DNA of 64,000 nt, taken from contig DGVB01000015.1 of assembly GCA_002395805.1 (NCBI GenBank), positions 8,974-72,973 on the forward strand, read 5' to 3'. The DNA is from Bacteroidales bacterium UBA4295. GTDB lineage: Bacteria > Bacteroidota > Bacteroidia > Bacteroidales > Paludibacteraceae. Positions 1-64,000 of the stretch are shown one piece after another. The notes below the pieces were generated by a model. It did not search any database, was not told the DNA's origin, and saw nothing but the letters and a program-made list of their open reading frames with translations. Position 1 is the stretch's first letter. Every line of letters begins with the position of its first letter. The position numbers and the translations under genes are program-made.

Positions 1-112
1 ACCTCTCCGCATAGCGCTTCATCTGCACACCCATATCAGCCGCTGCTACCAGGGGTAAAACTGCGACTAACAGAAGAAAAACAACAGATGATAATCTTTT
101 GTATCGAATCAT
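1..112 (-). CDS. Secreted protein, N-terminal fragment (cut by window edge)
   Basis: The start codon is at 110-112 on the minus strand and the frame stays open to the window edge, giving 37 residues. It begins MIRYKRLSSVVFLLLV and continues through a hydrophobic stretch to an alanine-rich end (PLVAAAD), a typical Sec signal peptide with predicted cleavage after the alanines near residue 25. The next residues (MGVQMKRYAER) are too few to name a family. A -7-like box lies upstream at 141-148. The protein is therefore exported to the periplasm or beyond; its function is unknown. Confidence 0.7.
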   Translation of the reverse strand, partial: MIRYKRLSSVVFLLLVAVLPLVAAADMGVQMKRYAER

Positions 113-140
113 AAGGTCAAGTGTAATACAAAATCCGCTG

Positions 141-148
141 CAAAGATA
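141..148 (-). promoter_or_regulatory. Bacteroidota -7 box for the edge gene
   Basis: TATCTTTG on the minus strand fits the TAnnTTTG consensus and lies about 30 bases upstream of the secreted-protein start. No TTTG stands at the expected -33 position, so only half of the promoter is supported. The remaining sequence 149-317 is AT-rich and holds no gene that I can see. Confidence 0.45.
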
Positions 149-317
149 ATACTTTTTTTTCGAATATCACCTATCATTATTTCGAAAACATTTATCATTT
201 TGTTTCTTTTTGTAGAAAAATCAATCATTGTCAATTTTTCCACATCGTGAAGGAATTTTGCGACACGTGTAGAAATAGGACATCAATGCGTTTTTTTTGA
301 AAAAAAATACAAAAAAA

Positions 318-349
318 TTTGGTCATATCAAAAAAAAGCAGTACCTTTG
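318..349 (+). promoter_or_regulatory. Promoter of tRNA-Lys
   Basis: TTTG at 318-321 and TACCTTTG at 342-349 are separated by exactly 20 bases, the Bacteroidota sigma-ABfr spacing. The spacer ends in an A tract followed by GCAG, as in the promoters at 4848-4879 and 10880-10911. Confidence 0.85.
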
Positions 350-381
350 CACCCGCTTTTGAGAAGAGAGCGATTTATGTT

Positions 382-454
382 GTCTCCCTAGCTCAGTTGG
401 TAGAGCAACTGACTCTTAATCAGTGGGTCGAGGGTTCGAGTCCCTCGGGGGACA
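382..454 (+). tRNA. tRNA-Lys (anticodon CTT)
   Basis: The 73-nt sequence folds as a cloverleaf. The acceptor stem GTCTCCC pairs with GGGGGAC (one T-G pair), the anticodon arm is ACTGA/TCAGT around the loop CTCTTAA with anticodon CTT, and the T arm is GAGGG/CCCTC around TTCGAGT. The discriminator is A; CCA is not encoded. It has its own promoter and terminator and is a single-gene unit. Confidence 0.95.
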
Positions 455-458
455 CAAG

Positions 459-489
459 AAAGGACATCCGATGGGTGTCCTTTTCTTTT
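459..489. terminator. Bidirectional terminator between tRNA-Lys and the MurU-like gene
   Basis: AAGGACA (460-466) pairs with TGTCCTT (476-482) and is followed by a T tract on the plus strand, with A residues on the other side. It serves the tRNA and overlaps the stop codon of the minus-strand gene ending at 488. Confidence 0.75.
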
Positions 490-1246
490 ATTGCAGGCTC
501 TCGGCGAAGGCCTCTGCCTCTTCTATCTGGTCTATTTTCCCGACGTCCATCATCCGGTAGCCGGACGGGACGTAGGCCTGCAAAGGCACTTCTTTCATGA
601 TCTCCAGATAAAAAGGTATCAGCGAGAATTTAGTCTCATCTATCTGTTGCAAGCGGGAGAGCGTGTCATCATTGAGTATCTGCATACCGGAGAACGCCAA
701 ATGCCGCCCGTCGAATCCTTTCTTTTCTCCGGTCGCTATATTGGTCCAGCCGCATAATAAATCCTCCCCGTTGAAACAGAGATAGCGCTGCGTTTGCCGT
801 TCGCTGACCACTAAAAGGGAAGGCAAGCCCCCACCCGACCTCCCCCCGCAGGGGAGGAGAGAAGAAGAAGTATAGGTATGGATCAACTCAGGGAGGTTGA
901 TATTGGACAGGATGTCCACATTGCAGGCGAGGAGGGGTTCGGAGGCAGGAAGGAGTCCTTCTCGCCAAGCCTTGCGCAGTCCTCCTCCGGTGTCGAGGAG
1001 TTGGTCGCGTTCGTCCGAGATGCGTATATTGGCGCCCCATCCGTCATTGGCACGGACAGCATCGATGATCATGTCCGGGAAATGATGCACGTTGACGACG
1101 ATATCTGTGATACCTGCGTCACGCAGTTTCTCCACCTGCCATTGCAGCAGCGGTTTGCCCGCCAGCGGTACCAGCGCCTTCGGCATTGTATCGGTGAGCG
1201 GTTTGAGACGCGTGCCTAATCCCGCAGCAAAAATAAAGCCCCACAT
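488..1246 (-). CDS. MurU-like sugar-1-phosphate nucleotidyltransferase
   Basis: This 252-residue GT-A nucleotidyltransferase starts with the nucleotide-binding loop AAGLGTRLKPLTDTMPK, followed by LVPLAGKPLL and the metal/sugar motif CNVDIL near residue 110. Proteins of this type join NTP to a sugar 1-phosphate; MurU makes UDP-MurNAc from MurNAc-1-P during cell-wall recycling. Its upstream neighbour (1280-2746) carries an AmgK-like sugar kinase domain, the enzyme that would make that substrate, so a MurU role is likely but not proven. An extra loop around residues 128-145 (SSLLPCGGRSGGG) is encoded by a family B palindrome at 826-866. The gene has no promoter of its own; the 33-base gap upstream is a phased repeat. 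Confidence 0.8.
   Translation of the reverse strand: MWGFIFAAGLGTRLKPLTDTMPKALVPLAGKPLLQWQVEKLRDAGITDIVVNVHHFPDMIIDAVRANDGWGANIRISDERDQLLDTGGGLRKAWREGLLPASEPLLACNVDILSNINLPELIHTYTSSSLLPCGGRSGGGLPSLLVVSERQTQRYLCFNGEDLLCGWTNIATGEKKGFDGRHLAFSGMQILNDDTLSRLQQIDETKFSLIPFYLEIMKEVPLQAYVPSGYRMMDVGKIDQIEEAEAFAESLQ
826..866. repeat. Family B palindrome inside the MurU-like gene
   Basis: A C-rich run (CCCCCACCCGACC) is followed by CCCC-CGCA-GGGG and a purine-rich tail. The same layout recurs at 10921, 11705, 14095, 23008, 23243, 33959, 40460, 40646, 41043 and 44343. Here it is in frame and encodes a proline/glycine-rich loop. Confidence 0.75.
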
Positions 1247-1247
1247 T

Positions 1248-1281
1248 TTAATGATTAATGATTAATGAATAATGATTAATT
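1248..1281. repeat. Family C phased word array (ATTAATG)
   Basis: Tandem 7-9-nt words (ATGATTAAT and variants) fill the whole gap between the AmgK-RapZ fusion and the MurU-like gene and supply the stop codon of the former. A sister array occupies 2747-2779. Confidence 0.8.
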
Positions 1282-2746
1282 AATCCATTATCGTTTCTAT
1301 CCCCCGCTCGCGGTGGATGAGATGGATGCGGACAGGATATTTCTCCTTCAGATGCTTCGCCAGATGTTCGGCGCAATAGACGGATCGGTGCTGGCCTCCC
1401 GTACAGCCGAAAGCCACCTGCAGATGTTCAAAACCGCGCTCGATAAACCGCTCTACATGATGATCCACGAGGGCATAGACAGACTCGAGGAAAGAGAGAA
1501 TCTCGCCGTCCTGCTCCAGAAAATCTATCACAGGCTGATCCAGACCCGTCAGAGATTTGTATTCGTCATACTTACCGGGATTATGGGTGCTTCTGCAATC
1601 AAACACATATCCGCCGCCATTGCCGGACTTGTCCTCGGGAATGCCGCGTTTAAACGAGAAGGAATAGATGGTAACACTAAGACCGCTGCGCTGTACGACC
1701 GCTTGCGCTGTAAGACCGTCCTTCGGACTGACAGAATACAGACCGCTACGCTGACAGAGTACAGACTGATTCACAAGGCTATCAGCGAGTTCGCGGAGGT
1801 AGGGGTAGTCCTTTATCTCCGCAAGCACTTCGCGTAAATTGCGCAGGGCATTGGGGATAGACTCCAGGAAATGAGGTTTGCGTTCGAAATAACCTCTGTA
1901 GCCGTAAGCGCCGAGTACCTGCAGTGTCCTAAAGAGGACAAAATGCGGCAAGTCAGCCCGCCAGGCGGCTTTATCTATTTTGAATTCGTCATTCGTAATT
2001 TGTAATTTCTCCAACTCATCCAGGTAGGCGTCTATCAGTTCTTCGCGGAGCGAGGCTGGGATATTGGCTTTGGCTTGCCATAATAGCGAAGCCACGTCGT
2101 ACTGGGTAGGTCCGCGGCGGCCGCCCTGAAAATCGATGAAATACGGTTGACCGTCTTTGATCATGATATTGCGGCTCTGGCAATCGCGGTACATAAAAGA
2201 CCGCTGCGCTGTTAGACCGCTACGCTGTAAGACCGTTTCACTGTTAGACCGCTGCGCTGTTAGATTTGCAACCAAGCGGTCAAAATCGTCCTCCAGTTTC
2301 GGTTCGCTGAACTCGATCTTGGTGCCCTTGAGGAAGCAGTATTTGAAATAGTTCAGATCCCATCGGACAGACCGTTCGTCGAAAGCGGGTACCGGGAAAC
2401 AGTAGTTCCAATTAAAATTCTGCGCTCCCTCCACCTGTATATGCGCGAGCGCGCGTATGGCGCGTTCTAATAAGGTGCGTTCCTCCGGCAGAAAGCAGCC
2501 GGTCTCCCGTCCATGGCGGATGGCGTCAAAAAGGAGCGTATCGCCCAGGTCCTCCTGGGTATAAGTCATCTCGTCTTCGCTGACCTGATAGACTTCGGGC
2601 ACAGGCAGACCGAGCGCATGGAAATGGCGCGCCATATAGATGAAGGCGCGGTTCTCGTCGCGGTTCGTCCCCTCCACACGAATGACCGTGCGGCCGGACT
2701 CGTCCGTCTCACGCGTATAAACCCTATTGGAACCCTGCGGCTTCAT
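1280..2746 (-). CDS. AmgK-like sugar phosphotransferase fused to a RapZ C-terminal domain
   Basis: The 488-residue protein has an aminoglycoside-phosphotransferase fold: QEDLGDTLLFD near residue 70, catalytic YRDCQSRN near 187 and metal-binding FIDFQGGRRGP near 204. Residues about 365-488 match the RapZ C-terminal domain (YVFDCRSTHNP, TGLDQPV, FGCTGGQHRSV, HRERG), which in E. coli binds glucosamine-6-phosphate. The kinase half resembles AmgK, which phosphorylates MurNAc/GlcNAc at C1; the MurU-like gene is next. Two family A arrays are in frame: 2199-2262 adds about 20 residues (TAQRS, LQRSG) just before the catalytic loop, and 1681-1770 fills the interdomain linker. The N-terminus begins directly at the GSNR segment, shorter than the homologs I remember; a stop codon within the flanking repeat rules out an earlier start. 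Confidence 0.85.
   Translation of the reverse strand: MKPQGSNRVYTRETDESGRTVIRVEGTNRDENRAFIYMARHFHALGLPVPEVYQVSEDEMTYTQEDLGDTLLFDAIRHGRETGCFLPEERTLLERAIRALAHIQVEGAQNFNWNYCFPVPAFDERSVRWDLNYFKYCFLKGTKIEFSEPKLEDDFDRLVANLTAQRSNSETVLQRSGLTAQRSFMYRDCQSRNIMIKDGQPYFIDFQGGRRGPTQYDVASLLWQAKANIPASLREELIDAYLDELEKLQITNDEFKIDKAAWRADLPHFVLFRTLQVLGAYGYRGYFERKPHFLESIPNALRNLREVLAEIKDYPYLRELADSLVNQSVLCQRSGLYSVSPKDGLTAQAVVQRSGLSVTIYSFSFKRGIPEDKSGNGGGYVFDCRSTHNPGKYDEYKSLTGLDQPVIDFLEQDGEILSFLESVYALVDHHVERFIERGFEHLQVAFGCTGGQHRSVYCAEHLAKHLKEKYPVRIHLIHRERGIETIMD
1681..1770. repeat. Family A array 1 (four micro-hairpin units) in the fusion linker
   Basis: Units start GACC and carry GC-TGC-GC, GC-TTGC-GC, GTCC-TTC-GGAC and GC-TAC-GC, each followed by TG and a short A-rich spacer. 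The array is in frame and encodes the linker between the kinase and RapZ domains. Confidence 0.85.
2199..2262. repeat. Family A array 2 (four perfect 16-nt units)
   Basis: Four head-to-tail 16-mers at 2199, 2215, 2231 and 2247 all start GACC. Their cores are GC-TGC-GC, GC-TAC-GC, GT-TTC-AC and GC-TGC-GC; the stem change in the third unit is compensated on both sides. Because 16 is not a multiple of three, successive units are read in different frames, all open. Confidence 0.9.
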
Positions 2747-2779
2747 TAATGATTAATGATTAATGATTAATGATTATTA
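2747..2779. repeat. Family C phased word array upstream of the fusion kinase
   Basis: Four to five ATTAATG-type words fill the gap between the lipid kinase stop and the start codon of the AmgK-RapZ fusion. No promoter element is visible, so the two genes are probably cotranscribed. Confidence 0.8.
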
Positions 2780-3703
2780 TTAGCATTTGAACTGAAGGGC
2801 GTGATGGATGCAGGTCACCTTGCACGGGCCGAGGAAATTCTCCAGGATACCGTCCGCCTCTATCATAATATGCTTGCGATAATTGATCTCTATCTCTGCG
2901 CCTACGATCGGATAGACGAAGGGCAGTTCCGTCAGCCGGCCGTTATATAGTTTGGGCAGCGCCTCAATAATCTGTTTGAAAGTCGGTTTGCGGATAAACA
3001 TGCCATTGAAGATACCGTCCGCGGGTTCTGCATCGGGGTTCTGCTTGATACCTCCTCCGGAGAAAGGTCCATTGCCGATATTCATGGTGAAGAGCAGGTC
3101 GTTCACCGCTTCTTTGCCGTCCACGGTGAGGATCATATGCTGGCTCTTATGCTGTATGATCGCTGCGATGAGCCCGAAGAGATAGTTGACATGGTGGGAA
3201 CCGATGTAGTATTTGAGTGTGTCCGCTTTCTTGCAGCATAGAGGATCGACGCCCAAGCCGACGGAGTTGATGAAATAGCGGTGATGGGCGATGCCGTTTC
3301 TCCAGTAGGTGACGCAGCCGATATCAATAGGATGTCCCGTTCCCTCAAAGAATCGTTTGAGGCTCTCCTTGTGGTTCTTGGTCAGTTCCCAATACCGTCC
3401 GAAATCATTGCCCGTACCTCGCGGCATGAGTCCCACTTGTATCTTCGCCCGCTGCTCGGGTGCTATCTCCGCACGCATGATACCGTTGATCACCTCCGAG
3501 AGGGTACCGTCGCCTCCGAGAACGAGGATCTCGTCGTATCCTTTCTCCACCAGTTCGCGTGCCAGTTCAATGGCATGCTCTGCAAATTTAGTGACGCGAT
3601 AAGCAAACGGCAGATGGCGCTTGCGCAGGAGTTTCCATAGATAGATGCGCTGCGCGCGGAAGGCTTTCTTGCCCGATTTAGGATTAATGATTATTCCTAA
3701 CAT
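2780..3703 (-). CDS. Diacylglycerol/lipid kinase family protein
   Basis: This 307-residue protein has the DAGK catalytic signature: INPKSGKKA at the N-terminus, the nucleotide-binding GGDGTLSEVINGI near residue 70, and MPRGTGNDF near residue 98. Such enzymes (DgkB, YegS, sphingosine kinase-like) phosphorylate lipids at the inner membrane face; in Bacteroidales both diacylglycerol and sphingoid substrates are possible. The start at 3703 (MLGIIINPK) is chosen because the promoter at 3734-3765 places transcription initiation near 3728, so the upstream ATG at 3736 cannot be in the message. The gene leads a unit that continues into the AmgK-RapZ and MurU-like genes. Confidence 0.9.
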   Translation of the reverse strand: MLGIIINPKSGKKAFRAQRIYLWKLLRKRHLPFAYRVTKFAEHAIELARELVEKGYDEILVLGGDGTLSEVINGIMRAEIAPEQRAKIQVGLMPRGTGNDFGRYWELTKNHKESLKRFFEGTGHPIDIGCVTYWRNGIAHHRYFINSVGLGVDPLCCKKADTLKYYIGSHHVNYLFGLIAAIIQHKSQHMILTVDGKEAVNDLLFTMNIGNGPFSGGGIKQNPDAEPADGIFNGMFIRKPTFKQIIEALPKLYNGRLTELPFVYPIVGAEIEINYRKHIMIEADGILENFLGPCKVTCIHHALQFKC

Positions 3704-3733
3704 GATATCATTTAAGATTTTCAAACGCGAGTG

Positions 3734-3765
3734 CAAAGGTACAACAAAAATTGCACATACGCAAA
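3734..3765 (-). promoter_or_regulatory. Promoter of the lipid kinase operon
   Basis: Minus-strand TTTG (3762-3765) and TACCTTTG (3734-3741) are separated by 20 bases. A 33-base stretch covering the box and spacer is identical to the dxs promoter at 63834-63865. Confidence 0.9.
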
Positions 3766-3788
3766 TTTTTGAGCGTTTTTTTGCTGTG

Positions 3789-3958
3789 GCGGTATATCAT
3801 ACCGCGATTATAGCCGACCTTATAACCATGCGGATAGCGTATATGCCCTTCGGAGTAATTCGCCCCCTGCTCAACGAGTTTTGGCGCACCCCATCGCCAA
3901 AACACGCCTCCGAGAGGGCATATACGATATACGTCGGGGACGAAGGTCGGCTATAATC
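3789..3958. repeat. Nested inverted-repeat element, about 150 nt, with an abutting hairpin
   Basis: Three stacked inverted repeats share one centre: a 16-bp perfect outer arm (3806-3821 with 3943-3958), a middle arm of about 18 bp with one bulged base (3838-3855 with 3908-3925), and an 8-bp inner arm TTTTGGCG (3879-3886 with 3895-3902). A separate 7-bp hairpin (3789-3795 with 3799-3805) touches the left end. The short reading frames here are not credible genes. Flanking 3959-4102 shows nothing further. The element lies between the ribosomal-operon terminator and the lipid kinase promoter. It could be a MITE-like element or a structured RNA. Confidence 0.8.
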
Positions 3959-4102
3959 AGTCAGCGGCAGAAGGTCGCGGGCGGCAAAAAATCGCTCAAT
4001 GTTGCGTATGGTCTGCAGGACGCGAAAGTAGCTACGGGGGAATTTTTGTGTGTGGGAGGGAAGAGAGAGGGAATACAAAAAGGCAGATGTCCGAAATTAC
4101 AC

Positions 4103-4140
4103 AAAAAAAATGACATACGCAAGCGCATATGTCATTTTTT
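4103..4140. terminator. Terminator of the rpmB-rpmG-DUF4295 operon
   Basis: AAAATGACATA pairs with TATGTCATTTT around a GC-rich loop (CGCAAGCGCA region). The arms end in A and T runs, so it works on either strand. It lies 16 bases beyond the DUF4295 stop. Confidence 0.85.
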
Positions 4141-4155
4141 GCAGAAAAAACTTCT

Positions 4156-4308
4156 TTACTTGAAGAACTCCTGTACTTTCTCGTTGAGCACAATTTCTTC
4201 CTGGAAGATGTAAGCCCCTGTTTTCGGCGACTTAACCATCTTGATGCACTTGGTGTGCGCACGTCCGGAGTTACCGGTTTGAAGGGTTGCGACCGCTTTC
4301 TTTGCCAT
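4156..4308 (-). CDS. DUF4295 family small ribosome-associated protein
   Basis: This 50-residue basic protein (begins MAKKAVATLQTGNSGR, ends VLNEKVQEFFK) is third in an operon after rpmB and rpmG. It matches DUF4295, a Bacteroidota-specific family always found at this place. From memory, the Flavobacterium johnsoniae ribosome structure assigned this family to a new large-subunit protein called bL38; I treat that as recalled knowledge. The spacing to rpmG is 30 bases and the transcript ends at the hairpin 4103-4140. The start MAKK is shared with rpmG, as is usual in these operons. Confidence 0.88.
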   Translation of the reverse strand: MAKKAVATLQTGNSGRAHTKCIKMVKSPKTGAYIFQEEIVLNEKVQEFFK

Positions 4309-4338
4309 AGTTCTAAGCCTTTCTAAAATAGGGGTTAA

Positions 4339-4527
4339 TTACTTAATCTCTTTATGGAGCGTATAACGCTTCAGATAGGGATTGTACTTCATGAGCTCCA
4401 AACGATCAGGAGTGTTCTTGCGGTTTTTGGTGGTAATGTAGCGAGACATACCCGGAACACCGCTGGCCTTCTGCTCAGTGCACTCAAGGATTACTTGAAC
4501 GCGGGCTTCTTTTACTTTCTTTGCCAT
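4339..4527 (-). CDS. rpmG: 50S ribosomal protein L33 (bL33)
   Basis: The 62-residue protein begins [19 protein letters not shown] and holds the family pattern [25 protein letters not shown] near the middle, with the usual length for Bacteroidota bL33. It lacks the full set of zinc-binding cysteine pairs (one Cys at residue 16 only), so it is the zinc-independent form. It lies in the order rpmB, rpmG, DUF4295. Confidence 0.97.
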
Positions 4528-4543
4528 TGTTTAGCTCCTTTCG

Positions 4544-4780
4544 TTAATAGAGATAGCCCTTCTCCGCAGCCTGTTTCAGCGCGTTGTCGAGGCCAATCTT
4601 GTTAATAGTTCTCAGACCGGCTGCACTCACGTTCAGCTCGATCCACACATCGCGTTCTACCCAGTAGAACTTGCGGCGGAAGAGGTTCACATCGAAGGTG
4701 CGCTTGGTGTGGCGCTTCGAGTGCGAGACATTGCATCCGCCCATGGCTTTCTTGCCTGTAATTTGACAAATCTTTGACAT
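4544..4780 (-). CDS. rpmB: 50S ribosomal protein L28 (bL28)
   Basis: The 78-residue protein starts [21 protein letters not shown] and continues with the basic stretch [17 protein letters not shown], the typical bL28 layout. It is the first gene of the three-gene ribosomal operon and its promoter is at 4848-4879, which leaves a leader of about 60 nt. Confidence 0.97.
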
Positions 4781-4847
4781 TGTAGTATATATTTATATTT
4801 TTTCGTCGTTTTAGGGGATTCCTCGCACAATTACACGAAAAATCGCG

Positions 4848-4879
4848 CAAAGGTACTGCTTTTTTTTGAGATAGCCAAA
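4848..4879 (-). promoter_or_regulatory. Promoter of the rpmB operon
   Basis: Minus-strand TTTG (4876-4879) and TACCTTTG (4848-4855) are 20 bases apart. The A tract plus GCAG before the -7 box is the same as in the tRNA-Lys promoter. Confidence 0.9.
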
Positions 4880-4926
4880 TATTTTGTCAAAAAAATGAAA
4901 AAAATCTTTAAAATTTCCCGATTCGT

Positions 4927-6126
4927 TTATTTTCTGCGCACGAGAAAGAGGTAAACCAGGAGGATTATCAGGAGCAAGGTGGTACCTACAAGCCGGAAGC
5001 CGAAATAGCCGCTGGGGAAGAAGGTGTCATACCCGAAAGAATCGTTGAGCAGGCTCGCGAAATCATAGATGGCAGAGAAGATGGTGAGGCAGGTGAGGAA
5101 GGTGAGGAAATTATTCGTTCGCTCCTCCGCCCGATGGCGCCGCACTTCGATTTCTTTGCCTATCATCTTGTCGAGCTGGTCGTAGTCCTGCTGGGTATTG
5201 AGACTCTTCTCCATCGCCGAATTGATGATATTCGGCAGGAAATTATACGAGATAGAGGTATAGCTGTACCGCTGCTCGAATTCACTGAGGCGCGACTCGA
5301 GCACGGCTACATCCTCGCTCCGGCGACGATAATGGAGATTAACCGAATAGAGGAATACCTTCCGGAATAGTTGGTAGATATAGATCTTCTCGAAATAGTC
5401 CTTTTCCCAGTTTTTGAGCACACGCTCAGGGGTATCGGCGGAGAGGAGAGTGAAGGTATCGAGCAGCGCCAGTCCGGTCCATCCGGCGAAGACGGATATC
5501 GTATGCTCCGCGAGGACATGGTCTACATAGGCAGGGCTGTTGATTCCCGTGCTGAGAGGCGTATGCGGGGCGAGGGTGCCGGCGTCGTAGAGAAGAAGCC
5601 GTTCGTCACCCTTCTCTATTCCTTCCTGCAGACGGACAATCTGGAATAGTTTGAATTTGTTTCCGCTCTCCACCAGCCACGACATATCGAGGGATGTTTC
5701 GCCACCATACACTGCGGCTACGGGCGCAAGGGCGATATCGATAAACTCGCGCTGGGCGGAGGTATAATAGGCGCAGTTGCGGAGGATATTGAGCGCGCGG
5801 GTGACGAGGTTGAACTCCACGCCTTCGAACCGGATATTGACCGCATAGAGGACGATATGGAAAGGCGCTTCCCAGAGCCGTATATTCTCTATGAGGAAGG
5901 ATACCTGCTCCTCGCCGAGATCGAGCGTACAGGTCCTGTTCAGAGGGAGGGTGAACATCGTAATCTCTGCCGTCATACACTGTGCGAACTCCGGGAAATA
6001 ATAATTATTCAGGTTCGCGCGCTCCTCAGCCGTGCAGACGTTTTTTTGCCATCCCTGCTGCAAAGGTTGCAAGGAACGGGGGATCGAGAAATATCCGCAT
6101 AAAAAACTGTTATTCGTAATCAGCAT
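4927..6126 (-). CDS. Unrecognised protein with two C-terminal membrane helices
   Basis: I do not recognise a named family. The 399-residue protein has a long soluble N-terminal part, a helical, coiled-coil-prone segment around residues 255-330 (ESRLSEFEQRYSYTS, then many charged residues including EVRRHRAEERTNN), and two C-terminal hydrophobic segments (about 335-357 and 375-396) ending LFLVRRK. That layout resembles CorA-type channels, but the GMN signature is absent. The start at 6126 (MLITNNSFL) is used because the promoter at 6153-6184 places initiation inside the longer frame. It is divergent from the STAND ATPase, with interleaved promoters, so it may act as its membrane partner or effector; this is inference. 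Confidence 0.7.
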   Translation of the reverse strand: MLITNNSFLCGYFSIPRSLQPLQQGWQKNVCTAEERANLNNYYFPEFAQCMTAEITMFTLPLNRTCTLDLGEEQVSFLIENIRLWEAPFHIVLYAVNIRFEGVEFNLVTRALNILRNCAYYTSAQREFIDIALAPVAAVYGGETSLDMSWLVESGNKFKLFQIVRLQEGIEKGDERLLLYDAGTLAPHTPLSTGINSPAYVDHVLAEHTISVFAGWTGLALLDTFTLLSADTPERVLKNWEKDYFEKIYIYQLFRKVFLYSVNLHYRRRSEDVAVLESRLSEFEQRYSYTSISYNFLPNIINSAMEKSLNTQQDYDQLDKMIGKEIEVRRHRAEERTNNFLTFLTCLTIFSAIYDFASLLNDSFGYDTFFPSGYFGFRLVGTTLLLIILLVYLFLVRRK

Positions 6127-6152
6127 ACCGGATGGTGTTAAAAATTCGGGGA

Positions 6153-6200
6153 CAAAATTACTATTTTTTTTGTATATATGCAAATTTTTTACTACCTTTG
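6153..6200. promoter_or_regulatory. Interleaved divergent promoter pair
   Basis: Minus strand: -7 TAATTTTG at 6153-6160 and -33 TTTG at 6181-6184. Plus strand: -33 TTTG at 6169-6172 and -7 TACCTTTG at 6193-6200. Both spacers are 20 bases, and the two -33 boxes sit inside each other's spacer. The same 48-bp geometry recurs at 39365-39412. Two polymerases could not bind both promoters at once. Confidence 0.88.
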
Positions 6201-6218
6201 CGCCCAAAATGTAGTATT

Positions 6219-9200
6219 ATGACCGGATCTCTTCCTATCTCTCTGGCTCACCCTCTGGAGCAATACCGCTGTTTTCGCGAAGCGGGCGTCTATTCCAAAG
6301 CGATGAATTATGCCCTGGATTTCTTCGAAGTATCGGCTCAGTATCTGTCTATCGTGCTGCTGGGTTTGGTGCGCGATGCGGAGCAAACGCCTCATCCGCA
6401 GGCCGTTTGGGCGGTGAACAAGATCGACACCAAGCGTCCGCTCTCGTTCGGGGACTGGACCAATGATATCCTGCCGAGGATCGTAGCGGCGGCGAAGGAT
6501 GTGCTCCCGGACGAGCCGCTGACGAAGGCGATGCTGAAGGTCGCGACGCCCAAACGCAACCTGTGGCTCGGCAGCAAGAAAGAGAAGAGTATCGTCCAGA
6601 TCCGCAATGAATACAAAGGACACGGCACGACCCTGGCAGAGAGTATCTACGAAGAGGTAGTAGGTCAGATAGAGGGGCGGGTGGACGAACTGGCTGATAT
6701 CCTGGGCGTGCTCGCGCAGTATAAGGAAGAGCCGGAAGATAATTTCTATTGGTTCACCGCGCCCGACGGACGGCAGATAGATCTCTATCCGCTGATTCAC
6801 CGCTCCGGGAAAGGATATATCTATGTCTTCCAGACCCTCAAAGAGGAAGAGATCAGTTTCATCTCCTCCGATGAACATGCCGTCACCGTTATCACCGATC
6901 AGATGAACATCAACTTCGACGCCTGGATGCAAGGTATCGTACCGACCTTCGACATCGCGAAGGACCTCAACTGGAGCGAGTTGCGGCAGTGCATGGCGGG
7001 GTACTCGCAGGAATACCTCAGCCATATGTATGCGGAGAAGAAATACAACCGCGAGTTATTCGTAGAGCGGGATAATCTGGCGGCTATCTTCCGCGCTTTC
7101 GGCGAGTCGGACGACCGCTTGCTGCCGCTGTTGGGCGAAGCGGGTCAAGGCAAGACGACGCAGTTATGCCACTGGACAGAGCAGCTGATCGAGAGCGAAG
7201 ACGCGGTCATCACCTTCGCCAGTTCGGAGTTTGCGGAGCAGACGCTGGAGCAGCGGTTAAGGACGCTTTTCGATCTCTCGCGCAAGAAAGACATCCATCT
7301 TTTTCTGCAGCTGACGAGCGACAAGGCGGTGAAGGCGGGGAGGCGTATTTTCATTCTTTTCGACGCCATCAACGAGGTGCTGACCTATCCCAATACGGAG
7401 GCGGGCGACAGCGGAGCACTCGCGCTGTACAAAGACATATACGCGCTGTTCGGGCGGCATGAGTTATCCGCCTTCCGGGTTATTTTCACCTGCCGCAACT
7501 ACACCTGGCAGAACGAACTGAGGCCGCAGCAGAAGCAGCAGGACATGTCCCTTTTCAGCCGGTTGGGGGAAGAGGCGACCGTTCGCTCCTTCACGGACAG
7601 CGAGCTCACGCGCGCTTACGCCATCTATCAGGACCTCTACCAGATGGCGACGCGATACGAAGACATCGCGCGGAAGAACATCATCCGCATCAAGAACCCG
7701 CTGATTCTCAAGATCGTCTGCACCAATTATCTGGGTTACAGCCTGCCGGACGACAACGCCCGATATACCTCCATCGCGCTGTTCGCCAAGATGGTGCATG
7801 ATATCAACCACTCCTATGCCGGCAACAGGCAGGTGGAGATCCTGCGCGAGATAGCAGCCTGTCTGTTAGCGTCCTACGAAGGAGGTACGGCGCAGGACTC
7901 TGTGATGACAGCGTGGCTGGGAGAGAAAGCCGACACGATTGCATTCAAAGAGCTGCTCAACAAACCCGAGCGACCGATCTTACGCCTCGTCAAGGGAGAG
8001 AAAGTGCAGTTTATCTACGAGCGTTTTCTGGAGTACATGCTCGCCGTAACCTATTTCGATCGGGAGACGAAGGATCTGGCCGACGACACGCCTATCCCGG
8101 CGGAGGTGTATGTCCGTACGATAGAGAAAGCCGCTGCGAACGAAGTATTCATCAGTACGCTGCGCAATGTGCTGATCATGGATTATATGCGTACCTCCAA
8201 TCCCCGGACCATCATCCGCCTGGCGAGCGACCATAGCGATAATTTCACGATCATGACCCTCGTCACGGATGTGATGAACACCCTCGTGACGGAGAACTAC
8301 GAAATCCCGCTCTTCTCGCTGTTGCACGAACTGCTGACCTACACCGAGGACGACCTGCGCGAGACGATCACCGAGTACAACAACGTGACGAAGATCATCG
8401 AGAAGAACAAAGCGGACAATGGGACTATTGCGCAGTTCAAAGGGCTGAGCGCAAGGCTCGCGCCCCTGATGAACCGCAAGCGGCTGGCTTCCGGCACGCT
8501 GATCAACGGCGTTTTCATGACCGATTACCACAACGAGGGGCTGTACGACCGGGATCCGTTCGAACTGCTGGATATCGTCCTGGACGACGCTATTACCGAG
8601 ATCAAGGACAATATATGCCTGATGATCTACTATGCTTCGAACAAGAGCCATACGATGTCCTATACGCCGCTGAAGCAGAATATCACGCGCCAGATAGTGG
8701 CGCATATGTACAATTATATCCATCATACGCCGCTCGTCGGTCTGGTTCAAGGTGCCCGCCGCAAGAGGGTGATGACGTTCCTGGAGACGGGTACGCGGAT
8801 CAATATCCTCTTGATCATCGACCGCGTGCTCGCGGGAGACGAAGGAGGGCAGGCCGGGTATCAGGTAGGCGATATCTTCGACGAGATCACCGCTGTAGCC
8901 AAACATCTGACGGCTAACTTCACCCTCTTCCGGATCGTGCTGCCTTTCGTGCAACTCGTCATGCGGCGTCAGGTGCTCTTCCAGTCCGACTATGTCAACA
9001 ATGTGATCGAATATGCGACCTACTGGGATACGCACGCCATCGATCTGGCTGCCATAGCACCCTTTGCCTATTTCTATTCCAGAAAAGGCCGGCCGGATGC
9101 ACCGAGCGAAACGGAATGGCAAGCCTGGATACCGAAGATCATCGAGGCGTACAAGTCCGGCGACAGCCTCAGCTATTTCGCCATGGAGCGGCTGCTCATC

Positions 9201-10097
9201 ATTGCCGCCATGGCGGGTTATCAGCATGTAGAGCCGATCGTGCAGGCCCTGCGGGCAGGAAGCAACAGAGACTCCGAATGGTTCGATTATTCGCAGATGT
9301 CTTTTATCTACGTGCTGTACCAGTTAGGGCTCAAACTGCCGGAACTGCCGCAAGAGGTGGAAGAGATGCTCACCGAATGGTGCGTGGACTGGACGCTGAG
9401 ATGCCGGGGATGGTTTAAGGGGCGGAACAGTTACAAAGCCAACCCGATGCAGCTCTACAAACGCAATGTGATGACCTGGTACGCGATGGTTTACTGCGTG
9501 CGGTATGGCGATAACAGAGACCCGGAGGGCAAGTCCGTACCGGCATTCCGGGACCTGATCCGAAGCGCCGTTGAGACGCGAGACAAGGAGCTGCTCGTGC
9601 ACCTGCTCAATAATATTTCCGAACTCGTCTCCGACTCGGGGTATATTTACACCTCGCTTGACCTGCTCTATTCCGTGATGGAGCAGATCCCGAACCGGCA
9701 GGTGCTGGAGGAGTTTGAGGCGAACGCCAACCCGCGCTATCCGGATACGAAGGAGTCCGTCATCAATCTGATAGGCAAGATCCTCGGCACGGCGAAGAAT
9801 TACTTCCCGGCGCAGGTAAACGCCTTCCTCACCAAAGATATCATCTCCCTCTCTTTCCCCGGAATAGGAGACTACAAGGATGAGATACTAGGATACACGC
9901 CGGGCGGCGAAAGGCTTTCCGACCTGTTCACCCATAAGTTCGGCAATGCATTGATTTACACACTAATACACGAAGAGACGATCGACGATGTGGTCGTGCA
10001 GTCCCTGCAGGCGACGAGCACAGCGAAGGATAGTTTCGAGTGGTTCGAATCGGTGGTAAAAATCGTATTTAACAAAATGTTCAACCTTCATTTGTAA
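6219..10097 (+). CDS. STAND-family NTPase with HEPN-like N-terminus and helical-repeat C-terminus
   Basis: This is a 1292-residue cytoplasmic protein. Residues 1-170 are helical and contain RNEYKGHG (129-136), which fits the HEPN nuclease pattern R-x(4-6)-H. Residues 300-560 form the STAND/NACHT-like ATPase: Walker A GEAGQGKTT near 305, Walker B IFILFDAINE near 376-385, and the sensor segment IFTCRNYTW near 425. Residues 700-1290 are helix-rich and repeat-like, as in STAND sensors. Proteins of this plan are commonly anti-phage or cell-death switches. The start at 6219 lies 18 bases after the -7 box; the earlier ATG at 6132 is upstream of the promoter. The stop overlaps the start of the glycerophosphodiesterase by one base. 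Confidence 0.85.
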   Translation: MTGSLPISLAHPLEQYRCFREAGVYSKAMNYALDFFEVSAQYLSIVLLGLVRDAEQTPHPQAVWAVNKIDTKRPLSFGDWTNDILPRIVAAAKDVLPDEPLTKAMLKVATPKRNLWLGSKKEKSIVQIRNEYKGHGTTLAESIYEEVVGQIEGRVDELADILGVLAQYKEEPEDNFYWFTAPDGRQIDLYPLIHRSGKGYIYVFQTLKEEEISFISSDEHAVTVITDQMNINFDAWMQGIVPTFDIAKDLNWSELRQCMAGYSQEYLSHMYAEKKYNRELFVERDNLAAIFRAFGESDDRLLPLLGEAGQGKTTQLCHWTEQLIESEDAVITFASSEFAEQTLEQRLRTLFDLSRKKDIHLFLQLTSDKAVKAGRRIFILFDAINEVLTYPNTEAGDSGALALYKDIYALFGRHELSAFRVIFTCRNYTWQNELRPQQKQQDMSLFSRLGEEATVRSFTDSELTRAYAIYQDLYQMATRYEDIARKNIIRIKNPLILKIVCTNYLGYSLPDDNARYTSIALFAKMVHDINHSYAGNRQVEILREIAACLLASYEGGTAQDSVMTAWLGEKADTIAFKELLNKPERPILRLVKGEKVQFIYERFLEYMLAVTYFDRETKDLADDTPIPAEVYVRTIEKAAANEVFISTLRNVLIMDYMRTSNPRTIIRLASDHSDNFTIMTLVTDVMNTLVTENYEIPLFSLLHELLTYTEDDLRETITEYNNVTKIIEKNKADNGTIAQFKGLSARLAPLMNRKRLASGTLINGVFMTDYHNEGLYDRDPFELLDIVLDDAITEIKDNICLMIYYASNKSHTMSYTPLKQNITRQIVAHMYNYIHHTPLVGLVQGARRKRVMTFLETGTRINILLIIDRVLAGDEGGQAGYQVGDIFDEITAVAKHLTANFTLFRIVLPFVQLVMRRQVLFQSDYVNNVIEYATYWDTHAIDLAAIAPFAYFYSRKGRPDAPSETEWQAWIPKIIEAYKSGDSLSYFAMERLLIIAAMAGYQHVEPIVQALRAGSNRDSEWFDYSQMSFIYVLYQLGLKLPELPQEVEEMLTEWCVDWTLRCRGWFKGRNSYKANPMQLYKRNVMTWYAMVYCVRYGDNRDPEGKSVPAFRDLIRSAVETRDKELLVHLLNNISELVSDSGYIYTSLDLLYSVMEQIPNRQVLEEFEANANPRYPDTKESVINLIGKILGTAKNYFPAQVNAFLTKDIISLSFPGIGDYKDEILGYTPGGERLSDLFTHKFGNALIYTLIHEETIDDVVVQSLQATSTAKDSFEWFESVVKIVFNKMFNLHL

Positions 10098-10861
10098 TGA
10101 ATAAACTACTGATTTGTATGTCTGTTTTGGCATCCATGATTATTGCGCACCGCGGAGGTGCATTGTTGGGAACGGAGAACAGCCTCTCCTGTATCGAGAA
10201 AGGCATCGCTACAGGAGCGGATATGGTGGAGGTGGATCTTCACCTTACCGCCGACAGGCAGATTGTTGTCTGCCATGACCGGAAAGTGAACCGCACGACG
10301 AACGGCAAAGGCAAGATCGAAGAGATGACTCTGGCGCAGATTAGGGAACTGAGGCTGCTCAACCGGGACGGAACGGTTTCCAACGAGACCATACCGACGC
10401 TGGAGCAGGTGCTGCAATTATGCAAAGGCAAGTGCCGTTTGCTGCTGGAGATCAAGAAGAAACGTGACGACCAATACCCGGGTATCGAGGCGCTCGCCGA
10501 CAGTATTGTGAAAGCGCACGGGATGGAGGGAGATGTGGTTTTTCAGTCTTTCAACGACGATGTGCTGTTCAAACTGCATGCTATCGATCCGACGCTTCGG
10601 CTGGAGAAACTGCTGGTTGTGCGAATAGGGAATCTATTGATTGACAATAGTTTTGCTAAATTCAGCTGGGAGAAATACGATTTCGTGGCGTCCTTCAATA
10701 TATTCCGTCTTTTCGCCACCGGCCATTTTGTCCGGGATATGCATGCGCATGGGAAAGAGGTGAAGGTATGGACGGTCGATGATCCCGCCAAAGCGCCGGC
10801 GGGGGTGGATGGAATCATCACTGACCGGCCGGATTTGTTTGTAGGGGAGCGGCAGCGATAA
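10097..10861 (+). CDS. Glycerophosphodiester phosphodiesterase
   Basis: GDPD-family enzyme of 254 residues, which cleaves glycerophosphodiesters to glycerol-3-phosphate and an alcohol. Visible motifs are IIAHRGG (catalytic His, residue 18), TENS, VEVDLHLTADRQIVVCHD, and the C-terminal VKVWTVDDP and ITDRPDL. The start codon overlaps the STAND stop codon (TAATG), which points to translational coupling. Because the catalytic HRGG begins at residue 18, the hydrophobic first residues cannot be a cleaved signal peptide; the native start may be Met14 at 10136. The enzyme is probably cytoplasmic. Whether it works with the STAND protein or is only cotranscribed is open. Confidence 0.9.
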   Translation: MNKLLICMSVLASMIIAHRGGALLGTENSLSCIEKGIATGADMVEVDLHLTADRQIVVCHDRKVNRTTNGKGKIEEMTLAQIRELRLLNRDGTVSNETIPTLEQVLQLCKGKCRLLLEIKKKRDDQYPGIEALADSIVKAHGMEGDVVFQSFNDDVLFKLHAIDPTLRLEKLLVVRIGNLLIDNSFAKFSWEKYDFVASFNIFRLFATGHFVRDMHAHGKEVKVWTVDDPAKAPAGVDGIITDRPDLFVGERQR

Positions 10862-10879
10862 TTTTTTTTCGCAAAAAAG

Positions 10880-10911
10880 TTTGTGTATATAGAAAAAAAG
10901 CAGTACCTTTG
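10880..10911 (+). promoter_or_regulatory. Promoter of the SulP transporter
   Basis: TTTG at 10880-10883 and TACCTTTG at 10904-10911 are 20 bases apart. The transcript leader then carries a family B palindrome at 10921-10946 (CCCC/GGGG), which includes the rejected ATG at 10941. Confidence 0.9.
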
Positions 10912-10955
10912 CGGCGAAAACAGGTCCCCCCGCCCCCTAAATGGGGAGAAAAATT

Positions 10956-12692
10956 ATGCAATACTCCATCAAAGAGGTCTTTTCTCCGAAGCTATTCACC
11001 ACCCTCCGCTCGTACAGCGCAGCTCAGTTAGGTCAGGATGCGTTAGCGGGCATCATAGTAGGCATCGTAGCTATCCCGCTCGCCATTGCGTTCGGAATAT
11101 CATCGGGCGTAGGTCCGACAGAGGGTCTTGTGACGGCGATCATAGCGGGTCTGCTGATCTCCCTATTCGGCGGGAGCAAGGTCCAGATAGGCGGTCCGAC
11201 AGGTGCGTTCATCGTAATCATATACGGAATCATCCAGGAGTTCGGTTTGGGCGGGTTGATGATCGCGACGGTGATGGCGGGTATCCTACTGGTCATCATG
11301 GGTCTGACGAAGTTAGGATCGGTGATCAAGTTCGTACCCTATCCTGTTATCGTCGGATTCACGGCCGGTATCGCTTTGACGATCTTCAGCACGCAGATGA
11401 ATGATTTTTTCGGTTTGGGGTTGACGAACGTGCCGGCTAACTTCATCGACAAATGGATCTACTACGCGCAGCATTTTAGTGTACACCGGTGGTCATTCGG
11501 TATCGGTATGTTCTCGTTGCTGATATGTATCTTCATGCCCAAGATCACCAAGCGTATTCCGGGCAGTCTGGCGGCGATCATCTTAGCGACGGCGGCGGTA
11601 TGGCTATTGAAGGGTTACGCCCCGGAGGGATGGGAGGTAGGCGGTATCCAGACGATCAGCGATCTATATACCTTACCACACGGCATACCTGCCCCGCATC
11701 TGGAGGCCCCCCTGCCCCCTGAAGGGGGAGGGACGGAGAGTTGGTTCACGATGATCCAGAAGCTCTTCCCGGCGGCCTTCACGATAGCGATGTTAGGCGC
11801 CATCGAGAGTCTGCTGAGCGCGATGGTAGCAGACGGCGTGATAGGGGACAAGCATAACTCGAACACGGAGTTGATCGCGCAGGGAATAGCGAACATAGTG
11901 GTGCCGTTTTTCGGTGGTATCCCAGCGACGGGCGCCATCGCGCGCACGATGACGAACATCAACAACGGCGGCCGCACTCCGGTAGCGGGTATCATCCACG
12001 CGGTGGTGCTGCTATTGGTGCTGCTATTCATGGGCAGGTTAGTAGGTATGATCCCGATGAGTTGTCTGGCGGCGGTGCTGATCATGGTAGCTTATTCGAT
12101 GAGCGGATGGAAGACGATAGCCGGTCTATTCAAGCATCGCAACCGCGATTTCTGGGTGCTGGCAATCACCTTCTTCCTGACGGTGATCTTCGACCTGACG
12201 GTAGCGATAGAGGTAGGTATCTTGCTGGCGATGGTTCTGTTCCTGATGCGTACGAACGAGGAGACACATATCCGTACGTTCCACGACGAGATAGACCCGA
12301 ACGAAGACACGGAGAGCAGTATGAACCTGGAGCACCTGACGATCCCGGCAGGGGTAGAGGTGTACGAGATCGACGGTCCGTATTTCTTCGGTATCGCGAA
12401 CCGTTTCGACGACGTGATGGGTCATGTGAGCAGCGAGAAATATCCGGTGCGTATCATCCGAATGCGCAAGGTGCCGTTCGTGGATTCGACGGCGATGCAC
12501 AACCTGAGTATGCTGATCGAGCGGTCGCACAAAGAGGGAATGACGATCATCCTGTCGGGTGTGAACGACCATGTGCACAAGCAGCTGATGATCGGCGGAA
12601 TAGAGCAGCAGATGGACCCGCATAACATATGCGCGAACATTCATTTTGCGCTGCGCAGGGCTCAAGATATTATTGAGCGAGGGCAAAAATAG
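10956..12692 (+). CDS. SulP family anion transporter with STAS domain
   Basis: 578 residues. The N-terminal two thirds hold about twelve to fourteen hydrophobic helices with the SulP signature region (AGIIVGIVAIPLAIAFGI, GPTEGLVTAIIAG, IGGPTGAF). The C-terminal 120 residues form a STAS domain (EVYEIDGPYFFG, VPFVDSTAMHNL). SulP proteins move sulfate, bicarbonate or dicarboxylates across the inner membrane; the substrate cannot be read here. A family B palindrome at 11705-11733 adds a proline/glycine loop (APLPPEGGG) between membrane helices. The start at 10956 (MQYSIKEVF) is preferred because the ATG at 10941 lies within a palindrome. Confidence 0.92.
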   Translation: MQYSIKEVFSPKLFTTLRSYSAAQLGQDALAGIIVGIVAIPLAIAFGISSGVGPTEGLVTAIIAGLLISLFGGSKVQIGGPTGAFIVIIYGIIQEFGLGGLMIATVMAGILLVIMGLTKLGSVIKFVPYPVIVGFTAGIALTIFSTQMNDFFGLGLTNVPANFIDKWIYYAQHFSVHRWSFGIGMFSLLICIFMPKITKRIPGSLAAIILATAAVWLLKGYAPEGWEVGGIQTISDLYTLPHGIPAPHLEAPLPPEGGGTESWFTMIQKLFPAAFTIAMLGAIESLLSAMVADGVIGDKHNSNTELIAQGIANIVVPFFGGIPATGAIARTMTNINNGGRTPVAGIIHAVVLLLVLLFMGRLVGMIPMSCLAAVLIMVAYSMSGWKTIAGLFKHRNRDFWVLAITFFLTVIFDLTVAIEVGILLAMVLFLMRTNEETHIRTFHDEIDPNEDTESSMNLEHLTIPAGVEVYEIDGPYFFGIANRFDDVMGHVSSEKYPVRIIRMRKVPFVDSTAMHNLSMLIERSHKEGMTIILSGVNDHVHKQLMIGGIEQQMDPHNICANIHFALRRAQDIIERGQK

Positions 12693-12693
12693 T

Positions 12694-12934
12694 TTAATCA
12701 AAAACTCGCGCTAAGCATGCGATTAGCCATGGCGCCGGACGCTCGAACGAGCTTGCGCGATGCCGTCCCGCCGGACTACTAATAAATACATTTATCGTTG
12801 TCCGTCAGGACAACACCGCACATCCGAAGGATGTAACCGTCGCCGAAGGCGTAATACACATGCTAAGCGCTCACGAAAACACGGGCTTTATGCCCTCACA
12901 AAAAGCGTTTCGCTGCGCTGCACTACGAAAACTG
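12694..12934. repeat. 241-bp structured repeat, copy 1
   Basis: Copy 1 matches copy 2 (13038-13278) at 239 of 241 positions in direct orientation. It holds at least seven short perfect hairpins in series: GCTAA/TTAGC (12710-12727), GCTCG/CGAGC (12741-12752), GTTGTCC/GGACAAC (12797-12814), ACATCC/GGATGT (12820-12834), CGCC/GGCG (12841-12851), GGGC/GCCC (12883-12895) and AGCG/CGCT (12904-12914). A 77-residue frame rich in arginine (12760-12993) crosses it, but its composition looks like read-through of palindromes. It could be a structured RNA or a mobile repeat. Confidence 0.85.
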
Positions 12935-13037
12935 CGAAGTATAACGTAGCAGTAATCGTTCTTAGCCGCAAGGGCACAGGATATATTGGATAGAATGAAT
13001 AATGAATATTGCGAAGCGAGATAAGAATATTTTTTAG

Positions 13038-13278
13038 TTAATCAAAAACTCGCGCTAAGCATGCGATTAGCCTTGGCGCCGGACGCTCGAACGAGCTTGC
13101 GCGATGCCGTCCCGCCGGCCTACTAATAAATACATTTATCGTTGTCCGTCAGGACAACACCGCACATCCGAAGGATGTAACCGTCGCCGAAGGCGTAATA
13201 CACATGCTAAGCGCTCACGAAAACACGGGCTTTATGCCCTCACAAAAAGCGTTTCGCTGCGCTGCACTACGAAAACTG
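13038..13278. repeat. 241-bp structured repeat, copy 2
   Basis: Second copy, 103 bases beyond the first. The two differences are A to T at the position matching 12729 and A to C at the position matching 12775. It keeps the same seven hairpins. Phased words (ATGGTGAA type) follow at 13298-13330 up to the rubrerythrin gene. I see no clear TAnnTTTG promoter in 13279-13366. Confidence 0.85.
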
Positions 13279-13366
13279 GGCTAGGCGAAGCCACTTAATG
13301 GTGAAATGGTGAAATGATGAATTGATAAATCAACACTAATAATTAACCCTTTAAAAATTTAAGACT

Positions 13367-13912
13367 ATGGTAAAGAAATTTATTTGCCCGATCTGTGGTT
13401 ATGTACACGAGGGCACCGAGGCACCGGAGCGGTGTCCGCAATGCAAACAGATTGTGAAATGGAAAGTAGCGGAAGAAGGTAAGTTGGACTTCGCCTGCGA
13501 GCATATCGTAGGTGTAGCCAAGGACGAGCAAGACCCGATCATCCACGAAGGTCTGCGCGCACACTTCATGGGTGAGTGTACCGAAGTAGGTCAGTACTTA
13601 GCTATGGCCCGTCAAGCCGACCGCGAGGGTTATCCGGAGATAGCAGCCGCTTTCCGCAAATATGCGTACGAAGAGGCAGACCATGCATCGCTGTTCGCAG
13701 AGTTGTTAGGCGAAGTGGTATGGGACACGAAGACGAACTTAGAGAAACGCATGATGGCGGAAGCCGGCGCATGCGAGGACAAGCTGAAGATCGCGAAGCG
13801 CGCGAAAGAGTTAGGTCTGGATCCGATCCACGACGCAGTACACGAGATGGCACGCGACGAGGCACGTCACGGACGCGGTTTCGAAGGGCTGCTCAAGCGC
13901 TACTTCAAGTAG
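13367..13912 (+). CDS. Reverse-type rubrerythrin (rubredoxin domain first)
   Basis: This 181-residue protein starts with a rubredoxin-like zinc/iron ribbon ([10 protein letters not shown], then CPQCK) and continues with a ferritin-like four-helix domain carrying di-iron ligands ([28 protein letters not shown]). Rubrerythrins reduce hydrogen peroxide in anaerobes using NAD(P)H-derived electrons. The rubredoxin part is N-terminal rather than C-terminal, the reverse order also found in clostridia. No regulator site is recognised upstream; the twin structured repeat precedes it. A family A array follows directly and may form the transcript end. Confidence 0.93.
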
Positions 13913-13917
13913 CGATT

Positions 13918-13989
13918 GATCGGCCTACGGCCTGTAAGACCGCTGCGCTGTAAGACCGTTACACTATAGGATCGCTGCGCTGTAGGATT
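13918..13989. repeat. Family A array 3, between rubrerythrin and mnmA
   Basis: Four units: GGCC-TAC-GGCC, GC-TGC-GC (13935-13950), GT-TAC-AC (13951-13966) and GC-TGC-GC (13967-13982), with 16-base periodicity. This is the only intergenic array of the family here and lies between the converging genes. Confidence 0.88.
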
Positions 13990-13994
13990 CCGAT

Positions 13995-15125
13995 TTATAG
14001 AATTATTCCTCCTCCGACAACCAAGTTGTCCTGATAGAGGACGACGGACTGACCGGGCGTGACGCCCCAGACGGGCTCGCAGAAGGACAGAGAGAAGACC
14101 TCTCCCCGACCCTCCCTGTGTGGGAGGGAGAAGGGAGGGGTTTTTAGTTGTACCGCTTTGGAACGATAGCGTATCTTAGCCATGATCGGTTTAGCGGGGT
14201 CCGGGATGGGTTTGATCGGGGTGACGAGCCGGAAGCGCAGCGATGAGGCATACATATCGTCGTTGGAGCCGAGTGTGACACGGTTCGCATCGGCATCGAT
14301 ACGGGTGACGTACGCGGGATGGCCGAGTGCGATACCGAGTCCTTTGCGCTGTCCGATGGTGTAGTTGACGAAGCCGGCATGCGTACCTAACACCTTCCCC
14401 TCCGCATCGACATACTCTCCCGCGCGCACGCGTTCATCATAATCGGGCACGTTCGCGCGCAGGAAGGTGCGATAGTCGTCATCGGGGACAAAGCATATCT
14501 CCTGGCTCTCGCGTTTGGTAGCGAGGGATTCATATCCGTGCGCCCGTGCTATCTCTCGGACCTGCGTTTTGGTATAGTCGCCGAGGGGGAAGAGGGTTCG
14601 GCGGAGCTGGGGTTCGGTGAGCATCCAGAGGAAATAGGTCTGGTCCTTATTCGTATCCGCCGCCGCCGTCAGATAGCAATGTCCCTCGCGCTCCACGATA
14701 CGTGCGTAGTGACCGGTGGCGATATAATCGCAGCCCATCTCGTCAGCCAGGGCGAGCATCTCTCCCCATTTGATGGCATAGTTGCAAAGGACACAAGGGT
14801 TCGGCGTCCTGCCGGACATATATTCGTCGATGAAATTCCGAATGACACACCGCTTGAAGGGTTCACGGAAATCGACTATATGATGCTCGAATCCCATGCG
14901 CTCGGCATTATGCTTCGCCTCCATGATCGATTCGACCGTGCAGCACCCTTTTTCTTTGGCGAGACAGGAGTCCTTCATACTGTCGTAGGTACGGAAGGTG
15001 ACGCCCACCACCTCATAGCCCTGCTCCAGCAGCAGCATGGCGGAGACGGTAGAGTCGATGCCGCCGGACATACCGAGCAGCACTTTGTGCTGCGATTTAC
15101 GATTTGACGATTTACGATTTACCAT
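13995..15125 (-). CDS. mnmA: tRNA-specific 2-thiouridylase MnmA
   Basis: This 376-residue enzyme puts sulfur on U34 of tRNA Lys, Glu and Gln. Motifs are the PP-loop GMSGGIDSTVS, the first catalytic cysteine in TPNPCVLCN, the tRNA-binding GHYARI and the second cysteine in SQEICFVPD. The start at 15125 is chosen because it follows the stop of the upstream transporter by one base; an earlier ATG at 15185 would overlap that gene by 59 bases. A family C array (GATTTACG words) at 15098-15122 encodes the first dozen residues (VNRKSSNRKSQ), and a family B palindrome at 14095-14145 adds a loop (TPPFSLPHREGRG) in the C-terminal barrel. Confidence 0.95.
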   Translation of the reverse strand: MVNRKSSNRKSQHKVLLGMSGGIDSTVSAMLLLEQGYEVVGVTFRTYDSMKDSCLAKEKGCCTVESIMEAKHNAERMGFEHHIVDFREPFKRCVIRNFIDEYMSGRTPNPCVLCNYAIKWGEMLALADEMGCDYIATGHYARIVEREGHCYLTAAADTNKDQTYFLWMLTEPQLRRTLFPLGDYTKTQVREIARAHGYESLATKRESQEICFVPDDDYRTFLRANVPDYDERVRAGEYVDAEGKVLGTHAGFVNYTIGQRKGLGIALGHPAYVTRIDADANRVTLGSNDDMYASSLRFRLVTPIKPIPDPAKPIMAKIRYRSKAVQLKTPPFSLPHREGRGEVFSLSFCEPVWGVTPGQSVVLYQDNLVVGGGIIL

Positions 15126-15126
15126 T

Positions 15127-16986
15127 TTATTGCTGCATATCGACGAGTTTGGTATAGAATCCGCCGAGGGCGTATAGTTGTTCATGTGTGCCTCGCTCGA
15201 CTATCTGTCCCTCATGTAGGACACAGATGAGGTCGGCATGGCGTATCGTGGAGAGGCGATGGGCGACGACGAGGGTCGTACGGTCCTTCATCAGATGCTC
15301 GAGCGCCTCCTGTACGAGCCGTTCGGACTCGGAGTCGAGCGCCGAGGTAGCTTCGTCGAGAATGAGCACGGGTGGATTCTTGAGGATCGCGCGCGCGATG
15401 CTGAGCCGCTGTCTCTGTCCTCCGGAGAGGCGGCTGCCTCGGTCGCCTATCACGGTCCGGTATCCCTGCTCCATGGCGGAGATGAACTGATGTGCATTGG
15501 CAATGCGTGCGGCTTTCTCCACCGCCTGCTCCCATGTCATGCCGTCCGGCGCAGGGAGGGAGGTATCGACACCGAAGGTGATGTTATTAAAGACCGTATC
15601 GTTGAAGAGGACGGGTTCCTGGCAGACGATACCCATCATTGATCGTAGGTCATGGGTAGCGAAGCGGCGTATATCCACCCCATCGATCATGACCGCGCCC
15701 GCCGCAGGGTCGTAGAAGCGCGGCAGGAGATCTGTGAGGGTCGTCTTGCCGCTGCCGGACTGGCCTACGAGCGCCACCGTCCGGCCTTTGGGGATCGTCA
15801 GGTTGATATCCCTCAGCACTTCTCTCTCCGGAACATAGGCAAAAGAGACATGCTCGAAAGCGATCTCCCGGTCGAACGCCACCGCCTGCGGCGCTGCGGG
15901 TTCGGGGATATTGGAGACCGTAGAGAGCACGGCGTCGATCCGCTCCAGCGAAGCCATTCCGCGTCGGATACCGTAGGCGGCTTTGGAGAGGTCTTTCGAG
16001 GGATTGATGATCGAATAGAAGATCACCAGATAATAGATAAACGTGGAGGCATCGATCGTAGCATGATCGCTGAGGATCAGCAGTCCTCCGAACCAGAGGA
16101 TCACTGCTATGAGCGCCGTTCCGAGGAACTCCGAGAGGGGGTGCGCCAGATAATAGCGGCGGTTGATGCGGTTGAAGGTAGCGCGTGTAGCGTTAATAAG
16201 CGCCGAAAAGCGTACGCGCAGTTTGCTCTGGGCGTTGAATCCTTTGATGACCCGCAAGCCGAGGAGGGTCTCGTCGATCGCAGAGAGGATCTCCGCGTTC
16301 TGCTCCTGTCCCTGCTTCGATGCACGTTTGAGACTCCGCCCAATGCGCCCGATGAGGAAGACCGAGACGGGCATGAGGAGCAGGACGAAGAGGGTGAGCT
16401 GCCAGGAGATGACGAAGAGGGTGATGAGGTACACAATGATCATGATCGGGTCCTTGAAGAGTATATCCAGCGCCGACATGATCGACGCCTCCACCTCGTT
16501 GACATCATTGGTCATGCGGGATATCACATCGCCCCTCCTTGCCTCCGTGAAATAGCCCATAGGGAGCGAGAGTATCTTGTCGTAGAGCTGCTGCCTCAGG
16601 TCGCGCAGAACGCCCGTGCGGATGGGCACCATGAAATAGTTCGCCAGCCATGCCGTGCTGCATTTGAGGCCGGTCATCAGCACGAGGAAGAGACCTAATA
16701 GCATCAGCACGTACCCCGCCCCGTGCAGGGCTATCTGTTCGTTGAGAAGGCAATAGAGATTCGTTCGCAGCGCCGCGATGGTCTGCTGCAGCCCTTGAAC
16801 CTGATCCAGGTTAACCCATTCAACCTCCATCTCCGTGAGGCCGAATAAGATCCGCAGGACGGGGATGATCGCTGCGAACGAAAAGAGCGAGAGCACCGTC
16901 GAGAGCAGGTTGAACAGGATATTCAAGCCCATCTGCCCTTTATAGGGGGGCACAAAGCGACGTAATATAGTGATGTATTGCCGCAT
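15127..16986 (-). CDS. ABC exporter, MsbA-like (fused permease-ATPase)
   Basis: This 619-residue half-transporter has six membrane helices in residues 1-340 and an ATPase domain with Walker A GQSGSGKTTL, Q-loop CQEP, signature LSGGQRQRL and Walker B VLILDEATSALD. It lies 2 bases after lpxK, a lipid A kinase gene, as MsbA often does, so flipping of lipid A across the inner membrane is the likely job. Sequence alone does not separate MsbA from multidrug exporters. It is part of a tight nine-gene envelope operon. Confidence 0.9.
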   Translation of the reverse strand: MRQYITILRRFVPPYKGQMGLNILFNLLSTVLSLFSFAAIIPVLRILFGLTEMEVEWVNLDQVQGLQQTIAALRTNLYCLLNEQIALHGAGYVLMLLGLFLVLMTGLKCSTAWLANYFMVPIRTGVLRDLRQQLYDKILSLPMGYFTEARRGDVISRMTNDVNEVEASIMSALDILFKDPIMIIVYLITLFVISWQLTLFVLLLMPVSVFLIGRIGRSLKRASKQGQEQNAEILSAIDETLLGLRVIKGFNAQSKLRVRFSALINATRATFNRINRRYYLAHPLSEFLGTALIAVILWFGGLLILSDHATIDASTFIYYLVIFYSIINPSKDLSKAAYGIRRGMASLERIDAVLSTVSNIPEPAAPQAVAFDREIAFEHVSFAYVPEREVLRDINLTIPKGRTVALVGQSGSGKTTLTDLLPRFYDPAAGAVMIDGVDIRRFATHDLRSMMGIVCQEPVLFNDTVFNNITFGVDTSLPAPDGMTWEQAVEKAARIANAHQFISAMEQGYRTVIGDRGSRLSGGQRQRLSIARAILKNPPVLILDEATSALDSESERLVQEALEHLMKDRTTLVVAHRLSTIRHADLICVLHEGQIVERGTHEQLYALGGFYTKLVDMQQ

Positions 16987-16988
16987 TT

Positions 16989-18008
16989 CTATTTCCGTTT
17001 TTTGACGTTTTCGCGTACGTAGGTCAGTATCTGTCTGTCGAAATTCTCTTTGTCCGAACAGAAGCGCAGGGTTATAGGGAGCGCGATGAGACGTTTGCCG
17101 ACCGCCGCCAGCCTGTCCGCGAGGGGGGTGGTACGCAGGCGCTGGATATCTTTCTCGGTCGTCAGCACGAAGTCAAAATGCTTCGCGGCAGCGAGGATAT
17201 CCTCTATATCCTGCGGGTTATACTGGTGATGATCGGGATAAGCCAGCAGTTCTGCCTGCGGATAGATTGTCCTCACGTAGTCGAGCATATACTGCGGCTG
17301 CGCGATGCCGCAGAGGACCAGCGGCGTGCCTGCCTGCTCCATCGGAGCGTACTTGATGCCGGCGAAATGGAGCTGCTGATAGGTAGGCAGATGGAGTCTG
17401 TTATCCACCACCCGCATGTCTATCGGGCGGATGTTGTCCGGACATTTGGTGACGACGACGGCATCCGCCTTCAGGGCGCGCGAAGGCAAATCGCGCAGGG
17501 AGCCCCAGGGGAGCATATGGTCGTCTATATAGAGATGGTCGTAGGGCGTGAGCAGCACCGTGAATCCGCATCGTATAGCCCGATGCTGCATCGCGTCGTC
17601 GAGCACGACCACATCCAGCGTCTCCAGCTGGCGTTTGAGTTGCTTCACCCCTCGCACCCTGCTCTCGCACACAGCTATCGGCACCTCCGGGAAAGCGCGG
17701 TGCAGCTGCATCGCCTCGTCCCCTATGCTCTCCACGGTAGAGGTATGGTCCGCCATGACGAAGCCGCGCGTGGCACGTTTGTAGCCCCGCGAGAGGATCG
17801 CCGGATGATAGCCGTGCTCCAGCAGCAGGCGGACGATATACGCCGTCATGGGCGTCTTGCCCGTCCCGCCTACCGCTATATTGCCCACACATATCGTAGC
17901 CACATCCACGGAGAAAGACGGCAGCAGATGCCGGTCAAAGAGCACATGGCGGAGGGCTACACCTGCGGCGTAGAGCCCGGCGAGCGGTATGTATAGCAGG
18001 TTTTTCAA
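16989..18008 (-). CDS. lpxK: Tetraacyldisaccharide 4'-kinase LpxK
   Basis: This 339-residue kinase adds the 4'-phosphate to the lipid A precursor at the inner membrane. The N-terminal LYIPLAGLYAAGVALRH is a membrane anchor, and VGNIAVGGTGKTPM (about residues 43-56) is the P-loop. SRGYKR, VVLDDAMQH and a C-terminal LTTEKDIQRL are further family marks. Length and motif order are normal. It is separated from sppA by a family C array and from the MsbA-like gene by 2 bases. Confidence 0.96.
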   Translation of the reverse strand: MKNLLYIPLAGLYAAGVALRHVLFDRHLLPSFSVDVATICVGNIAVGGTGKTPMTAYIVRLLLEHGYHPAILSRGYKRATRGFVMADHTSTVESIGDEAMQLHRAFPEVPIAVCESRVRGVKQLKRQLETLDVVVLDDAMQHRAIRCGFTVLLTPYDHLYIDDHMLPWGSLRDLPSRALKADAVVVTKCPDNIRPIDMRVVDNRLHLPTYQQLHFAGIKYAPMEQAGTPLVLCGIAQPQYMLDYVRTIYPQAELLAYPDHHQYNPQDIEDILAAAKHFDFVLTTEKDIQRLRTTPLADRLAAVGKRLIALPITLRFCSDKENFDRQILTYVRENVKKRK

Positions 18009-18038
18009 TTACGAATTACGAATTACAAATTACGAATA
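18009..18038. repeat. Family C phased word array between sppA and lpxK
   Basis: Words of the form AATTACG are repeated four times with small variations (ACGAATTACAAATTACG). A similar array occupies 19815-19848 between rnhB and sppA (GTTATTTGT words) and another lies at 23519-23545 (ATTCGTA words) before thrS. Confidence 0.8.
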
Positions 18039-19814
18039 TCAATAAATCTTCACCTCATCCATTCTCGCCATGATACGGGGCTGAGAGCAGAACTCGCGCA
18101 GCTTGAGGATGAGTTTCTCCTCGTCGGTCGTGTTGTCCAGCATCTTCATCAGTTCCTCATACGGATCCGCTTTCTCAGGATAATAGGTCAGGCTGTAGTT
18201 CGTCAGGCCAGCCAGTTCGACCGCTTTGGCGATGGCGTCGTCGATATTACCCATCTCATCGACAATCCCGATCTCCTTGCCTTTGGCGCCGAGCCATACG
18301 CGTCCTTCGCCAATGGATTTGATATAGTCCTGCTCCACATGGCGTCCCTCCGCGCAGCGGCGGGTGAACAGGTCATACCCGCGCTCCACCATGGTCTGCA
18401 GCAGCGCCTGCTCCTCGGCGTTCATTCCCTTAAAGACGATATTGTTCTCCAGGTCGGAGTGTTTGTTGGTCGAGATACCGTCGATATCCAGACCTATTTT
18501 GTTGCGCAGGGCGTTGACATTCGGGATGGTGCCGAAGATACCGATAGATCCGGTGAGGGTCGTCGGCTCGGCGTAGATATAATCCGCACCGCAGGAGATA
18601 TAGTATCCTCCCGAAGCGGCATAGTCACCCATCGAAACGACAACAGGGATGCTGTCGGCTTTGATATTCTGTACGGCGTGCCAGATCTGCTCGGAAGCGT
18701 TAGCCGAACCGCCCGGGCTGTTGACGCGGAGGACGAGAGCTTTGACATCATCGTCCTTGCGGATCTTCTTGAGAGTTTTCACCACGTCTTTTCCCACAAT
18801 TCCGTCTCCGGTCTCGTCGGTGATCTCGCCTTCGAGATAGAGCACCGCCACTTTGTCTTTCGCCTTCGACTCCGGCCGTTTTACGAGCGCCAGTTTGTCG
18901 GTTGTGATGGTGTTATAGTCCTTCGTGCCGGTATAGACGCGGAGTAGCGAATCCATATCCTGGCAGTAAACGACGGTGTCCACCAGGCCTGCCGCCACCT
19001 GCTCCTGCGCAGGCTCCAGCCCCATATAGCGGTCCGCCAGAGCGTCCAACTGCGCTGCGCTCAGTCCGCGCGAAGCGCCTACGGCGGTCTTGTATTCATC
19101 CCATATGCCGCCGACATATTCCTCGGTCTGCTTGCGGTCGGCGTCGGACATCGAGGTGCGGAAATACGGCTCTACCGCTGATTTGAAGGTACCGACCTTG
19201 ATGATCTGCATCTCCACTCCGATCTTCTCCAGCACGCGGGTGAGATACATCTTCTGCGCCGCGAGACCGTTCCAGTTCACTTCGCCGGTCGGGTCCAGAC
19301 AGATGCGGTCGGCCACCGAAGCGATATAATAATTGGTCTGGCCGTACGAAGCCGCCGAAGCGATGACCCATTTGCCGGACGCCTTGAAATCGAGCAGGGC
19401 GTCTCGGATCGTCTTCGCGTTCGCCGGAGCAGTAGCCAGTTCACCGCCGTCCAGCCAGATACCGAGGATCTTGTCGTCGTTCTTCGCCAGACGGATATTG
19501 CTCAAGATCTCATCCAGACCTACCGTCTGCTCCTGCGCATAGTTGCCGTAAGGCACAGAACCCATCAGGCCGGCGAAAGGATTCGGCTCCTGCGCCTGCT
19601 CGACCAAAGTACCCTTCATCTGCAGACGATAAACGGTCTTGTCCTGCAGCGTGACGGTGGAGGAAGAGAACATATCTCCCATGATCCAGCCGAGAATGGC
19701 GCTACAGAGGAAATACACTGCGAAGAAAATCAGGCAGCCGCCCAGGCAGCCTACTCTGCGGCGAGGACGAGCCTGACCGTCCTGCACCGAGTTGTTGCGA
19801 GAAATGAATAGCAT
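18039..19814 (-). CDS. sppA: Signal peptide peptidase SppA, 67-kDa type
   Basis: 591 residues. One N-terminal membrane helix (GCLIFFAVYFLCSAILGWIM) is followed by two tandem S49 peptidase domains. The N-terminal half carries the likely general-base lysine region (GKWVIASAASYGQTNYYIAS) and the C-terminal half the nucleophile serine in GDYAASGGYYISC. It degrades cleaved signal peptides in the inner membrane. The length agrees with the full-length E. coli type rather than the short form. It lies between rnhB and lpxK in the envelope operon. Confidence 0.95.
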   Translation of the reverse strand: MLFISRNNSVQDGQARPRRRVGCLGGCLIFFAVYFLCSAILGWIMGDMFSSSTVTLQDKTVYRLQMKGTLVEQAQEPNPFAGLMGSVPYGNYAQEQTVGLDEILSNIRLAKNDDKILGIWLDGGELATAPANAKTIRDALLDFKASGKWVIASAASYGQTNYYIASVADRICLDPTGEVNWNGLAAQKMYLTRVLEKIGVEMQIIKVGTFKSAVEPYFRTSMSDADRKQTEEYVGGIWDEYKTAVGASRGLSAAQLDALADRYMGLEPAQEQVAAGLVDTVVYCQDMDSLLRVYTGTKDYNTITTDKLALVKRPESKAKDKVAVLYLEGEITDETGDGIVGKDVVKTLKKIRKDDDVKALVLRVNSPGGSANASEQIWHAVQNIKADSIPVVVSMGDYAASGGYYISCGADYIYAEPTTLTGSIGIFGTIPNVNALRNKIGLDIDGISTNKHSDLENNIVFKGMNAEEQALLQTMVERGYDLFTRRCAEGRHVEQDYIKSIGEGRVWLGAKGKEIGIVDEMGNIDDAIAKAVELAGLTNYSLTYYPEKADPYEELMKMLDNTTDEEKLILKLREFCSQPRIMARMDEVKIY

Positions 19815-19848
19815 AGTTATTTGTAGTTTGTTATTTGTGATTTGTTGT

Positions 19849-20460
19849 TTATATTTTCAGGTTGAATGTCATTCGGTGGTACGGTGTGGGCCCGTATTTC
19901 CTCAGCGCGGCATAGTGCTCCGCCGTCGGATAGCCTTTGTTGCGATCCCATCCGTATTGGGGGTATTCCCCGTGCAGCCGCAGCATGTATTCGTCCCTGT
20001 ATGTCTTCGCCAGCACACTCGCTGCAGCGATCGACATGTATGTCGCGTCGCCGTGCACCACCGTGTGTGCCGGTATCTCCAGCAGCTCCCCTTCGGGCAC
20101 GTACGGTTTCCATTTATTGCCGTCAACGAGGATATGTTGCGGCCGTACGGAAAGCCGGTCGAGTGCGCGCTGCATGCCGATGATGGAGCATTGCAGGATA
20201 TTGCGTTCGTCAATCTCCTTCGCCGTCACTTCCACGACAGCCCAACTCACCGCCTCCCGTTCGATCACCGGCCTCAGCGCTTCGCGCTGTTTCTCCGTCA
20301 ACTGCTTTGAGTCGTTGAGCCATGCGAACTCGGGTATCTCCGCTACCCGCGAGGGGTCCAAGATCACCGCCGCACAGAACACACTTCCTGCCAGCGGACC
20401 GCGTCCCGCCTCGTCGCATCCGGCTTCTATCAGCCCCGATATCATCTGTAAATTTAACAT
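19849..20460 (-). CDS. rnhB: Ribonuclease HII
   Basis: This 203-residue enzyme nicks RNA in RNA-DNA hybrids and at single ribonucleotides in DNA. The active-site motif CDEAGRGPLAG (Asp, Glu) is at residues 14-24, and the third and fourth acidic residues are in HILVDGNK and DATYMSIAAASVLAKTYRD. Length is normal. It starts 1 base after the tamL stop and is followed by a phased word array before sppA. Confidence 0.97.
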   Translation of the reverse strand: MLNLQMISGLIEAGCDEAGRGPLAGSVFCAAVILDPSRVAEIPEFAWLNDSKQLTEKQREALRPVIEREAVSWAVVEVTAKEIDERNILQCSIIGMQRALDRLSVRPQHILVDGNKWKPYVPEGELLEIPAHTVVHGDATYMSIAAASVLAKTYRDEYMLRLHGEYPQYGWDRNKGYPTAEHYAALRKYGPTPYHRMTFNLKI

Positions 20461-20461
20461 T

Positions 20462-22711
20462 TTAAAACGGATAGCCTATGGCGAAATGGAAGGTCATATC
20501 GTCTTTCCACCCTAACCCATTCGGCGCGGTACGCCACTGTTTGCCTTCCGCGATACGGCTCGGGTCGTGCAGTTTGACGCCGAAATCGACACGGAAGATG
20601 AATATCGAGAGGTCGAAACGGATACCTACCCCGTAGCTCCACGCGATCTGTTTGTAGAACTCATTGAAGAGGAACACCCCTCCGGGCTGCGATTCGTAGT
20701 CCCGGATCGTCCATATGTTGCCGGCATCGAGGAAGGCCGCCAGCTCCAGAAAACTGAGCACCTTAAACCGGTACTCTATATTCATGTCCAGTTTGATATC
20801 GCCTACCTGCAGGTCATAGACCATCGTGTTGCCGTTCCCGCGGAAGGTACCGGGACCCAAGGTTCGTGCCTGCCATCCGCGCACGCTGTTCGACCCGCCA
20901 CCGAAATAGCGTTTCTCAAACGGCAGCACAGAGGCGTTCAGGTACGGTACTGCTACGCCCAGACCGATATGGCCTACCAGATGGTGCTCCGGCGTGATGA
21001 TACCATGGTAAGTGAAATTGATATCCCCTTTCGCATACTGGGCAAACGGGATCCGCCACAGCATATGCTGGCCGGACTCGTTCTGCGGCAGCGAAGCCGC
21101 TTTCGCCAGACCGTACAGCACATTGCCTGCCGTCTCGGCGCGCAAGGCTAACTGCAGATAAGAGCGGTTCGGAAAACGCGGATTGAGTGTGCTGAAGGTG
21201 CCGGTATAACTCCAGTCCAGGATGAAATGATCCTCGTAACTGGCCTTTAACACCGATGCTTTCTTGATAAACTGCTCGCGGAATTTATCCGACATCCACG
21301 GCACATAGATATAGTTGATGTCTATGAGGTTGAACTGGTGGGTCCATCGGCTGCCGGGCGTGCGGGGGATGATATAGCCCAGACCCGCATTGGCGATCGT
21401 ACGCGTATATTCCTCCGGCCGCTGCTGGTAGTTATAGGCGATATTCACTTTCACATTCGACGGGAATAGCAATCCCGCCTCCCCTTTGGCCTCAATCGCC
21501 CTTCCTCCGTTAGCGCGCCATTCGTACGAAGCGCGTGCACCGAGGGTAAGCACTTCCGCACCTTTGAAGATGTTCTTGTTCGTATAATTGACCCCGGCAG
21601 CTACGCCCCAGTCCCCCGCTGAATAGGTGCCTTCCACCTCCACAGCGAACGAGTTAAGCCTTCCTCTCGAGATGGTGATATAGCAGTCCAGCAGCGTGTC
21701 GCCTACCGGCGTGAAAGCGATATCGACGTATTTCACGGGCGCCAGCGCATTCATGCGCGCGTAGGTCCGCTCCACGCGCCACTCGGCATAGCGTACCCCC
21801 GGGACCAGACGGCTCGCCTGACGCAGCGCATCTTTTCTTAAAAACCGCCTGCCTGTCCAGCTGTATTCATTCCCGTACCGGTCGCTGTCGCGCTTCAGCA
21901 CGATCGAATCCGGCAGATGACTCGGGTCGTAGTCGATCTGGTAGTACATCTTCCGCACCGAATACCGGGTTCGCAGTTTCTTCAGCGAAGCCGAGTCCAA
22001 CTGCGCCACATACGGCGCGAAATGGATCTTCACGTCCACTTCGTGCGAGTTAAGCGAGCTGTCGGCGGTAAACTCTAACATCGATTTCTCGAAATAGAAA
22101 TACCCCCTGTTGCGCAGCGTCGTCGAGATACGTTCGCGCTCTTCGTCCAGCGTCGCGGTGGAGAACTGTTCTCCTTCCTTGACTTTGCATCGCTCGTCCT
22201 CCGCGATCACCCGTACCGATTCTTCGGGGATATCTACCGTGTAATGGCGGATCATATAGGGCTGGTGGGCGGTGACGAGGTAAGTGAGGTCGATCTTGCG
22301 GTCTTTGATGATTTTCTGCGTATCCACTTCGGCGTGAAAATAACCCATATTGTTCATCTGCTGCCGCAACTGCTGCATGCTGATAGCGGTCAGCTCTTCG
22401 TCGTATATCACCGGCGCTTCGCCCATCTTGTGGGCATTGCGCGCCAGGCGTTTGTTGGTCTTGCTGGTCGTGTCCGTCGGGGCGGTGTTATAGACATGCA
22501 GCTGCAGTTTCCAGAAGCCGAAGATCTCCGTGTTCTGTTTCTGCCTGAGGTAGCTGCGCAGGTCGGAGGCGGAGACGGATTTATCGTCCACGCATCTGAC
22601 TTTGGCTTTATTCAGCAGGTACTGCCCCTCCGGCACGAATTTCGTCGTGTTGCAGGAAGCGAGTGCCAGTACCAGCGCCAGCATCGGTAATATGTACCGC
22701 CAGATTTTCAA
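20462..22711 (-). CDS. TamL-like BamA-family outer-membrane lipoprotein
   Basis: 749 residues. A lipoprotein signal peptide ends in the lipobox LASC (Cys20). POTRA-like repeats occupy roughly residues 30-340, and a 16-strand Omp85 barrel follows, with the loop-6 motif as SNSVRGWQ near residue 610 and the final strand ending HFAIGYPF. Lipidated TamA relatives (TamL) replace TamA in Bacteroidota and act with TamB in outer-membrane assembly; no tamB is in the window. It overlaps the start of the upstream methylase gene's stop by 4 bases, which shows tight operon packing. Confidence 0.9.
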   Translation of the reverse strand: MKIWRYILPMLALVLALASCNTTKFVPEGQYLLNKAKVRCVDDKSVSASDLRSYLRQKQNTEIFGFWKLQLHVYNTAPTDTTSKTNKRLARNAHKMGEAPVIYDEELTAISMQQLRQQMNNMGYFHAEVDTQKIIKDRKIDLTYLVTAHQPYMIRHYTVDIPEESVRVIAEDERCKVKEGEQFSTATLDEERERISTTLRNRGYFYFEKSMLEFTADSSLNSHEVDVKIHFAPYVAQLDSASLKKLRTRYSVRKMYYQIDYDPSHLPDSIVLKRDSDRYGNEYSWTGRRFLRKDALRQASRLVPGVRYAEWRVERTYARMNALAPVKYVDIAFTPVGDTLLDCYITISRGRLNSFAVEVEGTYSAGDWGVAAGVNYTNKNIFKGAEVLTLGARASYEWRANGGRAIEAKGEAGLLFPSNVKVNIAYNYQQRPEEYTRTIANAGLGYIIPRTPGSRWTHQFNLIDINYIYVPWMSDKFREQFIKKASVLKASYEDHFILDWSYTGTFSTLNPRFPNRSYLQLALRAETAGNVLYGLAKAASLPQNESGQHMLWRIPFAQYAKGDINFTYHGIITPEHHLVGHIGLGVAVPYLNASVLPFEKRYFGGGSNSVRGWQARTLGPGTFRGNGNTMVYDLQVGDIKLDMNIEYRFKVLSFLELAAFLDAGNIWTIRDYESQPGGVFLFNEFYKQIAWSYGVGIRFDLSIFIFRVDFGVKLHDPSRIAEGKQWRTAPNGLGWKDDMTFHFAIGYPF

Positions 22712-23520
22712 CTCTCCATTCTTCTGAATTCTGCCAAAACGATTGCGGTTGCGATCGCTACATTGAGGCTCTCGGATGTCTCTGCGCCCTTGGGATATGA
22801 AGGTATCCGGATCGAATGTGTGATGAGTTTCCTTACCTCCTCCGAGATGCCATTCCCTTCATTGCCCATGACTATTATAGACCGCTCCGCTGTAGGACCG
22901 CTCTGCTGAAGGACCGCTCCGCTGTAAGACCGTCCTTCGGACTGTAGGACTTCGTACATATCTTTGCCGTCCAGCAGCGTGCCGTAAATCCTGACTCCTG
23001 ACAAAGCAACACCCCCTTTAGGGGGTCTGGGGGCCGACCTGATTCCGGTTAGCCACTCAGGCAGGTCGGTGTAGTGTATGCGGACACGGACAAGGGCTCC
23101 CATGGTGGCTTGCACCACTTTGGGGTTGTAGCAATCCGCCGTATCGGGCGAGCAGACGATATCGTGCACTCCGAACCAGGCGCATGTGCGGATGATCGTA
23201 CCTAAGTTGCCCGGGTTCTGCACGCCGTCCAGAGCGAGAATAACCTCTCCCCCCGCCCTCTCCTCAAGAGAGGGAGCCAAAGGAAGGATGGGTTTGCGGA
23301 AGACCGCAATGGTGCCTTGAGGCGTTTGGAGACCGCTCATCTGCTCGATCTCTGTACGCGTAGCATTGTCCCCCTCTCGAAAGAGGGAGACCAACTCGAA
23401 GCCCTTCTGCAACTCTTCCACGCATTTATCGCCCTCGGCTACAAAGAGACCGAGTTCGTCGCGGAATTTCTTCTGCTGCAGCGAGCGAACCTGCTTTATC
23501 TGCGCTTTGCTTACGCTCAA
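22708..23520 (-). CDS. SpoU/TrmH family RNA 2'-O-methyltransferase
   Basis: 270 residues. An N-terminal substrate-binding segment (FVAEGDKCVEEL) is followed by a SPOUT knot domain with LDGVQNPGNLGTIIRTCAWFG, IIVMGNEGNGISEEV and SLNVAIATAIVLAEFRR, the three SpoU motifs. It methylates ribose in rRNA or tRNA; the target is unknown. Repeats are unusually dense: a family A array at 22880-22954 inserts QSGPTAERS just before motif 2, family B palindromes lie at 23008-23038 and 23243-23278, and a CTGACTC array is at 22988-23002. All three motifs are intact, so the enzyme is probably functional. It overlaps tamL by 4 bases. Confidence 0.9.
   Translation of the reverse strand: MSVSKAQIKQVRSLQQKKFRDELGLFVAEGDKCVEELQKGFELVSLFREGDNATRTEIEQMSGLQTPQGTIAVFRKPILPLAPSLEERAGGEVILALDGVQNPGNLGTIIRTCAWFGVHDIVCSPDTADCYNPKVVQATMGALVRVRIHYTDLPEWLTGIRSAPRPPKGGVALSGVRIYGTLLDGKDMYEVLQSEGRSYSGAVLQQSGPTAERSIIVMGNEGNGISEEVRKLITHSIRIPSYPKGAETSESLNVAIATAIVLAEFRRMES
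22880..22954. repeat. Family A array 4 inside the SpoU methyltransferase
   Basis: Four units with cores GC-TCC-GC, GC-TCT-GC, GC-TCC-GC and GTCC-TTC-GGAC, then a partial unit. The first three are spaced 16 bases apart. The array is in frame and adds about 20 residues directly before the MGNEGNG motif. Confidence 0.88.
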
Positions 23521-23542
23521 TTCGTAATTCGTAATTTGTAAT

Positions 23543-25486
23543 TTAATAAGCGCTCATCTGCGCTTTCACCGTCTCGTTGATGAAGTCCGCGAACTCCTGG
23601 ATCGTCATCGAGCCCTTCTCTTCAGCGCCCTGCTGGCGAACGGAGACAAGTCCCTGCTCCGCTTCTTTCTCGCCGACGATGAGCATATACGGGATACGTT
23701 TGAGTTCGTTATCGCGGATCTTACGGCCGAGTTTCTCGTTTCGGTCATCTACGATGACGCGTACATCCTGCTGCTCGAGGATCTCTTTCACCTTCCAGGC
23801 GTATTCGTTCGATTTCTCGGAGATCGGCAGCACAACCGCCTGATCCGGCGTGAGCCACAGCGGGAACTTACCGGCAGTATGCTCGATCAGCACAGCTACG
23901 AAGCGCTCCATGGAGCCGAACGGCGCACGGTGGATCATTACCGGACGGTGTTTCTGGTTGTCCTCGCCGGTATATTCGAGTTCAAAACGCTCCGGCAGGT
24001 TGTAGTCCACTTGGATCGTACCGAGTTGCCAGCGGCGGCCGAGTGCATCCTTGACCATGAAGTCCAGTTTCGGTCCGTAGAATGCAGCCTCTCCTGTCTC
24101 CTCGCGAGCAGGCAGGTTCATCTCCTTGCAAGCCTCGCGGATAGCGTTCTCTGCGTGCTCCCAGATCTCGTCCGAACCTACGTATTTCTCGCGGTTGTTG
24201 GGGTCACGAAGAGAGATCTGCGCTTCATAGTTCTCGAAGTTCAGCGCTTTGAAGATGATATTGATGATCTCCATCACGCGGATGAACTCTTGTTTCACCT
24301 GATCCGGACGGCAGAAGATATGTGCGTCGTCCTGCGTGAACGAACGTACACGGGTCAGTCCGTGCAGCTCACCGGATTGCTCATAGCGATAGACGGTACC
24401 GAACTCCGCGCAGCGGAAAGGCAGATCCTTGTAGCTCTTCGGGCTGTTCTTGTATATCGCGCAGTGGTGCGGGCAGTTCATCGGTTTGAGCATATACACC
24501 TCGCCCTCCTCCGGCGTGGTGATCGGCTGGAAGGAGTCTTTGCCGTAGTGATCCCAGTGGCCCGAAGTCATATACAGCTGCTTGGAACCGATATGCGGAG
24601 TGATGACCTGCTGGTAACCGTAGCGCTTCTGGATTTTCTTGAGGAAATCCTCCAGACGCAGACGCAGGGCCGTTCCTTTCGGCAGCCAAATCGGCAGACC
24701 TTTTCCTACCATATCGGAGAACATGAAGAGTTCGAGTTCTTTGCCGATCTTACGGTGGTCACGTTTCTTGGCTTCCTCTAAGAGCGCAAGGTACTCATCC
24801 AGCATCGCTTTCTTCGGGAACGAGATACCGTAAATACGGGTCATCATCGGACGTTTCTCATCGCCACGCCAGTAAGCCGCGGAGCAGGAGAGCACTTTGA
24901 CTGCCTTGATCGGTTCCGTACTCAGCAAGTGCGGACCCTTGCAGAGGTCGGTGAACGCACCCTGCGTATAGGTGGAGATATGGCCGTCTTCGAGTTCGGA
25001 GATCAACTCGCATTTGTAGGTCTGACCTTTGTCGCCGAACGCCTTCAGCGCATCGGCTTTGGAGACCATGCGTTTCTCCAGATGCTCTTTCTTCGCGCGG
25101 AGCTCCATCATCTTGTTCTCGATGGCTGCGAAGCAGGTGTCGTTGATGACCACGCCCTCCGGCGGCATCACGTCATAGTAGAACCCGTTCTCAATAGCGG
25201 GACCTATACCGAACTGAATGCCCGGATAGAGTTCCTGCAGGGCTTCCGCCATCAGGTGGCTTGACGTGTGCCAGAAAGCGTGTTTAGCTTCCTCGTCCTC
25301 CCATTTGTGCAGTTTGATTGCTGCATCTTCCTCAATCGGGAAATTCAACTCTACAATTTTCTCATTCACACTGGCGCAGAGGATGTCCTGCGCGAGGCGG
25401 GAGCTGATGCTCTCCGCAATCTGCAGCGGCGTCACGCCGCTTTCGTACTCACGGACGCTACCGTCCGGAAAAGTAATTTTAATCAT
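23543..25486 (-). CDS. thrS: Threonyl-tRNA synthetase
   Basis: 647 residues with the full class II layout: N-terminal TGS domain ([15 protein letters not shown]), editing domain with [11 protein letters not shown] and CKGPHL, catalytic core with zinc ligands in MNCPHHC and the motifs [10 protein letters not shown] and MIHRAPFGS, and the C-terminal anticodon-binding domain (VVLPISEK). It charges tRNA-Thr. No infC-rpmI-rplT genes follow, which is the common Bacteroidales neighbourhood; instead the SpoU gene is 22 bases downstream. Confidence 0.98.
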
Positions 25487-25567
25487 ATTTGGATAAACCT
25501 ACAAATGTTTATGCCTGCTTGACTCACAACTGCCAAGCCCGGCGTTAATATGTTGATGTTGTGATAT

Positions 25568-26515
25568 TTATTGCAATCTGAAATTCACCGGAACGGTGTA
25601 TTTGACGCGAACCGGTTTGCCTCTCTGTTTGCCGGGTTGCCATCTCGGCATGGACTTGATCACGCGTACTGCCTCTCTGTCAAGCGAAGGATCGCCTCCT
25701 GTGCGAACCACCTCCACGTTCTCTATCTTGCCGTCCTTGGCAACCACGAACTGCACGATCACGCGGCCCTGGATCGAATTCTCCTGCGCGATCTTCGGGT
25801 ATTTGACGTTCGCAGAGAGGTACTCCGCCAGCGCGTCCTGTCCACCCGGGAAATCCGGCATCTGCATATAGGGTTCGAACTTCTGCTTCGGACGTTTCAC
25901 CACTTTGCCTTTCTCATTGTAATAAACGGTCGTCAGGTTCGTGGTCTTCTCGTCCAAAGATTCCTCGTATTGCAGCGCTCCGTCGGGGTAATAGCACTTA
26001 CGGGTATAGAAAATGCCCTCTGCGCCGTATTTGGAGGCTTTGTAACTCAGGATCACTTCCTCTTTGGTCTTGCCGTTCGGATAGAGATACGTCTCTTGGG
26101 CAAGACGGTTGCGCACTTTGGTCGGAGGCGTGCCGGGCACAACGCTCTTGCGCTCCTCGATCACGAGGGTGTAGATCTCCATGGCTTCCACTTTGCCCTC
26201 TGCGTTGAAATAGAGCTGTTTGCCTTTCTGCAAGCCCTGTCCTTCTCCTGTCGCCACTCGTTTCTGGACGGAGCGCAAGCGATCCTCCGCTTTCGTATAA
26301 TACTGCATGGTCACAGTATTGGACGCGGTGTCCACTTTCTTGACCAAACCGTACATCGTCGCTGCCTCTGGCGCAACAGCTTCATAGCTGTCATTCACCC
26401 AGATCTTGGCATCCGCCGTATAAAGCGGATTTGCTTGATCCTCTGCTTGCGCGAACGCCCACGCAGGCATGCACAAAACAATAAAAATTAACAGTCTTTT
26501 CATGTTCCTTTTCAT
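25568..26515 (-). CDS. TonB C-terminal domain periplasmic protein
   Basis: About 315 residues. A cleavable-looking signal peptide (MKRLLIFIVLCMPAWAFAQ) starts the protein. A middle region of WD/MORN-like short repeats (YYPDGALQYEES, YYNEKGKVVKR) is followed by a TonB C-terminal domain in residues 230-315 (FPGGQDALAEYL, VQFVVAKDGKIENVEVVRTGGDPSLDREA, WQPGKQRG). With a signal peptide instead of a membrane anchor it is not a classical energy transducer. The promoter at 26537-26568 excludes the ATG at 26539; the start is at 26515 or 26503. It is the first gene of the minus-strand operon. Confidence 0.85.
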   Translation of the reverse strand: MKRNMKRLLIFIVLCMPAWAFAQAEDQANPLYTADAKIWVNDSYEAVAPEAATMYGLVKKVDTASNTVTMQYYTKAEDRLRSVQKRVATGEGQGLQKGKQLYFNAEGKVEAMEIYTLVIEERKSVVPGTPPTKVRNRLAQETYLYPNGKTKEEVILSYKASKYGAEGIFYTRKCYYPDGALQYEESLDEKTTNLTTVYYNEKGKVVKRPKQKFEPYMQMPDFPGGQDALAEYLSANVKYPKIAQENSIQGRVIVQFVVAKDGKIENVEVVRTGGDPSLDREAVRVIKSMPRWQPGKQRGKPVRVKYTVPVNFRLQ

Positions 26516-26536
26516 ACGCACGTACATTTGAGCCTG

Positions 26537-26568
26537 CAAAATTACTACTTTTTTTTGACATATGCAAA
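26537..26568 (-). promoter_or_regulatory. Promoter of the TonB-domain gene and envelope operon
   Basis: Minus-strand TTTG (26565-26568) and TAATTTTG (26537-26544) are 20 bases apart, with initiation expected near 26530. Confidence 0.88.
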
Positions 26569-26583
26569 TATAAAATTTTCAAC

Positions 26584-26698
26584 AAAAAGTGTATATATAC
26601 ATAGTATATATACAGTAAAAGCGCATTAAGTGCAAAAAACGGCAAATATCCTATGGGTATCTTATGGTTATCCTATGGGTATCTTATGGTGCGATCAC
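26584..26698. repeat. AT-palindrome element D, copy 1
   Basis: The element consists of a TATATATA-CATAG-TATATATA palindrome, a small hairpin around GCGCATTAAGTGC, an A tract, and three to four CCTATGGGTATC words. A diverged copy in opposite orientation is at 46815-46935. Both lie between a minus-strand promoter and a plus-strand gene. Confidence 0.8.
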
Positions 26699-26759
26699 AA
26701 TCTTTACCCTATTTTGTGTTCTCCGTCATTGTGTTTTGTCGATTATTTTTACATAATTA

Positions 26760-26791
26760 TTTGCACAATTCGAAAAAAAATTGTAAATTTG
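26760..26791 (+). promoter_or_regulatory. Promoter of the MgtC gene
   Basis: TTTG at 26760-26763 and TAAATTTG at 26784-26791 are separated by 20 bases; the start codon follows 20 bases later. Confidence 0.85.
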
Positions 26792-26811
26792 CACCCGATT
26801 TCGAGACGGCT

Positions 26812-27288
26812 ATGATTGACACTTTTATTCAGACAAATTGGATACAGTTGCTGACGAAAGTTCTGTTGGCGACGGCGCTGGGTTATTTGATGGGTATGGA
26901 GCGCGAGATGCACGGAAAAGCGGTGGGCCGCAGGACCATCTCATTAATCGCGATCGGCAGTATGCTGTATGTTTTGATGTCCCCCTCTATCATGGGCGGC
27001 GACAATTCCCGTGTGATAGCGCAAGTGGTGTCAGGAATCGGTTTTCTAGGCGCAGGTATTATCTTCAAGCACGGCGACACGGTAAAAGGTCTGACCACAG
27101 CAGCCACCGTGTGGTGCGCCGCAGCTATCGGCTGTCTTTGCGGTGTGGGCATGTTTGCCGAAGCCATCATCGGGACGGCAGTAGTGATGATCATCAACCT
27201 GCTATTCAAACATCCGGCGAAGAAGGGACAAAGTGACAAAGAGCAAAGTGACAAGGGACAAAGGGCGGGCAATGATATTGCCCTATAA
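26812..27288 (+). CDS. MgtC/SapB family membrane protein
   Basis: 158 residues with four hydrophobic helices and the MgtC signature: GYLMGMEREMHGKAVGRRT, VSGIGFLGAGIIFKHGDTVKGLTTAATVWCAAAIG. MgtC relatives affect magnesium homeostasis and F-ATP synthase activity; the C-terminal ACT-like domain of long MgtC is missing, so it is the short SapB form. The tail (KKGQSDKEQSDKGQR) is encoded by a phased word array (GGGACAAAGTG type) at 27228-27275. The start at 26812 follows the promoter at proper distance. The 81 bases after it show no hairpin. Confidence 0.9.
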   Translation: MIDTFIQTNWIQLLTKVLLATALGYLMGMEREMHGKAVGRRTISLIAIGSMLYVLMSPSIMGGDNSRVIAQVVSGIGFLGAGIIFKHGDTVKGLTTAATVWCAAAIGCLCGVGMFAEAIIGTAVVMIINLLFKHPAKKGQSDKEQSDKGQRAGNDIAL

Positions 27289-27369
27289 TACAAAGAAAGA
27301 TTTTAAAGGTCAAAAATTATCGAAAATTAGGGAAAATTAAAATATAGGGAAACTTAATTACTGATACTT

Positions 27370-28179
27370 ATGATAAAAAAACACATTCTTTATTTGCTGG
27401 TATGCATAGTGGGCATGAGTATGCAAAGCATGCCGGCGTTCGGATGGGGACAAGAAGGACACCGTATTATCGCGAAAATCGCGTATGACAACCTGAGTTG
27501 CAGAGTGAAGAAGAAAGTGGACAAGATCACCGGCAAGCGCGGAATGATCTACTGGTCCAACTGGGCGGACGAGATCAAAAGCGACAATATCTACCCGCAG
27601 AGTATCAAAGACGGATGGCATTACCAGGATTTTGAGGCAGGGCTGAGCGACAGCCTTGTAGCCGATGCGCTGGTTCATTACCGCTCCGAAGGCGGAAACC
27701 TATTCCGCGCGCTGGATTCGCTGGAGTTGGAGATGGCGGGGGAGAAAGTGGATCCGATGAATGCGAACCATATCATGCGATTTATCATTCACCTGAACGG
27801 TGACCGTTATTGTCCGGTGCATATCGCGCACATGGACGACAAAGGCGGTAACACCGTGAAGATGAAATGGTTCGGCCGCGAGACGAACCTGCATGCCGTA
27901 TGGGACTCCAAGATCATCGAGAGCCAAGGGTATAGCTACACCGAGTACGCCCAGATGATCGAAGACGAATACCGGGATATGAAAAAAGAGATCGAGCAGA
28001 AGAGCGACGAGCAGCTGCTGATAGAGAGTTACCATATGACCGAAGCGATCTACCAATACCAGCAGATTTGGGACGGCAATCCATATCACTATATCTACAC
28101 CTGGCGGCAGCCAATGGAGCGGCAGCTCTATACCGCCGGAATACGGCTCGCTATGCGGCTGAACAAAATGCTGAAATAA
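27370..28179 (+). CDS. S1/P1 family zinc nuclease, secreted
   Basis: 269 residues with a signal peptide ending PAFG. The mature protein begins WGQEGHRIIAKIA, in which the N-terminal Trp and the His are zinc ligands of S1/P1 nucleases. Other ligands are in IYWSNWADEI, HYQDFEA, DPMNANHIMRFIIHLNGD and NLHAVWDSKII. These enzymes cut single-stranded DNA and RNA to 5'-nucleotides and have 3'-nucleotidase activity. It is the first gene of an apparent five-gene operon with a TonB receptor and OB-fold surface proteins, 16 bases before the receptor, which suggests nucleic acid scavenging. Confidence 0.93.
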   Translation: MIKKHILYLLVCIVGMSMQSMPAFGWGQEGHRIIAKIAYDNLSCRVKKKVDKITGKRGMIYWSNWADEIKSDNIYPQSIKDGWHYQDFEAGLSDSLVADALVHYRSEGGNLFRALDSLELEMAGEKVDPMNANHIMRFIIHLNGDRYCPVHIAHMDDKGGNTVKMKWFGRETNLHAVWDSKIIESQGYSYTEYAQMIEDEYRDMKKEIEQKSDEQLLIESYHMTEAIYQYQQIWDGNPYHYIYTWRQPMERQLYTAGIRLAMRLNKMLK

Positions 28180-28195
28180 TGAATAGTTCAAAGAT

Positions 28196-30910
28196 ATGAA
28201 AAGATTTATTCCTTTTGTGCTGTGTCTGTTTGCGGCGGGGAGTCTGTTCGCCCAGGCACAGAAAGTGACAGGAAGCGTTCGGGACGCAAAGACCGGTGAG
28301 GAACTCATCGGCGTGTCGGTTCTGGAGGTCGGAACCACCAACGGAAACACCACCGATTTGGATGGTAATTTCACGCTGAACGTGGAGCCCGGAGCGACCC
28401 TGCAGTTGTCGTATGTGGGGTACAAGACCCTGGAGATCGGCGCCAAGAAAGGCGACCTCGGCGTCATTCGTCTGGAGCCGGAAGCGATAGCCCTGGAAGA
28501 CGTGACGATCACCGGCCAGATGGCACGTACGCAACAGACGCCGGTAGCGGTCAGCCAAGTGACTGCGCTGGAGATTGAGGAGCGTCTGGCAGGTCAGGAG
28601 TTTCCGGAAGTGCTGAAAAACACACCGGGTGTGCACGCCAACGGTCAAGGTGGCGGTTGGGGCGACTCGGAGATCTGGATGCGCGGTTTCGACAACACCA
28701 ACGTAGCAACCATGATCAACGGTGTCCCCATGAACGACATGGAGGGCGGAACGGTCTATTGGAGCAACTGGCAAGGTCTGAGCGACGTCACATCCGTCAT
28801 GCAGACCCAGCGCGGTATGGGTGCTTCGAAGTTGTCGGCTCCTTCTGTGGGTGGTACGATCAACATCGTCACCCGCGGTATAGACGCCAAGAAAGGCGGT
28901 TCGCTGAGTTACGCTATGGGAAACGACGGATATAACAAAGTGATGTTCAGCGTGAGCACGGGTCTGATGAAAAACGGTTGGGCGATCACCGTCATGGGCA
29001 GCCGCACTTGGGGTAACGGATATATCCAGGGAACAAGTTTCCAAGGATACAGCTATTTCGCGAATATCTCCAAACGCATCAACGAGAACCACCAGCTCTC
29101 CCTCACCGGTTTCGGTGCGCCGCAGTGGCACTGGACGCGTCCGGCAGGACGTTACGGCGCGCTGACGCTGGCGGAGTGGAACCGCGTGGCGCAATACATG
29201 CCGTCCGGTATGGACCGCCGCAGATACAACCCTTCCTACGGTCTCGGACGCGACGGCAAACAGGCGGGTACGAACTATAACCAATACCACAAGCCGCAGA
29301 TCAGTCTCAACCACATCTGGCAGATTGACGACCTAAGCAGTCTCTCCACCACCGCCTATGTCTCCATCGGACGCGGTTTCGGACGCACGGCGGAGAACGG
29401 CTACGGTTCGGCTTATTCGTACAGCGACCTCACCAACGGAGCAGCAAACGGTCAGATCACCACTACGTTCCGCGACCCCGTCACCGGTATGTTTGACTAC
29501 GGCATGGTGCAAGAGATCAACGCTGCTTCGGAGTCCGGTTCGGAACTCGTCATCTGCGAGAACCGTAACTACCATAACTGGGTGGGACTCGTCTCGACGT
29601 ACGACAAGAAATTCCTTGACTGCCTCGAACTGACAGCCGGTGTCGATGTGCGCTACTACCAAGGAATCCACCAAGCGGTCGTAAGCGACCTTTTCGGCGG
29701 CAGTTATTATATCGACGCTACGCGTAGCAAGGTCAATCCGGCGAATAATCCCAATGCCGCTGACATCAACTGGGTGACCGAGAAATTAGGAGTTGGCGAC
29801 ATCGCCTACCGCGACTACACAGGTACGATCGTGCAGGAAGGAATCTTCGGAAGCCTGGAATACAGCAAGAACAATCTCTCCGCCTTCATCAACGGTTCGC
29901 TCTCTTTCAACCATAACTGGCGTACCGACCGCTACTATTATAATAATGTAACCGCGCGCGACTCCGTTGTACGCGTGAGCGGAACAATCAAGGGCGGTCT
30001 GAACTACAAGTTCGCCAAATGGCACAACGTGTTCGTCAACGCCGGTTACATCAGCCGTGCGCCGAAGTACCAGAATATCTACATGTCCGTCAGCACGTCC
30101 AATGCCATCAACAACCAGGCGCGCAACGAGCAGATCGCGTCCGTGGAAGTGGGGTACGGATTCGAGAACCAATACGCTTCGATCCACGTGAACGGCTATT
30201 TCACAGAATGGATGGACAAAGCGATGACCAAATACGGCACGTTGAACGACCAGGTGACCAATTACTACCTTAATATGACGGGCGTAGGCGCGCGCCATAT
30301 GGGTCTGGAGTTCGAAGCCAAAGCCCGTCCGACCAAATGGCTGGAGATCAGCGCCATGGTTTCGCTCGGAGACTGGAAATGGGACCGCGACAGCGTAGTC
30401 GGTTACGCTTACGACGAACACGGCCTGCCTATGACCGCCGACGGTCAAGTGACGGAAATAGGAGCGCCAGACCATTTCTGGGCGAAAGTAAACATGAAGG
30501 GCATTCACGTCGGCGGACAGGCACAGACAACCGCCAACTTCGGTATTCTCTTCAAGCCGTTCAAGGGCTTCCGTATTGGCGGCGAATATACGCTGTATGA
30601 TCGCAACTATAGTTATTATTCCTTCTCGGGAAGCGATCTGACGCCGGGTAAAGTGATGAATATCGTAGAGCCTTACCGCTGTCCTTTAGGCGGCAGTCTG
30701 GACCTGCGCGCCAGCTATTCGTTCGATATGGGACCGATCCGCGCTACCCTCGGAGGCAATGTGACGAATGTGCTGAACCAATACTATATCGAGAAAGCCT
30801 GGTCCGCCAGCACGACAACCACCACCGTGTCGGAGAACACCAAGGATAACATCTATTTCTTCTACAACAAGGGAAGACAGTGGAATATACGTCTCAAATT
30901 GCAATTCTAA
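28196..30910 (+). CDS. TonB-dependent outer-membrane receptor
   Basis: 904 residues. The signal peptide (to SLFAQAQ) is followed by a carboxypeptidase-D regulatory-like domain (VTGSVRDAKTGEELIGVSV, residues 22-105), a plug (PVAVSQVTALEIEERL to INIVTRG, about 105-225) and a 22-strand barrel ending WNIRLKLQF. It lacks the long SusC-type plug extension and has no SusD partner, so it is a general nutrient receptor. The neighbours (S1/P1 nuclease, OB-fold proteins, DUF5020) suggest nucleic acid fragments or bound metals as cargo; this is inference. Confidence 0.92.
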   Translation: MKRFIPFVLCLFAAGSLFAQAQKVTGSVRDAKTGEELIGVSVLEVGTTNGNTTDLDGNFTLNVEPGATLQLSYVGYKTLEIGAKKGDLGVIRLEPEAIALEDVTITGQMARTQQTPVAVSQVTALEIEERLAGQEFPEVLKNTPGVHANGQGGGWGDSEIWMRGFDNTNVATMINGVPMNDMEGGTVYWSNWQGLSDVTSVMQTQRGMGASKLSAPSVGGTINIVTRGIDAKKGGSLSYAMGNDGYNKVMFSVSTGLMKNGWAITVMGSRTWGNGYIQGTSFQGYSYFANISKRINENHQLSLTGFGAPQWHWTRPAGRYGALTLAEWNRVAQYMPSGMDRRRYNPSYGLGRDGKQAGTNYNQYHKPQISLNHIWQIDDLSSLSTTAYVSIGRGFGRTAENGYGSAYSYSDLTNGAANGQITTTFRDPVTGMFDYGMVQEINAASESGSELVICENRNYHNWVGLVSTYDKKFLDCLELTAGVDVRYYQGIHQAVVSDLFGGSYYIDATRSKVNPANNPNAADINWVTEKLGVGDIAYRDYTGTIVQEGIFGSLEYSKNNLSAFINGSLSFNHNWRTDRYYYNNVTARDSVVRVSGTIKGGLNYKFAKWHNVFVNAGYISRAPKYQNIYMSVSTSNAINNQARNEQIASVEVGYGFENQYASIHVNGYFTEWMDKAMTKYGTLNDQVTNYYLNMTGVGARHMGLEFEAKARPTKWLEISAMVSLGDWKWDRDSVVGYAYDEHGLPMTADGQVTEIGAPDHFWAKVNMKGIHVGGQAQTTANFGILFKPFKGFRIGGEYTLYDRNYSYYSFSGSDLTPGKVMNIVEPYRCPLGGSLDLRASYSFDMGPIRATLGGNVTNVLNQYYIEKAWSASTTTTTVSENTKDNIYFFYNKGRQWNIRLKLQF

Positions 30911-30916
30911 GTCATT

Positions 30917-32716
30917 ATGAAAACGAAAATTATATTAAGCACAGCCTTGGTACTTGGTACCTTGTCCCTTTGTACTTCGTGCGAGAACTATTTCGACGAG
31001 AAATATATGGGAAACGGCGATCCGCAGATCACGGACGTGCGTACCGGCATGACTTACACGCTGACGGACGATGACTACAAACTCGTCACCACTTTTGCGG
31101 AGAACCAAGAGAAAGCCCTTGCGCTTGATCCGACGGACTCCACCGGTCTGAAAGAATTGCTAGCCATCGCCACGGAGAAATCCTTCACAGAGAGCGCCTC
31201 GGCGGATATGTACGTGCCGGCATTAATGCAAAGCAAGTTCCCGTATCTGGATAACGGTACTACCTGCGATGTACTGTACACGATGCGCGAAGGCAAATCC
31301 AGCCGCGTCAAAGAGTTCACAGGAGCTCAGGGTTTTGCGCTCACCACGGATGACTACGAGACGATCTGGCAGAAACGCGGTGCTGACTACCTCACTCCGG
31401 CTACAGTACCCGGTATTCCGGCCTTCCTGAGCGGCAAAATCACCACTGCCAAAGAGGGTCTGATTGCGTTGATCTCCTATGTCTATAGCGAAGACGAGCC
31501 CGATCCATCGGAGTTATCGGATTTCCTGCCATACGAACTGACGCTGAGCGAATTGCTCGCTTTTCCGGATGAGAAGCGCCATATGATTCACGGCTATGTA
31601 GGAGAAGTGAAGTCTTCTATCTCCGGTCGTTTCTACATGGTTGACGGCGAAGCGAGCATCTATGTCTATGGTCTGACGGACGAAGACGGCAACAAGGTAT
31701 GGAAAGACAAAGGTATCCAGACGGGCGACGCGATCACCATCATCGGACGCTACTCCACAGAGAGCGGTGAGCCTCAGATTTTGGATGCAGTTTATGTCAA
31801 CCATACGCCGGCCGGCGCTCCTGCACCGAGACGTGCCAAACAGGCCCGACATTTCGAGAATATCAACGCGCTCTACCAGTTAACCGCGGAAGGTTGGGTT
31901 CCTTATGCAAACGAGCAACTGAAAGCAGCTATCGCGCTGCCGCAGCGGATCTATGAATCCGCCGGAGTGAGCCAGATTACAGACATGAATATCATTCTCA
32001 AATACCTGCAAGCCACCTATCCTTATGCCGCAGACAAAGAGATCTATCTCGTGGCATATATGGGTAAGAACGGCGCTACCGCTGACGAATGGGTTGTGAA
32101 TGGCACCGAGTTTGAATTAACCACAGGGTATATTACCGAGACAATGTCCTTCGAACGTAAGAACAACGCGTGGATGGCGAATATATCCACCTATCTGCAA
32201 GCGAAATTCGTCGGCGAAGGTCCTGGTAAATTCACGATCCAACATGTCTCGCTGGACGGACTGAATTATATCTGGCGGTATCAAGCAGCCTACGGCATGA
32301 CCGCATCGGCCTATGTCAGCGGCACCAACCATCGTGTGGAGGACTGGCTGATCTCGCCGAACATCCGTCTCAAGAAGAGCGTCCAGCCGCAGCTGACATT
32401 CGATCATGCAATACGCTACGGCAATGTGACAGACAACCCCAAATGGCTTAATGTCATGGTGACCGACAACTACACCGGCGATGTAACGACCACTGAATGG
32501 AAACAACTCGAATGGGTGGAAGAGTTGCCGGACGGCAGTAACTGGGTATTCCGCTCTGCAGGCACATGGGACTTGAGCGAATACAACGGCAAAACGATTG
32601 TTATCGCCTTCCGTTATGACACAGACATTGACGGCATCGAAGTACCTTCCGCTCCGACATGGGAGATACAGAACCTGTTGTTGGCGGAGCCAGCCGAAGA
32701 AGAAAACGAGGAATAA
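30917..32716 (+). CDS. OB-fold and choice-of-anchor-J surface lipoprotein
   Basis: 599 residues. The lipobox is LCTSC (Cys22). Residues 200-290 form an OB-fold (HMIHGYVGEVKSSISGRFYMVDGEASIYVYG, GDAITIIGRYS) like those in DUF5689-type Bacteroidota exoproteins, and residues 420-590 resemble a choice-of-anchor-J beta-sandwich (EDWLISPNIRLKKSVQPQLTFD, WKQLEWVEELPDGSNWVF). It starts 6 bases after the receptor, so it may be the surface-exposed binding partner. The hydrophobic core of the signal peptide is encoded by a phased word array (CTTGGTAC type). Confidence 0.8.
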   Translation: MKTKIILSTALVLGTLSLCTSCENYFDEKYMGNGDPQITDVRTGMTYTLTDDDYKLVTTFAENQEKALALDPTDSTGLKELLAIATEKSFTESASADMYVPALMQSKFPYLDNGTTCDVLYTMREGKSSRVKEFTGAQGFALTTDDYETIWQKRGADYLTPATVPGIPAFLSGKITTAKEGLIALISYVYSEDEPDPSELSDFLPYELTLSELLAFPDEKRHMIHGYVGEVKSSISGRFYMVDGEASIYVYGLTDEDGNKVWKDKGIQTGDAITIIGRYSTESGEPQILDAVYVNHTPAGAPAPRRAKQARHFENINALYQLTAEGWVPYANEQLKAAIALPQRIYESAGVSQITDMNIILKYLQATYPYAADKEIYLVAYMGKNGATADEWVVNGTEFELTTGYITETMSFERKNNAWMANISTYLQAKFVGEGPGKFTIQHVSLDGLNYIWRYQAAYGMTASAYVSGTNHRVEDWLISPNIRLKKSVQPQLTFDHAIRYGNVTDNPKWLNVMVTDNYTGDVTTTEWKQLEWVEELPDGSNWVFRSAGTWDLSEYNGKTIVIAFRYDTDIDGIEVPSAPTWEIQNLLLAEPAEEENEE

Positions 32717-32767
32717 CTAACACCAAATAATTTTACTATTTCCAATTTAATTAAAATTAACACGCAA

Positions 32768-33958
32768 ATGAAAAAGATTTTTACTTTCGCAGCAATCCTG
32801 TTTGCTGCAATGAGCCTCAACGCTCAAGAATCGATCACTTGTGCAGAAGCACTCACTCTTATGCCTGCCCAGCACAATGACGAGACCCAAGAAGTGTACA
32901 CGGTTACAGGCTATGTTACCAACACCAACGGTGCTATCAGTCCTTCTCGTACCGATGCTTCTATCGACCAACAGACTTTTTGGATGGATGATGCTAAGGG
33001 CTCCAAGAAAACCGTACAAGGCTACTGGTGCAACCTGCCGGGACACGAAGCACTCAACGTAGGCGACAAGATTTCCGTAACAGGCAAAATCATGAACTAT
33101 AACAACGCACCGGAAATCAAGAACGGCGACGTAGTGATCATAGAGCGCGCTACTGTACAAATTGACACGATTGATGCATCTGTTTGCGAGGCTCTGGAAG
33201 AAGGTTCTTCGCTCAACGCGGGTGACTATTCAGACGATGTATTTAAAGTATACGGCCGTTTGAAAGGAGCAGACCAAGTGAACAATAATGGTCAGCACAC
33301 ATTCGAGATGGCTTGTGGCGAGGATGTATTCAAACCCTATAATTGCAAGGGTGCAGAAGGTCTGGAACTCGGCAAGGGCGATAGTGTAGTAGTTATCGGC
33401 AAACTCTACAACTACAACGGAACAATTGAGATCTCCAACGGTACTGTTGAGCTCATTGAGAAGAGCCAAGAGGAAGAAGTGATTATTGAAGTGAATGTAG
33501 CAGGGGCTGTTGAGGCAGCTATGGCACTGCCTAACAGTGGTACTTCTACAGACCGCTATGCTGTTACCGGATATGTTGATTCGATCGCTGTGGCATATGA
33601 CGCCACCTACGGCAACATCTCTTTCTTCATGACCGACGACATGGCTAACCCGACTTACAATTTCGAGGCATACCGCGTTAAATGTACTGCTGATGAAGCC
33701 GCGTTAATCACTATTGGCCGTAAAGTAATTGTTACGGCTATTCTCCAGCACTACTACAAAGCAGAGGATGTTGAGAAACAGTTGCCGGAGATTAACCTGG
33801 CAGAGACAGTAGCCGGTGGTACTATCGAGCTCATCTATGGAGAAGGCATCGAGAACACTGCAGACGAAGCTAAAGCCCTCAAACTCATCGAGGCAGGTCA
33901 GGTAGTGATCATCCGCAACGGTGTTCGCTATAACGCACTGGGTATCGAGGTAAAGTAA
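32768..33958 (+). CDS. Secreted triple OB-fold protein with T9SS-like tail
   Basis: 396 residues. After the signal peptide (to LNAQ) there are three OB-fold-like repeats: about residues 42-120 (YTVTGYVTNTNG), 150-240 (VFKVYGRLKGADQ) and 258-360 (YAVTGYVDSIAVAYD). Each has the alternating pattern and a closing GDKISVTGKI or GDSVVVIGKL strand. The C-terminus (VVIIRNGVRYNALGIEVK) matches the short sorting tail shared by five other proteins in the window. OB-folds often bind nucleic acids or oligosaccharides. It lies 51 bases after the lipoprotein in the same operon. Confidence 0.8.
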   Translation: MKKIFTFAAILFAAMSLNAQESITCAEALTLMPAQHNDETQEVYTVTGYVTNTNGAISPSRTDASIDQQTFWMDDAKGSKKTVQGYWCNLPGHEALNVGDKISVTGKIMNYNNAPEIKNGDVVIIERATVQIDTIDASVCEALEEGSSLNAGDYSDDVFKVYGRLKGADQVNNNGQHTFEMACGEDVFKPYNCKGAEGLELGKGDSVVVIGKLYNYNGTIEISNGTVELIEKSQEEEVIIEVNVAGAVEAAMALPNSGTSTDRYAVTGYVDSIAVAYDATYGNISFFMTDDMANPTYNFEAYRVKCTADEAALITIGRKVIVTAILQHYYKAEDVEKQLPEINLAETVAGGTIELIYGEGIENTADEAKALKLIEAGQVVIIRNGVRYNALGIEVK

Positions 33959-33995
33959 CGCCCCACCCAACCTCCCCTGTAGGGGAGGAGAAAGA
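33959..33995. repeat. Family B palindrome between operon genes
   Basis: CGCCCCACCCAACC leads into CCTCCCC-TGTA-GGGGAGG. It fills the 41-base gap between the triple OB-fold gene and DUF5020 and might attenuate transcription. Confidence 0.75.
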
Positions 33996-33999
33996 GTGA

Positions 34000-34848
34000 A
34001 TGAGTATTAAGAAGTCCATAGTATCTGTGGGTTTGTGTCTGTGCTCGCTGATGGCGAGTGCAGGCACGAACCTGCAGTTATACTACGACTTCGGTTCGCT
34101 TGGCACGGCATGCGCTAACCAACGCTCCAACCGCGTCACTACCACGCTTGAACTCTTCTACCCCGACCCTTGGGGCAATACTTTCGCATTCATCGATCTG
34201 GACTATAACATCCACCCCTCCGACCCGAAGAACACACCCTTCATGGGCTATTTCGAGATCGCGCGGTGTCTCAATTTCTGGTCACAGACTCCCGCCAAAG
34301 ACCTCTCCGTGCAAGTGGAATACAACGGCGGTCTGGGCCTCTACAAAGACCCGCTCGGCGACATCCGCGGCTATGGAATTGAGCATGCCGCTTTAGTGGG
34401 TTTGAACTACTGCCTGCATACAGCCGACTACAAGAATATATTCAATCTGGAAATACTATTCAAGTATATCGTAGATGACTATAATATGTGGCAGATAAAA
34501 GACGGAAGCGGAAAATGGATTCGTCAGGCGGGAAATCAAATACCGCTTCAGTTCACTTTTGTCTGGGGATGCGATGATTTCTGTACAGCCCCCGGGCTTC
34601 GCTTCTCCGGTTTTCTCGATATATGGGGACAGAAATTATTGGTGCCCGACTACCAAAACGGCACCTATACTGACCCCACCCAACAATCCTTTGTATTTAT
34701 TTCCGAACCGCAACTATGGTATAACATCGGACGATGGTTCAAATGTCCGAACCTGAATATCGGCACCGAAATCGAGTTCAGTTACAATTTCATCGGTAAG
34801 GGATTTATGTGTAATCCTTGCCTCGGTATCAAATGGTGTTTTGATTAA
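34000..34848 (+). CDS. DUF5020 family outer-membrane barrel
   Basis: 282 residues with a signal peptide ending MASAG. The mature start NLQLYYDFG and the following TTTLELFYPDPWGNTFAFIDLDY are typical of DUF5020; the chain has evenly spaced amphipathic strands and ends in an aromatic residue region (CLGIKWCFD), as outer-membrane barrels do. The strand plan resembles Tsx nucleoside channels. Function is not established; in this operon, transport of nucleosides released by the S1/P1 nuclease would fit. It is the last gene of the operon; the 123 bases after it contain the promoter of the next gene. Confidence 0.78.
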   Translation: MSIKKSIVSVGLCLCSLMASAGTNLQLYYDFGSLGTACANQRSNRVTTTLELFYPDPWGNTFAFIDLDYNIHPSDPKNTPFMGYFEIARCLNFWSQTPAKDLSVQVEYNGGLGLYKDPLGDIRGYGIEHAALVGLNYCLHTADYKNIFNLEILFKYIVDDYNMWQIKDGSGKWIRQAGNQIPLQFTFVWGCDDFCTAPGLRFSGFLDIWGQKLLVPDYQNGTYTDPTQQSFVFISEPQLWYNIGRWFKCPNLNIGTEIEFSYNFIGKGFMCNPCLGIKWCFD

Positions 34849-34905
34849 TAAAAATGTTTCATTATTCGTCGTTCTGCGCTTAAAAAGCAAAAAAATGTTC
34901 AAATA

Positions 34906-34937
34906 TTTGTGTATATAAAGAAAATTACGTAATTTTG
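34906..34937 (+). promoter_or_regulatory. Promoter of the 985-residue surface protein
   Basis: TTTG at 34906-34909 and TAATTTTG at 34930-34937 are 20 bases apart; the start codon lies 35 bases further on. Confidence 0.88.
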
Positions 34938-34971
34938 CGCACTTTTAGCATTTACACAAAGAACAACGAAT

Positions 34972-37929
34972 ATGAAACATTTCTTTTCTTTTCTGTGCGC
35001 CGCGCTGCTAAGCACCGGTCTCTACGCACAACAACTTAACGAAGGTTTTGAGGGCGAAGGTTTTCCGCCGGAGGACTGGTCCGTCATTGACGGTTACCCC
35101 GGCTACGGATGGAAGAAAGCCGCCAAGTTCGGTCAGAACTGCGCTATGATCCAGGAAGTGACCGGCACTGAGAGTTGGCTCATTACGCCGCAGTTGAAGC
35201 CAGCTGCAGGTGAGAGTCTGAGTTTTCAGGCATGTATAGGCGACTACGCTTCTTCCGGGCAACTTCGCATCGAGGTGTCACTGAGCGGCACGGACGCCAG
35301 TTCTTTCGAACTACTCGACACGTATTATACTTCGCAGTCCAAGGGTGATGCCGCACACCGGCTTTGGAAGAGCGAATGGCGGAACTATACGATTGACCTC
35401 TCGCAGTATGCAGGCAGTGCCATCTACATCGGTTTTCACCAGACCGGCTCTACCGAACGTATTTACATCGATGCCGTAAACGGTGTCTCTATCGTAGGGA
35501 ATGCCGCTTGTGAGAATCCCTCCAACATCGTACTTGGCAGCCTTACCGCACACAGCGCCACCTTCTCATGGCAAGGCGATGCGACACAATACCAATACCT
35601 GCTCATCGAGAAAGGCGAAGAGGTGGACTGGTCTGCAGCCACCCTGATTTCCGCGAAGACCATCACGCTGAGCGACTTGTACGAAGAGACGGAATATGAG
35701 TTCTATGTACGCTCCTACTGCTCGGCTGACGAACAGAGTCTGGCGCCCAAGACAGCATTCAAGACGCCTTGTGTACCATTCGACGTGCCATGGCTGGAGA
35801 CCTTCAGCCGCGACCAACACGGTTCGGGATACGATGTAGTAGAACCGGACTGCTGGACAGTAGCCACTTCCGGCACTATCAGCGTAGTAGCCGACAAGAC
35901 CTATGACGAAGAAGGCACTGCCTCGACTGTCAACGGACAAGCACACCTGCAGGTTATCGGAGGTGGTCCCGGAAGCGAACAGGTATTCGCTATGCCGACC
36001 TTCAACGCTCCGCTCAACACGCTGGAGGTAGCGTTCGACTACAAAACCAACCTTACCACCGACGCGTGCGGCCAACTCGAGGTAGGATATATGACTAATC
36101 CCAATAAGGCTTCAACTTTCGTTTCGCTGCAGTTGCTGCCAAAGACTCTGACTTATCAGCACGCCGTAGTGGCGCTGAGCGACCTGCCGTCGAATGCCAC
36201 CTATATCGCCTTCCGCTTCGCGGGAGGTACCGGCAGCTACGGGACGCTCTCGATGGATAATTTCGTCGTTGCCGAGATCGGTCATTCGGGAGAGGTAGAT
36301 CCGTCGCAGGAAGAGATACCGGACGCTTCGATCTGGGCCCTCAGTTATTGTGAGGCGCAGTTCACCTGGTATTCGTACAACAGCACTGCTTTCGCTGTCG
36401 GTCTTTTCGAAGCTTCCGAGCAAGCACTTATCGCAGGCATCGTTGCTACCACCGGGGAGTGCGACCGTTTTGCGCAACAGGACGGCATCGGTTTCCCGGA
36501 GGACGATGACTATGAGAACCATTATTACTGCTCCACCAAGTGGATCCTCAATGCGGACGAAGCCGGCATGCAGCGAGGCGACGGATGGAACGCAAGCGTC
36601 ATCAATATCGGTACTGCCGCTTCGCCTGTGCTCGGTCTTAGACCGGGTACCTACCAAGTGCAAGTATATGCTTTGGTACAAGGCGAGACAGGCTATTCGA
36701 GAGGAGAACTGTTAGCTACCATACCTTTCACTTTGGTCTCCAAAGAGGTCTCCAACCTCGCTGCTACGGTAGCCGACGACAAGACCACCGCTACGCTTAC
36801 TTGGGAAGCGCCGGAGCTCGGTCAGGGCGAGCGGCTCTATGTGCGTGTATGGTCGGGTGAGACTGTGGCATATGATAATTTCGATACCAAAGACCGCCCT
36901 GCGTCCCCGCTGACAGTCAATGTAGTGGAAGGGAAGTCCTACAACGCGGTCGTACAAGTGGTAGATAAGAATAACAACCCGCTCGGACAAGAGGCTTCAT
37001 GCTCCTTCACCGTAGGCGTCAACAGTTACGAACCTACGAACCTGCATGCGGAGGTCTTCGGCGGCGATAACGTCACTTTCTCTTGGGAAGCAGCTACAGC
37101 AGCAGACCGCTATGTGATCACTCTCTTCTGCGATGGCGAGTTCTACGCTACCCTCACCGTCAACGGTTTGACCAAGACCACTACGATGCCGAAGAACGGC
37201 ACTTGGACGTGGACCGTGCAAGCGTTTAACCAAGGTGAGAACGGCAACTATTTCGAAGCATCCAATGCCATCTCCGGAAACGAATTCGTTTCGCAGGCTG
37301 CCGACATCCCTGAGGACGCTGTCGTCATGGAGGTATGGGGGATGGAAGCGGCCTATATGGATGGATACGAAGATCAATTCCCTGAGGGTTTGTACGGATG
37401 GTACATCACCTTCGCTACCAACGAAGCCGGCGGCACCGGGTACCCGATGCCTACCTTCCTGATCTACACCGCGAAAGAGCGCGCTATCTCCGGTGTCTAC
37501 AACGTAGCACGGGGTAATATTGATCTGGAGAGTTGCTATATCAACACCAACGGACGTCAGGCGGACGCTGTTTTGGCTACCGATGCCGAACTGCGGCTCC
37601 AGTTTGACGGCTATGACGAAGAGAAAGCGGAACAAGGACCGTACCGATACGGTTATTACACCGGTTCATTCCGTATTGTAGGCGAAGACGGCAAGACGTA
37701 TGTGGGTAAGATTTTTGAACAGTTCTGCAACTCGTTCAATTTCTCTACATATAGTACAATCCGCGACCACGTAGGCATGTGGGACGAAGATCCGGATTAT
37801 ATTCCCGAACAAGGCATAGAGAGCATTCAGAACTCAAATATCAGAACTCAGAAAGTAATCGAGAACGGAGTGCTCTATCTGATCTACAACGGAGCCAAGT
37901 ATAATATACAAGGCGTAAGAGTAAAATAA
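34972..37929 (+). CDS. Large T9SS surface protein with anchor-J and FN3-like domains
   Basis: 985 residues. The signal peptide (to LYAQ) is followed by a choice-of-anchor-J domain (LNEGFEGEGFPPEDWSVIDG, SWLITPQL, residues 20-175), an FN3-like domain (NIVLGSLTAHSATFSW), a second anchor-J-like domain (270-430), two more FN3-like units near 600 and 690, and a C-terminal beta domain. The tail (VLYLIYNGAKYNIQGVRVK) is the short T9SS-like sorting signal. A phased array (CAGAACTCA words, 37823-37852) forms the linker before the tail. No catalytic motif is seen; an adhesin or binding role is likely. Confidence 0.82.
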   Translation: MKHFFSFLCAALLSTGLYAQQLNEGFEGEGFPPEDWSVIDGYPGYGWKKAAKFGQNCAMIQEVTGTESWLITPQLKPAAGESLSFQACIGDYASSGQLRIEVSLSGTDASSFELLDTYYTSQSKGDAAHRLWKSEWRNYTIDLSQYAGSAIYIGFHQTGSTERIYIDAVNGVSIVGNAACENPSNIVLGSLTAHSATFSWQGDATQYQYLLIEKGEEVDWSAATLISAKTITLSDLYEETEYEFYVRSYCSADEQSLAPKTAFKTPCVPFDVPWLETFSRDQHGSGYDVVEPDCWTVATSGTISVVADKTYDEEGTASTVNGQAHLQVIGGGPGSEQVFAMPTFNAPLNTLEVAFDYKTNLTTDACGQLEVGYMTNPNKASTFVSLQLLPKTLTYQHAVVALSDLPSNATYIAFRFAGGTGSYGTLSMDNFVVAEIGHSGEVDPSQEEIPDASIWALSYCEAQFTWYSYNSTAFAVGLFEASEQALIAGIVATTGECDRFAQQDGIGFPEDDDYENHYYCSTKWILNADEAGMQRGDGWNASVINIGTAASPVLGLRPGTYQVQVYALVQGETGYSRGELLATIPFTLVSKEVSNLAATVADDKTTATLTWEAPELGQGERLYVRVWSGETVAYDNFDTKDRPASPLTVNVVEGKSYNAVVQVVDKNNNPLGQEASCSFTVGVNSYEPTNLHAEVFGGDNVTFSWEAATAADRYVITLFCDGEFYATLTVNGLTKTTTMPKNGTWTWTVQAFNQGENGNYFEASNAISGNEFVSQAADIPEDAVVMEVWGMEAAYMDGYEDQFPEGLYGWYITFATNEAGGTGYPMPTFLIYTAKERAISGVYNVARGNIDLESCYINTNGRQADAVLATDAELRLQFDGYDEEKAEQGPYRYGYYTGSFRIVGEDGKTYVGKIFEQFCNSFNFSTYSTIRDHVGMWDEDPDYIPEQGIESIQNSNIRTQKVIENGVLYLIYNGAKYNIQGVRVK

Positions 37930-37942
37930 ACGGTAAATAAAT

Positions 37943-37970
37943 AAACCCCGCCTCAGCAGCGGGGTTTATT
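37943..37970. terminator. Bidirectional terminator
   Basis: AAACCCCG pairs with CGGGGTTT around a nine-base loop, with A and T runs on the two sides. It serves both the plus-strand surface protein and the minus-strand DUF4301 gene. Confidence 0.9.
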
Positions 37971-37971
37971 A

Positions 37972-39333
37972 TTATTGATGTTGCTCGCGGAGCAGGTCGT
38001 TTACCGTCTTCACGGGGTTGAAGGTCGATACCGGCACTTCGACGAAGATCGTGTTCCATTTGGCCATCGCGCCGTTCCAGAGACCCGGCAACTCCAGCGC
38101 CAGCAGCTCTTTGCCATCCTTGCTCTTGTTGGAGATAAAACCTGTCTGCGGATCCACGTATTCGGGCAGATTGAACGGTTTGCCCTCGTAGTCGCGGATA
38201 GCGCAGACCAAATCCACCGGATTGAAATGGGTGCTCTGTGCCATCAGAGCCGGGTCGCTGATCTGTGTGGACTCGAGGATCTGGCAGGAGATAGAGCCGT
38301 CCGCTTCGCGTACCAGGAACGGTCCGCCGCCGGGTTCTCCTGTGTTCTTCACAACGCCGCATACACGGATAGGACGGTTCAGTTTGGCGCGCTCTTCATC
38401 GCTCAGGTTCGGATCCTTCAGCGCTTCAAAAACACGCTTTTGCTCTGTTACCAGCACACCCGCAAGAATCTGTTTGTAACGAACGGTGTCTTTCTTCAGC
38501 CGATCCGGCACTACGTTATCAATATTCTTGATAAAAACGATATCTGCATCCTGCTGGTTGAGGTTCTCAATGAGGGCACCGTGACCACCCGGGCGGAAGA
38601 GTAACTTACCGTCTTTCGTGCGGAAAGGCGTACCATCCGGATTAGCGGCGATAGTGTCCGTACTCGGCAACTGCTCGCTGAAAGTGACATCATATTTCAC
38701 GCCGTATTTGGCTTCGAACTTAGGCAGATTCTCCGCTATATGCTGGCGGAAAAGCGGCAGATGGTCGTGAGAGACCGTAAAATGCAGATAAACGGTCGGT
38801 TTCTCTCCTTCCTTCGCCGGCTCGGCGCAATAGAGCGCACCTTCTACGAGATGCTCCAGCGCAGGCGTGCGCGCGCCGTCGCGGTATTTATGGAATAAGA
38901 GCAAACCCTTCGGCAGATCGCCGTAATGCATGTCCTGCAACAGATACCGAACAGCTTCCTGACCCTCTTTGCCTGCTAACTGCGGACCAAAAGCGAAATA
39001 GTCCTTGTGTGCCAAGAAATCCTGAATAAACGGCGTCTCGACCCCATCTTCCAGGTATTGGAAAAGGTTCTTGAACATACGGCTGGCTGCACCCGAAGCA
39101 GGAACAAACTTCAGGATCTTGTGTCCTTCGGCCAAGTACCGCTGCCATGCTTCGATATACGCCTCCTGCTCAGCGCGCTTCGGCGCCAGAATACCCTTCT
39201 TCGTCGAAGCAGGAGCGACGATGTCTAACTCAGGAAAACCTTTTCGGAAACACTCCAGTTGTGCTTCTGCCTTCTCTACAGAGATGCCTCGAGCCTGCAA
39301 TTGCTCCAGGTCTTGTGCACTAAAATTGTTCAT
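37972..39333 (-). CDS. DUF4301 family protein, nucleotidyltransferase-like
   Basis: 453 residues, matching DUF4301, a Bacteroidota family without assigned function. Segments resemble UDP-sugar pyrophosphorylases: KFVPASGAASRMFK near residue 77 sits where a nucleotide-binding G-x-G-T-R loop would be, RPGGHGALIENL near 245 and FIKNIDNVVPDR near 268 recall the sugar-binding and metal-binding segments. I infer a GT-A fold nucleotidyltransferase. Its promoter is interleaved with that of the adjacent BadF-type sugar kinase, and joint sugar activation is plausible. Confidence 0.8.
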   Translation of the reverse strand: MNNFSAQDLEQLQARGISVEKAEAQLECFRKGFPELDIVAPASTKKGILAPKRAEQEAYIEAWQRYLAEGHKILKFVPASGAASRMFKNLFQYLEDGVETPFIQDFLAHKDYFAFGPQLAGKEGQEAVRYLLQDMHYGDLPKGLLLFHKYRDGARTPALEHLVEGALYCAEPAKEGEKPTVYLHFTVSHDHLPLFRQHIAENLPKFEAKYGVKYDVTFSEQLPSTDTIAANPDGTPFRTKDGKLLFRPGGHGALIENLNQQDADIVFIKNIDNVVPDRLKKDTVRYKQILAGVLVTEQKRVFEALKDPNLSDEERAKLNRPIRVCGVVKNTGEPGGGPFLVREADGSISCQILESTQISDPALMAQSTHFNPVDLVCAIRDYEGKPFNLPEYVDPQTGFISNKSKDGKELLALELPGLWNGAMAKWNTIFVEVPVSTFNPVKTVNDLLREQHQ

Positions 39334-39364
39334 GGTAGTAACAGATTAAAAATCAAATTTGGCG

Positions 39365-39412
39365 CAAAGATATAAAAAAATTTGCATATGTGCAAAAAAA
39401 ATTGTACTTTTG
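39365..39412. promoter_or_regulatory. Interleaved divergent promoter pair
   Basis: Minus strand: -7 TATCTTTG (39365-39372) and -33 TTTG (39393-39396). Plus strand: -33 TTTG (39381-39384) and -7 TACTTTTG (39405-39412). All four positions have the same offsets as in 6153-6200. Confidence 0.88.
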
Positions 39413-39463
39413 CCGCAGAAAACAAATGAACAAATGGTAAATGACTAAATCGTAAATGGTTTT

Positions 39464-40327
39464 ATGGTTCTATTAGCAGACAGCGGCAGTACGAAGGTGC
39501 ATTGGTGTCTTGTCACCGCGAGCGGACAATGTTCCGATGTCTTCACCGATGGTATTAATCCGCTCTTCCAGACATCCGATGCGATGCGCAACAGCATCAG
39601 CAACCAGCTTCTACCGAAGATAGCGCAGCTTCTTTGGGCAGGTACGCTGACGCATGTTTTCTTCTACGGAGCAGGCTGCACGCCGGAGAAAAAAGTGTTT
39701 GTGCAAAAAGCACTGGAGACCGTCTTTAAGAAAGCGGAAGTGTTCGTCGCTTCTGATATGTTAGGTGCTGCGAGAGGTCTGCTCGGACATAATGCAGGCG
39801 TGGCGTGCATCTTAGGTACAGGTTCGGGCAGTTGCTATTACGACGGCGAGAACATCGAATGGTGTGTGCCTTCGCTGGGCTATATCCTGGGCGACGAAGG
39901 GTCTGCTGCGGTGTTGGGCAAGAGACTTGTAGGTGACCTGTTGAAGAATCAGTTGGGCGACGACCTTAAGGAGGCTTTCTTCAAGGAATATGAGACCTCT
40001 ATGGCAGATATCATCGAGAAAGTGTACCGTCAGCCTTTCCCGAACCGGTTCTTGGCGAAGTTGTCCAAGTTCTGTGCCGATCATATAGACGACCCCCGCA
40101 TTCACGACCTGGTCTATGACCATTTTGTGCAGTTCATCCGCCGGAATTTGGTACAGTACCATGCAGAAGCGCCTATCGGTTTCGTAGGCTCTATCGCTTA
40201 TTACTACCGGCCGATCCTGGAGGAAGCCATGAAGGCAGAAGGGCTGCCATTAGGCACCATTCTGCAGGATCCGATAGAAGGATTGAAAGAATATCACAAA
40301 GACGCTATTGTGCCTACAACGGCGTAA
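39464..40327 (+). CDS. BadF/BadG-type N-acetylglucosamine kinase-like ATPase
   Basis: 287 residues of the ASKHA fold. Phosphate-1 motif ADSGSTKVHW is at residues 5-14, the phosphate-2 motif CILGTGSGSCYYDG near 116, GDEGSAAVLGK near 145, and the adenosine region FVGSIAYYYRP near 245. Relatives phosphorylate N-acetylglucosamine or related sugars in the cytoplasm. The leader before the start codon is a phased word array (AAATGGT type, 39424-39460). The last 34 bases overlap the end of the converging methyltransferase gene. Confidence 0.85.
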   Translation: MVLLADSGSTKVHWCLVTASGQCSDVFTDGINPLFQTSDAMRNSISNQLLPKIAQLLWAGTLTHVFFYGAGCTPEKKVFVQKALETVFKKAEVFVASDMLGAARGLLGHNAGVACILGTGSGSCYYDGENIEWCVPSLGYILGDEGSAAVLGKRLVGDLLKNQLGDDLKEAFFKEYETSMADIIEKVYRQPFPNRFLAKLSKFCADHIDDPRIHDLVYDHFVQFIRRNLVQYHAEAPIGFVGSIAYYYRPILEEAMKAEGLPLGTILQDPIEGLKEYHKDAIVPTTA

Positions 40328-41538
40328 AAGAGTGTGGGTTTACCGGCCACACGGCAGCCGATGATAAAAGCTGTGCCTCCGTCCCGGAGGTGCAGCTTTT
40401 TCTTAAGTTGATCGGGTGTAAGGGGATAATTGCGAGTTATAATATTCGCTTGTTGGTCTCTTGCCCCTTTGGGGGTAAGAGGGAAAGGGGCTTCTATCAC
40501 TTGCCAAACACGCCCCGGGAAATCGGGTACAAGTGTCTCCGAACAATACAGATGCGTGTTGACGTCCAGCTTCTGCAGACCGAACCGCTCCGCTATTAGT
40601 TTATATGCCCCGGCTTTGAGAATAGCGCCGTTAGGTTCGTATAGATAAGCCCCCTCCAACTCCCCCCGGAGGGGGAGAGAAGAAACTTCTCGCTCTTCTT
40701 CTTTTGTGAAGGAGAAAGCCTGGTCCTTTTTTGCCAAATCTATGGCGGTGATCTGTCCTGCTCCGCCGCTCAACAGCAGCACTTCTTTGACCTCGTTCTT
40801 GACGGCCACAACATAAACGTCCCAATTTATTTTTGTACCATGAACATGGTCACTTTGTAACCTGTTTATCGCTTGCGTCAGGTCAAGCATCGGAGACAGT
40901 TTAAGCATTATTCTGCCGTCCGGAGCCAAGTGCGAAAGGAGATCCGGCAGCAACTCCACTACGTTCGGTGTGCAGTCTTCGAGGCGGAAAACCTTTCCTC
41001 CGTGAGAGTCTCTGCGGGCAGGATCAAGGAAAATCAGGGAATAGCCCCCCTCCATTCCCCCCTGAAGGGAGGAAGAAAGAAATTCTTCGGCCGTACAATT
41101 ATGTACGGAGATGGAGCCCTTTGTACCTTGTACATTGTTCCTTCGTACATTAAAATTGTGCTCGGCTATACGACATAGTTCCTCGTTTTGCTCGACATAG
41201 TCGGTGTGTGCAAAATGTTCGCTTAAGAAATACGTATCCACGCCGTAGCCGCCGGTGAGGTCTAATAGAGACCGTCCTTCGGACTGACAGAGTACAGACC
41301 GCTGCGCTGACAGACCGCTTTGCTGAAAGAGAGACGCTTTATACCTTGCGGTGGCCTCTGACGAGCACTGCTCGCAACTCAGCCGCACGGGATACCACCA
41401 ATCCTCTATGGCCGCGAAAGCAGGCAGCTTGTCTGCCGTCCGTTCACGACCCTCGACTTGCTGCAAAAACCACCGCCATTCGGCATCGGAGAGGTGTTTG
41501 TATTTATCGCGTTGTAGCGCTAAGTCTGCTGCCCGCAT
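40294..41538 (-). CDS. Class I SAM methyltransferase with THUMP-like domain
   Basis: 414 residues. The methyltransferase core has motif I LLDLTGGYGVDTYF near residue 95, VEQNEELCRIAEHN near 120 and the catalytic LIFLDPARRD near 175 (D-P-A-R, as in RNA/DNA N-methylases). A C-terminal THUMP-like part (IAERFGLQKLDVNTHLY, TPDQLKKKLHLRDGGTAFI) matches the PG1098-type family. Its likely substrate is RNA. Repeats are dense: family A at 41270-41330 inserts QSGLSAQRS just before motif I, family B at 40460-40495, 40646-40682 and 41043-41075, and phased words at 40836-40862 and 41105-41155. Catalytic motifs remain intact. Confidence 0.87.
   Translation of the reverse strand: MRAADLALQRDKYKHLSDAEWRWFLQQVEGRERTADKLPAFAAIEDWWYPVRLSCEQCSSEATARYKASLFQQSGLSAQRSVLCQSEGRSLLDLTGGYGVDTYFLSEHFAHTDYVEQNEELCRIAEHNFNVRRNNVQGTKGSISVHNCTAEEFLSSSLQGGMEGGYSLIFLDPARRDSHGGKVFRLEDCTPNVVELLPDLLSHLAPDGRIMLKLSPMLDLTQAINRLQSDHVHGTKINWDVYVVAVKNEVKEVLLLSGGAGQITAIDLAKKDQAFSFTKEEEREVSSLPLRGELEGAYLYEPNGAILKAGAYKLIAERFGLQKLDVNTHLYCSETLVPDFPGRVWQVIEAPFPLTPKGARDQQANIITRNYPLTPDQLKKKLHLRDGGTAFIIGCRVAGKPTLFYAVVGTIASL
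41270..41330. repeat. Family A array 5 inside the methyltransferase
   Basis: Three units with cores GTCC-TTC-GGAC, GC-TGC-GC and GC-TTT-GC. The encoded insert lies immediately before the SAM-binding motif I. Confidence 0.87.
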
Positions 41539-42574
41539 AGTAGAATTTCAGGATTTCTTCGTATGTTTTTCCTTCGGAAGCCATGACTGCCGCACCGATC
41601 TGGCACAATCCGGCTCCATGCCCCCAGCCATGTCCTGTAAATGTCCAGAGAGGCCTACGTTCGTCGCCTTCCTGAATGGATGGGGGATCTATTTCGAACC
41701 ATGAACTATAGAGACAGGTGCGCGAAAGCCACAGGCGGATTTTCAACTCCTTGCCGATTATTTCCGTATGTTTTGTGCCTACTATTTTCAGTTCGCAGAT
41801 CCGTCCCGAAGCACCTCTTTTAAGCGGAACAAGGTCTGTTATTTCTCCGAAGTCTATTCCTGATTTGGTGCGAATGATCTCACTCAGTTCCGCTGCGGTA
41901 TAGGTTACCTTCCAGTCGTGAAAATCTGTGGTTTCCTGGTCGTAGTCATTGAGAGATGTACCAAGGACAGATGTACGAGGTACGAGGGATTTTCTTTTCG
42001 GATCACACCAGTCGCACCGGACGGACTGAATATACGGTACATCGATGTCTTCCCAGCACGTGCGCCATACTTCCGTTCGTCCGCCGCAACACTTATGATA
42101 CCGGCAGTCGCATATTTCATCGCCGTATAGCAGTACCTGTCCGGCGGTAGCGCGCACGGCTTCTACGGCACGTTCGTTCATTCGGCGCAGGCCTTCATAG
42201 CGCTGACAGTGATCATCTGCACAGACGTCAAAACCTTCGTGGTTCGGTTTCTGCATCGCCCGGATAGCCCAGGAGCGACTGATAACGGCGTGTGCTTTGA
42301 GCAACTCCATCGGACTGTTGGCATTCATTTCCGAAGAAATAACCGAACAGAGGTATTCTTCAAGGTCGATGGTATTGATGGCTACTTGCCATGGTTTCCC
42401 TCCTTTTACTGGTGAAGAGCTCTGCTTGATCTCCAATGTGCCGGCGAACTCCTGGTCTTCATGTCTGTCCCAATGAAAACCGATACCGATACGCACATCC
42501 TTCAGCACGAAAGTGCTCTCGCGCTGCTCAAACTCAATGTGCGGGGCAGTTAATATGCCGACACGGATATTCAT
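41504..42574 (-). CDS. SpoIID/LytB domain peptidoglycan lytic protein
   Basis: 356 residues. The SpoIID core is clear: INTIDLEEYLCSVISSEMNANSPMELLKAHAVISRSWAI (with the catalytic Glu region), CDDHCQRYEG-like cysteine segment (VCADDHCQRYEG), YHKCCGGRTEVW and the C-terminal GHGWGHGAGLCQIGA motif. SpoIID cleaves glycan strands lacking stem peptides; non-sporulating Bacteroidota carry it in cell-wall turnover. No signal peptide is visible at the chosen start, which is odd for a wall enzyme. A phased array (GATGTACGAG words, 41955-41995) adds a loop (KRKSLVPRTSVLGTS). It overlaps the methyltransferase start by 35 bases. Confidence 0.88.
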   Translation of the reverse strand: MNIRVGILTAPHIEFEQRESTFVLKDVRIGIGFHWDRHEDQEFAGTLEIKQSSSPVKGGKPWQVAINTIDLEEYLCSVISSEMNANSPMELLKAHAVISRSWAIRAMQKPNHEGFDVCADDHCQRYEGLRRMNERAVEAVRATAGQVLLYGDEICDCRYHKCCGGRTEVWRTCWEDIDVPYIQSVRCDWCDPKRKSLVPRTSVLGTSLNDYDQETTDFHDWKVTYTAAELSEIIRTKSGIDFGEITDLVPLKRGASGRICELKIVGTKHTEIIGKELKIRLWLSRTCLYSSWFEIDPPSIQEGDERRPLWTFTGHGWGHGAGLCQIGAAVMASEGKTYEEILKFYYAGSRLSATTR

Positions 42575-42618
42575 TATTCATTATTCATTATTCATTATTC
42601 ATTAATCATTATTCATTC
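42571..42618. repeat. Family C phased word array (TTCATTA)
   Basis: Five TTCATTATTCATTA-type words span the SpoIID start codon, the intergenic gap and the glycosyltransferase stop codon. Confidence 0.85.
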
Positions 42619-43975
42619 TCGCCTTCAACTCCCATGTACGCAGACGGTCTTTATACCAGTTATTGCGGTTCATAGCGACGATGTCGCAGTTGGCATCCGA
42701 GTTATCTTCCCACCGCCGGCAGTTATAGAGCACGTCATAGATGCGACCGATCGGATAATCGCGGCTGATGCGCAGACCTACAGCGTAGTCTTCGCCGTAT
42801 TTGGTAGTAGGATAATTGATCGTGCGCAGTAGCGGCACATAGAAGCCGCGCGGAGCACCGAGACCGTTGATACGGAGGGCGTTGTTACGACCGTTGTCGT
42901 CTGTCCATTCGCGGTGGTCGATCACACCCGGAGGCAGGATCTCACCTGCCATATTCGTCAGTTGGTATGTACCGATGACCATGCCGAAACGGGGAGCCGC
43001 ATGGCTGTCTTGCTCCGGTTCTGAACCGGCGGATTCGAATTTGTCGATAAATTTCTGCACGGTATTCTCGTCGAAATAGGTGTCATCCGAATCCAGCTGG
43101 ATGGCATACTTACCGCAGCGCGGGTCGTGAATAGCTACATTCCAGTTACCGCCGATGGCATGCCATGTCTTGTCCTGAGCGATGTAAATCAATTCACCAT
43201 TCGCACCATTTAGCGAAGCGTCACCATTGATCCCTTCTTGTATAATCTCTGCTGTCCCGTCGGTGGAGTTATCGTCCACGACGATGACGTTGAATGAATA
43301 GCCTTCACGCACTTTCTGGTTCAGCGCGCTATGGATAGCGTCTGCGATCGTACGTGCGCGGTTCTTACAGGGAATGATGACAGAAGCCGTGACGGGAAAT
43401 TCGCCTGCCTCCGGCAGTGTCTTGTATTCTCCCGGCTGAAGGTACGCGCCGATACGTTTGAGATGAGCGGTCACACACGCTTCCATCTCTATCTGAACCG
43501 CTCTGTTGCGCGGATCGACGTAGTCGAATAGTTTCTCTCCGGATTTGCGGGTGTCCGTCTCCACCTCATAGTAGAGGTATTCGGGAATATGCTCCAGCCG
43601 CTCTGCTCTTAGTCGCAGGTCGTAGAGCCCGGCATATTCGTACTCCGTGTTCATCTCAGCGACCAGTTCCCGGAGCTTGTCCGTGCGCCAGAGCATCACT
43701 GCGCCGAAATCGAAATCGTCGCGCAGCGCACCCGCCTGGTAGTCTATCACCGGCGCCTCGGTAACCACGTCATTGATCTTCGCAAAATGGTCAGAATACG
43801 CCATATCCGCCCCGGTCATTTCGAGGACTTGTATCATTCGTTCCTGTCCCAGATAGACCCATTCGATCTCGGGTTTGAGACAGATCATGGTGTACTTGGC
43901 GGTTGTTTTCCGGGCTATCTCACGAATAGCTTTGGTGGCGCATACACGCCCCGGGAGAAAAAATGTAGCTATCAT
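42602..43975 (-). CDS. Family 2 glycosyltransferase
   Basis: 457 residues. The GT-A catalytic part begins near residue 205 ([26 protein letters not shown]), with the nucleotide-binding [16 protein letters not shown] and the metal-binding [11 protein letters not shown]; a later [11 protein letters not shown] fits the acceptor-binding ED motif. The first 200 residues form a second, degenerate glycosyltransferase-like part ([20 protein letters not shown]). It probably adds sugars to a surface glycan. The start at 43975 is used because a -7 box lies at 43991-43998. Confidence 0.85.
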
Positions 43976-43990
43976 ATGTTTGTAGTTTTG

Positions 43991-43998
43991 CAAAATTA
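43991..43998 (-). promoter_or_regulatory. -7 box before the glycosyltransferase
   Basis: TAATTTTG on the minus strand followed by a start codon 16 bases later. There is no TTTG at the -33 position, so this promoter is weaker than the others. Confidence 0.5.
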
Positions 43999-44002
43999 CG
44001 TT

Positions 44003-44785
44003 CTATCCTAACGGGCTGAATATGTCCATGCCGAAAGCGGCGGTGAAAGCGTCGGCTTTTTTCAGGTTCTCGGCGGTGTCCAGTTGAACTCCTCTGCCGG
44101 GTGTCATCAGTAAGATACGGTCGGAGAGCGCAAGCGCCAGATCCAGTTCATGTGTAGAGATCAGGATGGTCTTGCCTTGCTCGTGCGCCAGACGGCGAAG
44201 CAGGCGCAGAATGAGTATCCGATGCGGCAGATCCAGATGCGCCGTAGGTTCATCCAGCAGAATGATCGGTGTCTGTTGCGCGAGGGCTTTGGCGATCAGG
44301 ATCCGCTGTTTCTCGCCGTCCGAATGGGCGTTAAAGAAAGAGAACCCCACCCCGTCCCTCCCCTCAAGGGAGGGAGCAGAAAAGCCCACTTGCTGCAGGG
44401 AATCGGCAATGATCGCTTCGTCTTCGTCCGTCAGTCCGTCGAGAAACGAAGTATAGGGATATCGTCCGAGTGCCACGACGTCATGTACGGTGGTGTTATC
44501 CATCGAGAGCCGCTCGGTGAGAACGAGGGCCACACTCTTTTCCGGTCTGTATTCTGTATTCTGTATTCTGTATTCTCCTCTTAACGCCGGTTGCAATCCT
44601 GCGAGGGTACGTAGCAAAGTCGATTTACCGCAGCCGTTCGGTCCGAGCATGCAGACCATCTCGCCCTCATAGAGCGAGAACGAGAGGTCGGATTGAACGA
44701 CTGCCTCACCGAATGGCCGGCTTGCTCCGGTTCTAAACCGGTAACCGATCGTTAGCTTATTCGTAGTAATAGAGACGTTGGACAC
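44003..44785 (-). CDS. ABC transporter ATP-binding protein, FecE/BtuD type (orphan)
   Basis: 260 residues: Walker A MLGPNGCGKSTLLRTL, Q-loop region VALVLTERL, signature HSDGEKQRILIAKAL, Walker B IILLDEPTAHLD and the switch ISTHELDLAL. It looks like the ATPase of an iron-chelate or cobalamin importer, but no permease or binding-protein gene is adjacent. Two insertions are repeat-encoded: CTGTATT words at 44548-44577 (EYRIQNTEYRPEK) before the Q-loop, and a family B palindrome at 44343-44380 (SAPSLEGRDGVG) directly before the signature. It overlaps the murF-alr gene by 29 bases. Confidence 0.85.
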   Translation of the reverse strand: MSNVSITTNKLTIGYRFRTGASRPFGEAVVQSDLSFSLYEGEMVCMLGPNGCGKSTLLRTLAGLQPALRGEYRIQNTEYRPEKSVALVLTERLSMDNTTVHDVVALGRYPYTSFLDGLTDEDEAIIADSLQQVGFSAPSLEGRDGVGFSFFNAHSDGEKQRILIAKALAQQTPIILLDEPTAHLDLPHRILILRLLRRLAHEQGKTILISTHELDLALALSDRILLMTPGRGVQLDTAENLKKADAFTAAFGMDIFSPLG

Positions 44786-46676
44786 GACGGGAGACGGAGG
44801 TTAGAATTTCGTATGTTATTGTACCGAGTTTGTCGGCGAGTTCCTGCAGCGGCATATGTTCTCCGAACACTTCGGCTATATCGCCCGGCCGCGCGTCAGC
44901 GCCGGTGACATCTATCATCGCCTGGTCCATGCATACATTGCCGACCACCGGGCATCGCTTGCCGCGCACCCACACTTCGCCGCCGTAATTGGAGAACCGC
45001 CGGTCAAAACCATCGGCGTAGCCGATCGGGATGACCGCTATCGTGCGATCCTCGTTGAGTTGGGTATGCCGCCCGTAGCCGATTGTCTCGCCGGCTTTGA
45101 CGGTCTTGACGGAGAGGATAGTGGTCTCGAGCGTGCACACATTCCGCAGTTTGGCGCCAGCGAAGGAGAATCCGTATAGACCGATACCGAGGCGGCACAT
45201 GTCGAACTGGTATTTTGCGAACCGCTCTATGCCCGCGGAGTTGCAGATATGCTTGAGAATCCTGACTCCTGATTCCTGACACCTGACTCCTCTGATCAGT
45301 TCCTCCGCGCAATCGTCGAAATAGCGGATCTGCTCGAGGGTGAAGTCGTCAAACTGGGGCTCGTCGGAGCCTGCCAGATGGGAGAAGACGGACGCCACGC
45401 GTACTGCTTTCTGGTGCGTCAGGCGGTCGATGAGCCACGGCATGTCTTCTTTGTAGAACCCGAGACGATGCATGCCGGAGTCGATCTTGATATGGATCGG
45501 CACATTCTCCAGCCCTTTCGCTTCGGCTGCTGCGATGACGGTCTTGAGCGACTGATGGGAATAGACGTTCGGTTCGAGGTTGTTCTCCAGGATCAGATCC
45601 ATCGCCGCCACTTCGGGGTCCATGATAATAATCGGCAGTGTGATGCCTGCGCGGCGCAGTTCGACTCCTTCGTCGGCCACCGCCACCGCCAGATAATCAA
45701 CCAGTCCCGAAGCCTGCAAGGCGCGACTGACTTCGACGCTGCCGGCGCCGTAGGCGAAGGCCTTGACCATGCAGGTCAGTTTGGTCTCGGGTTTGAGCAG
45801 CGAGCGGAAATACCGGACGTTATCGACGAGCGCGGAGAGGTTCACTTTGAGCACCGTTTCGTGGGTCTGATGCAGAATGCGCGAAGCGATCGTCTCTTCG
45901 TCGTAACCGAGCGCCCGCATGACCGCAGCGCAGGTGCGCACGTTCTGGTGCGTCGGATCTTCGATCACCTGCTCGGAGTGGATGAACAGTTTCATTTTCT
46001 CCGCCCGTTTCTGCTCCAGCGAGACGAAGTTCTCGTCGTGCTCATGTCCGATATAGGTGATCACGCCGATAGTAGGGCGAATGATACGCTCCAGCTTCTC
46101 CATCTCTCCGGGCTGCGAGATCCCCGCCTCAAAGATCGCCAGAACAGGTCTTTCAGGCGAAGCCGGTCTTACAGCGAAGCGGTCTTTCAGCAAAGCGGTC
46201 TTACAGTCCGCAGGACGGTCAGCGTCAGCTAACTGCCATACGCTCAGCGGCACGCCTATCTGGGAGTTATAGGACTTGGGCGAACGGATAACCGTATAGT
46301 CGTCCTTGAGCAGCTGGTAAAGCCACTCTTTGACGACCGTCTTACCGTTGGAGCCGGTGATACCGATGACCTGGCCGTGGAACCGCGAACGCACATAGAC
46401 GGCGAGCTCCTGCAACGCAGCTACCGCGTCGCCCGTCACGAACGCTTTCACGCCCTTTGCCTGCAATTCCGGGATATATTTCGCGCCGTCGTTCTTGTCC
46501 GTCTTGATAGCGAAGAAAAGGACGTCGGAATAATCCCTTGTACATTGTGAATTGTGCATTGTGCATTGTACATTCAGCTGCCTGCTGTCCGTCAGCAGAT
46601 AGCGGATATCCGGATCGCCCTCGCCGGACACCTGTGCGATAGAGCCGATGACTTGCTTGATTTCCGATAGTTTCAT
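44757..46676 (-). CDS. MurF-alanine racemase fusion with a shortened MurF half
   Basis: 639 residues. The C-terminal 365 residues are a complete alanine racemase: CMVKAFAYGAGSVEV with the PLP lysine, RLGIGLYGF, and the catalytic tyrosine in TIGYGRHTQ. The N-terminal 275 residues are MurF-like, with P-loop GITGSNGKTVVKEW, EAGISQPGEM and IGHEHDENF. After KLFIHSEQVI the chain jumps to a C-domain-like piece (TCAAVMRALGYDEETIASRI) and then to racemase; the ADP-binding C-terminal MurF domain (NDSYN region) is absent. Normal Bacteroidota fusions are about 820 residues. Repeats inside: family A array at 46147-46220, and phased words at 46537-46575 and 45262-45300. The start 46676 follows the promoter; ATG 46700 lies in it. 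Confidence 0.85.
   Translation of the reverse strand: MKLSEIKQVIGSIAQVSGEGDPDIRYLLTDSRQLNVQCTMHNSQCTRDYSDVLFFAIKTDKNDGAKYIPELQAKGVKAFVTGDAVAALQELAVYVRSRFHGQVIGITGSNGKTVVKEWLYQLLKDDYTVIRSPKSYNSQIGVPLSVWQLADADRPADCKTALLKDRFAVRPASPERPVLAIFEAGISQPGEMEKLERIIRPTIGVITYIGHEHDENFVSLEQKRAEKMKLFIHSEQVIEDPTHQNVRTCAAVMRALGYDEETIASRILHQTHETVLKVNLSALVDNVRYFRSLLKPETKLTCMVKAFAYGAGSVEVSRALQASGLVDYLAVAVADEGVELRRAGITLPIIIMDPEVAAMDLILENNLEPNVYSHQSLKTVIAAAEAKGLENVPIHIKIDSGMHRLGFYKEDMPWLIDRLTHQKAVRVASVFSHLAGSDEPQFDDFTLEQIRYFDDCAEELIRGVRCQESGVRILKHICNSAGIERFAKYQFDMCRLGIGLYGFSFAGAKLRNVCTLETTILSVKTVKAGETIGYGRHTQLNEDRTIAVIPIGYADGFDRRFSNYGGEVWVRGKRCPVVGNVCMDQAMIDVTGADARPGDIAEVFGEHMPLQELADKLGTITYEILTSVSRRVQRLYYYE
46147..46220. 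repeat. Family A array 6 inside the MurF half (opposite orientation)
   Basis: Read on the minus strand the units have cores GTCC-TGC-GGAC, GC-TTT-GC, GC-TTC-GC and GGC-TTC-GCC. Relative to the gene this array is inverted compared with arrays 1, 2, 4 and 5, yet it is also open in frame and adds about 25 residues just before AIFEAGIS. Confidence 0.87.
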
Positions 46677-46697
46677 ATTTCTAAACCTTAGCGGCTG

Positions 46698-46729
46698 CAA
46701 ATTTACTGCTTTTTTCGGACATATGCAAG
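46698..46729 (-). promoter_or_regulatory. Promoter of the murF-alr operon
   Basis: TAAATTTG (46698-46705) and CTTG in place of TTTG (46726-46729), 20 bases apart. Confidence 0.75.
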
Positions 46730-46814
46730 ATTTTGAGCGAGAAATTTAGCAAAAAAAAGCGTCCCGAAGGGGAAGGGGAGGAGGTCGATGTACGACAAAA
46801 TAGGCTAAAAATCG

Positions 46815-46935
46815 GGATCATCCCATAAGATACCCATACCATATCCATAGGATACCCATAGGATAACTGCTTTTTTTTGCGCAAAATGCGCTTTTACTAT
46901 ATATATACTATGTATATATATACTTTTTCGCGTGT
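46815..46935. repeat. AT-palindrome element D, copy 2 (inverted relative to copy 1)
   Basis: On the minus strand it reads like 26584-26698: TATATATA/TATATATA palindrome, GCGCATTTTGCGC, A tract, and CCTATGGG words. It lies in the 513-base gene-free stretch 46701-47213. Confidence 0.8.
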
Positions 46936-47169
46936 TTTTTGAAAAATGATTACGGCAGAAAGGGATATACAAAACCCCGACAAAACCCCTGTCTTCATAG
47001 CATAAAACCCCGATTCAGTGGCAGAAAACAGGACTATAAATTATATAAAATCTCTATATAATTTTATATTAAGATTTCGGCTTATTATTTAATAAATAAT
47101 ACATTTTATATACAAGCTCTAAAAATCTATATTTTAGTCATATAATTTTCGCATATGCGCGAAAAGATA
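46936..47169. other. AT-rich gene-free region before the surface-protein cluster
   Basis: Very AT-rich sequence with ACAAAACCCC/CATAAAACCCC words (46970-47015) and an inverted repeat ATATAAAAT/ATTTTATAT near 47043-47069. I see no gene, no RNA gene and no complete promoter apart from the box at 47170-47177. It may be a regulatory leader for the large protein. Confidence 0.5.
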
Positions 47170-47177
47170 TAATTTTG
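47170..47177 (+). promoter_or_regulatory. -7 box before the 1782-residue surface protein
   Basis: TAATTTTG with a weak TTTT at the -33 position (47146-47149). It excludes the ATG at 47175 as a start. Confidence 0.6.
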
Positions 47178-47213
47178 CAGCGGTTTATTAAAGAAAAACC
47201 GCCAAATAGAACC

Positions 47214-50200
47214 ATGAAAATTATTAACCAAAAAATCCAATACATTATGAAACACAATTTACTTACTGCTGCGAATGGACTACAAACCCCCTTCGAGCGA
47301 TCTCAAAGGAAATCAACTACTTCCTCTATTCATTCCACTTTACTTACGTCACTTTTAGCGCTCTTCCTGCTAATGGTAGGAAGTAGTGCTGCGTGGGCAG
47401 ATTGGTACATTACAGGTGAAGCCTTACCTGGATTGGAGGAATGGGTCGGAAAGGACTGGAAAGTAAACGCCTTGCCTCTGAATACTAAATTGACCGATAA
47501 CACGACATATTATTATTGCTTCCAAAATGTAAGTGCAAGTAATGACAATAGGTATCGTCTCAAGATTACTAATGGCGACTGGGGTACACAACGTACAGCT
47601 GACAACACATCGGAAGCAAAAGGCAATGTAGCTATAGTTACAGGGCAAAGTGGAGATAACCAAATTTCCTTCAAGATGCCGTTCGACGGAGATGTTTATG
47701 TATTCTTCAACGATGGTGCATCCAATAACGAGAAAGTTTGGATTGTAGCCGTGCCGCAAAATGTAGCCGCAGCCCCGAACAATAGCGGTAACCGCAGATT
47801 AAAAACGGATATAATGCTCAGCGGCAGCGGTTGGACCAGCGAAGGAATCAAGTTCGCAAAGAACAATGATGCCACTACCTATAAACACGTGACATCATAT
47901 ATCCTACCGGCAACACATGACAATGACGAAAGAGATACGAAAATTCGCTTTGAGATGTACTATAATGACAATTGCTATGTGAGCGGTAAATCTTCGGGGG
48001 CAAGAATGTCTACATCGACACCTCAACGTATTATTTATTTGTGGAATGGCGACAATGGAGGTGCATGGATTGCTTATACATTACCAACTTATCCTGTTCG
48101 TAAGTCGGGATGGAAATTATTTGTCGAAGATTACAACAGTGGTAATGCAACGAACTTAGATGCTAATGGAGAGGCAACAGTGACCCTTTCCGGAGGAAGT
48201 ACTTATCGGTTCTTTATTGCAAACACAGATCAGGCTACGACAGTTTCTTCATACTCTTCTGATATAAAGAGTTATCCCGCAGTACATGGAGTAAACTGTT
48301 TTGGTGGATGTTATATCGACCAAAATAATTCCAGTAATGTATCGTTTACGAATAGAGAAGTGTACGACCATAGTAAATCTGGTTATGGCTGGTTTAGACA
48401 CCCTGTTGTAGCAGCACAAGATCTACGTGGCGAGTTCCAAGTGAGTGGTTCTGGCACTAAAGACGTAACATTCTCGTTCGATGGTGGTAAGATTACTATC
48501 AATGCTGTGGATCATGCTGATGTAGGTCCGAAATACACCGTTACTCTCCACCCGAATAATGGTGGCAGCAATATAGTGCGCAACAATGTTCCGGAAGGTA
48601 GTACTGCCAGCGCGTCGGAATTAGGACTTTCTTCTATTACTTATGGTAATGGTACTGCAACTTGGTACACCAATGAGGCTTGCACCGAACCATTTACCTC
48701 CGTTACCGGTAACATGGATCTCTACGCAAAATGGGGTGTAAGTGGGAATTACTATATTGTTGGCTGCTTGCAGACGGCTCCGGATGGTGGAGATTCTGGT
48801 AATTGGTCAAACGATCTTTCTCGCCAGATGACGTACGAGAGTGGCTCCTCCGGCAAATGTTCTTTCACGTTTATTGCTCCGTCAGGAAAATATCCTTTTG
48901 AAATTATTAAGAATCAATCGTGGTCAGAGAAGATAAATGGCGGAAACTACGATGGTATGTTTGATAACAGTATTTCAGATGTAGCTTTATCCGCAACGGG
49001 TGGTCACCTTATGTTTGAGTTGGCTTCTCCTAAAAAAGTAACCGTTTCCTACAATGGAAAGGTATCTGTAAAAGTAGAAAATTATACATTCGATAACTCC
49101 AAGACTTGGCGTATTAAGACCTCTTGGGGTAATGGTGGTGCTGCCTGGAACTATAATACCGTAATGACCAACAACAGCTCCACCAACGCAACTGCTATTT
49201 TACACAATGTGCCTGCCGGCGCCAATTCATTTATTATTTCCACAAAAACAAATGACGGTGATGCACAAGCAGTTATCGGAAACGAAACTTTCAACGCACT
49301 ATATGTAGATATGACATCGCCATCTACGGGTTTAACATGGAACACCACTTCTGCTAAACGTGATGGTTCGAACAATTTCAATTCAACGACTCCACAATCT
49401 GATGGTAACTACTGGCGTAATTGTAAATTCACCCTCGCAGAGCAAAGCGACATCCGCATCTCGTTCGATGGAGGAAAGATTCGTTGCGATATAGTAGCGC
49501 CGAATACTGTTACTTTCAATAGCAATGGCGGTAGTGATATTGCTCCGCAAGAAGTACCCAATGGAGGTACTGCCACTGAGCCAAGTGCTCCAACGAAAGC
49601 AGGTTATGCGTTTGTCAAATGGCAACTAAGCGGTGCGGACTACGACTTCAGCAGTCCTGTCACCGAAGATATCACACTGGACGCCGTTTGGGCTTACAAA
49701 GCTGTTTCATCCGTAGCGCTCAACGAGAGCGCACACACCACTTGGGTCGGTAATAGCGACTTCGTTTTGACGCTTACCAAGAACCCGTCTGACCTCATCA
49801 CAAAGACCGTAGCATGGAGTAGTGACGCTGAGGGTGTAGCCACAGTTAGCAATGGTACAGTGACCGCCGTGAGCGTCGGTAGTGCAACTATCACCTGCAC
49901 CGTTACCGACATGAACGACAATGTACGCAGCGCCACCTGCGAAGTAACTGTCGCAGCCTGCGAGATGGCTACCGATAACATTTACACCATGACCGTCACC
50001 GGCTACAACTCCTTTACTGGTAGCAGTGCTACTCTTACTGGTTTGTGGAATAGCAACGAACCGGCGACGATAACAAAGTGTAAAGTACGAGTAGGTGATA
50101 TAGGAGGTTCTCAAAAGTATGCCGTTGATAATAATGGCCTACTGGAAGCACAAGATACAGGTGATGATTGGCTTCTAATTCCTGCTGGAAAAAATGGTTC

Positions 50201-52562
50201 AGATCAACAACTTTATTATATCAAGAATAATAGTACGAATCGGTATATCACATTTGGTGAGCGAAAGAATACAGGAAACTGGGAACTTTATCAAACAATC
50301 ACCACGCTTAGTATAGATAACGAACATATTACAGATTATCAATTCTATGAAGGCCAATGTGGAGAATCCCGCATCGTCAGCATGCATGGTAATTGTTCCG
50401 GTAATTACGACATTAACGCTAGTACTGATTTCTTCCTACATCGCCACAATTGGAATCTTAATGAATGGAATTTAGCTTCTCCATATGTAGCTGTTGGCAA
50501 ATCTGATGGTTGCCAAAGTGGCAATGCATATCTGCGCTCTGCATTTACAGAAAAAAGTTCTGTCCCCAACCCTGCGTACCTCGCTTCTCAGATGAACACC
50601 TCGTACTATCGTATGAATACGAATGCTACCGTACGGGCTAATCTGGCGAACGGCTTGGCATACGGATCGGTCATCACCGTACGTCTCTATGCAGATGCAG
50701 AAACCTCCGTTAAGTTGCAGAAGACCGACGGTACGGAGATTGCGACTATCAACCTTACTGCCGACGCCGAACTCGAGTACATCTACACCGTGGCATCCAA
50801 CTCAGCTTTGGTTGGCGAGAACGCTTTCGTCATCAAGGCGGCAGATAATCACGCGGGTATCGCGTCTATAGAGGTATCGCGTATGCACGCGGTAAGTCCT
50901 TCAAGCCCGGCTCTGACTTGGGACGCTGATCTCAGCGGCGGTGTAACGCAGTCTGTATCGGGCGGCACGTTCCAACATGAAGCAAGTTCTACTTTGAGTA
51001 GTGGCGCTGTCCATTATACCTCCTCCAACACGGCCGTTGCTACCGTAGCTGCGGACGGAACCGTAACACCTCACGTTGCGGGTAGCACAACCATCACGGC
51101 AACGATAGAAGCTAATGGTTGCTATGCCGAGGCGTATATCACGTACAATGTCACGCTTTCTGAGTCCACACTCGCCGAACTCATCGATGCAACAGATCCT
51201 AACGGCACACTCACGCTGACAGGCAACTATAATGAAGATGCCGTTATCGACAAAGCTATCACGATAGATGCACAAGGACATAGTATCGGCAACCTGACGG
51301 TTCAAACAGCAGGTGATCTGACGCTCAGCAGCGCGCTGACGGTAAACGACTTCACCATCTGTACCAACGCAGGAAACAGCGAGCACGAAGCCGCTTCCGG
51401 ACAAGTGCGCAATGCCAATTACCTTACCGTTAACGGAAACGCATATTTCCTCTATACCGTGGATCCAAGCGGAACCGTACATTACGGCTGGTACGACTTC
51501 ACCGTACCGTTCCCGGTTAATGCTGCTTCTGGAATTAAAGGTATTGATGGAAGCGGGCTTAAGGAAAACTTCGCCAATGGTGTTGACTACGCGATCATGG
51601 AGTACCTCGGAGAAAAACAAGGTCTAGGACAATATCCGTACAAGAAATTCAGCGGCGTGATGCAGCCTAACAAGTTGTACTCCATCACCTTGGATAGCCG
51701 CGATAACTACAACACCCTGCGCATGCAGAAGACCACCGAAGGCGCACTCGTTGCAGGTGATAATGTGACGCTCAACGCTTACGCCGGAGATGAAACACAC
51801 GCGAACTGGAACGGTGTTGGTAACGGAACACTTCACCATGCCAATGCCGGAGTGAGCGGTAATTACATTCAGGTTTATCAGAGCGGCGACAAGACGTTCC
51901 TGACCGTTAACAAAAATGAATACTCGCTTGTTGTCGGCACCGCCTTCATGGTACAACAAGAGGCAGGCACCATGACGCTCAGCCAGGCTACCCATGACAA
52001 ACTGTTAGCCCCTGCTCGCCAAGCAAGCGCACCGGCTACCGCAATTCAGATTGCAAGCGAAGGTCAGCCGTTCAGCGACCAGCTCTTCATCTCCGCCAGC
52101 GAGACAGGCGGACAGGCTTACACGCCGGGCATCGATGTAGCGAAAGCAGGCAATATAGGTAACGTCAACGTGCCGCAGATCTGGACGAACGCATATGACA
52201 CCAAGCTCTGCGTACACGAAGCACAACTAATCAACGGTGAGGCACAATACAACCTCTCGCTCTATGCACCGGCTGCAGGCACATACACCCTGACAAGCCT
52301 GAATATCCCGACAGACTATACCCTCTACCTCACGCAGAACGGCACGACGATCAGCGAACTAAGCGAGACCTACACGCTCGATCTCAGCAATGGTATAACT
52401 ACCGAGTACGGCCTGCTTCTCATAGAGAGCCACAAAATACCGACGAGCTTGGAAAATGTACAAAATGACAATGTACAATGTACAAAGGTGCTCCGCAACG
52501 GCGTGCTATATATCCTGCATAACGGCAAGGTATATAATGCACAAGGAGGATTGATGGAATGA
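47214..52562 (+). CDS. Giant surface protein with InlB_B, Big2 and lectin-like domains and T9SS-like tail
   Basis: About 1782 residues; a start at 47247 is equally possible. A long basic N-region leads to a signal helix (TLLTSLLALFLLMVGSSAAWA). Repeated beta modules follow, including two Listeria-Bacteroides (InlB_B) repeats (VTLHPNNGGSNIVRNNVPEGS; VTFNSNGGSDIAPQEVPNGG), Big2-like domains (VAWSSDAEGVATVSNGTVTAV; VHYTSSNTAVATVAADGTV), a ricin-like segment (YAVDNNGLLEAQ, NNSTNRYITFG) and a C-terminal beta domain. The tail (VLYILHNGKVYNAQGGL) is the short T9SS-like signal, preceded by a phased TGTACAA array. Its codon use is more AT-rich than neighbouring genes. Adhesion or glycan binding is likely. 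Confidence 0.82.
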   Translation: MKIINQKIQYIMKHNLLTAANGLQTPFERSQRKSTTSSIHSTLLTSLLALFLLMVGSSAAWADWYITGEALPGLEEWVGKDWKVNALPLNTKLTDNTTYYYCFQNVSASNDNRYRLKITNGDWGTQRTADNTSEAKGNVAIVTGQSGDNQISFKMPFDGDVYVFFNDGASNNEKVWIVAVPQNVAAAPNNSGNRRLKTDIMLSGSGWTSEGIKFAKNNDATTYKHVTSYILPATHDNDERDTKIRFEMYYNDNCYVSGKSSGARMSTSTPQRIIYLWNGDNGGAWIAYTLPTYPVRKSGWKLFVEDYNSGNATNLDANGEATVTLSGGSTYRFFIANTDQATTVSSYSSDIKSYPAVHGVNCFGGCYIDQNNSSNVSFTNREVYDHSKSGYGWFRHPVVAAQDLRGEFQVSGSGTKDVTFSFDGGKITINAVDHADVGPKYTVTLHPNNGGSNIVRNNVPEGSTASASELGLSSITYGNGTATWYTNEACTEPFTSVTGNMDLYAKWGVSGNYYIVGCLQTAPDGGDSGNWSNDLSRQMTYESGSSGKCSFTFIAPSGKYPFEIIKNQSWSEKINGGNYDGMFDNSISDVALSATGGHLMFELASPKKVTVSYNGKVSVKVENYTFDNSKTWRIKTSWGNGGAAWNYNTVMTNNSSTNATAILHNVPAGANSFIISTKTNDGDAQAVIGNETFNALYVDMTSPSTGLTWNTTSAKRDGSNNFNSTTPQSDGNYWRNCKFTLAEQSDIRISFDGGKIRCDIVAPNTVTFNSNGGSDIAPQEVPNGGTATEPSAPTKAGYAFVKWQLSGADYDFSSPVTEDITLDAVWAYKAVSSVALNESAHTTWVGNSDFVLTLTKNPSDLITKTVAWSSDAEGVATVSNGTVTAVSVGSATITCTVTDMNDNVRSATCEVTVAACEMATDNIYTMTVTGYNSFTGSSATLTGLWNSNEPATITKCKVRVGDIGGSQKYAVDNNGLLEAQDTGDDWLLIPAGKNGSDQQLYYIKNNSTNRYITFGERKNTGNWELYQTITTLSIDNEHITDYQFYEGQCGESRIVSMHGNCSGNYDINASTDFFLHRHNWNLNEWNLASPYVAVGKSDGCQSGNAYLRSAFTEKSSVPNPAYLASQMNTSYYRMNTNATVRANLANGLAYGSVITVRLYADAETSVKLQKTDGTEIATINLTADAELEYIYTVASNSALVGENAFVIKAADNHAGIASIEVSRMHAVSPSSPALTWDADLSGGVTQSVSGGTFQHEASSTLSSGAVHYTSSNTAVATVAADGTVTPHVAGSTTITATIEANGCYAEAYITYNVTLSESTLAELIDATDPNGTLTLTGNYNEDAVIDKAITIDAQGHSIGNLTVQTAGDLTLSSALTVNDFTICTNAGNSEHEAASGQVRNANYLTVNGNAYFLYTVDPSGTVHYGWYDFTVPFPVNAASGIKGIDGSGLKENFANGVDYAIMEYLGEKQGLGQYPYKKFSGVMQPNKLYSITLDSRDNYNTLRMQKTTEGALVAGDNVTLNAYAGDETHANWNGVGNGTLHHANAGVSGNYIQVYQSGDKTFLTVNKNEYSLVVGTAFMVQQEAGTMTLSQATHDKLLAPARQASAPATAIQIASEGQPFSDQLFISASETGGQAYTPGIDVAKAGNIGNVNVPQIWTNAYDTKLCVHEAQLINGEAQYNLSLYAPAAGTYTLTSLNIPTDYTLYLTQNGTTISELSETYTLDLSNGITTEYGLLLIESHKIPTSLENVQNDNVQCTKVLRNGVLYILHNGKVYNAQGGLME

Positions 52563-52593
52563 TGGATTGATGGATTGATAAAATTAATATCTT

Positions 52594-52716
52594 ATGAAAA
52601 CATATTTGAAACCAGTTATCGAGACCATTCAGGTACAATCTGCAGATTGTTTTATGCAATTAGCGGGATCCGGTGAGCACGGGACGAATCCTGCGCCGAA
52701 AAAGAAACTCTTTTAA
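52594..52716 (+). CDS. 40-residue peptide gene of the MKxYxKPxI...LAGSG type
   Basis: The peptide begins MKTYLKPVIETIQVQ and contains FMQLAGSGEHG, then a basic end (APKKKLF). I remember many short Bacteroidales frames with the same plan: a KP near residue 7, a beta-like stretch, and an LAGSG motif; none has an assigned role. The glycine pair after alanine could be a leader-type cleavage site, but this is speculation. It lies 31 bases after one giant surface protein and 20 bases before the next, on the same strand, and a phased ATGAATA array follows its stop codon. Confidence 0.65.
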   Translation: MKTYLKPVIETIQVQSADCFMQLAGSGEHGTNPAPKKKLF

Positions 52717-52744
52717 TGAATAATGAATAATGAATAATGAATAG
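52713..52744. repeat. Family C phased word array (ATGAATA)
   Basis: Four words cover the stop codon of the small peptide gene and the start codon of the following surface protein, so several in-register ATGs are available. Confidence 0.8.
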
Positions 52745-55700
52745 TTTTAGATTTGGCTCTGCTGTATGCCTGGCGCTGCTATGCGCAGGCAACAGTTGGG
52801 CAGACTACAGGCTCAACAACCCTGTCGGCCCGGACGGCTACTACATCGTCAAATGGGATTGCGAGAATAACACCTGGGCAAGTTCCAACGACGTTGAATA
52901 CGACGAGACTTTTGTACTTGCCGTAGATCTGACGGGCACCATGTATGAGAGTTGGGTGAACAACCCCCAATCCAGAAACGGAGTAAACTACCCTGTGGAG
53001 AATACGATTGTCAGTCTGAATACCTTCCGGGGTTCGAAAGGCGGCAACATGTACAAGGACAACCGCGCGCGTCTATGGCACATACGCGATAACATATACG
53101 GAGCCATGTACAACTTTGCCCAGTTCGAGACAGAAGGAGGATGGACCAATACCACTCCGGCCCTCGGCGAGCAGACCAAGATCTACGCGCGTATGTTCGC
53201 TTCCGCGACGCTATTCAGCGACCGTTGCTATCCCATAGACCCCACCCAAAAGAAAGGAAGTATCTGGGACTATCAGGAGAACTGGTGGTGCTACCAAAAC
53301 GATCAGCCGCTTTTCGTCTTTGCTCCATATACGGGTACCAAGACCGGTGCAGCATTCACGACGCAGGAGATGACGCCCGGCACGCACATTTTCTACGACA
53401 ACAACCACTACGTAATAGGCAACGGTTACGCTGCGCCGTGCTCCGTCAATGACGACCAGTGCTGCCCGTTCTTCTACCCCTTGGATCCGGTGACGCAGAC
53501 TGTCCCAGTAGGAGCTGACCTCAGCTTGGTAGCAGAGGAGAAAAGCGGCAACATGACGGGAGTGAGTTACCAATGGTACCGCTACGTGACCGCTGCAGGC
53601 GAAGCTACTGCCGTAGCCTACACCGGTCAGGGCGCACAGACGAAGACCTGCCATCCGGCTACCAACGAAGGCGAGACGGATTATACCTACTACTGTTTAA
53701 TCAGGACCGCCAACTGTCCCGATGGTGTTTACACCACCCATGCGCAGGTGATCGTTGAGAAACTCTGCCCGGACTATACCATCACCGTCGACGGTGTACC
53801 CGTCAGCGGCCCGCAGACTTTCTACCCCGGCGGATGGTACATCATCGGATGTACGAGTACTGCCGGCGCTCCGACGGCAAAGCAACTGCCTGCCGGCGCA
53901 AAAGCACATTTCGGTCATGACACGCTCTACATCCATTCGGACGCTACGACAGCACCGCTGACGATCGAGTTCCCCACCGCCGAGACAGCACAGTACGCTG
54001 CTTGTTCGGGTCTGCTGACGGGCATCATCTCGCAATGCGGCGAGGACCAGGCGTACGTCTTCAAATGGGACGACAACAAAGGTTATGCGGTGGATAACAA
54101 CGGCGTGGTACAGATGTCCACGACGGTCAATGACAACACGGCAGACCGATGGCTGGCGCTGCCTACGGGAGACCCGCAGGTATCAGGCAAAGATGTCGTG
54201 TATCTCTATAACCTCACGACGAACCGCTACCTCTACCATGGTCCCATACAAGCCACGGACGGAGGCAACATGGACTACGCCGCAGCGATCACTTCGCCGA
54301 CCGTAAGCAACAGCGACGAGTACAAATGGATCTTCTACCAGGGCGACCAGGGGCGGATCTACATTATGAATATGTCCAATATGGCAGGCAGCACATGGCA
54401 GCAAGCGCTGGTACTGCACTGCCGTAACTGGGACTACATGTACTGCCAAGGCGGCAATAACCAGCAGTATGCCATCCGCGTCTGCGGGGCAGACATGAAA
54501 GTAGGCAAGATGGTCGATTATGACGTCAGCGGCGAGATGCATACTTCGGTCAATAACCTGCAAGTGGTGACCGGTACGAGAGCCGTTCTGCCCGCCACTT
54601 CATTGGGTTGGAACGGTACGGCACCTTCCGCTATCGTCAATCTGGCAGCCGGTCAGGACACCACATTCACAGCCCGGCGCACGGACAATACGCATTCGGT
54701 CAACAGAGTGATCACCTACTCTTCCTCCAATGCGTCTGTTGCGTCCGTCGATGCTGCGACCGGTCAAGTGACGGCAGGCAACAGCGGTACCGCTACGATC
54801 ACTGCCAAGTTAAAGGACGCCGGTTGCTTCGAAGGAGCCGAACTGAGTTATCAGGTTAAGGTCAAAGGCTGTAGTGCGTTCACGTGGTCCATCGACGGCG
54901 AACCGGGTCTAAGCAAACTGATGTACCCCGGCGGATGGTATATGCTCAGTTGCACCACCGACGACGGCGCACCGACGATCACCGTCACCGGCACCGGCGT
55001 GACAACAGGAACACCGACGACCTCCGGCAACACGAAGACCGTCAAGGTGACATTAGGCGGCAATGCCACCGGGGCTATTACCCTCAAAGCGACGCTCCAG
55101 ACTGACGGTATGGATTGCGAAGACACGCAGACCGTCACCGCCAGCGAGTGTACCGAAACGGCCGCCGAGAGCCGTAAAATCGAGTGGTACAACTACAACG
55201 GCTCCACCACTTTCCCGCAATACTGGATTCATGACGGTGCGTCTGTTTATCTGAGAGACAACAACGGTTTCCTCGAAGCCGACATCGAGCATAACGACGG
55301 TAATGACCAATGGTACATCATCAAAACCGGCGATAAATGTCAGGGCGAAGATGTATTCTACCTGCAGAACGTACAGACAATGCGTTATGTTTATCGCGGT
55401 AGCCAGACGGGTAACACCGGCGGCGACTGGGAGTACACGGAAGCCTTGCTCTCCGCTACCAATGCCCAGACCGACGCTTATAAATGGATTATTTACACCT
55501 ATAACAATAAGACCGCCGTGGTCAACATAGGCGGTTTCACGGGGGCTAACTTCACCAACGGTGCCTACATGTTACACGTACGCAACTGGGAAGCTCCGGG
55601 TCTGTTCTCCAATCCGAACATCCCGTCTCCGCGGATGGTTTGCGGTAAGATGGCGAGTCAGTATGCCAGTCCTGTTTTCTACTACAAGGGCTTCACCACG

Positions 55701-57377
55701 ACGGTACCTGTCACCCAGTTCCAGACCCAGATCGCATGGAAGGACTCCGTGCCGGATGCGGTCAAAGAGGTGAAAGCCGGCGGCATCTATACCTATGCTA
55801 TCGAGCGCACCGATGCGATTCATTCGATCAATACCGAAATCACTTACGAGTCTTCCGATCCCACTTTTGCTACAGTCGATGCGAACGGGAAAGTGACCAT
55901 CGTCGGCAGCGAAGGTACAGCTACCATCAAAGCCTACCTCAGCGATGTAGGTTGTTTCAAAGGCGACACCCTCTCGTACGAGGTATTCTACTACGGATGC
56001 GAGCAATCGATTACCACCCACACGGATTATATCCTGCCCAAGCAACCCAAGACCTCAGAGGACTGCTCGTATATCGTGCTCTGGGACTGCACAAATGACA
56101 CCTGGGCGATGGATAACACTATGGAATGGGGCGAGACCTTCGTCTTTGCGGTCAATTTAGCCGGTACCGCACTCGGAGACTGGGCTATGAAACCCGCCAG
56201 CGACCCTGCCTTGGAGCGCTCTATTGCTTTTGACCGGTTCCGGATCAAGAACGACGAAGGGACACAATTCAACCTGGACGCTTCGCGCCTGTGGCATATA
56301 CGCGACACCATTTTCGGGGCGGAATTTAACTTCTCGCAAATCCCATACACGAATGGTTCGTCTTATACACCTGCGTTGGGTGAGCAGACCGAGATCGCTG
56401 CGCGTCTCTTCGGTCAGGAAACAGCCAAGGGTGCCAAATGCGGTGCTGCCGGTCCGTCCAAGGCTTGCAACTGGTGGCAATGGTCGAACGAAGGATCATT
56501 GCAGAGCGAGTTCCCGGGCGAGTGGGCGGTAGGTTCGTATGTGTCGAATAACGACCAGTACCTCTTCCGTTTCGCGCCGTACACCGGCAAGTCCGACCCG
56601 GTCATCAAGCCGGCAGACGACGACCCTCGTGACCAATGGTATGACAACCATTATTTCACCTCCATCAACGGCTATCGTTCGCCTTGCCCCAAAGCATGGC
56701 CTGCGGACCAGCAACTGACAGCGTCCGCCACCTCTATCTGTCTGGAGAAGGACGAGACGGCTACTCTACAGTTAGCCGGCAGTGAAGCCGGATGGAACTA
56801 CTCCCTCTATCAGGACAACAGCGAAGTGAGCGGTTCGACGCAGTCCGGCAATGGCGCTGCACTCTCCTGGACGGAATTAGGCGTAGGCGAATACACCGTC
56901 TTTGCCGCTGCTACCGACGAGACGGCGCAGCACTCCGACCGGATGGGAGACTGCTCCAAGACGCAAAAGATAACCGTCTCCGCCGCCATCGACTGTGTAG
57001 AGCCGGAAGTATGCGTGGACGTTATCTACCGCAAATGGGATGACTTGCTCTTCGTCAACAACGGCGATCATCTCTTTACCGCATACCAATGGTACTGCAA
57101 TGACGCCATACTGGATGGAGAGACACGTCAGTTCCTCTACACCGAAGGAGTCGTGCTCAGGGGCGACGGCAAGACCTACTACTGCGTCATGACTCTGGCA
57201 GACGGCACTACCGTCAAAGCCTGTGCGAACACTTTTGAGGCCTTCCCCGCCAGTGTAGAGACGGACAGACCGCAGCAGGCACCGGAAGTGATCAAATATA
57301 TCTACCGCGGCGGGTTGTATATCCGCTACGGATCTAAAACGTATAATGGGCAAGGAGCATGCGTAAACGGATTATAA
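52737..57377 (+). CDS. 1546-residue T9SS surface protein with duplicated novel modules
   Basis: Signal peptide to NSWA. A module near residues 20-150 (YYIVKWDCENNTWASSNDVE, RLWHIRDNIYGAMYNF) is repeated near 1110-1250 and again at the start of the protein at 61268. A second module, ricin-like (YAVDNNGVVQMS, TTNRYLYHG), plus a Big2-like unit (VITYSSSNASVASVDAATG) occurs near 440-700 and 815-1080. An Ig-like unit (VIYRKWDDLLFVNN, YQWYCND) precedes the tail (GGLYIRYGSKTYNGQG). No catalytic site is seen. It overlaps the next barrel gene by 19 bases. Confidence 0.82.
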   Translation: MNSFRFGSAVCLALLCAGNSWADYRLNNPVGPDGYYIVKWDCENNTWASSNDVEYDETFVLAVDLTGTMYESWVNNPQSRNGVNYPVENTIVSLNTFRGSKGGNMYKDNRARLWHIRDNIYGAMYNFAQFETEGGWTNTTPALGEQTKIYARMFASATLFSDRCYPIDPTQKKGSIWDYQENWWCYQNDQPLFVFAPYTGTKTGAAFTTQEMTPGTHIFYDNNHYVIGNGYAAPCSVNDDQCCPFFYPLDPVTQTVPVGADLSLVAEEKSGNMTGVSYQWYRYVTAAGEATAVAYTGQGAQTKTCHPATNEGETDYTYYCLIRTANCPDGVYTTHAQVIVEKLCPDYTITVDGVPVSGPQTFYPGGWYIIGCTSTAGAPTAKQLPAGAKAHFGHDTLYIHSDATTAPLTIEFPTAETAQYAACSGLLTGIISQCGEDQAYVFKWDDNKGYAVDNNGVVQMSTTVNDNTADRWLALPTGDPQVSGKDVVYLYNLTTNRYLYHGPIQATDGGNMDYAAAITSPTVSNSDEYKWIFYQGDQGRIYIMNMSNMAGSTWQQALVLHCRNWDYMYCQGGNNQQYAIRVCGADMKVGKMVDYDVSGEMHTSVNNLQVVTGTRAVLPATSLGWNGTAPSAIVNLAAGQDTTFTARRTDNTHSVNRVITYSSSNASVASVDAATGQVTAGNSGTATITAKLKDAGCFEGAELSYQVKVKGCSAFTWSIDGEPGLSKLMYPGGWYMLSCTTDDGAPTITVTGTGVTTGTPTTSGNTKTVKVTLGGNATGAITLKATLQTDGMDCEDTQTVTASECTETAAESRKIEWYNYNGSTTFPQYWIHDGASVYLRDNNGFLEADIEHNDGNDQWYIIKTGDKCQGEDVFYLQNVQTMRYVYRGSQTGNTGGDWEYTEALLSATNAQTDAYKWIIYTYNNKTAVVNIGGFTGANFTNGAYMLHVRNWEAPGLFSNPNIPSPRMVCGKMASQYASPVFYYKGFTTTVPVTQFQTQIAWKDSVPDAVKEVKAGGIYTYAIERTDAIHSINTEITYESSDPTFATVDANGKVTIVGSEGTATIKAYLSDVGCFKGDTLSYEVFYYGCEQSITTHTDYILPKQPKTSEDCSYIVLWDCTNDTWAMDNTMEWGETFVFAVNLAGTALGDWAMKPASDPALERSIAFDRFRIKNDEGTQFNLDASRLWHIRDTIFGAEFNFSQIPYTNGSSYTPALGEQTEIAARLFGQETAKGAKCGAAGPSKACNWWQWSNEGSLQSEFPGEWAVGSYVSNNDQYLFRFAPYTGKSDPVIKPADDDPRDQWYDNHYFTSINGYRSPCPKAWPADQQLTASATSICLEKDETATLQLAGSEAGWNYSLYQDNSEVSGSTQSGNGAALSWTELGVGEYTVFAAATDETAQHSDRMGDCSKTQKITVSAAIDCVEPEVCVDVIYRKWDDLLFVNNGDHLFTAYQWYCNDAILDGETRQFLYTEGVVLRGDGKTYYCVMTLADGTTVKACANTFEAFPASVETDRPQQAPEVIKYIYRGGLYIRYGSKTYNGQGACVNGL

Positions 57378-58267
57378 TCATATTTCTTTCGATAGGTCTG
57401 TCCCTTCCCGCCGCGGCACAGATGCACTCCGCTTTGGAGATCTCCGTCGGCGGCGGATGGAGCACCCTGGGCTACAAGGTGCAACCCACCCAGCCGGACG
57501 TGAGAGGTGTTAACAAGGGCAGTTGGGGAGCGCAGGCGCATGTGGGTTATGCCCTCTTCTTCACACCGTATGTAGGGCTGGGAGTTGGTGTAGATTTCGC
57601 CCATTATGGAGCCAATGCGTCCCTCTCGGGGATAGCACGATGGGCAGACGTCAATGATACCGAGGGGGAGACCTACGACCATCTGACCCTCATCCATTCG
57701 CTGAGGGACCAACAGGACGTCTATCAGGTGGAAATACCCCTCACACTCTATTTCTGCTACCCCCTGACGGACGAACTCGGGCTCAATATAGGAGTCGGTG
57801 CCAAGTATGCCATACCCGTTCTCACTAAAGCCTCTTTCCATGCCGATGTAGAGCATCAGGGAGACTATGGTATATGGGGGTTGAACCTGTACGACGTGCC
57901 GGCACACGGATTCTACCGCGAGAGGAATTTCCGCGGCGACTACCCTGTTTCGGTCAAAAACCAATTCTCCGTTTTCCTCAAACTCGGCCTTTCCTATGCC
58001 ATCAGCCGGAATATACAGCTCTTCGCGAATCTGTACGGCAACTACGGGTTTATGAATGCCCTGTCACCCGGGGAGTCTGAACTCGGCTTCCGAAACGACC
58101 GCGGAGGGATGGAAGAGATCCACTCCTTCATGTCCGCCTATAACGGGATCACCGCTACCAACAACATCTCCGCCAAATCGCATCCTGTTCAGGCAGGATT
58201 GGAGTTGGGAATCCGGTTTGTATTCCCTCATCAGAAAAAATATCCTTGTCGATGCATGCTCTTTTAA
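57359..58267 (+). CDS. Outer-membrane beta-barrel protein
   Basis: 302 residues with signal peptide ending AAAQ. The chain follows the PF13568-like outer-membrane barrel plan: SVGGGWSTLGYKVQ, AQAHVGYALFFTPYVGLGVGVDFAHYG, VEIPLTLYFCYPL, GLSYAISRNIQLFANLYGNYGF, and a final GLELGIRFVF strand, followed by a basic tail. It is a close relative of the barrel part of the next gene (shared FFTPYVGLGVGVDF/FFTPEWGMGLGVDF). It may carry or anchor the neighbouring surface proteins. Confidence 0.82.
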   Translation: MRKRIIIIFLSIGLSLPAAAQMHSALEISVGGGWSTLGYKVQPTQPDVRGVNKGSWGAQAHVGYALFFTPYVGLGVGVDFAHYGANASLSGIARWADVNDTEGETYDHLTLIHSLRDQQDVYQVEIPLTLYFCYPLTDELGLNIGVGAKYAIPVLTKASFHADVEHQGDYGIWGLNLYDVPAHGFYRERNFRGDYPVSVKNQFSVFLKLGLSYAISRNIQLFANLYGNYGFMNALSPGESELGFRNDRGGMEEIHSFMSAYNGITATNNISAKSHPVQAGLELGIRFVFPHQKKYPCRCMLF

Positions 58268-58272
58268 TAGTT

Positions 58273-60072
58273 ATGAAACGATTATCAATCATCACGTTAG
58301 CGCTATTATTGCTTGTTCCTACATCCGTCTTTGCGGCTAAAAACACCTTCAGCAAGCGATACAAAAACAAAACGGTCAAAGAAGTGCTGGCAGACCTCAG
58401 AGAGACTACCGGTACCCGCGTCAGTTACAAACGGAAAGAAGTAAGCAACACCCGCCGGGTGACCGTCACTTTCCATAACGCCAGCCCCGAAGAAGTGCTC
58501 AACGAACTCTTTGACTGCGAATATACCGTCACCAAGAAAGGCAAAAAAGGCAACTCTTATGTGATCACCAAACGCATCCTGCAGCAGACCGACTCCGTCT
58601 TTGCCTCTGTGCCTGTAGATACCGTCTCTTTGAGCAACAGGGTCGTCACCCAGGTGGAGCAACCCGACCAAAACAGGACGTTGCTCTACCGCGAAGAACG
58701 GCTGCTCGTCCATTATCGCGACTCTGTCCTCCATACACAAGAGCGAATCGAGCACCCGCAGGTCACCAAACAGGCCCCCGTTCATGACCAACCCGCAGAC
58801 CAGGGATCCTCGCTGCAGTTCTATTTGGGAGGCGCCTACTCCTCCATGGGATATAGGTTGAGGGACGGACAGAATCTCGGTCATATAGGAGGCGAGATCA
58901 GCCTGCGCTACGCCTATTTCTTCACGCCCGAATGGGGGATGGGACTAGGTGTAGATTTCTCCACTTACGGCTCACGCGCCAGACTGAACACCATGCTCCA
59001 GTGGAACGGACAGACCGACACCGACGGAGAGAATTACAACCACCGCGCCGTCACCCACGACTGGCAGGAGGACCAACGCACCTATATGCTCTCTATCCCG
59101 CTGACCGTCCAGTACCAGCATCGGTTCAACGACAAAACAGGTCTTTTTGCAGCCTTGGGAGGATTCGTAGGCCTGCCCTTGATCTCCCATTATCGTCTCG
59201 TGTCCGGCGCCGTAGAGCACTGCGGACAATATCCTCAGTGGAACCTCGAACTATACGGGCTCAACAATCATGATTTCTATACGGAACACATCGGAAACGA
59301 TTTTACAAAAGAGCCGCATCAGCTCTCTCTCCGCCAGATCGCTGCGGGCGTCAAACTGGACCTCGGCATGATCGTGCCGCTCAACGAGAAACTGGATCTT
59401 TTTGCCGGCGTTTACGGTTCTGTCGTATGCAATGATATCCAGTCCGAGCAGCACGAAATAGGATGGCAGCAAACAGGCTATAATGACTATCGCCGGCATG
59501 CCTTTATGCCCGAATACCAAGGCATTGCCAACTCCACCTACACGAATGCTATACGGCCGTGGGCGGTGGGCATCAAGGTCGGTATACATTTCCGACCGGC
59601 GAAGAAAGCCCCCAAACCTGTAACCGGATCCGGCTGTCTCGTTCTCAACGACACCACCTATCTCACTAAGCAACACACGGACACGATCATGCTCGCCTCG
59701 ACGGACACTATCGTCAGCCTCAAGAAGACGCTGGAGAAGTCCGTCATCTGGTTCAATGTCAACGACTACAAGCATCCGCAACTCGAGCCCGCCGACATCC
59801 TGCAACAGGTAGCAGAAATCCTCAAATCGAACCCTGCCCAGCGCGTGTATATCAACGGCCATGCCAGCGAAGAAGGCAACAAACGTACAAACCAGATACT
59901 CTCTAACCGCCGTGCGGAAACGATCGCCGACCTGCTCAAGGCTTTAGGTGTACCGGCACGCCAGCTCATCGTACACGGCTACAGCGCCGATGTGCAGTAT
60001 CAGGGCACCAGCACCACTCGTACACAACGCGAACTCAACCGCCGCGTCGAGATCATTCCGGTCAACCAATAA
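58273..60072 (+). CDS. STN-barrel-OmpA three-domain outer-membrane protein
   Basis: 599 residues. The signal peptide (to VFAA) is followed by an STN/secretin-type short domain (residues 30-100: KTVKEVLADLRETTGTRVSYKR), a linker of about 75 residues, a barrel like that of the preceding gene (185-460) and a C-terminal OmpA peptidoglycan-binding domain (RVYINGHASEEGNKRTNQILSNRRAETIADLLKAL, with the Asn/Arg pair that binds diaminopimelate). The start at 58273 is chosen for its normal signal peptide. The combination would tie a surface barrel to the cell wall. I have not seen this order often. Confidence 0.85.
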   Translation: MKRLSIITLALLLLVPTSVFAAKNTFSKRYKNKTVKEVLADLRETTGTRVSYKRKEVSNTRRVTVTFHNASPEEVLNELFDCEYTVTKKGKKGNSYVITKRILQQTDSVFASVPVDTVSLSNRVVTQVEQPDQNRTLLYREERLLVHYRDSVLHTQERIEHPQVTKQAPVHDQPADQGSSLQFYLGGAYSSMGYRLRDGQNLGHIGGEISLRYAYFFTPEWGMGLGVDFSTYGSRARLNTMLQWNGQTDTDGENYNHRAVTHDWQEDQRTYMLSIPLTVQYQHRFNDKTGLFAALGGFVGLPLISHYRLVSGAVEHCGQYPQWNLELYGLNNHDFYTEHIGNDFTKEPHQLSLRQIAAGVKLDLGMIVPLNEKLDLFAGVYGSVVCNDIQSEQHEIGWQQTGYNDYRRHAFMPEYQGIANSTYTNAIRPWAVGIKVGIHFRPAKKAPKPVTGSGCLVLNDTTYLTKQHTDTIMLASTDTIVSLKKTLEKSVIWFNVNDYKHPQLEPADILQQVAEILKSNPAQRVYINGHASEEGNKRTNQILSNRRAETIADLLKALGVPARQLIVHGYSADVQYQGTSTTRTQRELNRRVEIIPVNQ

Positions 60073-60084
60073 CAGCTTCATCTC

Positions 60085-61293
60085 ATGTTCACACTTCTTA
60101 CTATACTGACCCTTTGTCTGGACTCCACGCTGACCCTCTGTTCACCGGCAATAGACGACACACTCTTTTACGTATGGAGCACAGGGGCACAGACCTCTTG
60201 CATCGATATCACCGGTACCGCTGTCGGCGAGGCAGAGTACATCTGCGAGGCCCGCACGAAAACCTTTATCACGACCGATAACCTGATGGCGAACGGCGAT
60301 TTTGAGAACTACACCGACTATCATCAGCAGCCTACCGGCTATACCTCCGACTACGAGTATCTGCCGTTCGACCCGTATGGGACGGACCTCTATGACCAAC
60401 CGCAGTATCAGGGCAAGTCCGGTGTCTATCTGCTGTCTCATAACGCCAAGCATACCTGGCGCGATTACGCCAATGTCAGCCCCCATTCCGGCAATCTCTT
60501 TGCCATGTTCGACGCCGCTCATTCCGGCTACGCATGGAAAGCGAGCACGCCCGAGAACCCGGGGCTGCAGCTCCTGGAAGGGGGGCTGTACGTCTTCTCC
60601 TATTGGGCGGCGGATCTGAACGAAGCCTCACAGCGTTCTCACCCCGCGAAGCTGCAGTTTACTATTCGGTATAAGATGCCGGACGGAACAATGAAAAAAG
60701 AGTCTTTAGGAGAGGTGATGACCTTGGGAAAAGACAACCTCTGGCACTATTCCCAGACCTTCTGGACATCACCCGTCACCAGCGATTCTATTGAGATCGG
60801 TGTAGAGGATCTGAATGACTACTACGGTGTAGGAAACGACTTCGGTCTGGACGACATCATCTTCCAGATGGTGACCTTGGAGGACAGCAAACTCATTGAT
60901 ACCGACACTTTCCGGGTCATCACGGAGGACTGTACTCCGTGCCTGGACTTTGTGTATCGCAAGTGGAACGACGTGCTCTTTGCCGATAATACGGACGAAC
61001 AGTTCGTCAGCTATCAATGGTACGAAGACAGCGTCGCTGTGGCCGGGGCTACGGCGCAGTTTTACCAACTCACAGACACCGTCACTCCGCATTTCTACTA
61101 TGTGGAAGCCACTATGACGGACGGACGCATCCGAACCAGCTGTGTGCAGCTCTTCGAGCAGTTCCCCCCCAGCGCATCGCAAACCCCGGCGAAAAACAAC
61201 CGCCTCGTCTTGCACCAGGGACGGCTATTAATACAAACAAAAAATACTTTCTATGACCTACTCGGAAATGAACTCACTGCGCCTTCACGATAA
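60085..61293 (+). CDS. Secreted carbohydrate-binding-like protein with T9SS-like tail
   Basis: 402 residues; the N-terminus (MFTLLTILTLCLDSTLTLCSPA) is a weak signal peptide. Residues 65-270 form a jelly-roll-like domain (NLMANGDFENY, HSGNLFAMFDAAHSG, FGLDDIIFQMV) similar to CBM4/9-type binding modules. An Ig-like unit (FVYRKWNDVLFADN, SYQWYEDS) matches the one near the end of the 1546-residue protein, and the tail (GRLLIQTKNTFYDLLGNEL) is a diverged T9SS-like signal. It is 12 bases after the OmpA fusion gene and overlaps the next gene by 26 bases. Confidence 0.78.
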   Translation: MFTLLTILTLCLDSTLTLCSPAIDDTLFYVWSTGAQTSCIDITGTAVGEAEYICEARTKTFITTDNLMANGDFENYTDYHQQPTGYTSDYEYLPFDPYGTDLYDQPQYQGKSGVYLLSHNAKHTWRDYANVSPHSGNLFAMFDAAHSGYAWKASTPENPGLQLLEGGLYVFSYWAADLNEASQRSHPAKLQFTIRYKMPDGTMKKESLGEVMTLGKDNLWHYSQTFWTSPVTSDSIEIGVEDLNDYYGVGNDFGLDDIIFQMVTLEDSKLIDTDTFRVITEDCTPCLDFVYRKWNDVLFADNTDEQFVSYQWYEDSVAVAGATAQFYQLTDTVTPHFYYVEATMTDGRIRTSCVQLFEQFPPSASQTPAKNNRLVLHQGRLLIQTKNTFYDLLGNELTAPSR

Positions 61294-63796
61294 ATTATTC
61301 TTTGTTTTCGCTCTCTTCCTCTGCTTACCTATCCACGCAGCCCAGACGCTTAATAACCCTATCGGCCCGGACGGATGCTATATTGTCAAGTGGAATTGCG
61401 CCACGAATAGTTTCGCCTCCTCCAATGATTTTGAAGCGGATGAGTCATTCACTTTCGCTGTCGATATCACCGGCACCCAGTGGGTTAGTTGGCTGGCAGA
61501 GAACAGCTATCGCGGTATTTGCACCAATTTCTCGCTCACCCCGGACGGAGGACAGAATATCTCCCGGGACGGCGACAGGCTCTACCATATCACCGGCAAT
61601 ATTTACGGCAAGACGATCAATATTGCCCAGCTCGCCCTTAACTGGTCAACGCCTGCCTCGGGCACCCGAACGGCTATCTACAGCAATCTGTTCGGCTTCT
61701 GCACCAACCCGGAACAGTGGTGGCAAAACCCGAGCGATAACATTATAGGAAACAGCGACTGCTTTTTCCGCACCGCCGCTTACACCGGCACCCATACATG
61801 CCCTGTATTCTACACCAATGACTATGCCGGGAATATCTATACATGGATTAATCGGAAAGGATACGCCGTTCCATGCGCCTTCCCGGAGCCGTGCTACAGC
61901 TCTACACCTACGCCCGATCCTGATCCCACACCCGACCCTACACCGGTCATTGACGGCTCGCACGTATATACGTTTGGCACGGACGCACAGCAGAGAGGCT
62001 ATTACAACCGTCCGTACGAGCGATATGAAGCCGAACCCGGCTTCTGCGAGACAAACGGCACCTTCCTCGCCGCTTCCGACGATCAGGCAAACCTGCAGTC
62101 GGAGGCCTCGCACCAGCAAGCGCTGCAACTCATTGGCAAAAACAGCTACGTTCGATGGAAAGTGAACCAAGCCGGAGACGGGCTGACCGTCCGCTTCTCT
62201 CTGCCCGACAACGCGGCCGGTACAGGTACGACCGGGAATATAGACATCTATGCCGGAAACGACAAAGTGGGTTCGCTCACGCTGAATAGCTATTGGGCAT
62301 GGCAGTACACCGTCAACGGAGGTAACTACCCCACCAATACACCCGCCACACCCGGAAACGGCAATGTGGTACGCATGAGGTTTGACGAAATGCACATCAG
62401 GTTATCTCGTCCGGTAGCCTCCTCCGAATATCTCAAGATCGTGAAGACGGACAACAACTCTACCCCTTATACGATTGATTTTGTCGAGCTGGAGCCTGTG
62501 CCTGAGAAAGTCACTTTCGAAAGCCTGAGCGGCAACAAGATCCAATACGACGGTACTTCCGACATGCAGGAATTCATCAACGCTAACCAGGGGAAAATCA
62601 TCTATTTCCCCGAAGGACGATGGATTAGTCATAAGCGGCTCTACCTGACCAATGGCAACAACACACAGCTCATCGGAGCGGGAATGTGGTACACCGAGAT
62701 TTATTTCGATGCAGCCAGCGATAATCCTGCTACCTTCTCCCATCGCGGTATAGAAGGGTCCGGCAGCAACCTCCGTATCGAGGGACTCTATCTCAATACC
62801 ATTAATAACCAAAGGTACTATAACAATAACAGCTCCAACCAGGTCGGCAAAGGCTTCCAGGACTGCTTCGGTTCTAACTCTGTGATCCGCAATTGCTGGG
62901 TGGAGCATTTCGAGTGCGGCGCATGGATATGCGACTATTCCAACAAAGGAAGCAACAACCTCCTTATTGAGCACTGCCGCTTCCGGAATAACTACGCCGA
63001 TGGCGTCAACTGCTCGCATGCCAGCAACGGACACACCGTTCGCTTCTGCTCATTCCGCAACAACGGTGACGACGACATGGCTTCCTGGAGTTCCGGCAGA
63101 CTGTGCACGAATGTCACCTATGCCTACTGCACGGCGGAGAATAACTGGAGAGCCGCTTCGCTCGGTTTTTTCGGCGGACAGGGACACACCGCGCACCATT
63201 TGTTCATAGCAGACCCGCTCGAATCCGGAGTGCGCGTCAACTCCGACTTTAGCGGAAACGGGTTCAGTCAGACCGGGGCGTTCAATATCTATGATATCAC
63301 AATCCGACATGCCGGATGCGTCAGCGGTTCACGCGGAAACAAAGGAGATTTCTGGGGCAGTATGCAAGGGGCGCTAAATATCGGCTCTACCTCGAATTAC
63401 GCCATCTATAATATCCATTTCAACAATATCGAAATCTACGACTCGCGATACAATGCTATCTACGTCAGGGCGGCAGCTAATAAACCGCTAAGTAATATTT
63501 CTCTCAAAAATATCATGGTCAATACTACGCCCAATTACGGCATTTACTTCGCCGGAGTGAACGGCACCATGTCTTATTGTAACCTGCTCTTTACCAATGT
63601 CCAGCGCGATATGAATGCTATCCCGTCCTCCCTCTCCTGGACACAGGATGCGGATTGTCAGCCGCCGCTGCCTTCGGCTTCGGAGCCCGCCACAGAGAAT
63701 CCGACCGAGCAGGCCCATAAGTTCTTTCACGAGGGCAAACTCCTTATCTCTGTCAACGGCCACATATACGACGTGTTTGGGCGACTTATTCACTAA
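61268..63796 (+). CDS. GH87-like beta-helix glucanase with CBM35 and T9SS-like tail
   Basis: 842 residues. The signal peptide (to PIHAA) is followed by the YIVKWNCATNSFASSND module shared with the 1546-residue protein, a Pro/Asp/Thr linker (TPDPDPTPDPTP), a CBM35-like domain (YERYEAEPGF to DFVELEPV, about 240-415) and a parallel beta-helix (420-790). Asp578 (NNYADGVN) and Asp601/Asp602 (NNGDDDMASW) are 23 and 24 residues apart, the spacing I recall for the catalytic aspartates of GH87 alpha-1,3-glucanase. The tail GKLLISVNGHIYDVFGRLIH is T9SS-like. A start at 61253 is possible. Likely a secreted alpha-1,3-glucan (mutan or fungal wall) hydrolase. Confidence 0.8.
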   Translation: MNSLRLHDKLFFVFALFLCLPIHAAQTLNNPIGPDGCYIVKWNCATNSFASSNDFEADESFTFAVDITGTQWVSWLAENSYRGICTNFSLTPDGGQNISRDGDRLYHITGNIYGKTINIAQLALNWSTPASGTRTAIYSNLFGFCTNPEQWWQNPSDNIIGNSDCFFRTAAYTGTHTCPVFYTNDYAGNIYTWINRKGYAVPCAFPEPCYSSTPTPDPDPTPDPTPVIDGSHVYTFGTDAQQRGYYNRPYERYEAEPGFCETNGTFLAASDDQANLQSEASHQQALQLIGKNSYVRWKVNQAGDGLTVRFSLPDNAAGTGTTGNIDIYAGNDKVGSLTLNSYWAWQYTVNGGNYPTNTPATPGNGNVVRMRFDEMHIRLSRPVASSEYLKIVKTDNNSTPYTIDFVELEPVPEKVTFESLSGNKIQYDGTSDMQEFINANQGKIIYFPEGRWISHKRLYLTNGNNTQLIGAGMWYTEIYFDAASDNPATFSHRGIEGSGSNLRIEGLYLNTINNQRYYNNNSSNQVGKGFQDCFGSNSVIRNCWVEHFECGAWICDYSNKGSNNLLIEHCRFRNNYADGVNCSHASNGHTVRFCSFRNNGDDDMASWSSGRLCTNVTYAYCTAENNWRAASLGFFGGQGHTAHHLFIADPLESGVRVNSDFSGNGFSQTGAFNIYDITIRHAGCVSGSRGNKGDFWGSMQGALNIGSTSNYAIYNIHFNNIEIYDSRYNAIYVRAAANKPLSNISLKNIMVNTTPNYGIYFAGVNGTMSYCNLLFTNVQRDMNAIPSSLSWTQDADCQPPLPSASEPATENPTEQAHKFFHEGKLLISVNGHIYDVFGRLIH

Positions 63797-63833
63797 AATC
63801 ACTCGTTCACCGGACAAAAAAATCGTTCTATCT

Positions 63834-63865
63834 CTTGCGTATGTGCAATTTTTGTTGTACCTTTG
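63834..63865 (+). promoter_or_regulatory. Promoter of dxs
   Basis: CTTG (63834-63837) and TACCTTTG (63858-63865), 20 bases apart. Box and spacer are identical to the lipid kinase promoter over 33 bases. Confidence 0.88.
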
Positions 63866-63917
63866 CAGCCGATTTAGTTTGCGCGAGTATGCGCATGCTG
63901 TTTGGGGACCCTAAGAG

Positions 63918-64000
63918 ATGGAATATACGTATATTAACAAGATCGATTCGCCGGCAGATTTGAAGAAAGTGCCGATAGACGAGTTGCCGGCGGTATGTGC
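63918..64000 (+). CDS. dxs: 1-deoxy-D-xylulose-5-phosphate synthase, N-terminal fragment
   Basis: The 27 residues visible (MEYTYINKIDSPADLKK, then VPIDELPAVC) match the N-terminus of Bacteroidales Dxs, which starts ME-Y-LN-I-SP-DLRKL and has ELP before the first helix. Dxs condenses pyruvate and glyceraldehyde-3-phosphate in the MEP isoprenoid pathway. The promoter lies 53 bases upstream. The call rests on a short segment and the gene runs off the window. Confidence 0.75.
   Translation, partial: MEYTYINKIDSPADLKKVPIDELPAVC

Follow-up and report, generated by a model that had tools for sequence, protein, structure and literature searches.

Six family A arrays in the window

The window, that is, the whole 64,000-nt stretch analyzed here, covers positions 8,974 to 72,973 of contig DGVB01000015.1 (Bacteroidales bacterium UBA4295, Paludibacteraceae) and carries six arrays of a short hairpin repeat, family A. 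Array 1 (1681..1753, plus strand) has four units with stems GC, GC, GTCC, and GC, the last unit being preceded by a 10-nt heptad gap, ACAGAATACA, and its heptads run on to about position 1768. Array 2 (2199..2259, plus strand) has four units with stems GC, GC, GT/AC, and GC, followed by TTAGA, and shares with array 1 the minus-strand APH/RapZ-C gene at 1280-2746. Array 3 (13918..13982, plus strand) is located between a rubrerythrin-like gene, which ends at 13912, and a tRNA_Me_trans (MnmA-type) gene at 13995-15185; its four units have stems GGCC/GGCC, GC, GT/AC (this unit ending in TA), and GC, and the first and the last of them start with GATC instead of GACC. Array 4 (22880..22944, plus strand; four units with stems GC, GC, GC, and GTCC, followed by TAGGA) lies in a minus-strand SpoU methylase gene (22708-23520), in a segment missing from the solved homologue 2i6d. 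Array 5 (41270..41325, plus strand; three units with stems GTCC, GC, and GC and a 10-nt heptad gap, ACAGAGTACA) lies in a minus-strand PG_1098-like methyltransferase gene (40294-41538), in a segment missing from the solved homologue 3ll7. Array 6 (46154..46220, minus strand; four units with stems GTCC, GC, GC, and GGC), previously placed at 46147, belongs to a minus-strand MurF-alanine racemase gene (44757-46700) and alone among the window's genic arrays has a coding GACC strand, that strand being antisense in the other four.

According to our analysis, the observation reported in the original prediction is confirmed as a whole: all 23 units are present in the six arrays, the stem counts are right (GC/GC in 15 units, GTCC/GGAC in 4, GT/AC in 2, GGC/GCC in 1, and GGCC/GGCC in 1), five arrays (1681, 2199, 22880, 41270, and 46147) are genic while 13918 is intergenic, and either orientation occurs in genes, since four genic arrays are antisense and one is sense. 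The proposed form running from GACC to TG requires a small correction, as 22 of the 23 units match GA(C/T)C-X-TG but the GT/AC unit at 13954 ends in TA. In an Rfam scan of the window, one tRNA alone reached the gathering score.

Structure of the family A unit

The unit is 16 to 20 nt long, tandemly arranged, and consists of a 7-nt linker, sssGACC with a 3-nt spacer sss, a mini-hairpin of 2 to 5 bp, and TG. The 16-nt unit proposed earlier is therefore present but divisible, into this linker and a hairpin module usually of 9 nt. A 2-bp stem with a 3-nt loop was found in 402 of 554 units and a stem of at least 6 bp in 1 of 554, in a set from which loci L052, L054, L072, L077, L080, and L086 were left out; the unit finder demanded a GACC start (GA(C/T)C for the 554-unit set). 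Units follow a 7-nt grid: among 429 gaps of at most 30 nt, 341 measure 3 nt and 57 measure 10 nt, and the latter read sssGANNsss in 57/57 cases, with both sss equal in 41. The 7-nt period holds for the linker only and is interrupted by the hairpin module.

The loops had been described as freely variable, whereas our tally of 664 units (the same six loci, L024, L025, L031, L088, and L230-L259 left out) indicates that only the loop middle varies freely. On the complementary strand, 3-base loops are purine-N-A in 547 of 596 cases, with GNA in 456 and 115 others starting with A, and 4-base loops are GNNA in 48 of 68. The loop-closing pair is C-G in 624 of the 664 units, a figure that is partly biased because many loci were retrieved with a GC/GC seed. 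This pattern of loop and closing pair equals the rule for extraordinarily stable DNA mini-hairpins given in PMC4686876. By its letters, the complementary strand, CA-stem-c(GNA)g or c(GNNA)g-stem-GGTC, is of this known type, which has a loop of GNA or GNNA and two or more G-C pairs; the GT/AC and AC/GT stems of a 436-unit set fall short of two G-C pairs. GNRA accounts for only 16 of the 48 GNNA loops, and for this reason the family A hairpin looks more like a DNA hairpin than an RNA hairpin. With a standard DNA energy model, 2-bp units come out at only -0.2 kcal/mol, and for 4-bp units a different register is favored.

Arrays begin on the left with GACC, preceded by varied bases, and end on the right with sssGA in 186 of 201 cases, 34 of which are possibly a degenerate next unit. 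Isolated units followed by GA (six loci left out as for the 554-unit set) have equal flanking 3-mers in 12 of 34 cases against a mean of 4.1 after shuffling (maximum 10 in 1000 shuffles); many of them sit in degenerate arrays or heptads, and we do not claim a fixed target-site duplication. Outside the unit, GCGNAGC occurs 78 times in the window against 71 for the reversed motif; this lack of enrichment suggests that whole units are what gets copied.

Location in genes, reading frame, and strand

Using a simple longest-ORF caller, we found 104 of 138 arrays to be genic and 21 intergenic. Array placement relative to genes is almost random and all reading frames are used; ten frames with arrays in the window's genome have matches to Pfam families that are conserved. 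The GNA strand is coding in 88 of the 104 genic arrays and the opposite strand in 16, a bias above the 60% predicted from the stop codons of 34 non-genic arrays. The gene and strand counts, like those of the gap grid and of the right ends, left out ten loci (L052, L054, L072, L077, L080, L086, L024, L025, L031, and L088) as well as L089-L125 and L126-L189. The claim that the frame is kept despite a period not divisible by three stands: in idealized arrays, the GNA strand has no stop in any frame for eight of nine common spacers, so the frame is easily kept and the 16-nt period is no obstacle.

Stem covariation and sister-species comparison

In the window, the cores are fully complementary in 22/22 cases, against a mean of 1.8 and a maximum of 7 when letters are shuffled within each core (5000 trials). 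When 3' arms are re-dealt among cores of equal length, the mean is 18.5 and 22 is reached in 61 of 5000 trials. The shuffling proposed in the original prediction is thus partly favorable, letter shuffles staying far below the observed value but re-dealt arms reaching it, and from the window alone covariation is only moderate because GC/GC dominates. The 436 units, a set from which no loci were left out, bear out the claimed covariation, clearly so for the core lengths of 7, 8, and 11 nt, which have the most distinct cores. Two-deep pairing was found in 75% of 32 distinct 7-nt cores (mean of 41% and maximum of 59% with re-dealt arms) and in 80% of 20 distinct 8-nt cores (40%, maximum 65%), and four-deep pairing in 76% of 17 distinct 11-nt cores (13%, maximum 47%). 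For the remaining lengths, with 4 to 15 distinct cores each, shuffles partly match the observed pairing.

Between two sister species, comparing units intact in at least one of them and dropping those gapped or more than 40% mismatched, 5 of 390 bases at constant positions had changed, as had 819 of 8845 (9.3%) in the flanks. The conservation of constant positions hence exceeds that of the flanks about sevenfold, which is not so for the loop centers, changed in 6 of 31 cases. Among 28 orthologous unit pairs we detected two stem changes, each of which breaks a pair, and no compensatory double change. The covariation of stems across units and the slow change of constant positions agree with the earlier claim that units are maintained as structures.

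Arrays in conserved genes are gained and lost in frame and exchanged for other short repeats. Classified by eye, 27 sister-species sites comprise 11 shared, 8 rearranged, and 8 replaced or absent; one rearranged site differs by 39 nt, in frame. In other species, the equivalent protein loops hold heptanucleotide repeats, GC-rich hairpins, or nothing. In the classification of 59 such loops, the rule for GC hairpins is loose, with 5 of 59 called and L130, L136, and L178 trusted, and the degenerate family A loops L131, L135, L139, and L176 landed in other classes. Two locus samples, of 30 loci each, came from 46 and 58 matching genomes, L155 being without a left anchor. By blastn among the loci collected, no clean empty site was found in the 39 gap events listed of 306, in four further pairs, or among the sister-species sites. 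The ortholog comparison that had been proposed to date insertions therefore yielded shared, rearranged, and replaced sites but no insertion with an exact before and after.

Distribution and companion enzymes

The pattern GACCGCNNNGCTG has 76 matches in the window's genome and 3 when reversed. The scan of relatives proposed in the original prediction shows that the unit recurs across the window's genus, with 1 to 246 matches in each of 36 congeners (Paludibacteraceae-type gut MAGs), the richest being G024 (246 matches, 94% complete). Arrays are also present in Lentisphaera marina, a named strain, so that at least two phyla, namely, Bacteroidota and Lentisphaera, contain family A, and it appears in other classes and distant taxa. 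High-GC matches (Actinoplanes, Amorphoplanes, Sinosporangium, Glaciihabitans, and Alcaligenaceae) and those in Spirosoma were judged to be chance after inspection of the loci, controls being high; an excess over control remains for Actinoplanes (373 versus 149) and Amorphoplanes (394 versus 123), and the loci show assorted loops.

Spacers of the same array have an identity of 0.555, those of different arrays in one genome 0.430, and those of different genomes 0.142, a comparison dominated by three genomes with 25 to 36 arrays and made with L089-L125, L126-L189, L012, L020, L024, and the first six loci left out. The spacers (sss) are largely species-typical, which clearly points to amplification of units within lineages. 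Family A was not recognized among the titles and abstract openings retrieved by literature searches, and a full-text search for six 13-mers returned 0 papers.

The companion-enzyme search covered three families, namely, Y1_Tnp, reverse transcriptase, and Ku. Y1_Tnp was identified in 23 of 61 genus genomes (19 over the cut-off), with one match of 28.4 bits in the window's own genome, and was not found in G024, G002, or G026. Over the cut-off, the median copy number is 27 with Y1 and 12 without (P = 0.47); with and without a reverse transcriptase, it is 15 and 12 (P = 0.35), both tests comprising 36 genomes and having low power. Ku was absent, and 0 viral contigs had an exact tandem unit pair. 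The suggested RAYT-like companion is not borne out, Y1_Tnp not having been found in the richest genome and having no significant link with copy number.

Possible origin of family A

We tentatively favor, at somewhat less than even confidence, the reading that family A is neither a coding nor an RNA element but a dispersed micro-repeat of DNA, propagated through single-stranded DNA by a copying step that we infer. The GNA strand would fold while DNA is single-stranded or strongly supercoiled; polymerase slippage or template switching at the folded hairpin would add or drop units on the 7/16-nt grid; a unit might occasionally be copied elsewhere, beside a GA; and conversion among copies could maintain stem pairing and a uniform frame. 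Arrays would last where a protein loop tolerates them, given that the GNA strand is mostly stop-free in three frames. The pattern of loop and closing pair fits what N4 promoter hairpins need in order to extrude (PMC4496689). In favor of this reading are also the 7-nt grid, the spacer identities, the slow change of constant positions, the turnover at sister-species sites, the copying of whole units, and the lack of a link with viruses, Ku, Y1, or reverse transcriptase. Against it stand the failure to catch an insertion with an exact before and after, the strand bias above the stop-codon prediction, the lack of compensatory change in the 28 pairs, and the weak modeled energy, and slippage alone leaves the jumps from locus to locus and the presence in other classes and in Lentisphaera unaccounted for. 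A broader reading, possible but doubtful, is that one process writes GNA mini-hairpins, heptanucleotides, and GC-rich hairpins into the same permissive loops and, from one sister species to the other, swaps them in frame; family A would then be a minimal single-stranded DNA element of which only the GACC tag, the 7-nt phase, and the fold into a stable hairpin are constant, occurring in at least two phyla.

Slightly less likely still is that family A is a non-autonomous mobile element, with an enzyme acting in trans that would recognize the single-stranded GACC-tagged hairpin and paste units after GA, as thought for RAYT/IS200-type enzymes and REPs. The constant tag next to a variable yet paired stem, the lineage-specific spacers, the sssGA right end with GACC on the left after varied bases, and the units in distant taxa argue for such an element, and the Y1_Tnp and reverse transcriptase results argue against it. 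The high conservation of constant positions between sister species and the hundreds of copies in some genomes are consistent with a functional DNA site under selection or biased uptake (for instance, a site bound by a protein, a buffer of supercoiling, or a sequence resembling DNA-uptake signals), which we nevertheless deem quite improbable, as copy number varies from 1 to 246 among congeners, sister species lose sites or fill them with unrelated repeats, and placement relative to genes is almost random. Action in mRNA or protein, through transcript hairpins or by supplying protein loops with useful polar linkers, is in line with the coding bias of the GNA strand; it is very unlikely considering the scarcity of GNRA, the heptads, other hairpins, or nothing in the same loops of congeners, the use of every reading frame, the 16 genic arrays with the other strand coding, and the 21 intergenic ones. 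Some contigs terminate in arrays (C3, C4, C8, and C21 of G024), as an assembly or binning artefact might produce, but this refutation foreseen in the original prediction is hardly credible because orthologous arrays are shared by two separately published MAGs and arrays are present in L. marina, and the window's genome gives 76 matches versus 3 for the control.

Comparison with known systems

Among the closest counterparts are the tagged REPs of the GTAG and CGTC super-families, which, according to PMC3733652, carry GTAG or CGTC at one end, have stems mostly of 6 to 9 bp (shortest 5) in units of 20 to 40 bp, and are mostly intergenic; the CGTC REPs are described there as having no dedicated transposase and include Bacteroidetes. 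Family A resembles them as short, many-copy palindromes with a constant unpaired 4-nt end tag and compensatory stem variants, and REPs too are occasionally genic (PMC3733652). Family A differs in its tag (GACC/GGTC), its 2- to 5-bp stems, its 16- to 20-nt unit, its tandem arrangement on a 7-nt grid, and its mostly genic location (104/138), and the RAYT association of GTAG REPs was not found, with no Y1_Tnp match in G024.

Rickettsia palindromic elements are long single insertions of about 100 to 150 bp, unlike family A with its 2- to 5-bp stems and tandem arrays of 16- to 20-nt units. Like family A, they are palindromic repeats lying in frame within functional genes (PMC3733652), and the likeness, originally proposed for behavior only, holds in that sense, the size being different. 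Heptanucleotide repeats, e.g., TAACTGA, are reported in PMC4679880 from Beggiatoaceae, Cyanobacteria, and some Bacteroidetes, with a mechanism stated there as not known. They share with family A the scattered taxa, the occasional genic location, and one strand with stops in all frames while the other is open, and their 7-nt period recurs in the family A linker only. They are plain and mostly intergenic in Beggiatoaceae (PMC4679880), whereas the family A linker bears a hairpin module and most family A arrays are genic. Family A links palindromic micro-repeats to these unexplained repeats of Bacteroidota and Cyanobacteria, and such repeats rewrite loops of conserved enzymes at the time scale of sister species.

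The stems of N4 promoter hairpins are 5 to 7 bp long. These hairpins extrude from supercoiled DNA (PMC4496689), and the extraordinarily stable mini-hairpins d(GCGAAGC) have a GNA/GNNA loop, a C-G closing pair, and at least two G-C pairs (PMC4686876); family A shares with both the GNA or GNNA loop and the C-G closure. The mini-hairpins are known as oligonucleotide chemistry and the N4 hairpins as individual promoters, not as dispersed repeats. Family A would be a natural genome-wide set of stable DNA hairpins of the smallest size, with diverse stems and loops, and makes it testable whether 2-bp hairpins arise in the DNA of living cells and drive repeat dispersal.

Structure and covariation of the family A units

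The six arrays (at 1681, 2199, 13918, 22880, 41270 and 46154) and 23 units described in the original prediction are present in the window. The pattern GA(C/T)C-X-TG fits 22 cores, every one of them fully complementary. Shuffling the letters of these cores gave at most 7 complementary cores in 5,000 trials, while re-dealing the 3′ arms reached 22 in 61 of 5,000 trials, so that the case for stem covariation from the window alone is modest. One more pattern match, at 33551, lacks a following sssGA (sss being three largely species-typical nucleotides) and is probably due to chance. The MAG containing the window (1.5 Mb, 61% complete) holds 76 matches to GACCGCNNNGCTG versus 3 to the reversed pattern, which serves as control.

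Among 436 units with TGnnnGACC directly after them, the outer pairs are GC/GC in 299, GT/AC in 34, GG/CC in 24 and AC/GT in 5, others being rarer; longer stems, such as GTCC/GGAC and GGCGA/TCGCC, are also seen. In 664 array units read on the complementary strand, a C-G pair closes the loop in 624. The 596 three-base loops of this strand are purine-N-A in 547 cases, 456 of which are GNA, with all four bases in the middle (A 321, C 145, T 67, G 63), while 48 of 68 four-base loops are GNNA, 16 of them GNRA. Gaps of up to 30 nt between neighboring units in 207 arrays measure 3 nt (341 cases), 10 nt (57), 0 nt (3), 17 nt (1) or 19 to 30 nt (27). Since every 10-nt gap reads sssGANNsss, the two flanking triplets being identical in 41, the unit is best described as a hairpin module joined to a heptad, sssGACC. 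At the right end, sssGA is present in 186 of 201 arrays, and the 34 of these that run on as GACC or GATC may hold a degenerate next unit; at the left end, GACC is preceded by varied bases.

The window also holds other repeats. GC-rich hairpins (CACCCCCTTTAGGGGGTCTGGGGGCC and CTCTCCCCGACCCTCCCTGTGTGGGAGGGAGAAGGGAGGGG) form a second family at 23010-23035 and 14100-14141, inside the SpoU and tRNA_Me_trans genes, and relatives have similar pieces at other family A sites (loci L130, L136, L178 and L192). Heptanucleotide tandem repeats lie at 45260-45291 and 46538-46574, inside the MurF-alanine racemase gene that also hosts the sixth array, and further heptanucleotide repeats, differing in sequence, at gene boundaries (1248-1284, 2745-2776, 18007-18037, 23519-23543, 42568-42617 and 52714-52743).

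Distribution

Pattern matches range from 1 to 246 in 36 congeners and from 0 to 9, mostly near the control, in 24 other families of the order represented by one genome each, where the largest excesses are 9 versus 1 (G043, all nine listed matches having assorted loops) and 8 versus 0 (G050). Scanning the named genome collection for tandem pairs returned at least 117 stretches; of the 80 titled ones among the matches listed, 70 come from MAGs of Paludibacteraceae, Bacteroidales or Bacteroidia, and the other ten have other sources. Whole-genome counts support family A, with arrays seen, in Flavobacterium sp. UBA7665 (54 versus 6 in the control), Flavobacteriales NORP269 (53 versus 6) and Lentisphaera marina (22 versus 3), and weakly in a Saprospiraceae MAG (51 versus 34). 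The exact tandem pair had no match in viral contigs.

With a stricter pattern applied to 395 genomes drawn from the phylum, the window's genome gave 60 matches, G201 14 and G324 11, the latter two being of the same class and both of family f31. Genome G267 gave two, both within a larger repeated stretch, and fifteen genomes one each, including G296, G300 and G355, also of f31; the control gave three single matches. At two G201 loci (L231 and L254), single units are embedded in a nearly identical longer sequence that has imperfect inverted ends and is flanked by AAGANN heptads; this sequence is possibly a larger repeat in its own right, into which a family A unit was captured.

Placement relative to genes

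Genes hold 104 of the 138 distinct arrays examined at 111 loci; the coding strand is the GNA strand in 88 of them and the GACC strand in 16. Another 13 arrays sit at gene ends and 21 are intergenic. If arrays were placed at random, 80% would fall within genes, 15% at gene ends and 5% in intergenic sequence. The GNA strand of idealized arrays is stop-free in every frame for eight of nine common spacers, the exception being TTA, and it is open in all three frames in 67 of the 104 genic arrays. The coding bias toward this strand (88/104, 85%) is stronger than the stop codons in the 34 nongenic arrays would predict (60%; P = 1e-7). Elsewhere in the window's genome, 23 of 31 arrays fall within open frames of at least 450 nt, and ten array-bearing frames selected among them match LytB, HhH-GPD/NUDIX, DEAD helicase, polyA polymerase head, 2-hydroxyacid dehydrogenase, TsaD family, DHH, DapB, CoaE and Dus. 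In both the SpoU gene and the PG_1098-like gene, the array occupies a segment that the solved homologue (2i6d and 3ll7, respectively) mostly lacks. One DHH-family gene (locus L274, contig C22 of G000) carries three arrays, two of which share about 65 nearly identical nucleotides.

Turnover among congeners and sister species

The SpoU and PG_1098-like loops were compared in 29 and 30 congeneric sequences, respectively, with contents classed by script: 10 of the 59 hold family A, 18 a 7-nt period, 5 GC-rich hairpins (3 by our own reading) and 26 none of these. At lags of 4 to 6 and 8 to 11 nt, only three row-lag combinations exceeded the threshold used for the 7-nt period.

Sister species were compared over 31 alignments (143 kb, 83 to 93% identity). 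Thirty sites with units were listed, of which three were read as chance coding matches; by eye, arrays at the remaining 27 are shared in 11, rearranged in 8 and replaced or absent in 8. Also by eye, heptads replace family A at L200/L217 and a heptad-like stretch does so at L201/L222; GC-rich hairpins do so at two sites of L192/L229, and a CTAG-rich repeat, ACTAGTGAGACTAGGGCTACTAGTGA, stands in L215 (G098) where L195 of the sister species has family A, while three replaced or absent sites are without a recognized repeat. In 28 orthologous gap-free units, changes affect 5 of 390 constant positions, 6 of 31 loop centers and 819 of 8,845 flanking positions (Fisher P = 1e-10 for constant versus flank, 3e-5 for loop center versus constant, 0.06 for loop center versus flank). 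Neither of the two stem changes in these units was compensated. Spacers of the same array have an identity of 0.555, compared with 0.430 for different arrays in the same genome and 0.142 for different genomes, three genomes supplying most arrays; since spacers are largely species-typical, the units have multiplied within lineages.

Copying and hairpin stability

We infer that family A is a DNA-level element that would be copied through single-stranded intermediates, conversion among copies probably keeping the units uniform. By itself, the mini-hairpin shows no enrichment in the window, with 78 occurrences outside the unit versus 71 for the reversed motif, so it is whole units that are copied. 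This copying is possibly the work of an enzyme acting in trans, for which Y1_Tnp, reverse transcriptase and Ku were searched in 61 genomes. Ku is absent from all 61, and reverse transcriptase, present in 14, does not significantly track copy number in 36 genomes. As for the companion transposase or RAYT-like enzyme that the original prediction proposed to look for, Y1_Tnp occurs in 23 of the 61, the window's own included, but its presence is not significantly linked to copy number in the 36.

According to PMC4686876, a mini-hairpin is formed by a GNA or GNNA loop together with at least two G-C pairs, and GCGAAGC melts at 78°C. PMC4496689 describes N4 promoter hairpins that form at a superhelical density of -0.035 with magnesium, their extrusion and stability needing a loop 5′ G, a loop 3′ A and a G:C closing pair. 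Against these descriptions, a standard DNA energy model assigns the GNA strand of two 2-bp units -0.2 kcal/mol, the opposite strand of one of these units 0, a 3-bp unit -1.6 kcal/mol and a 4-bp unit -2.4 kcal/mol in a different register. Family A stems of 2 to 5 bp would escape cleavage by SbcCD, whose minimum stem lies between 8 and 16 bp (PMC3733652).

Relation to known repeats

No published report of family A was found in the literature searched. It resembles tagged REPs and RPEs in that it is palindromic and dispersed and has stem variants that compensate for each other, but it departs from REPs in its tag, its stem length, its location and its link to a transposase. With the heptanucleotide repeats described in PMC4679880, it shares a stop-free coding orientation and, in its linker, a 7-nt period, which the hairpin module interrupts.
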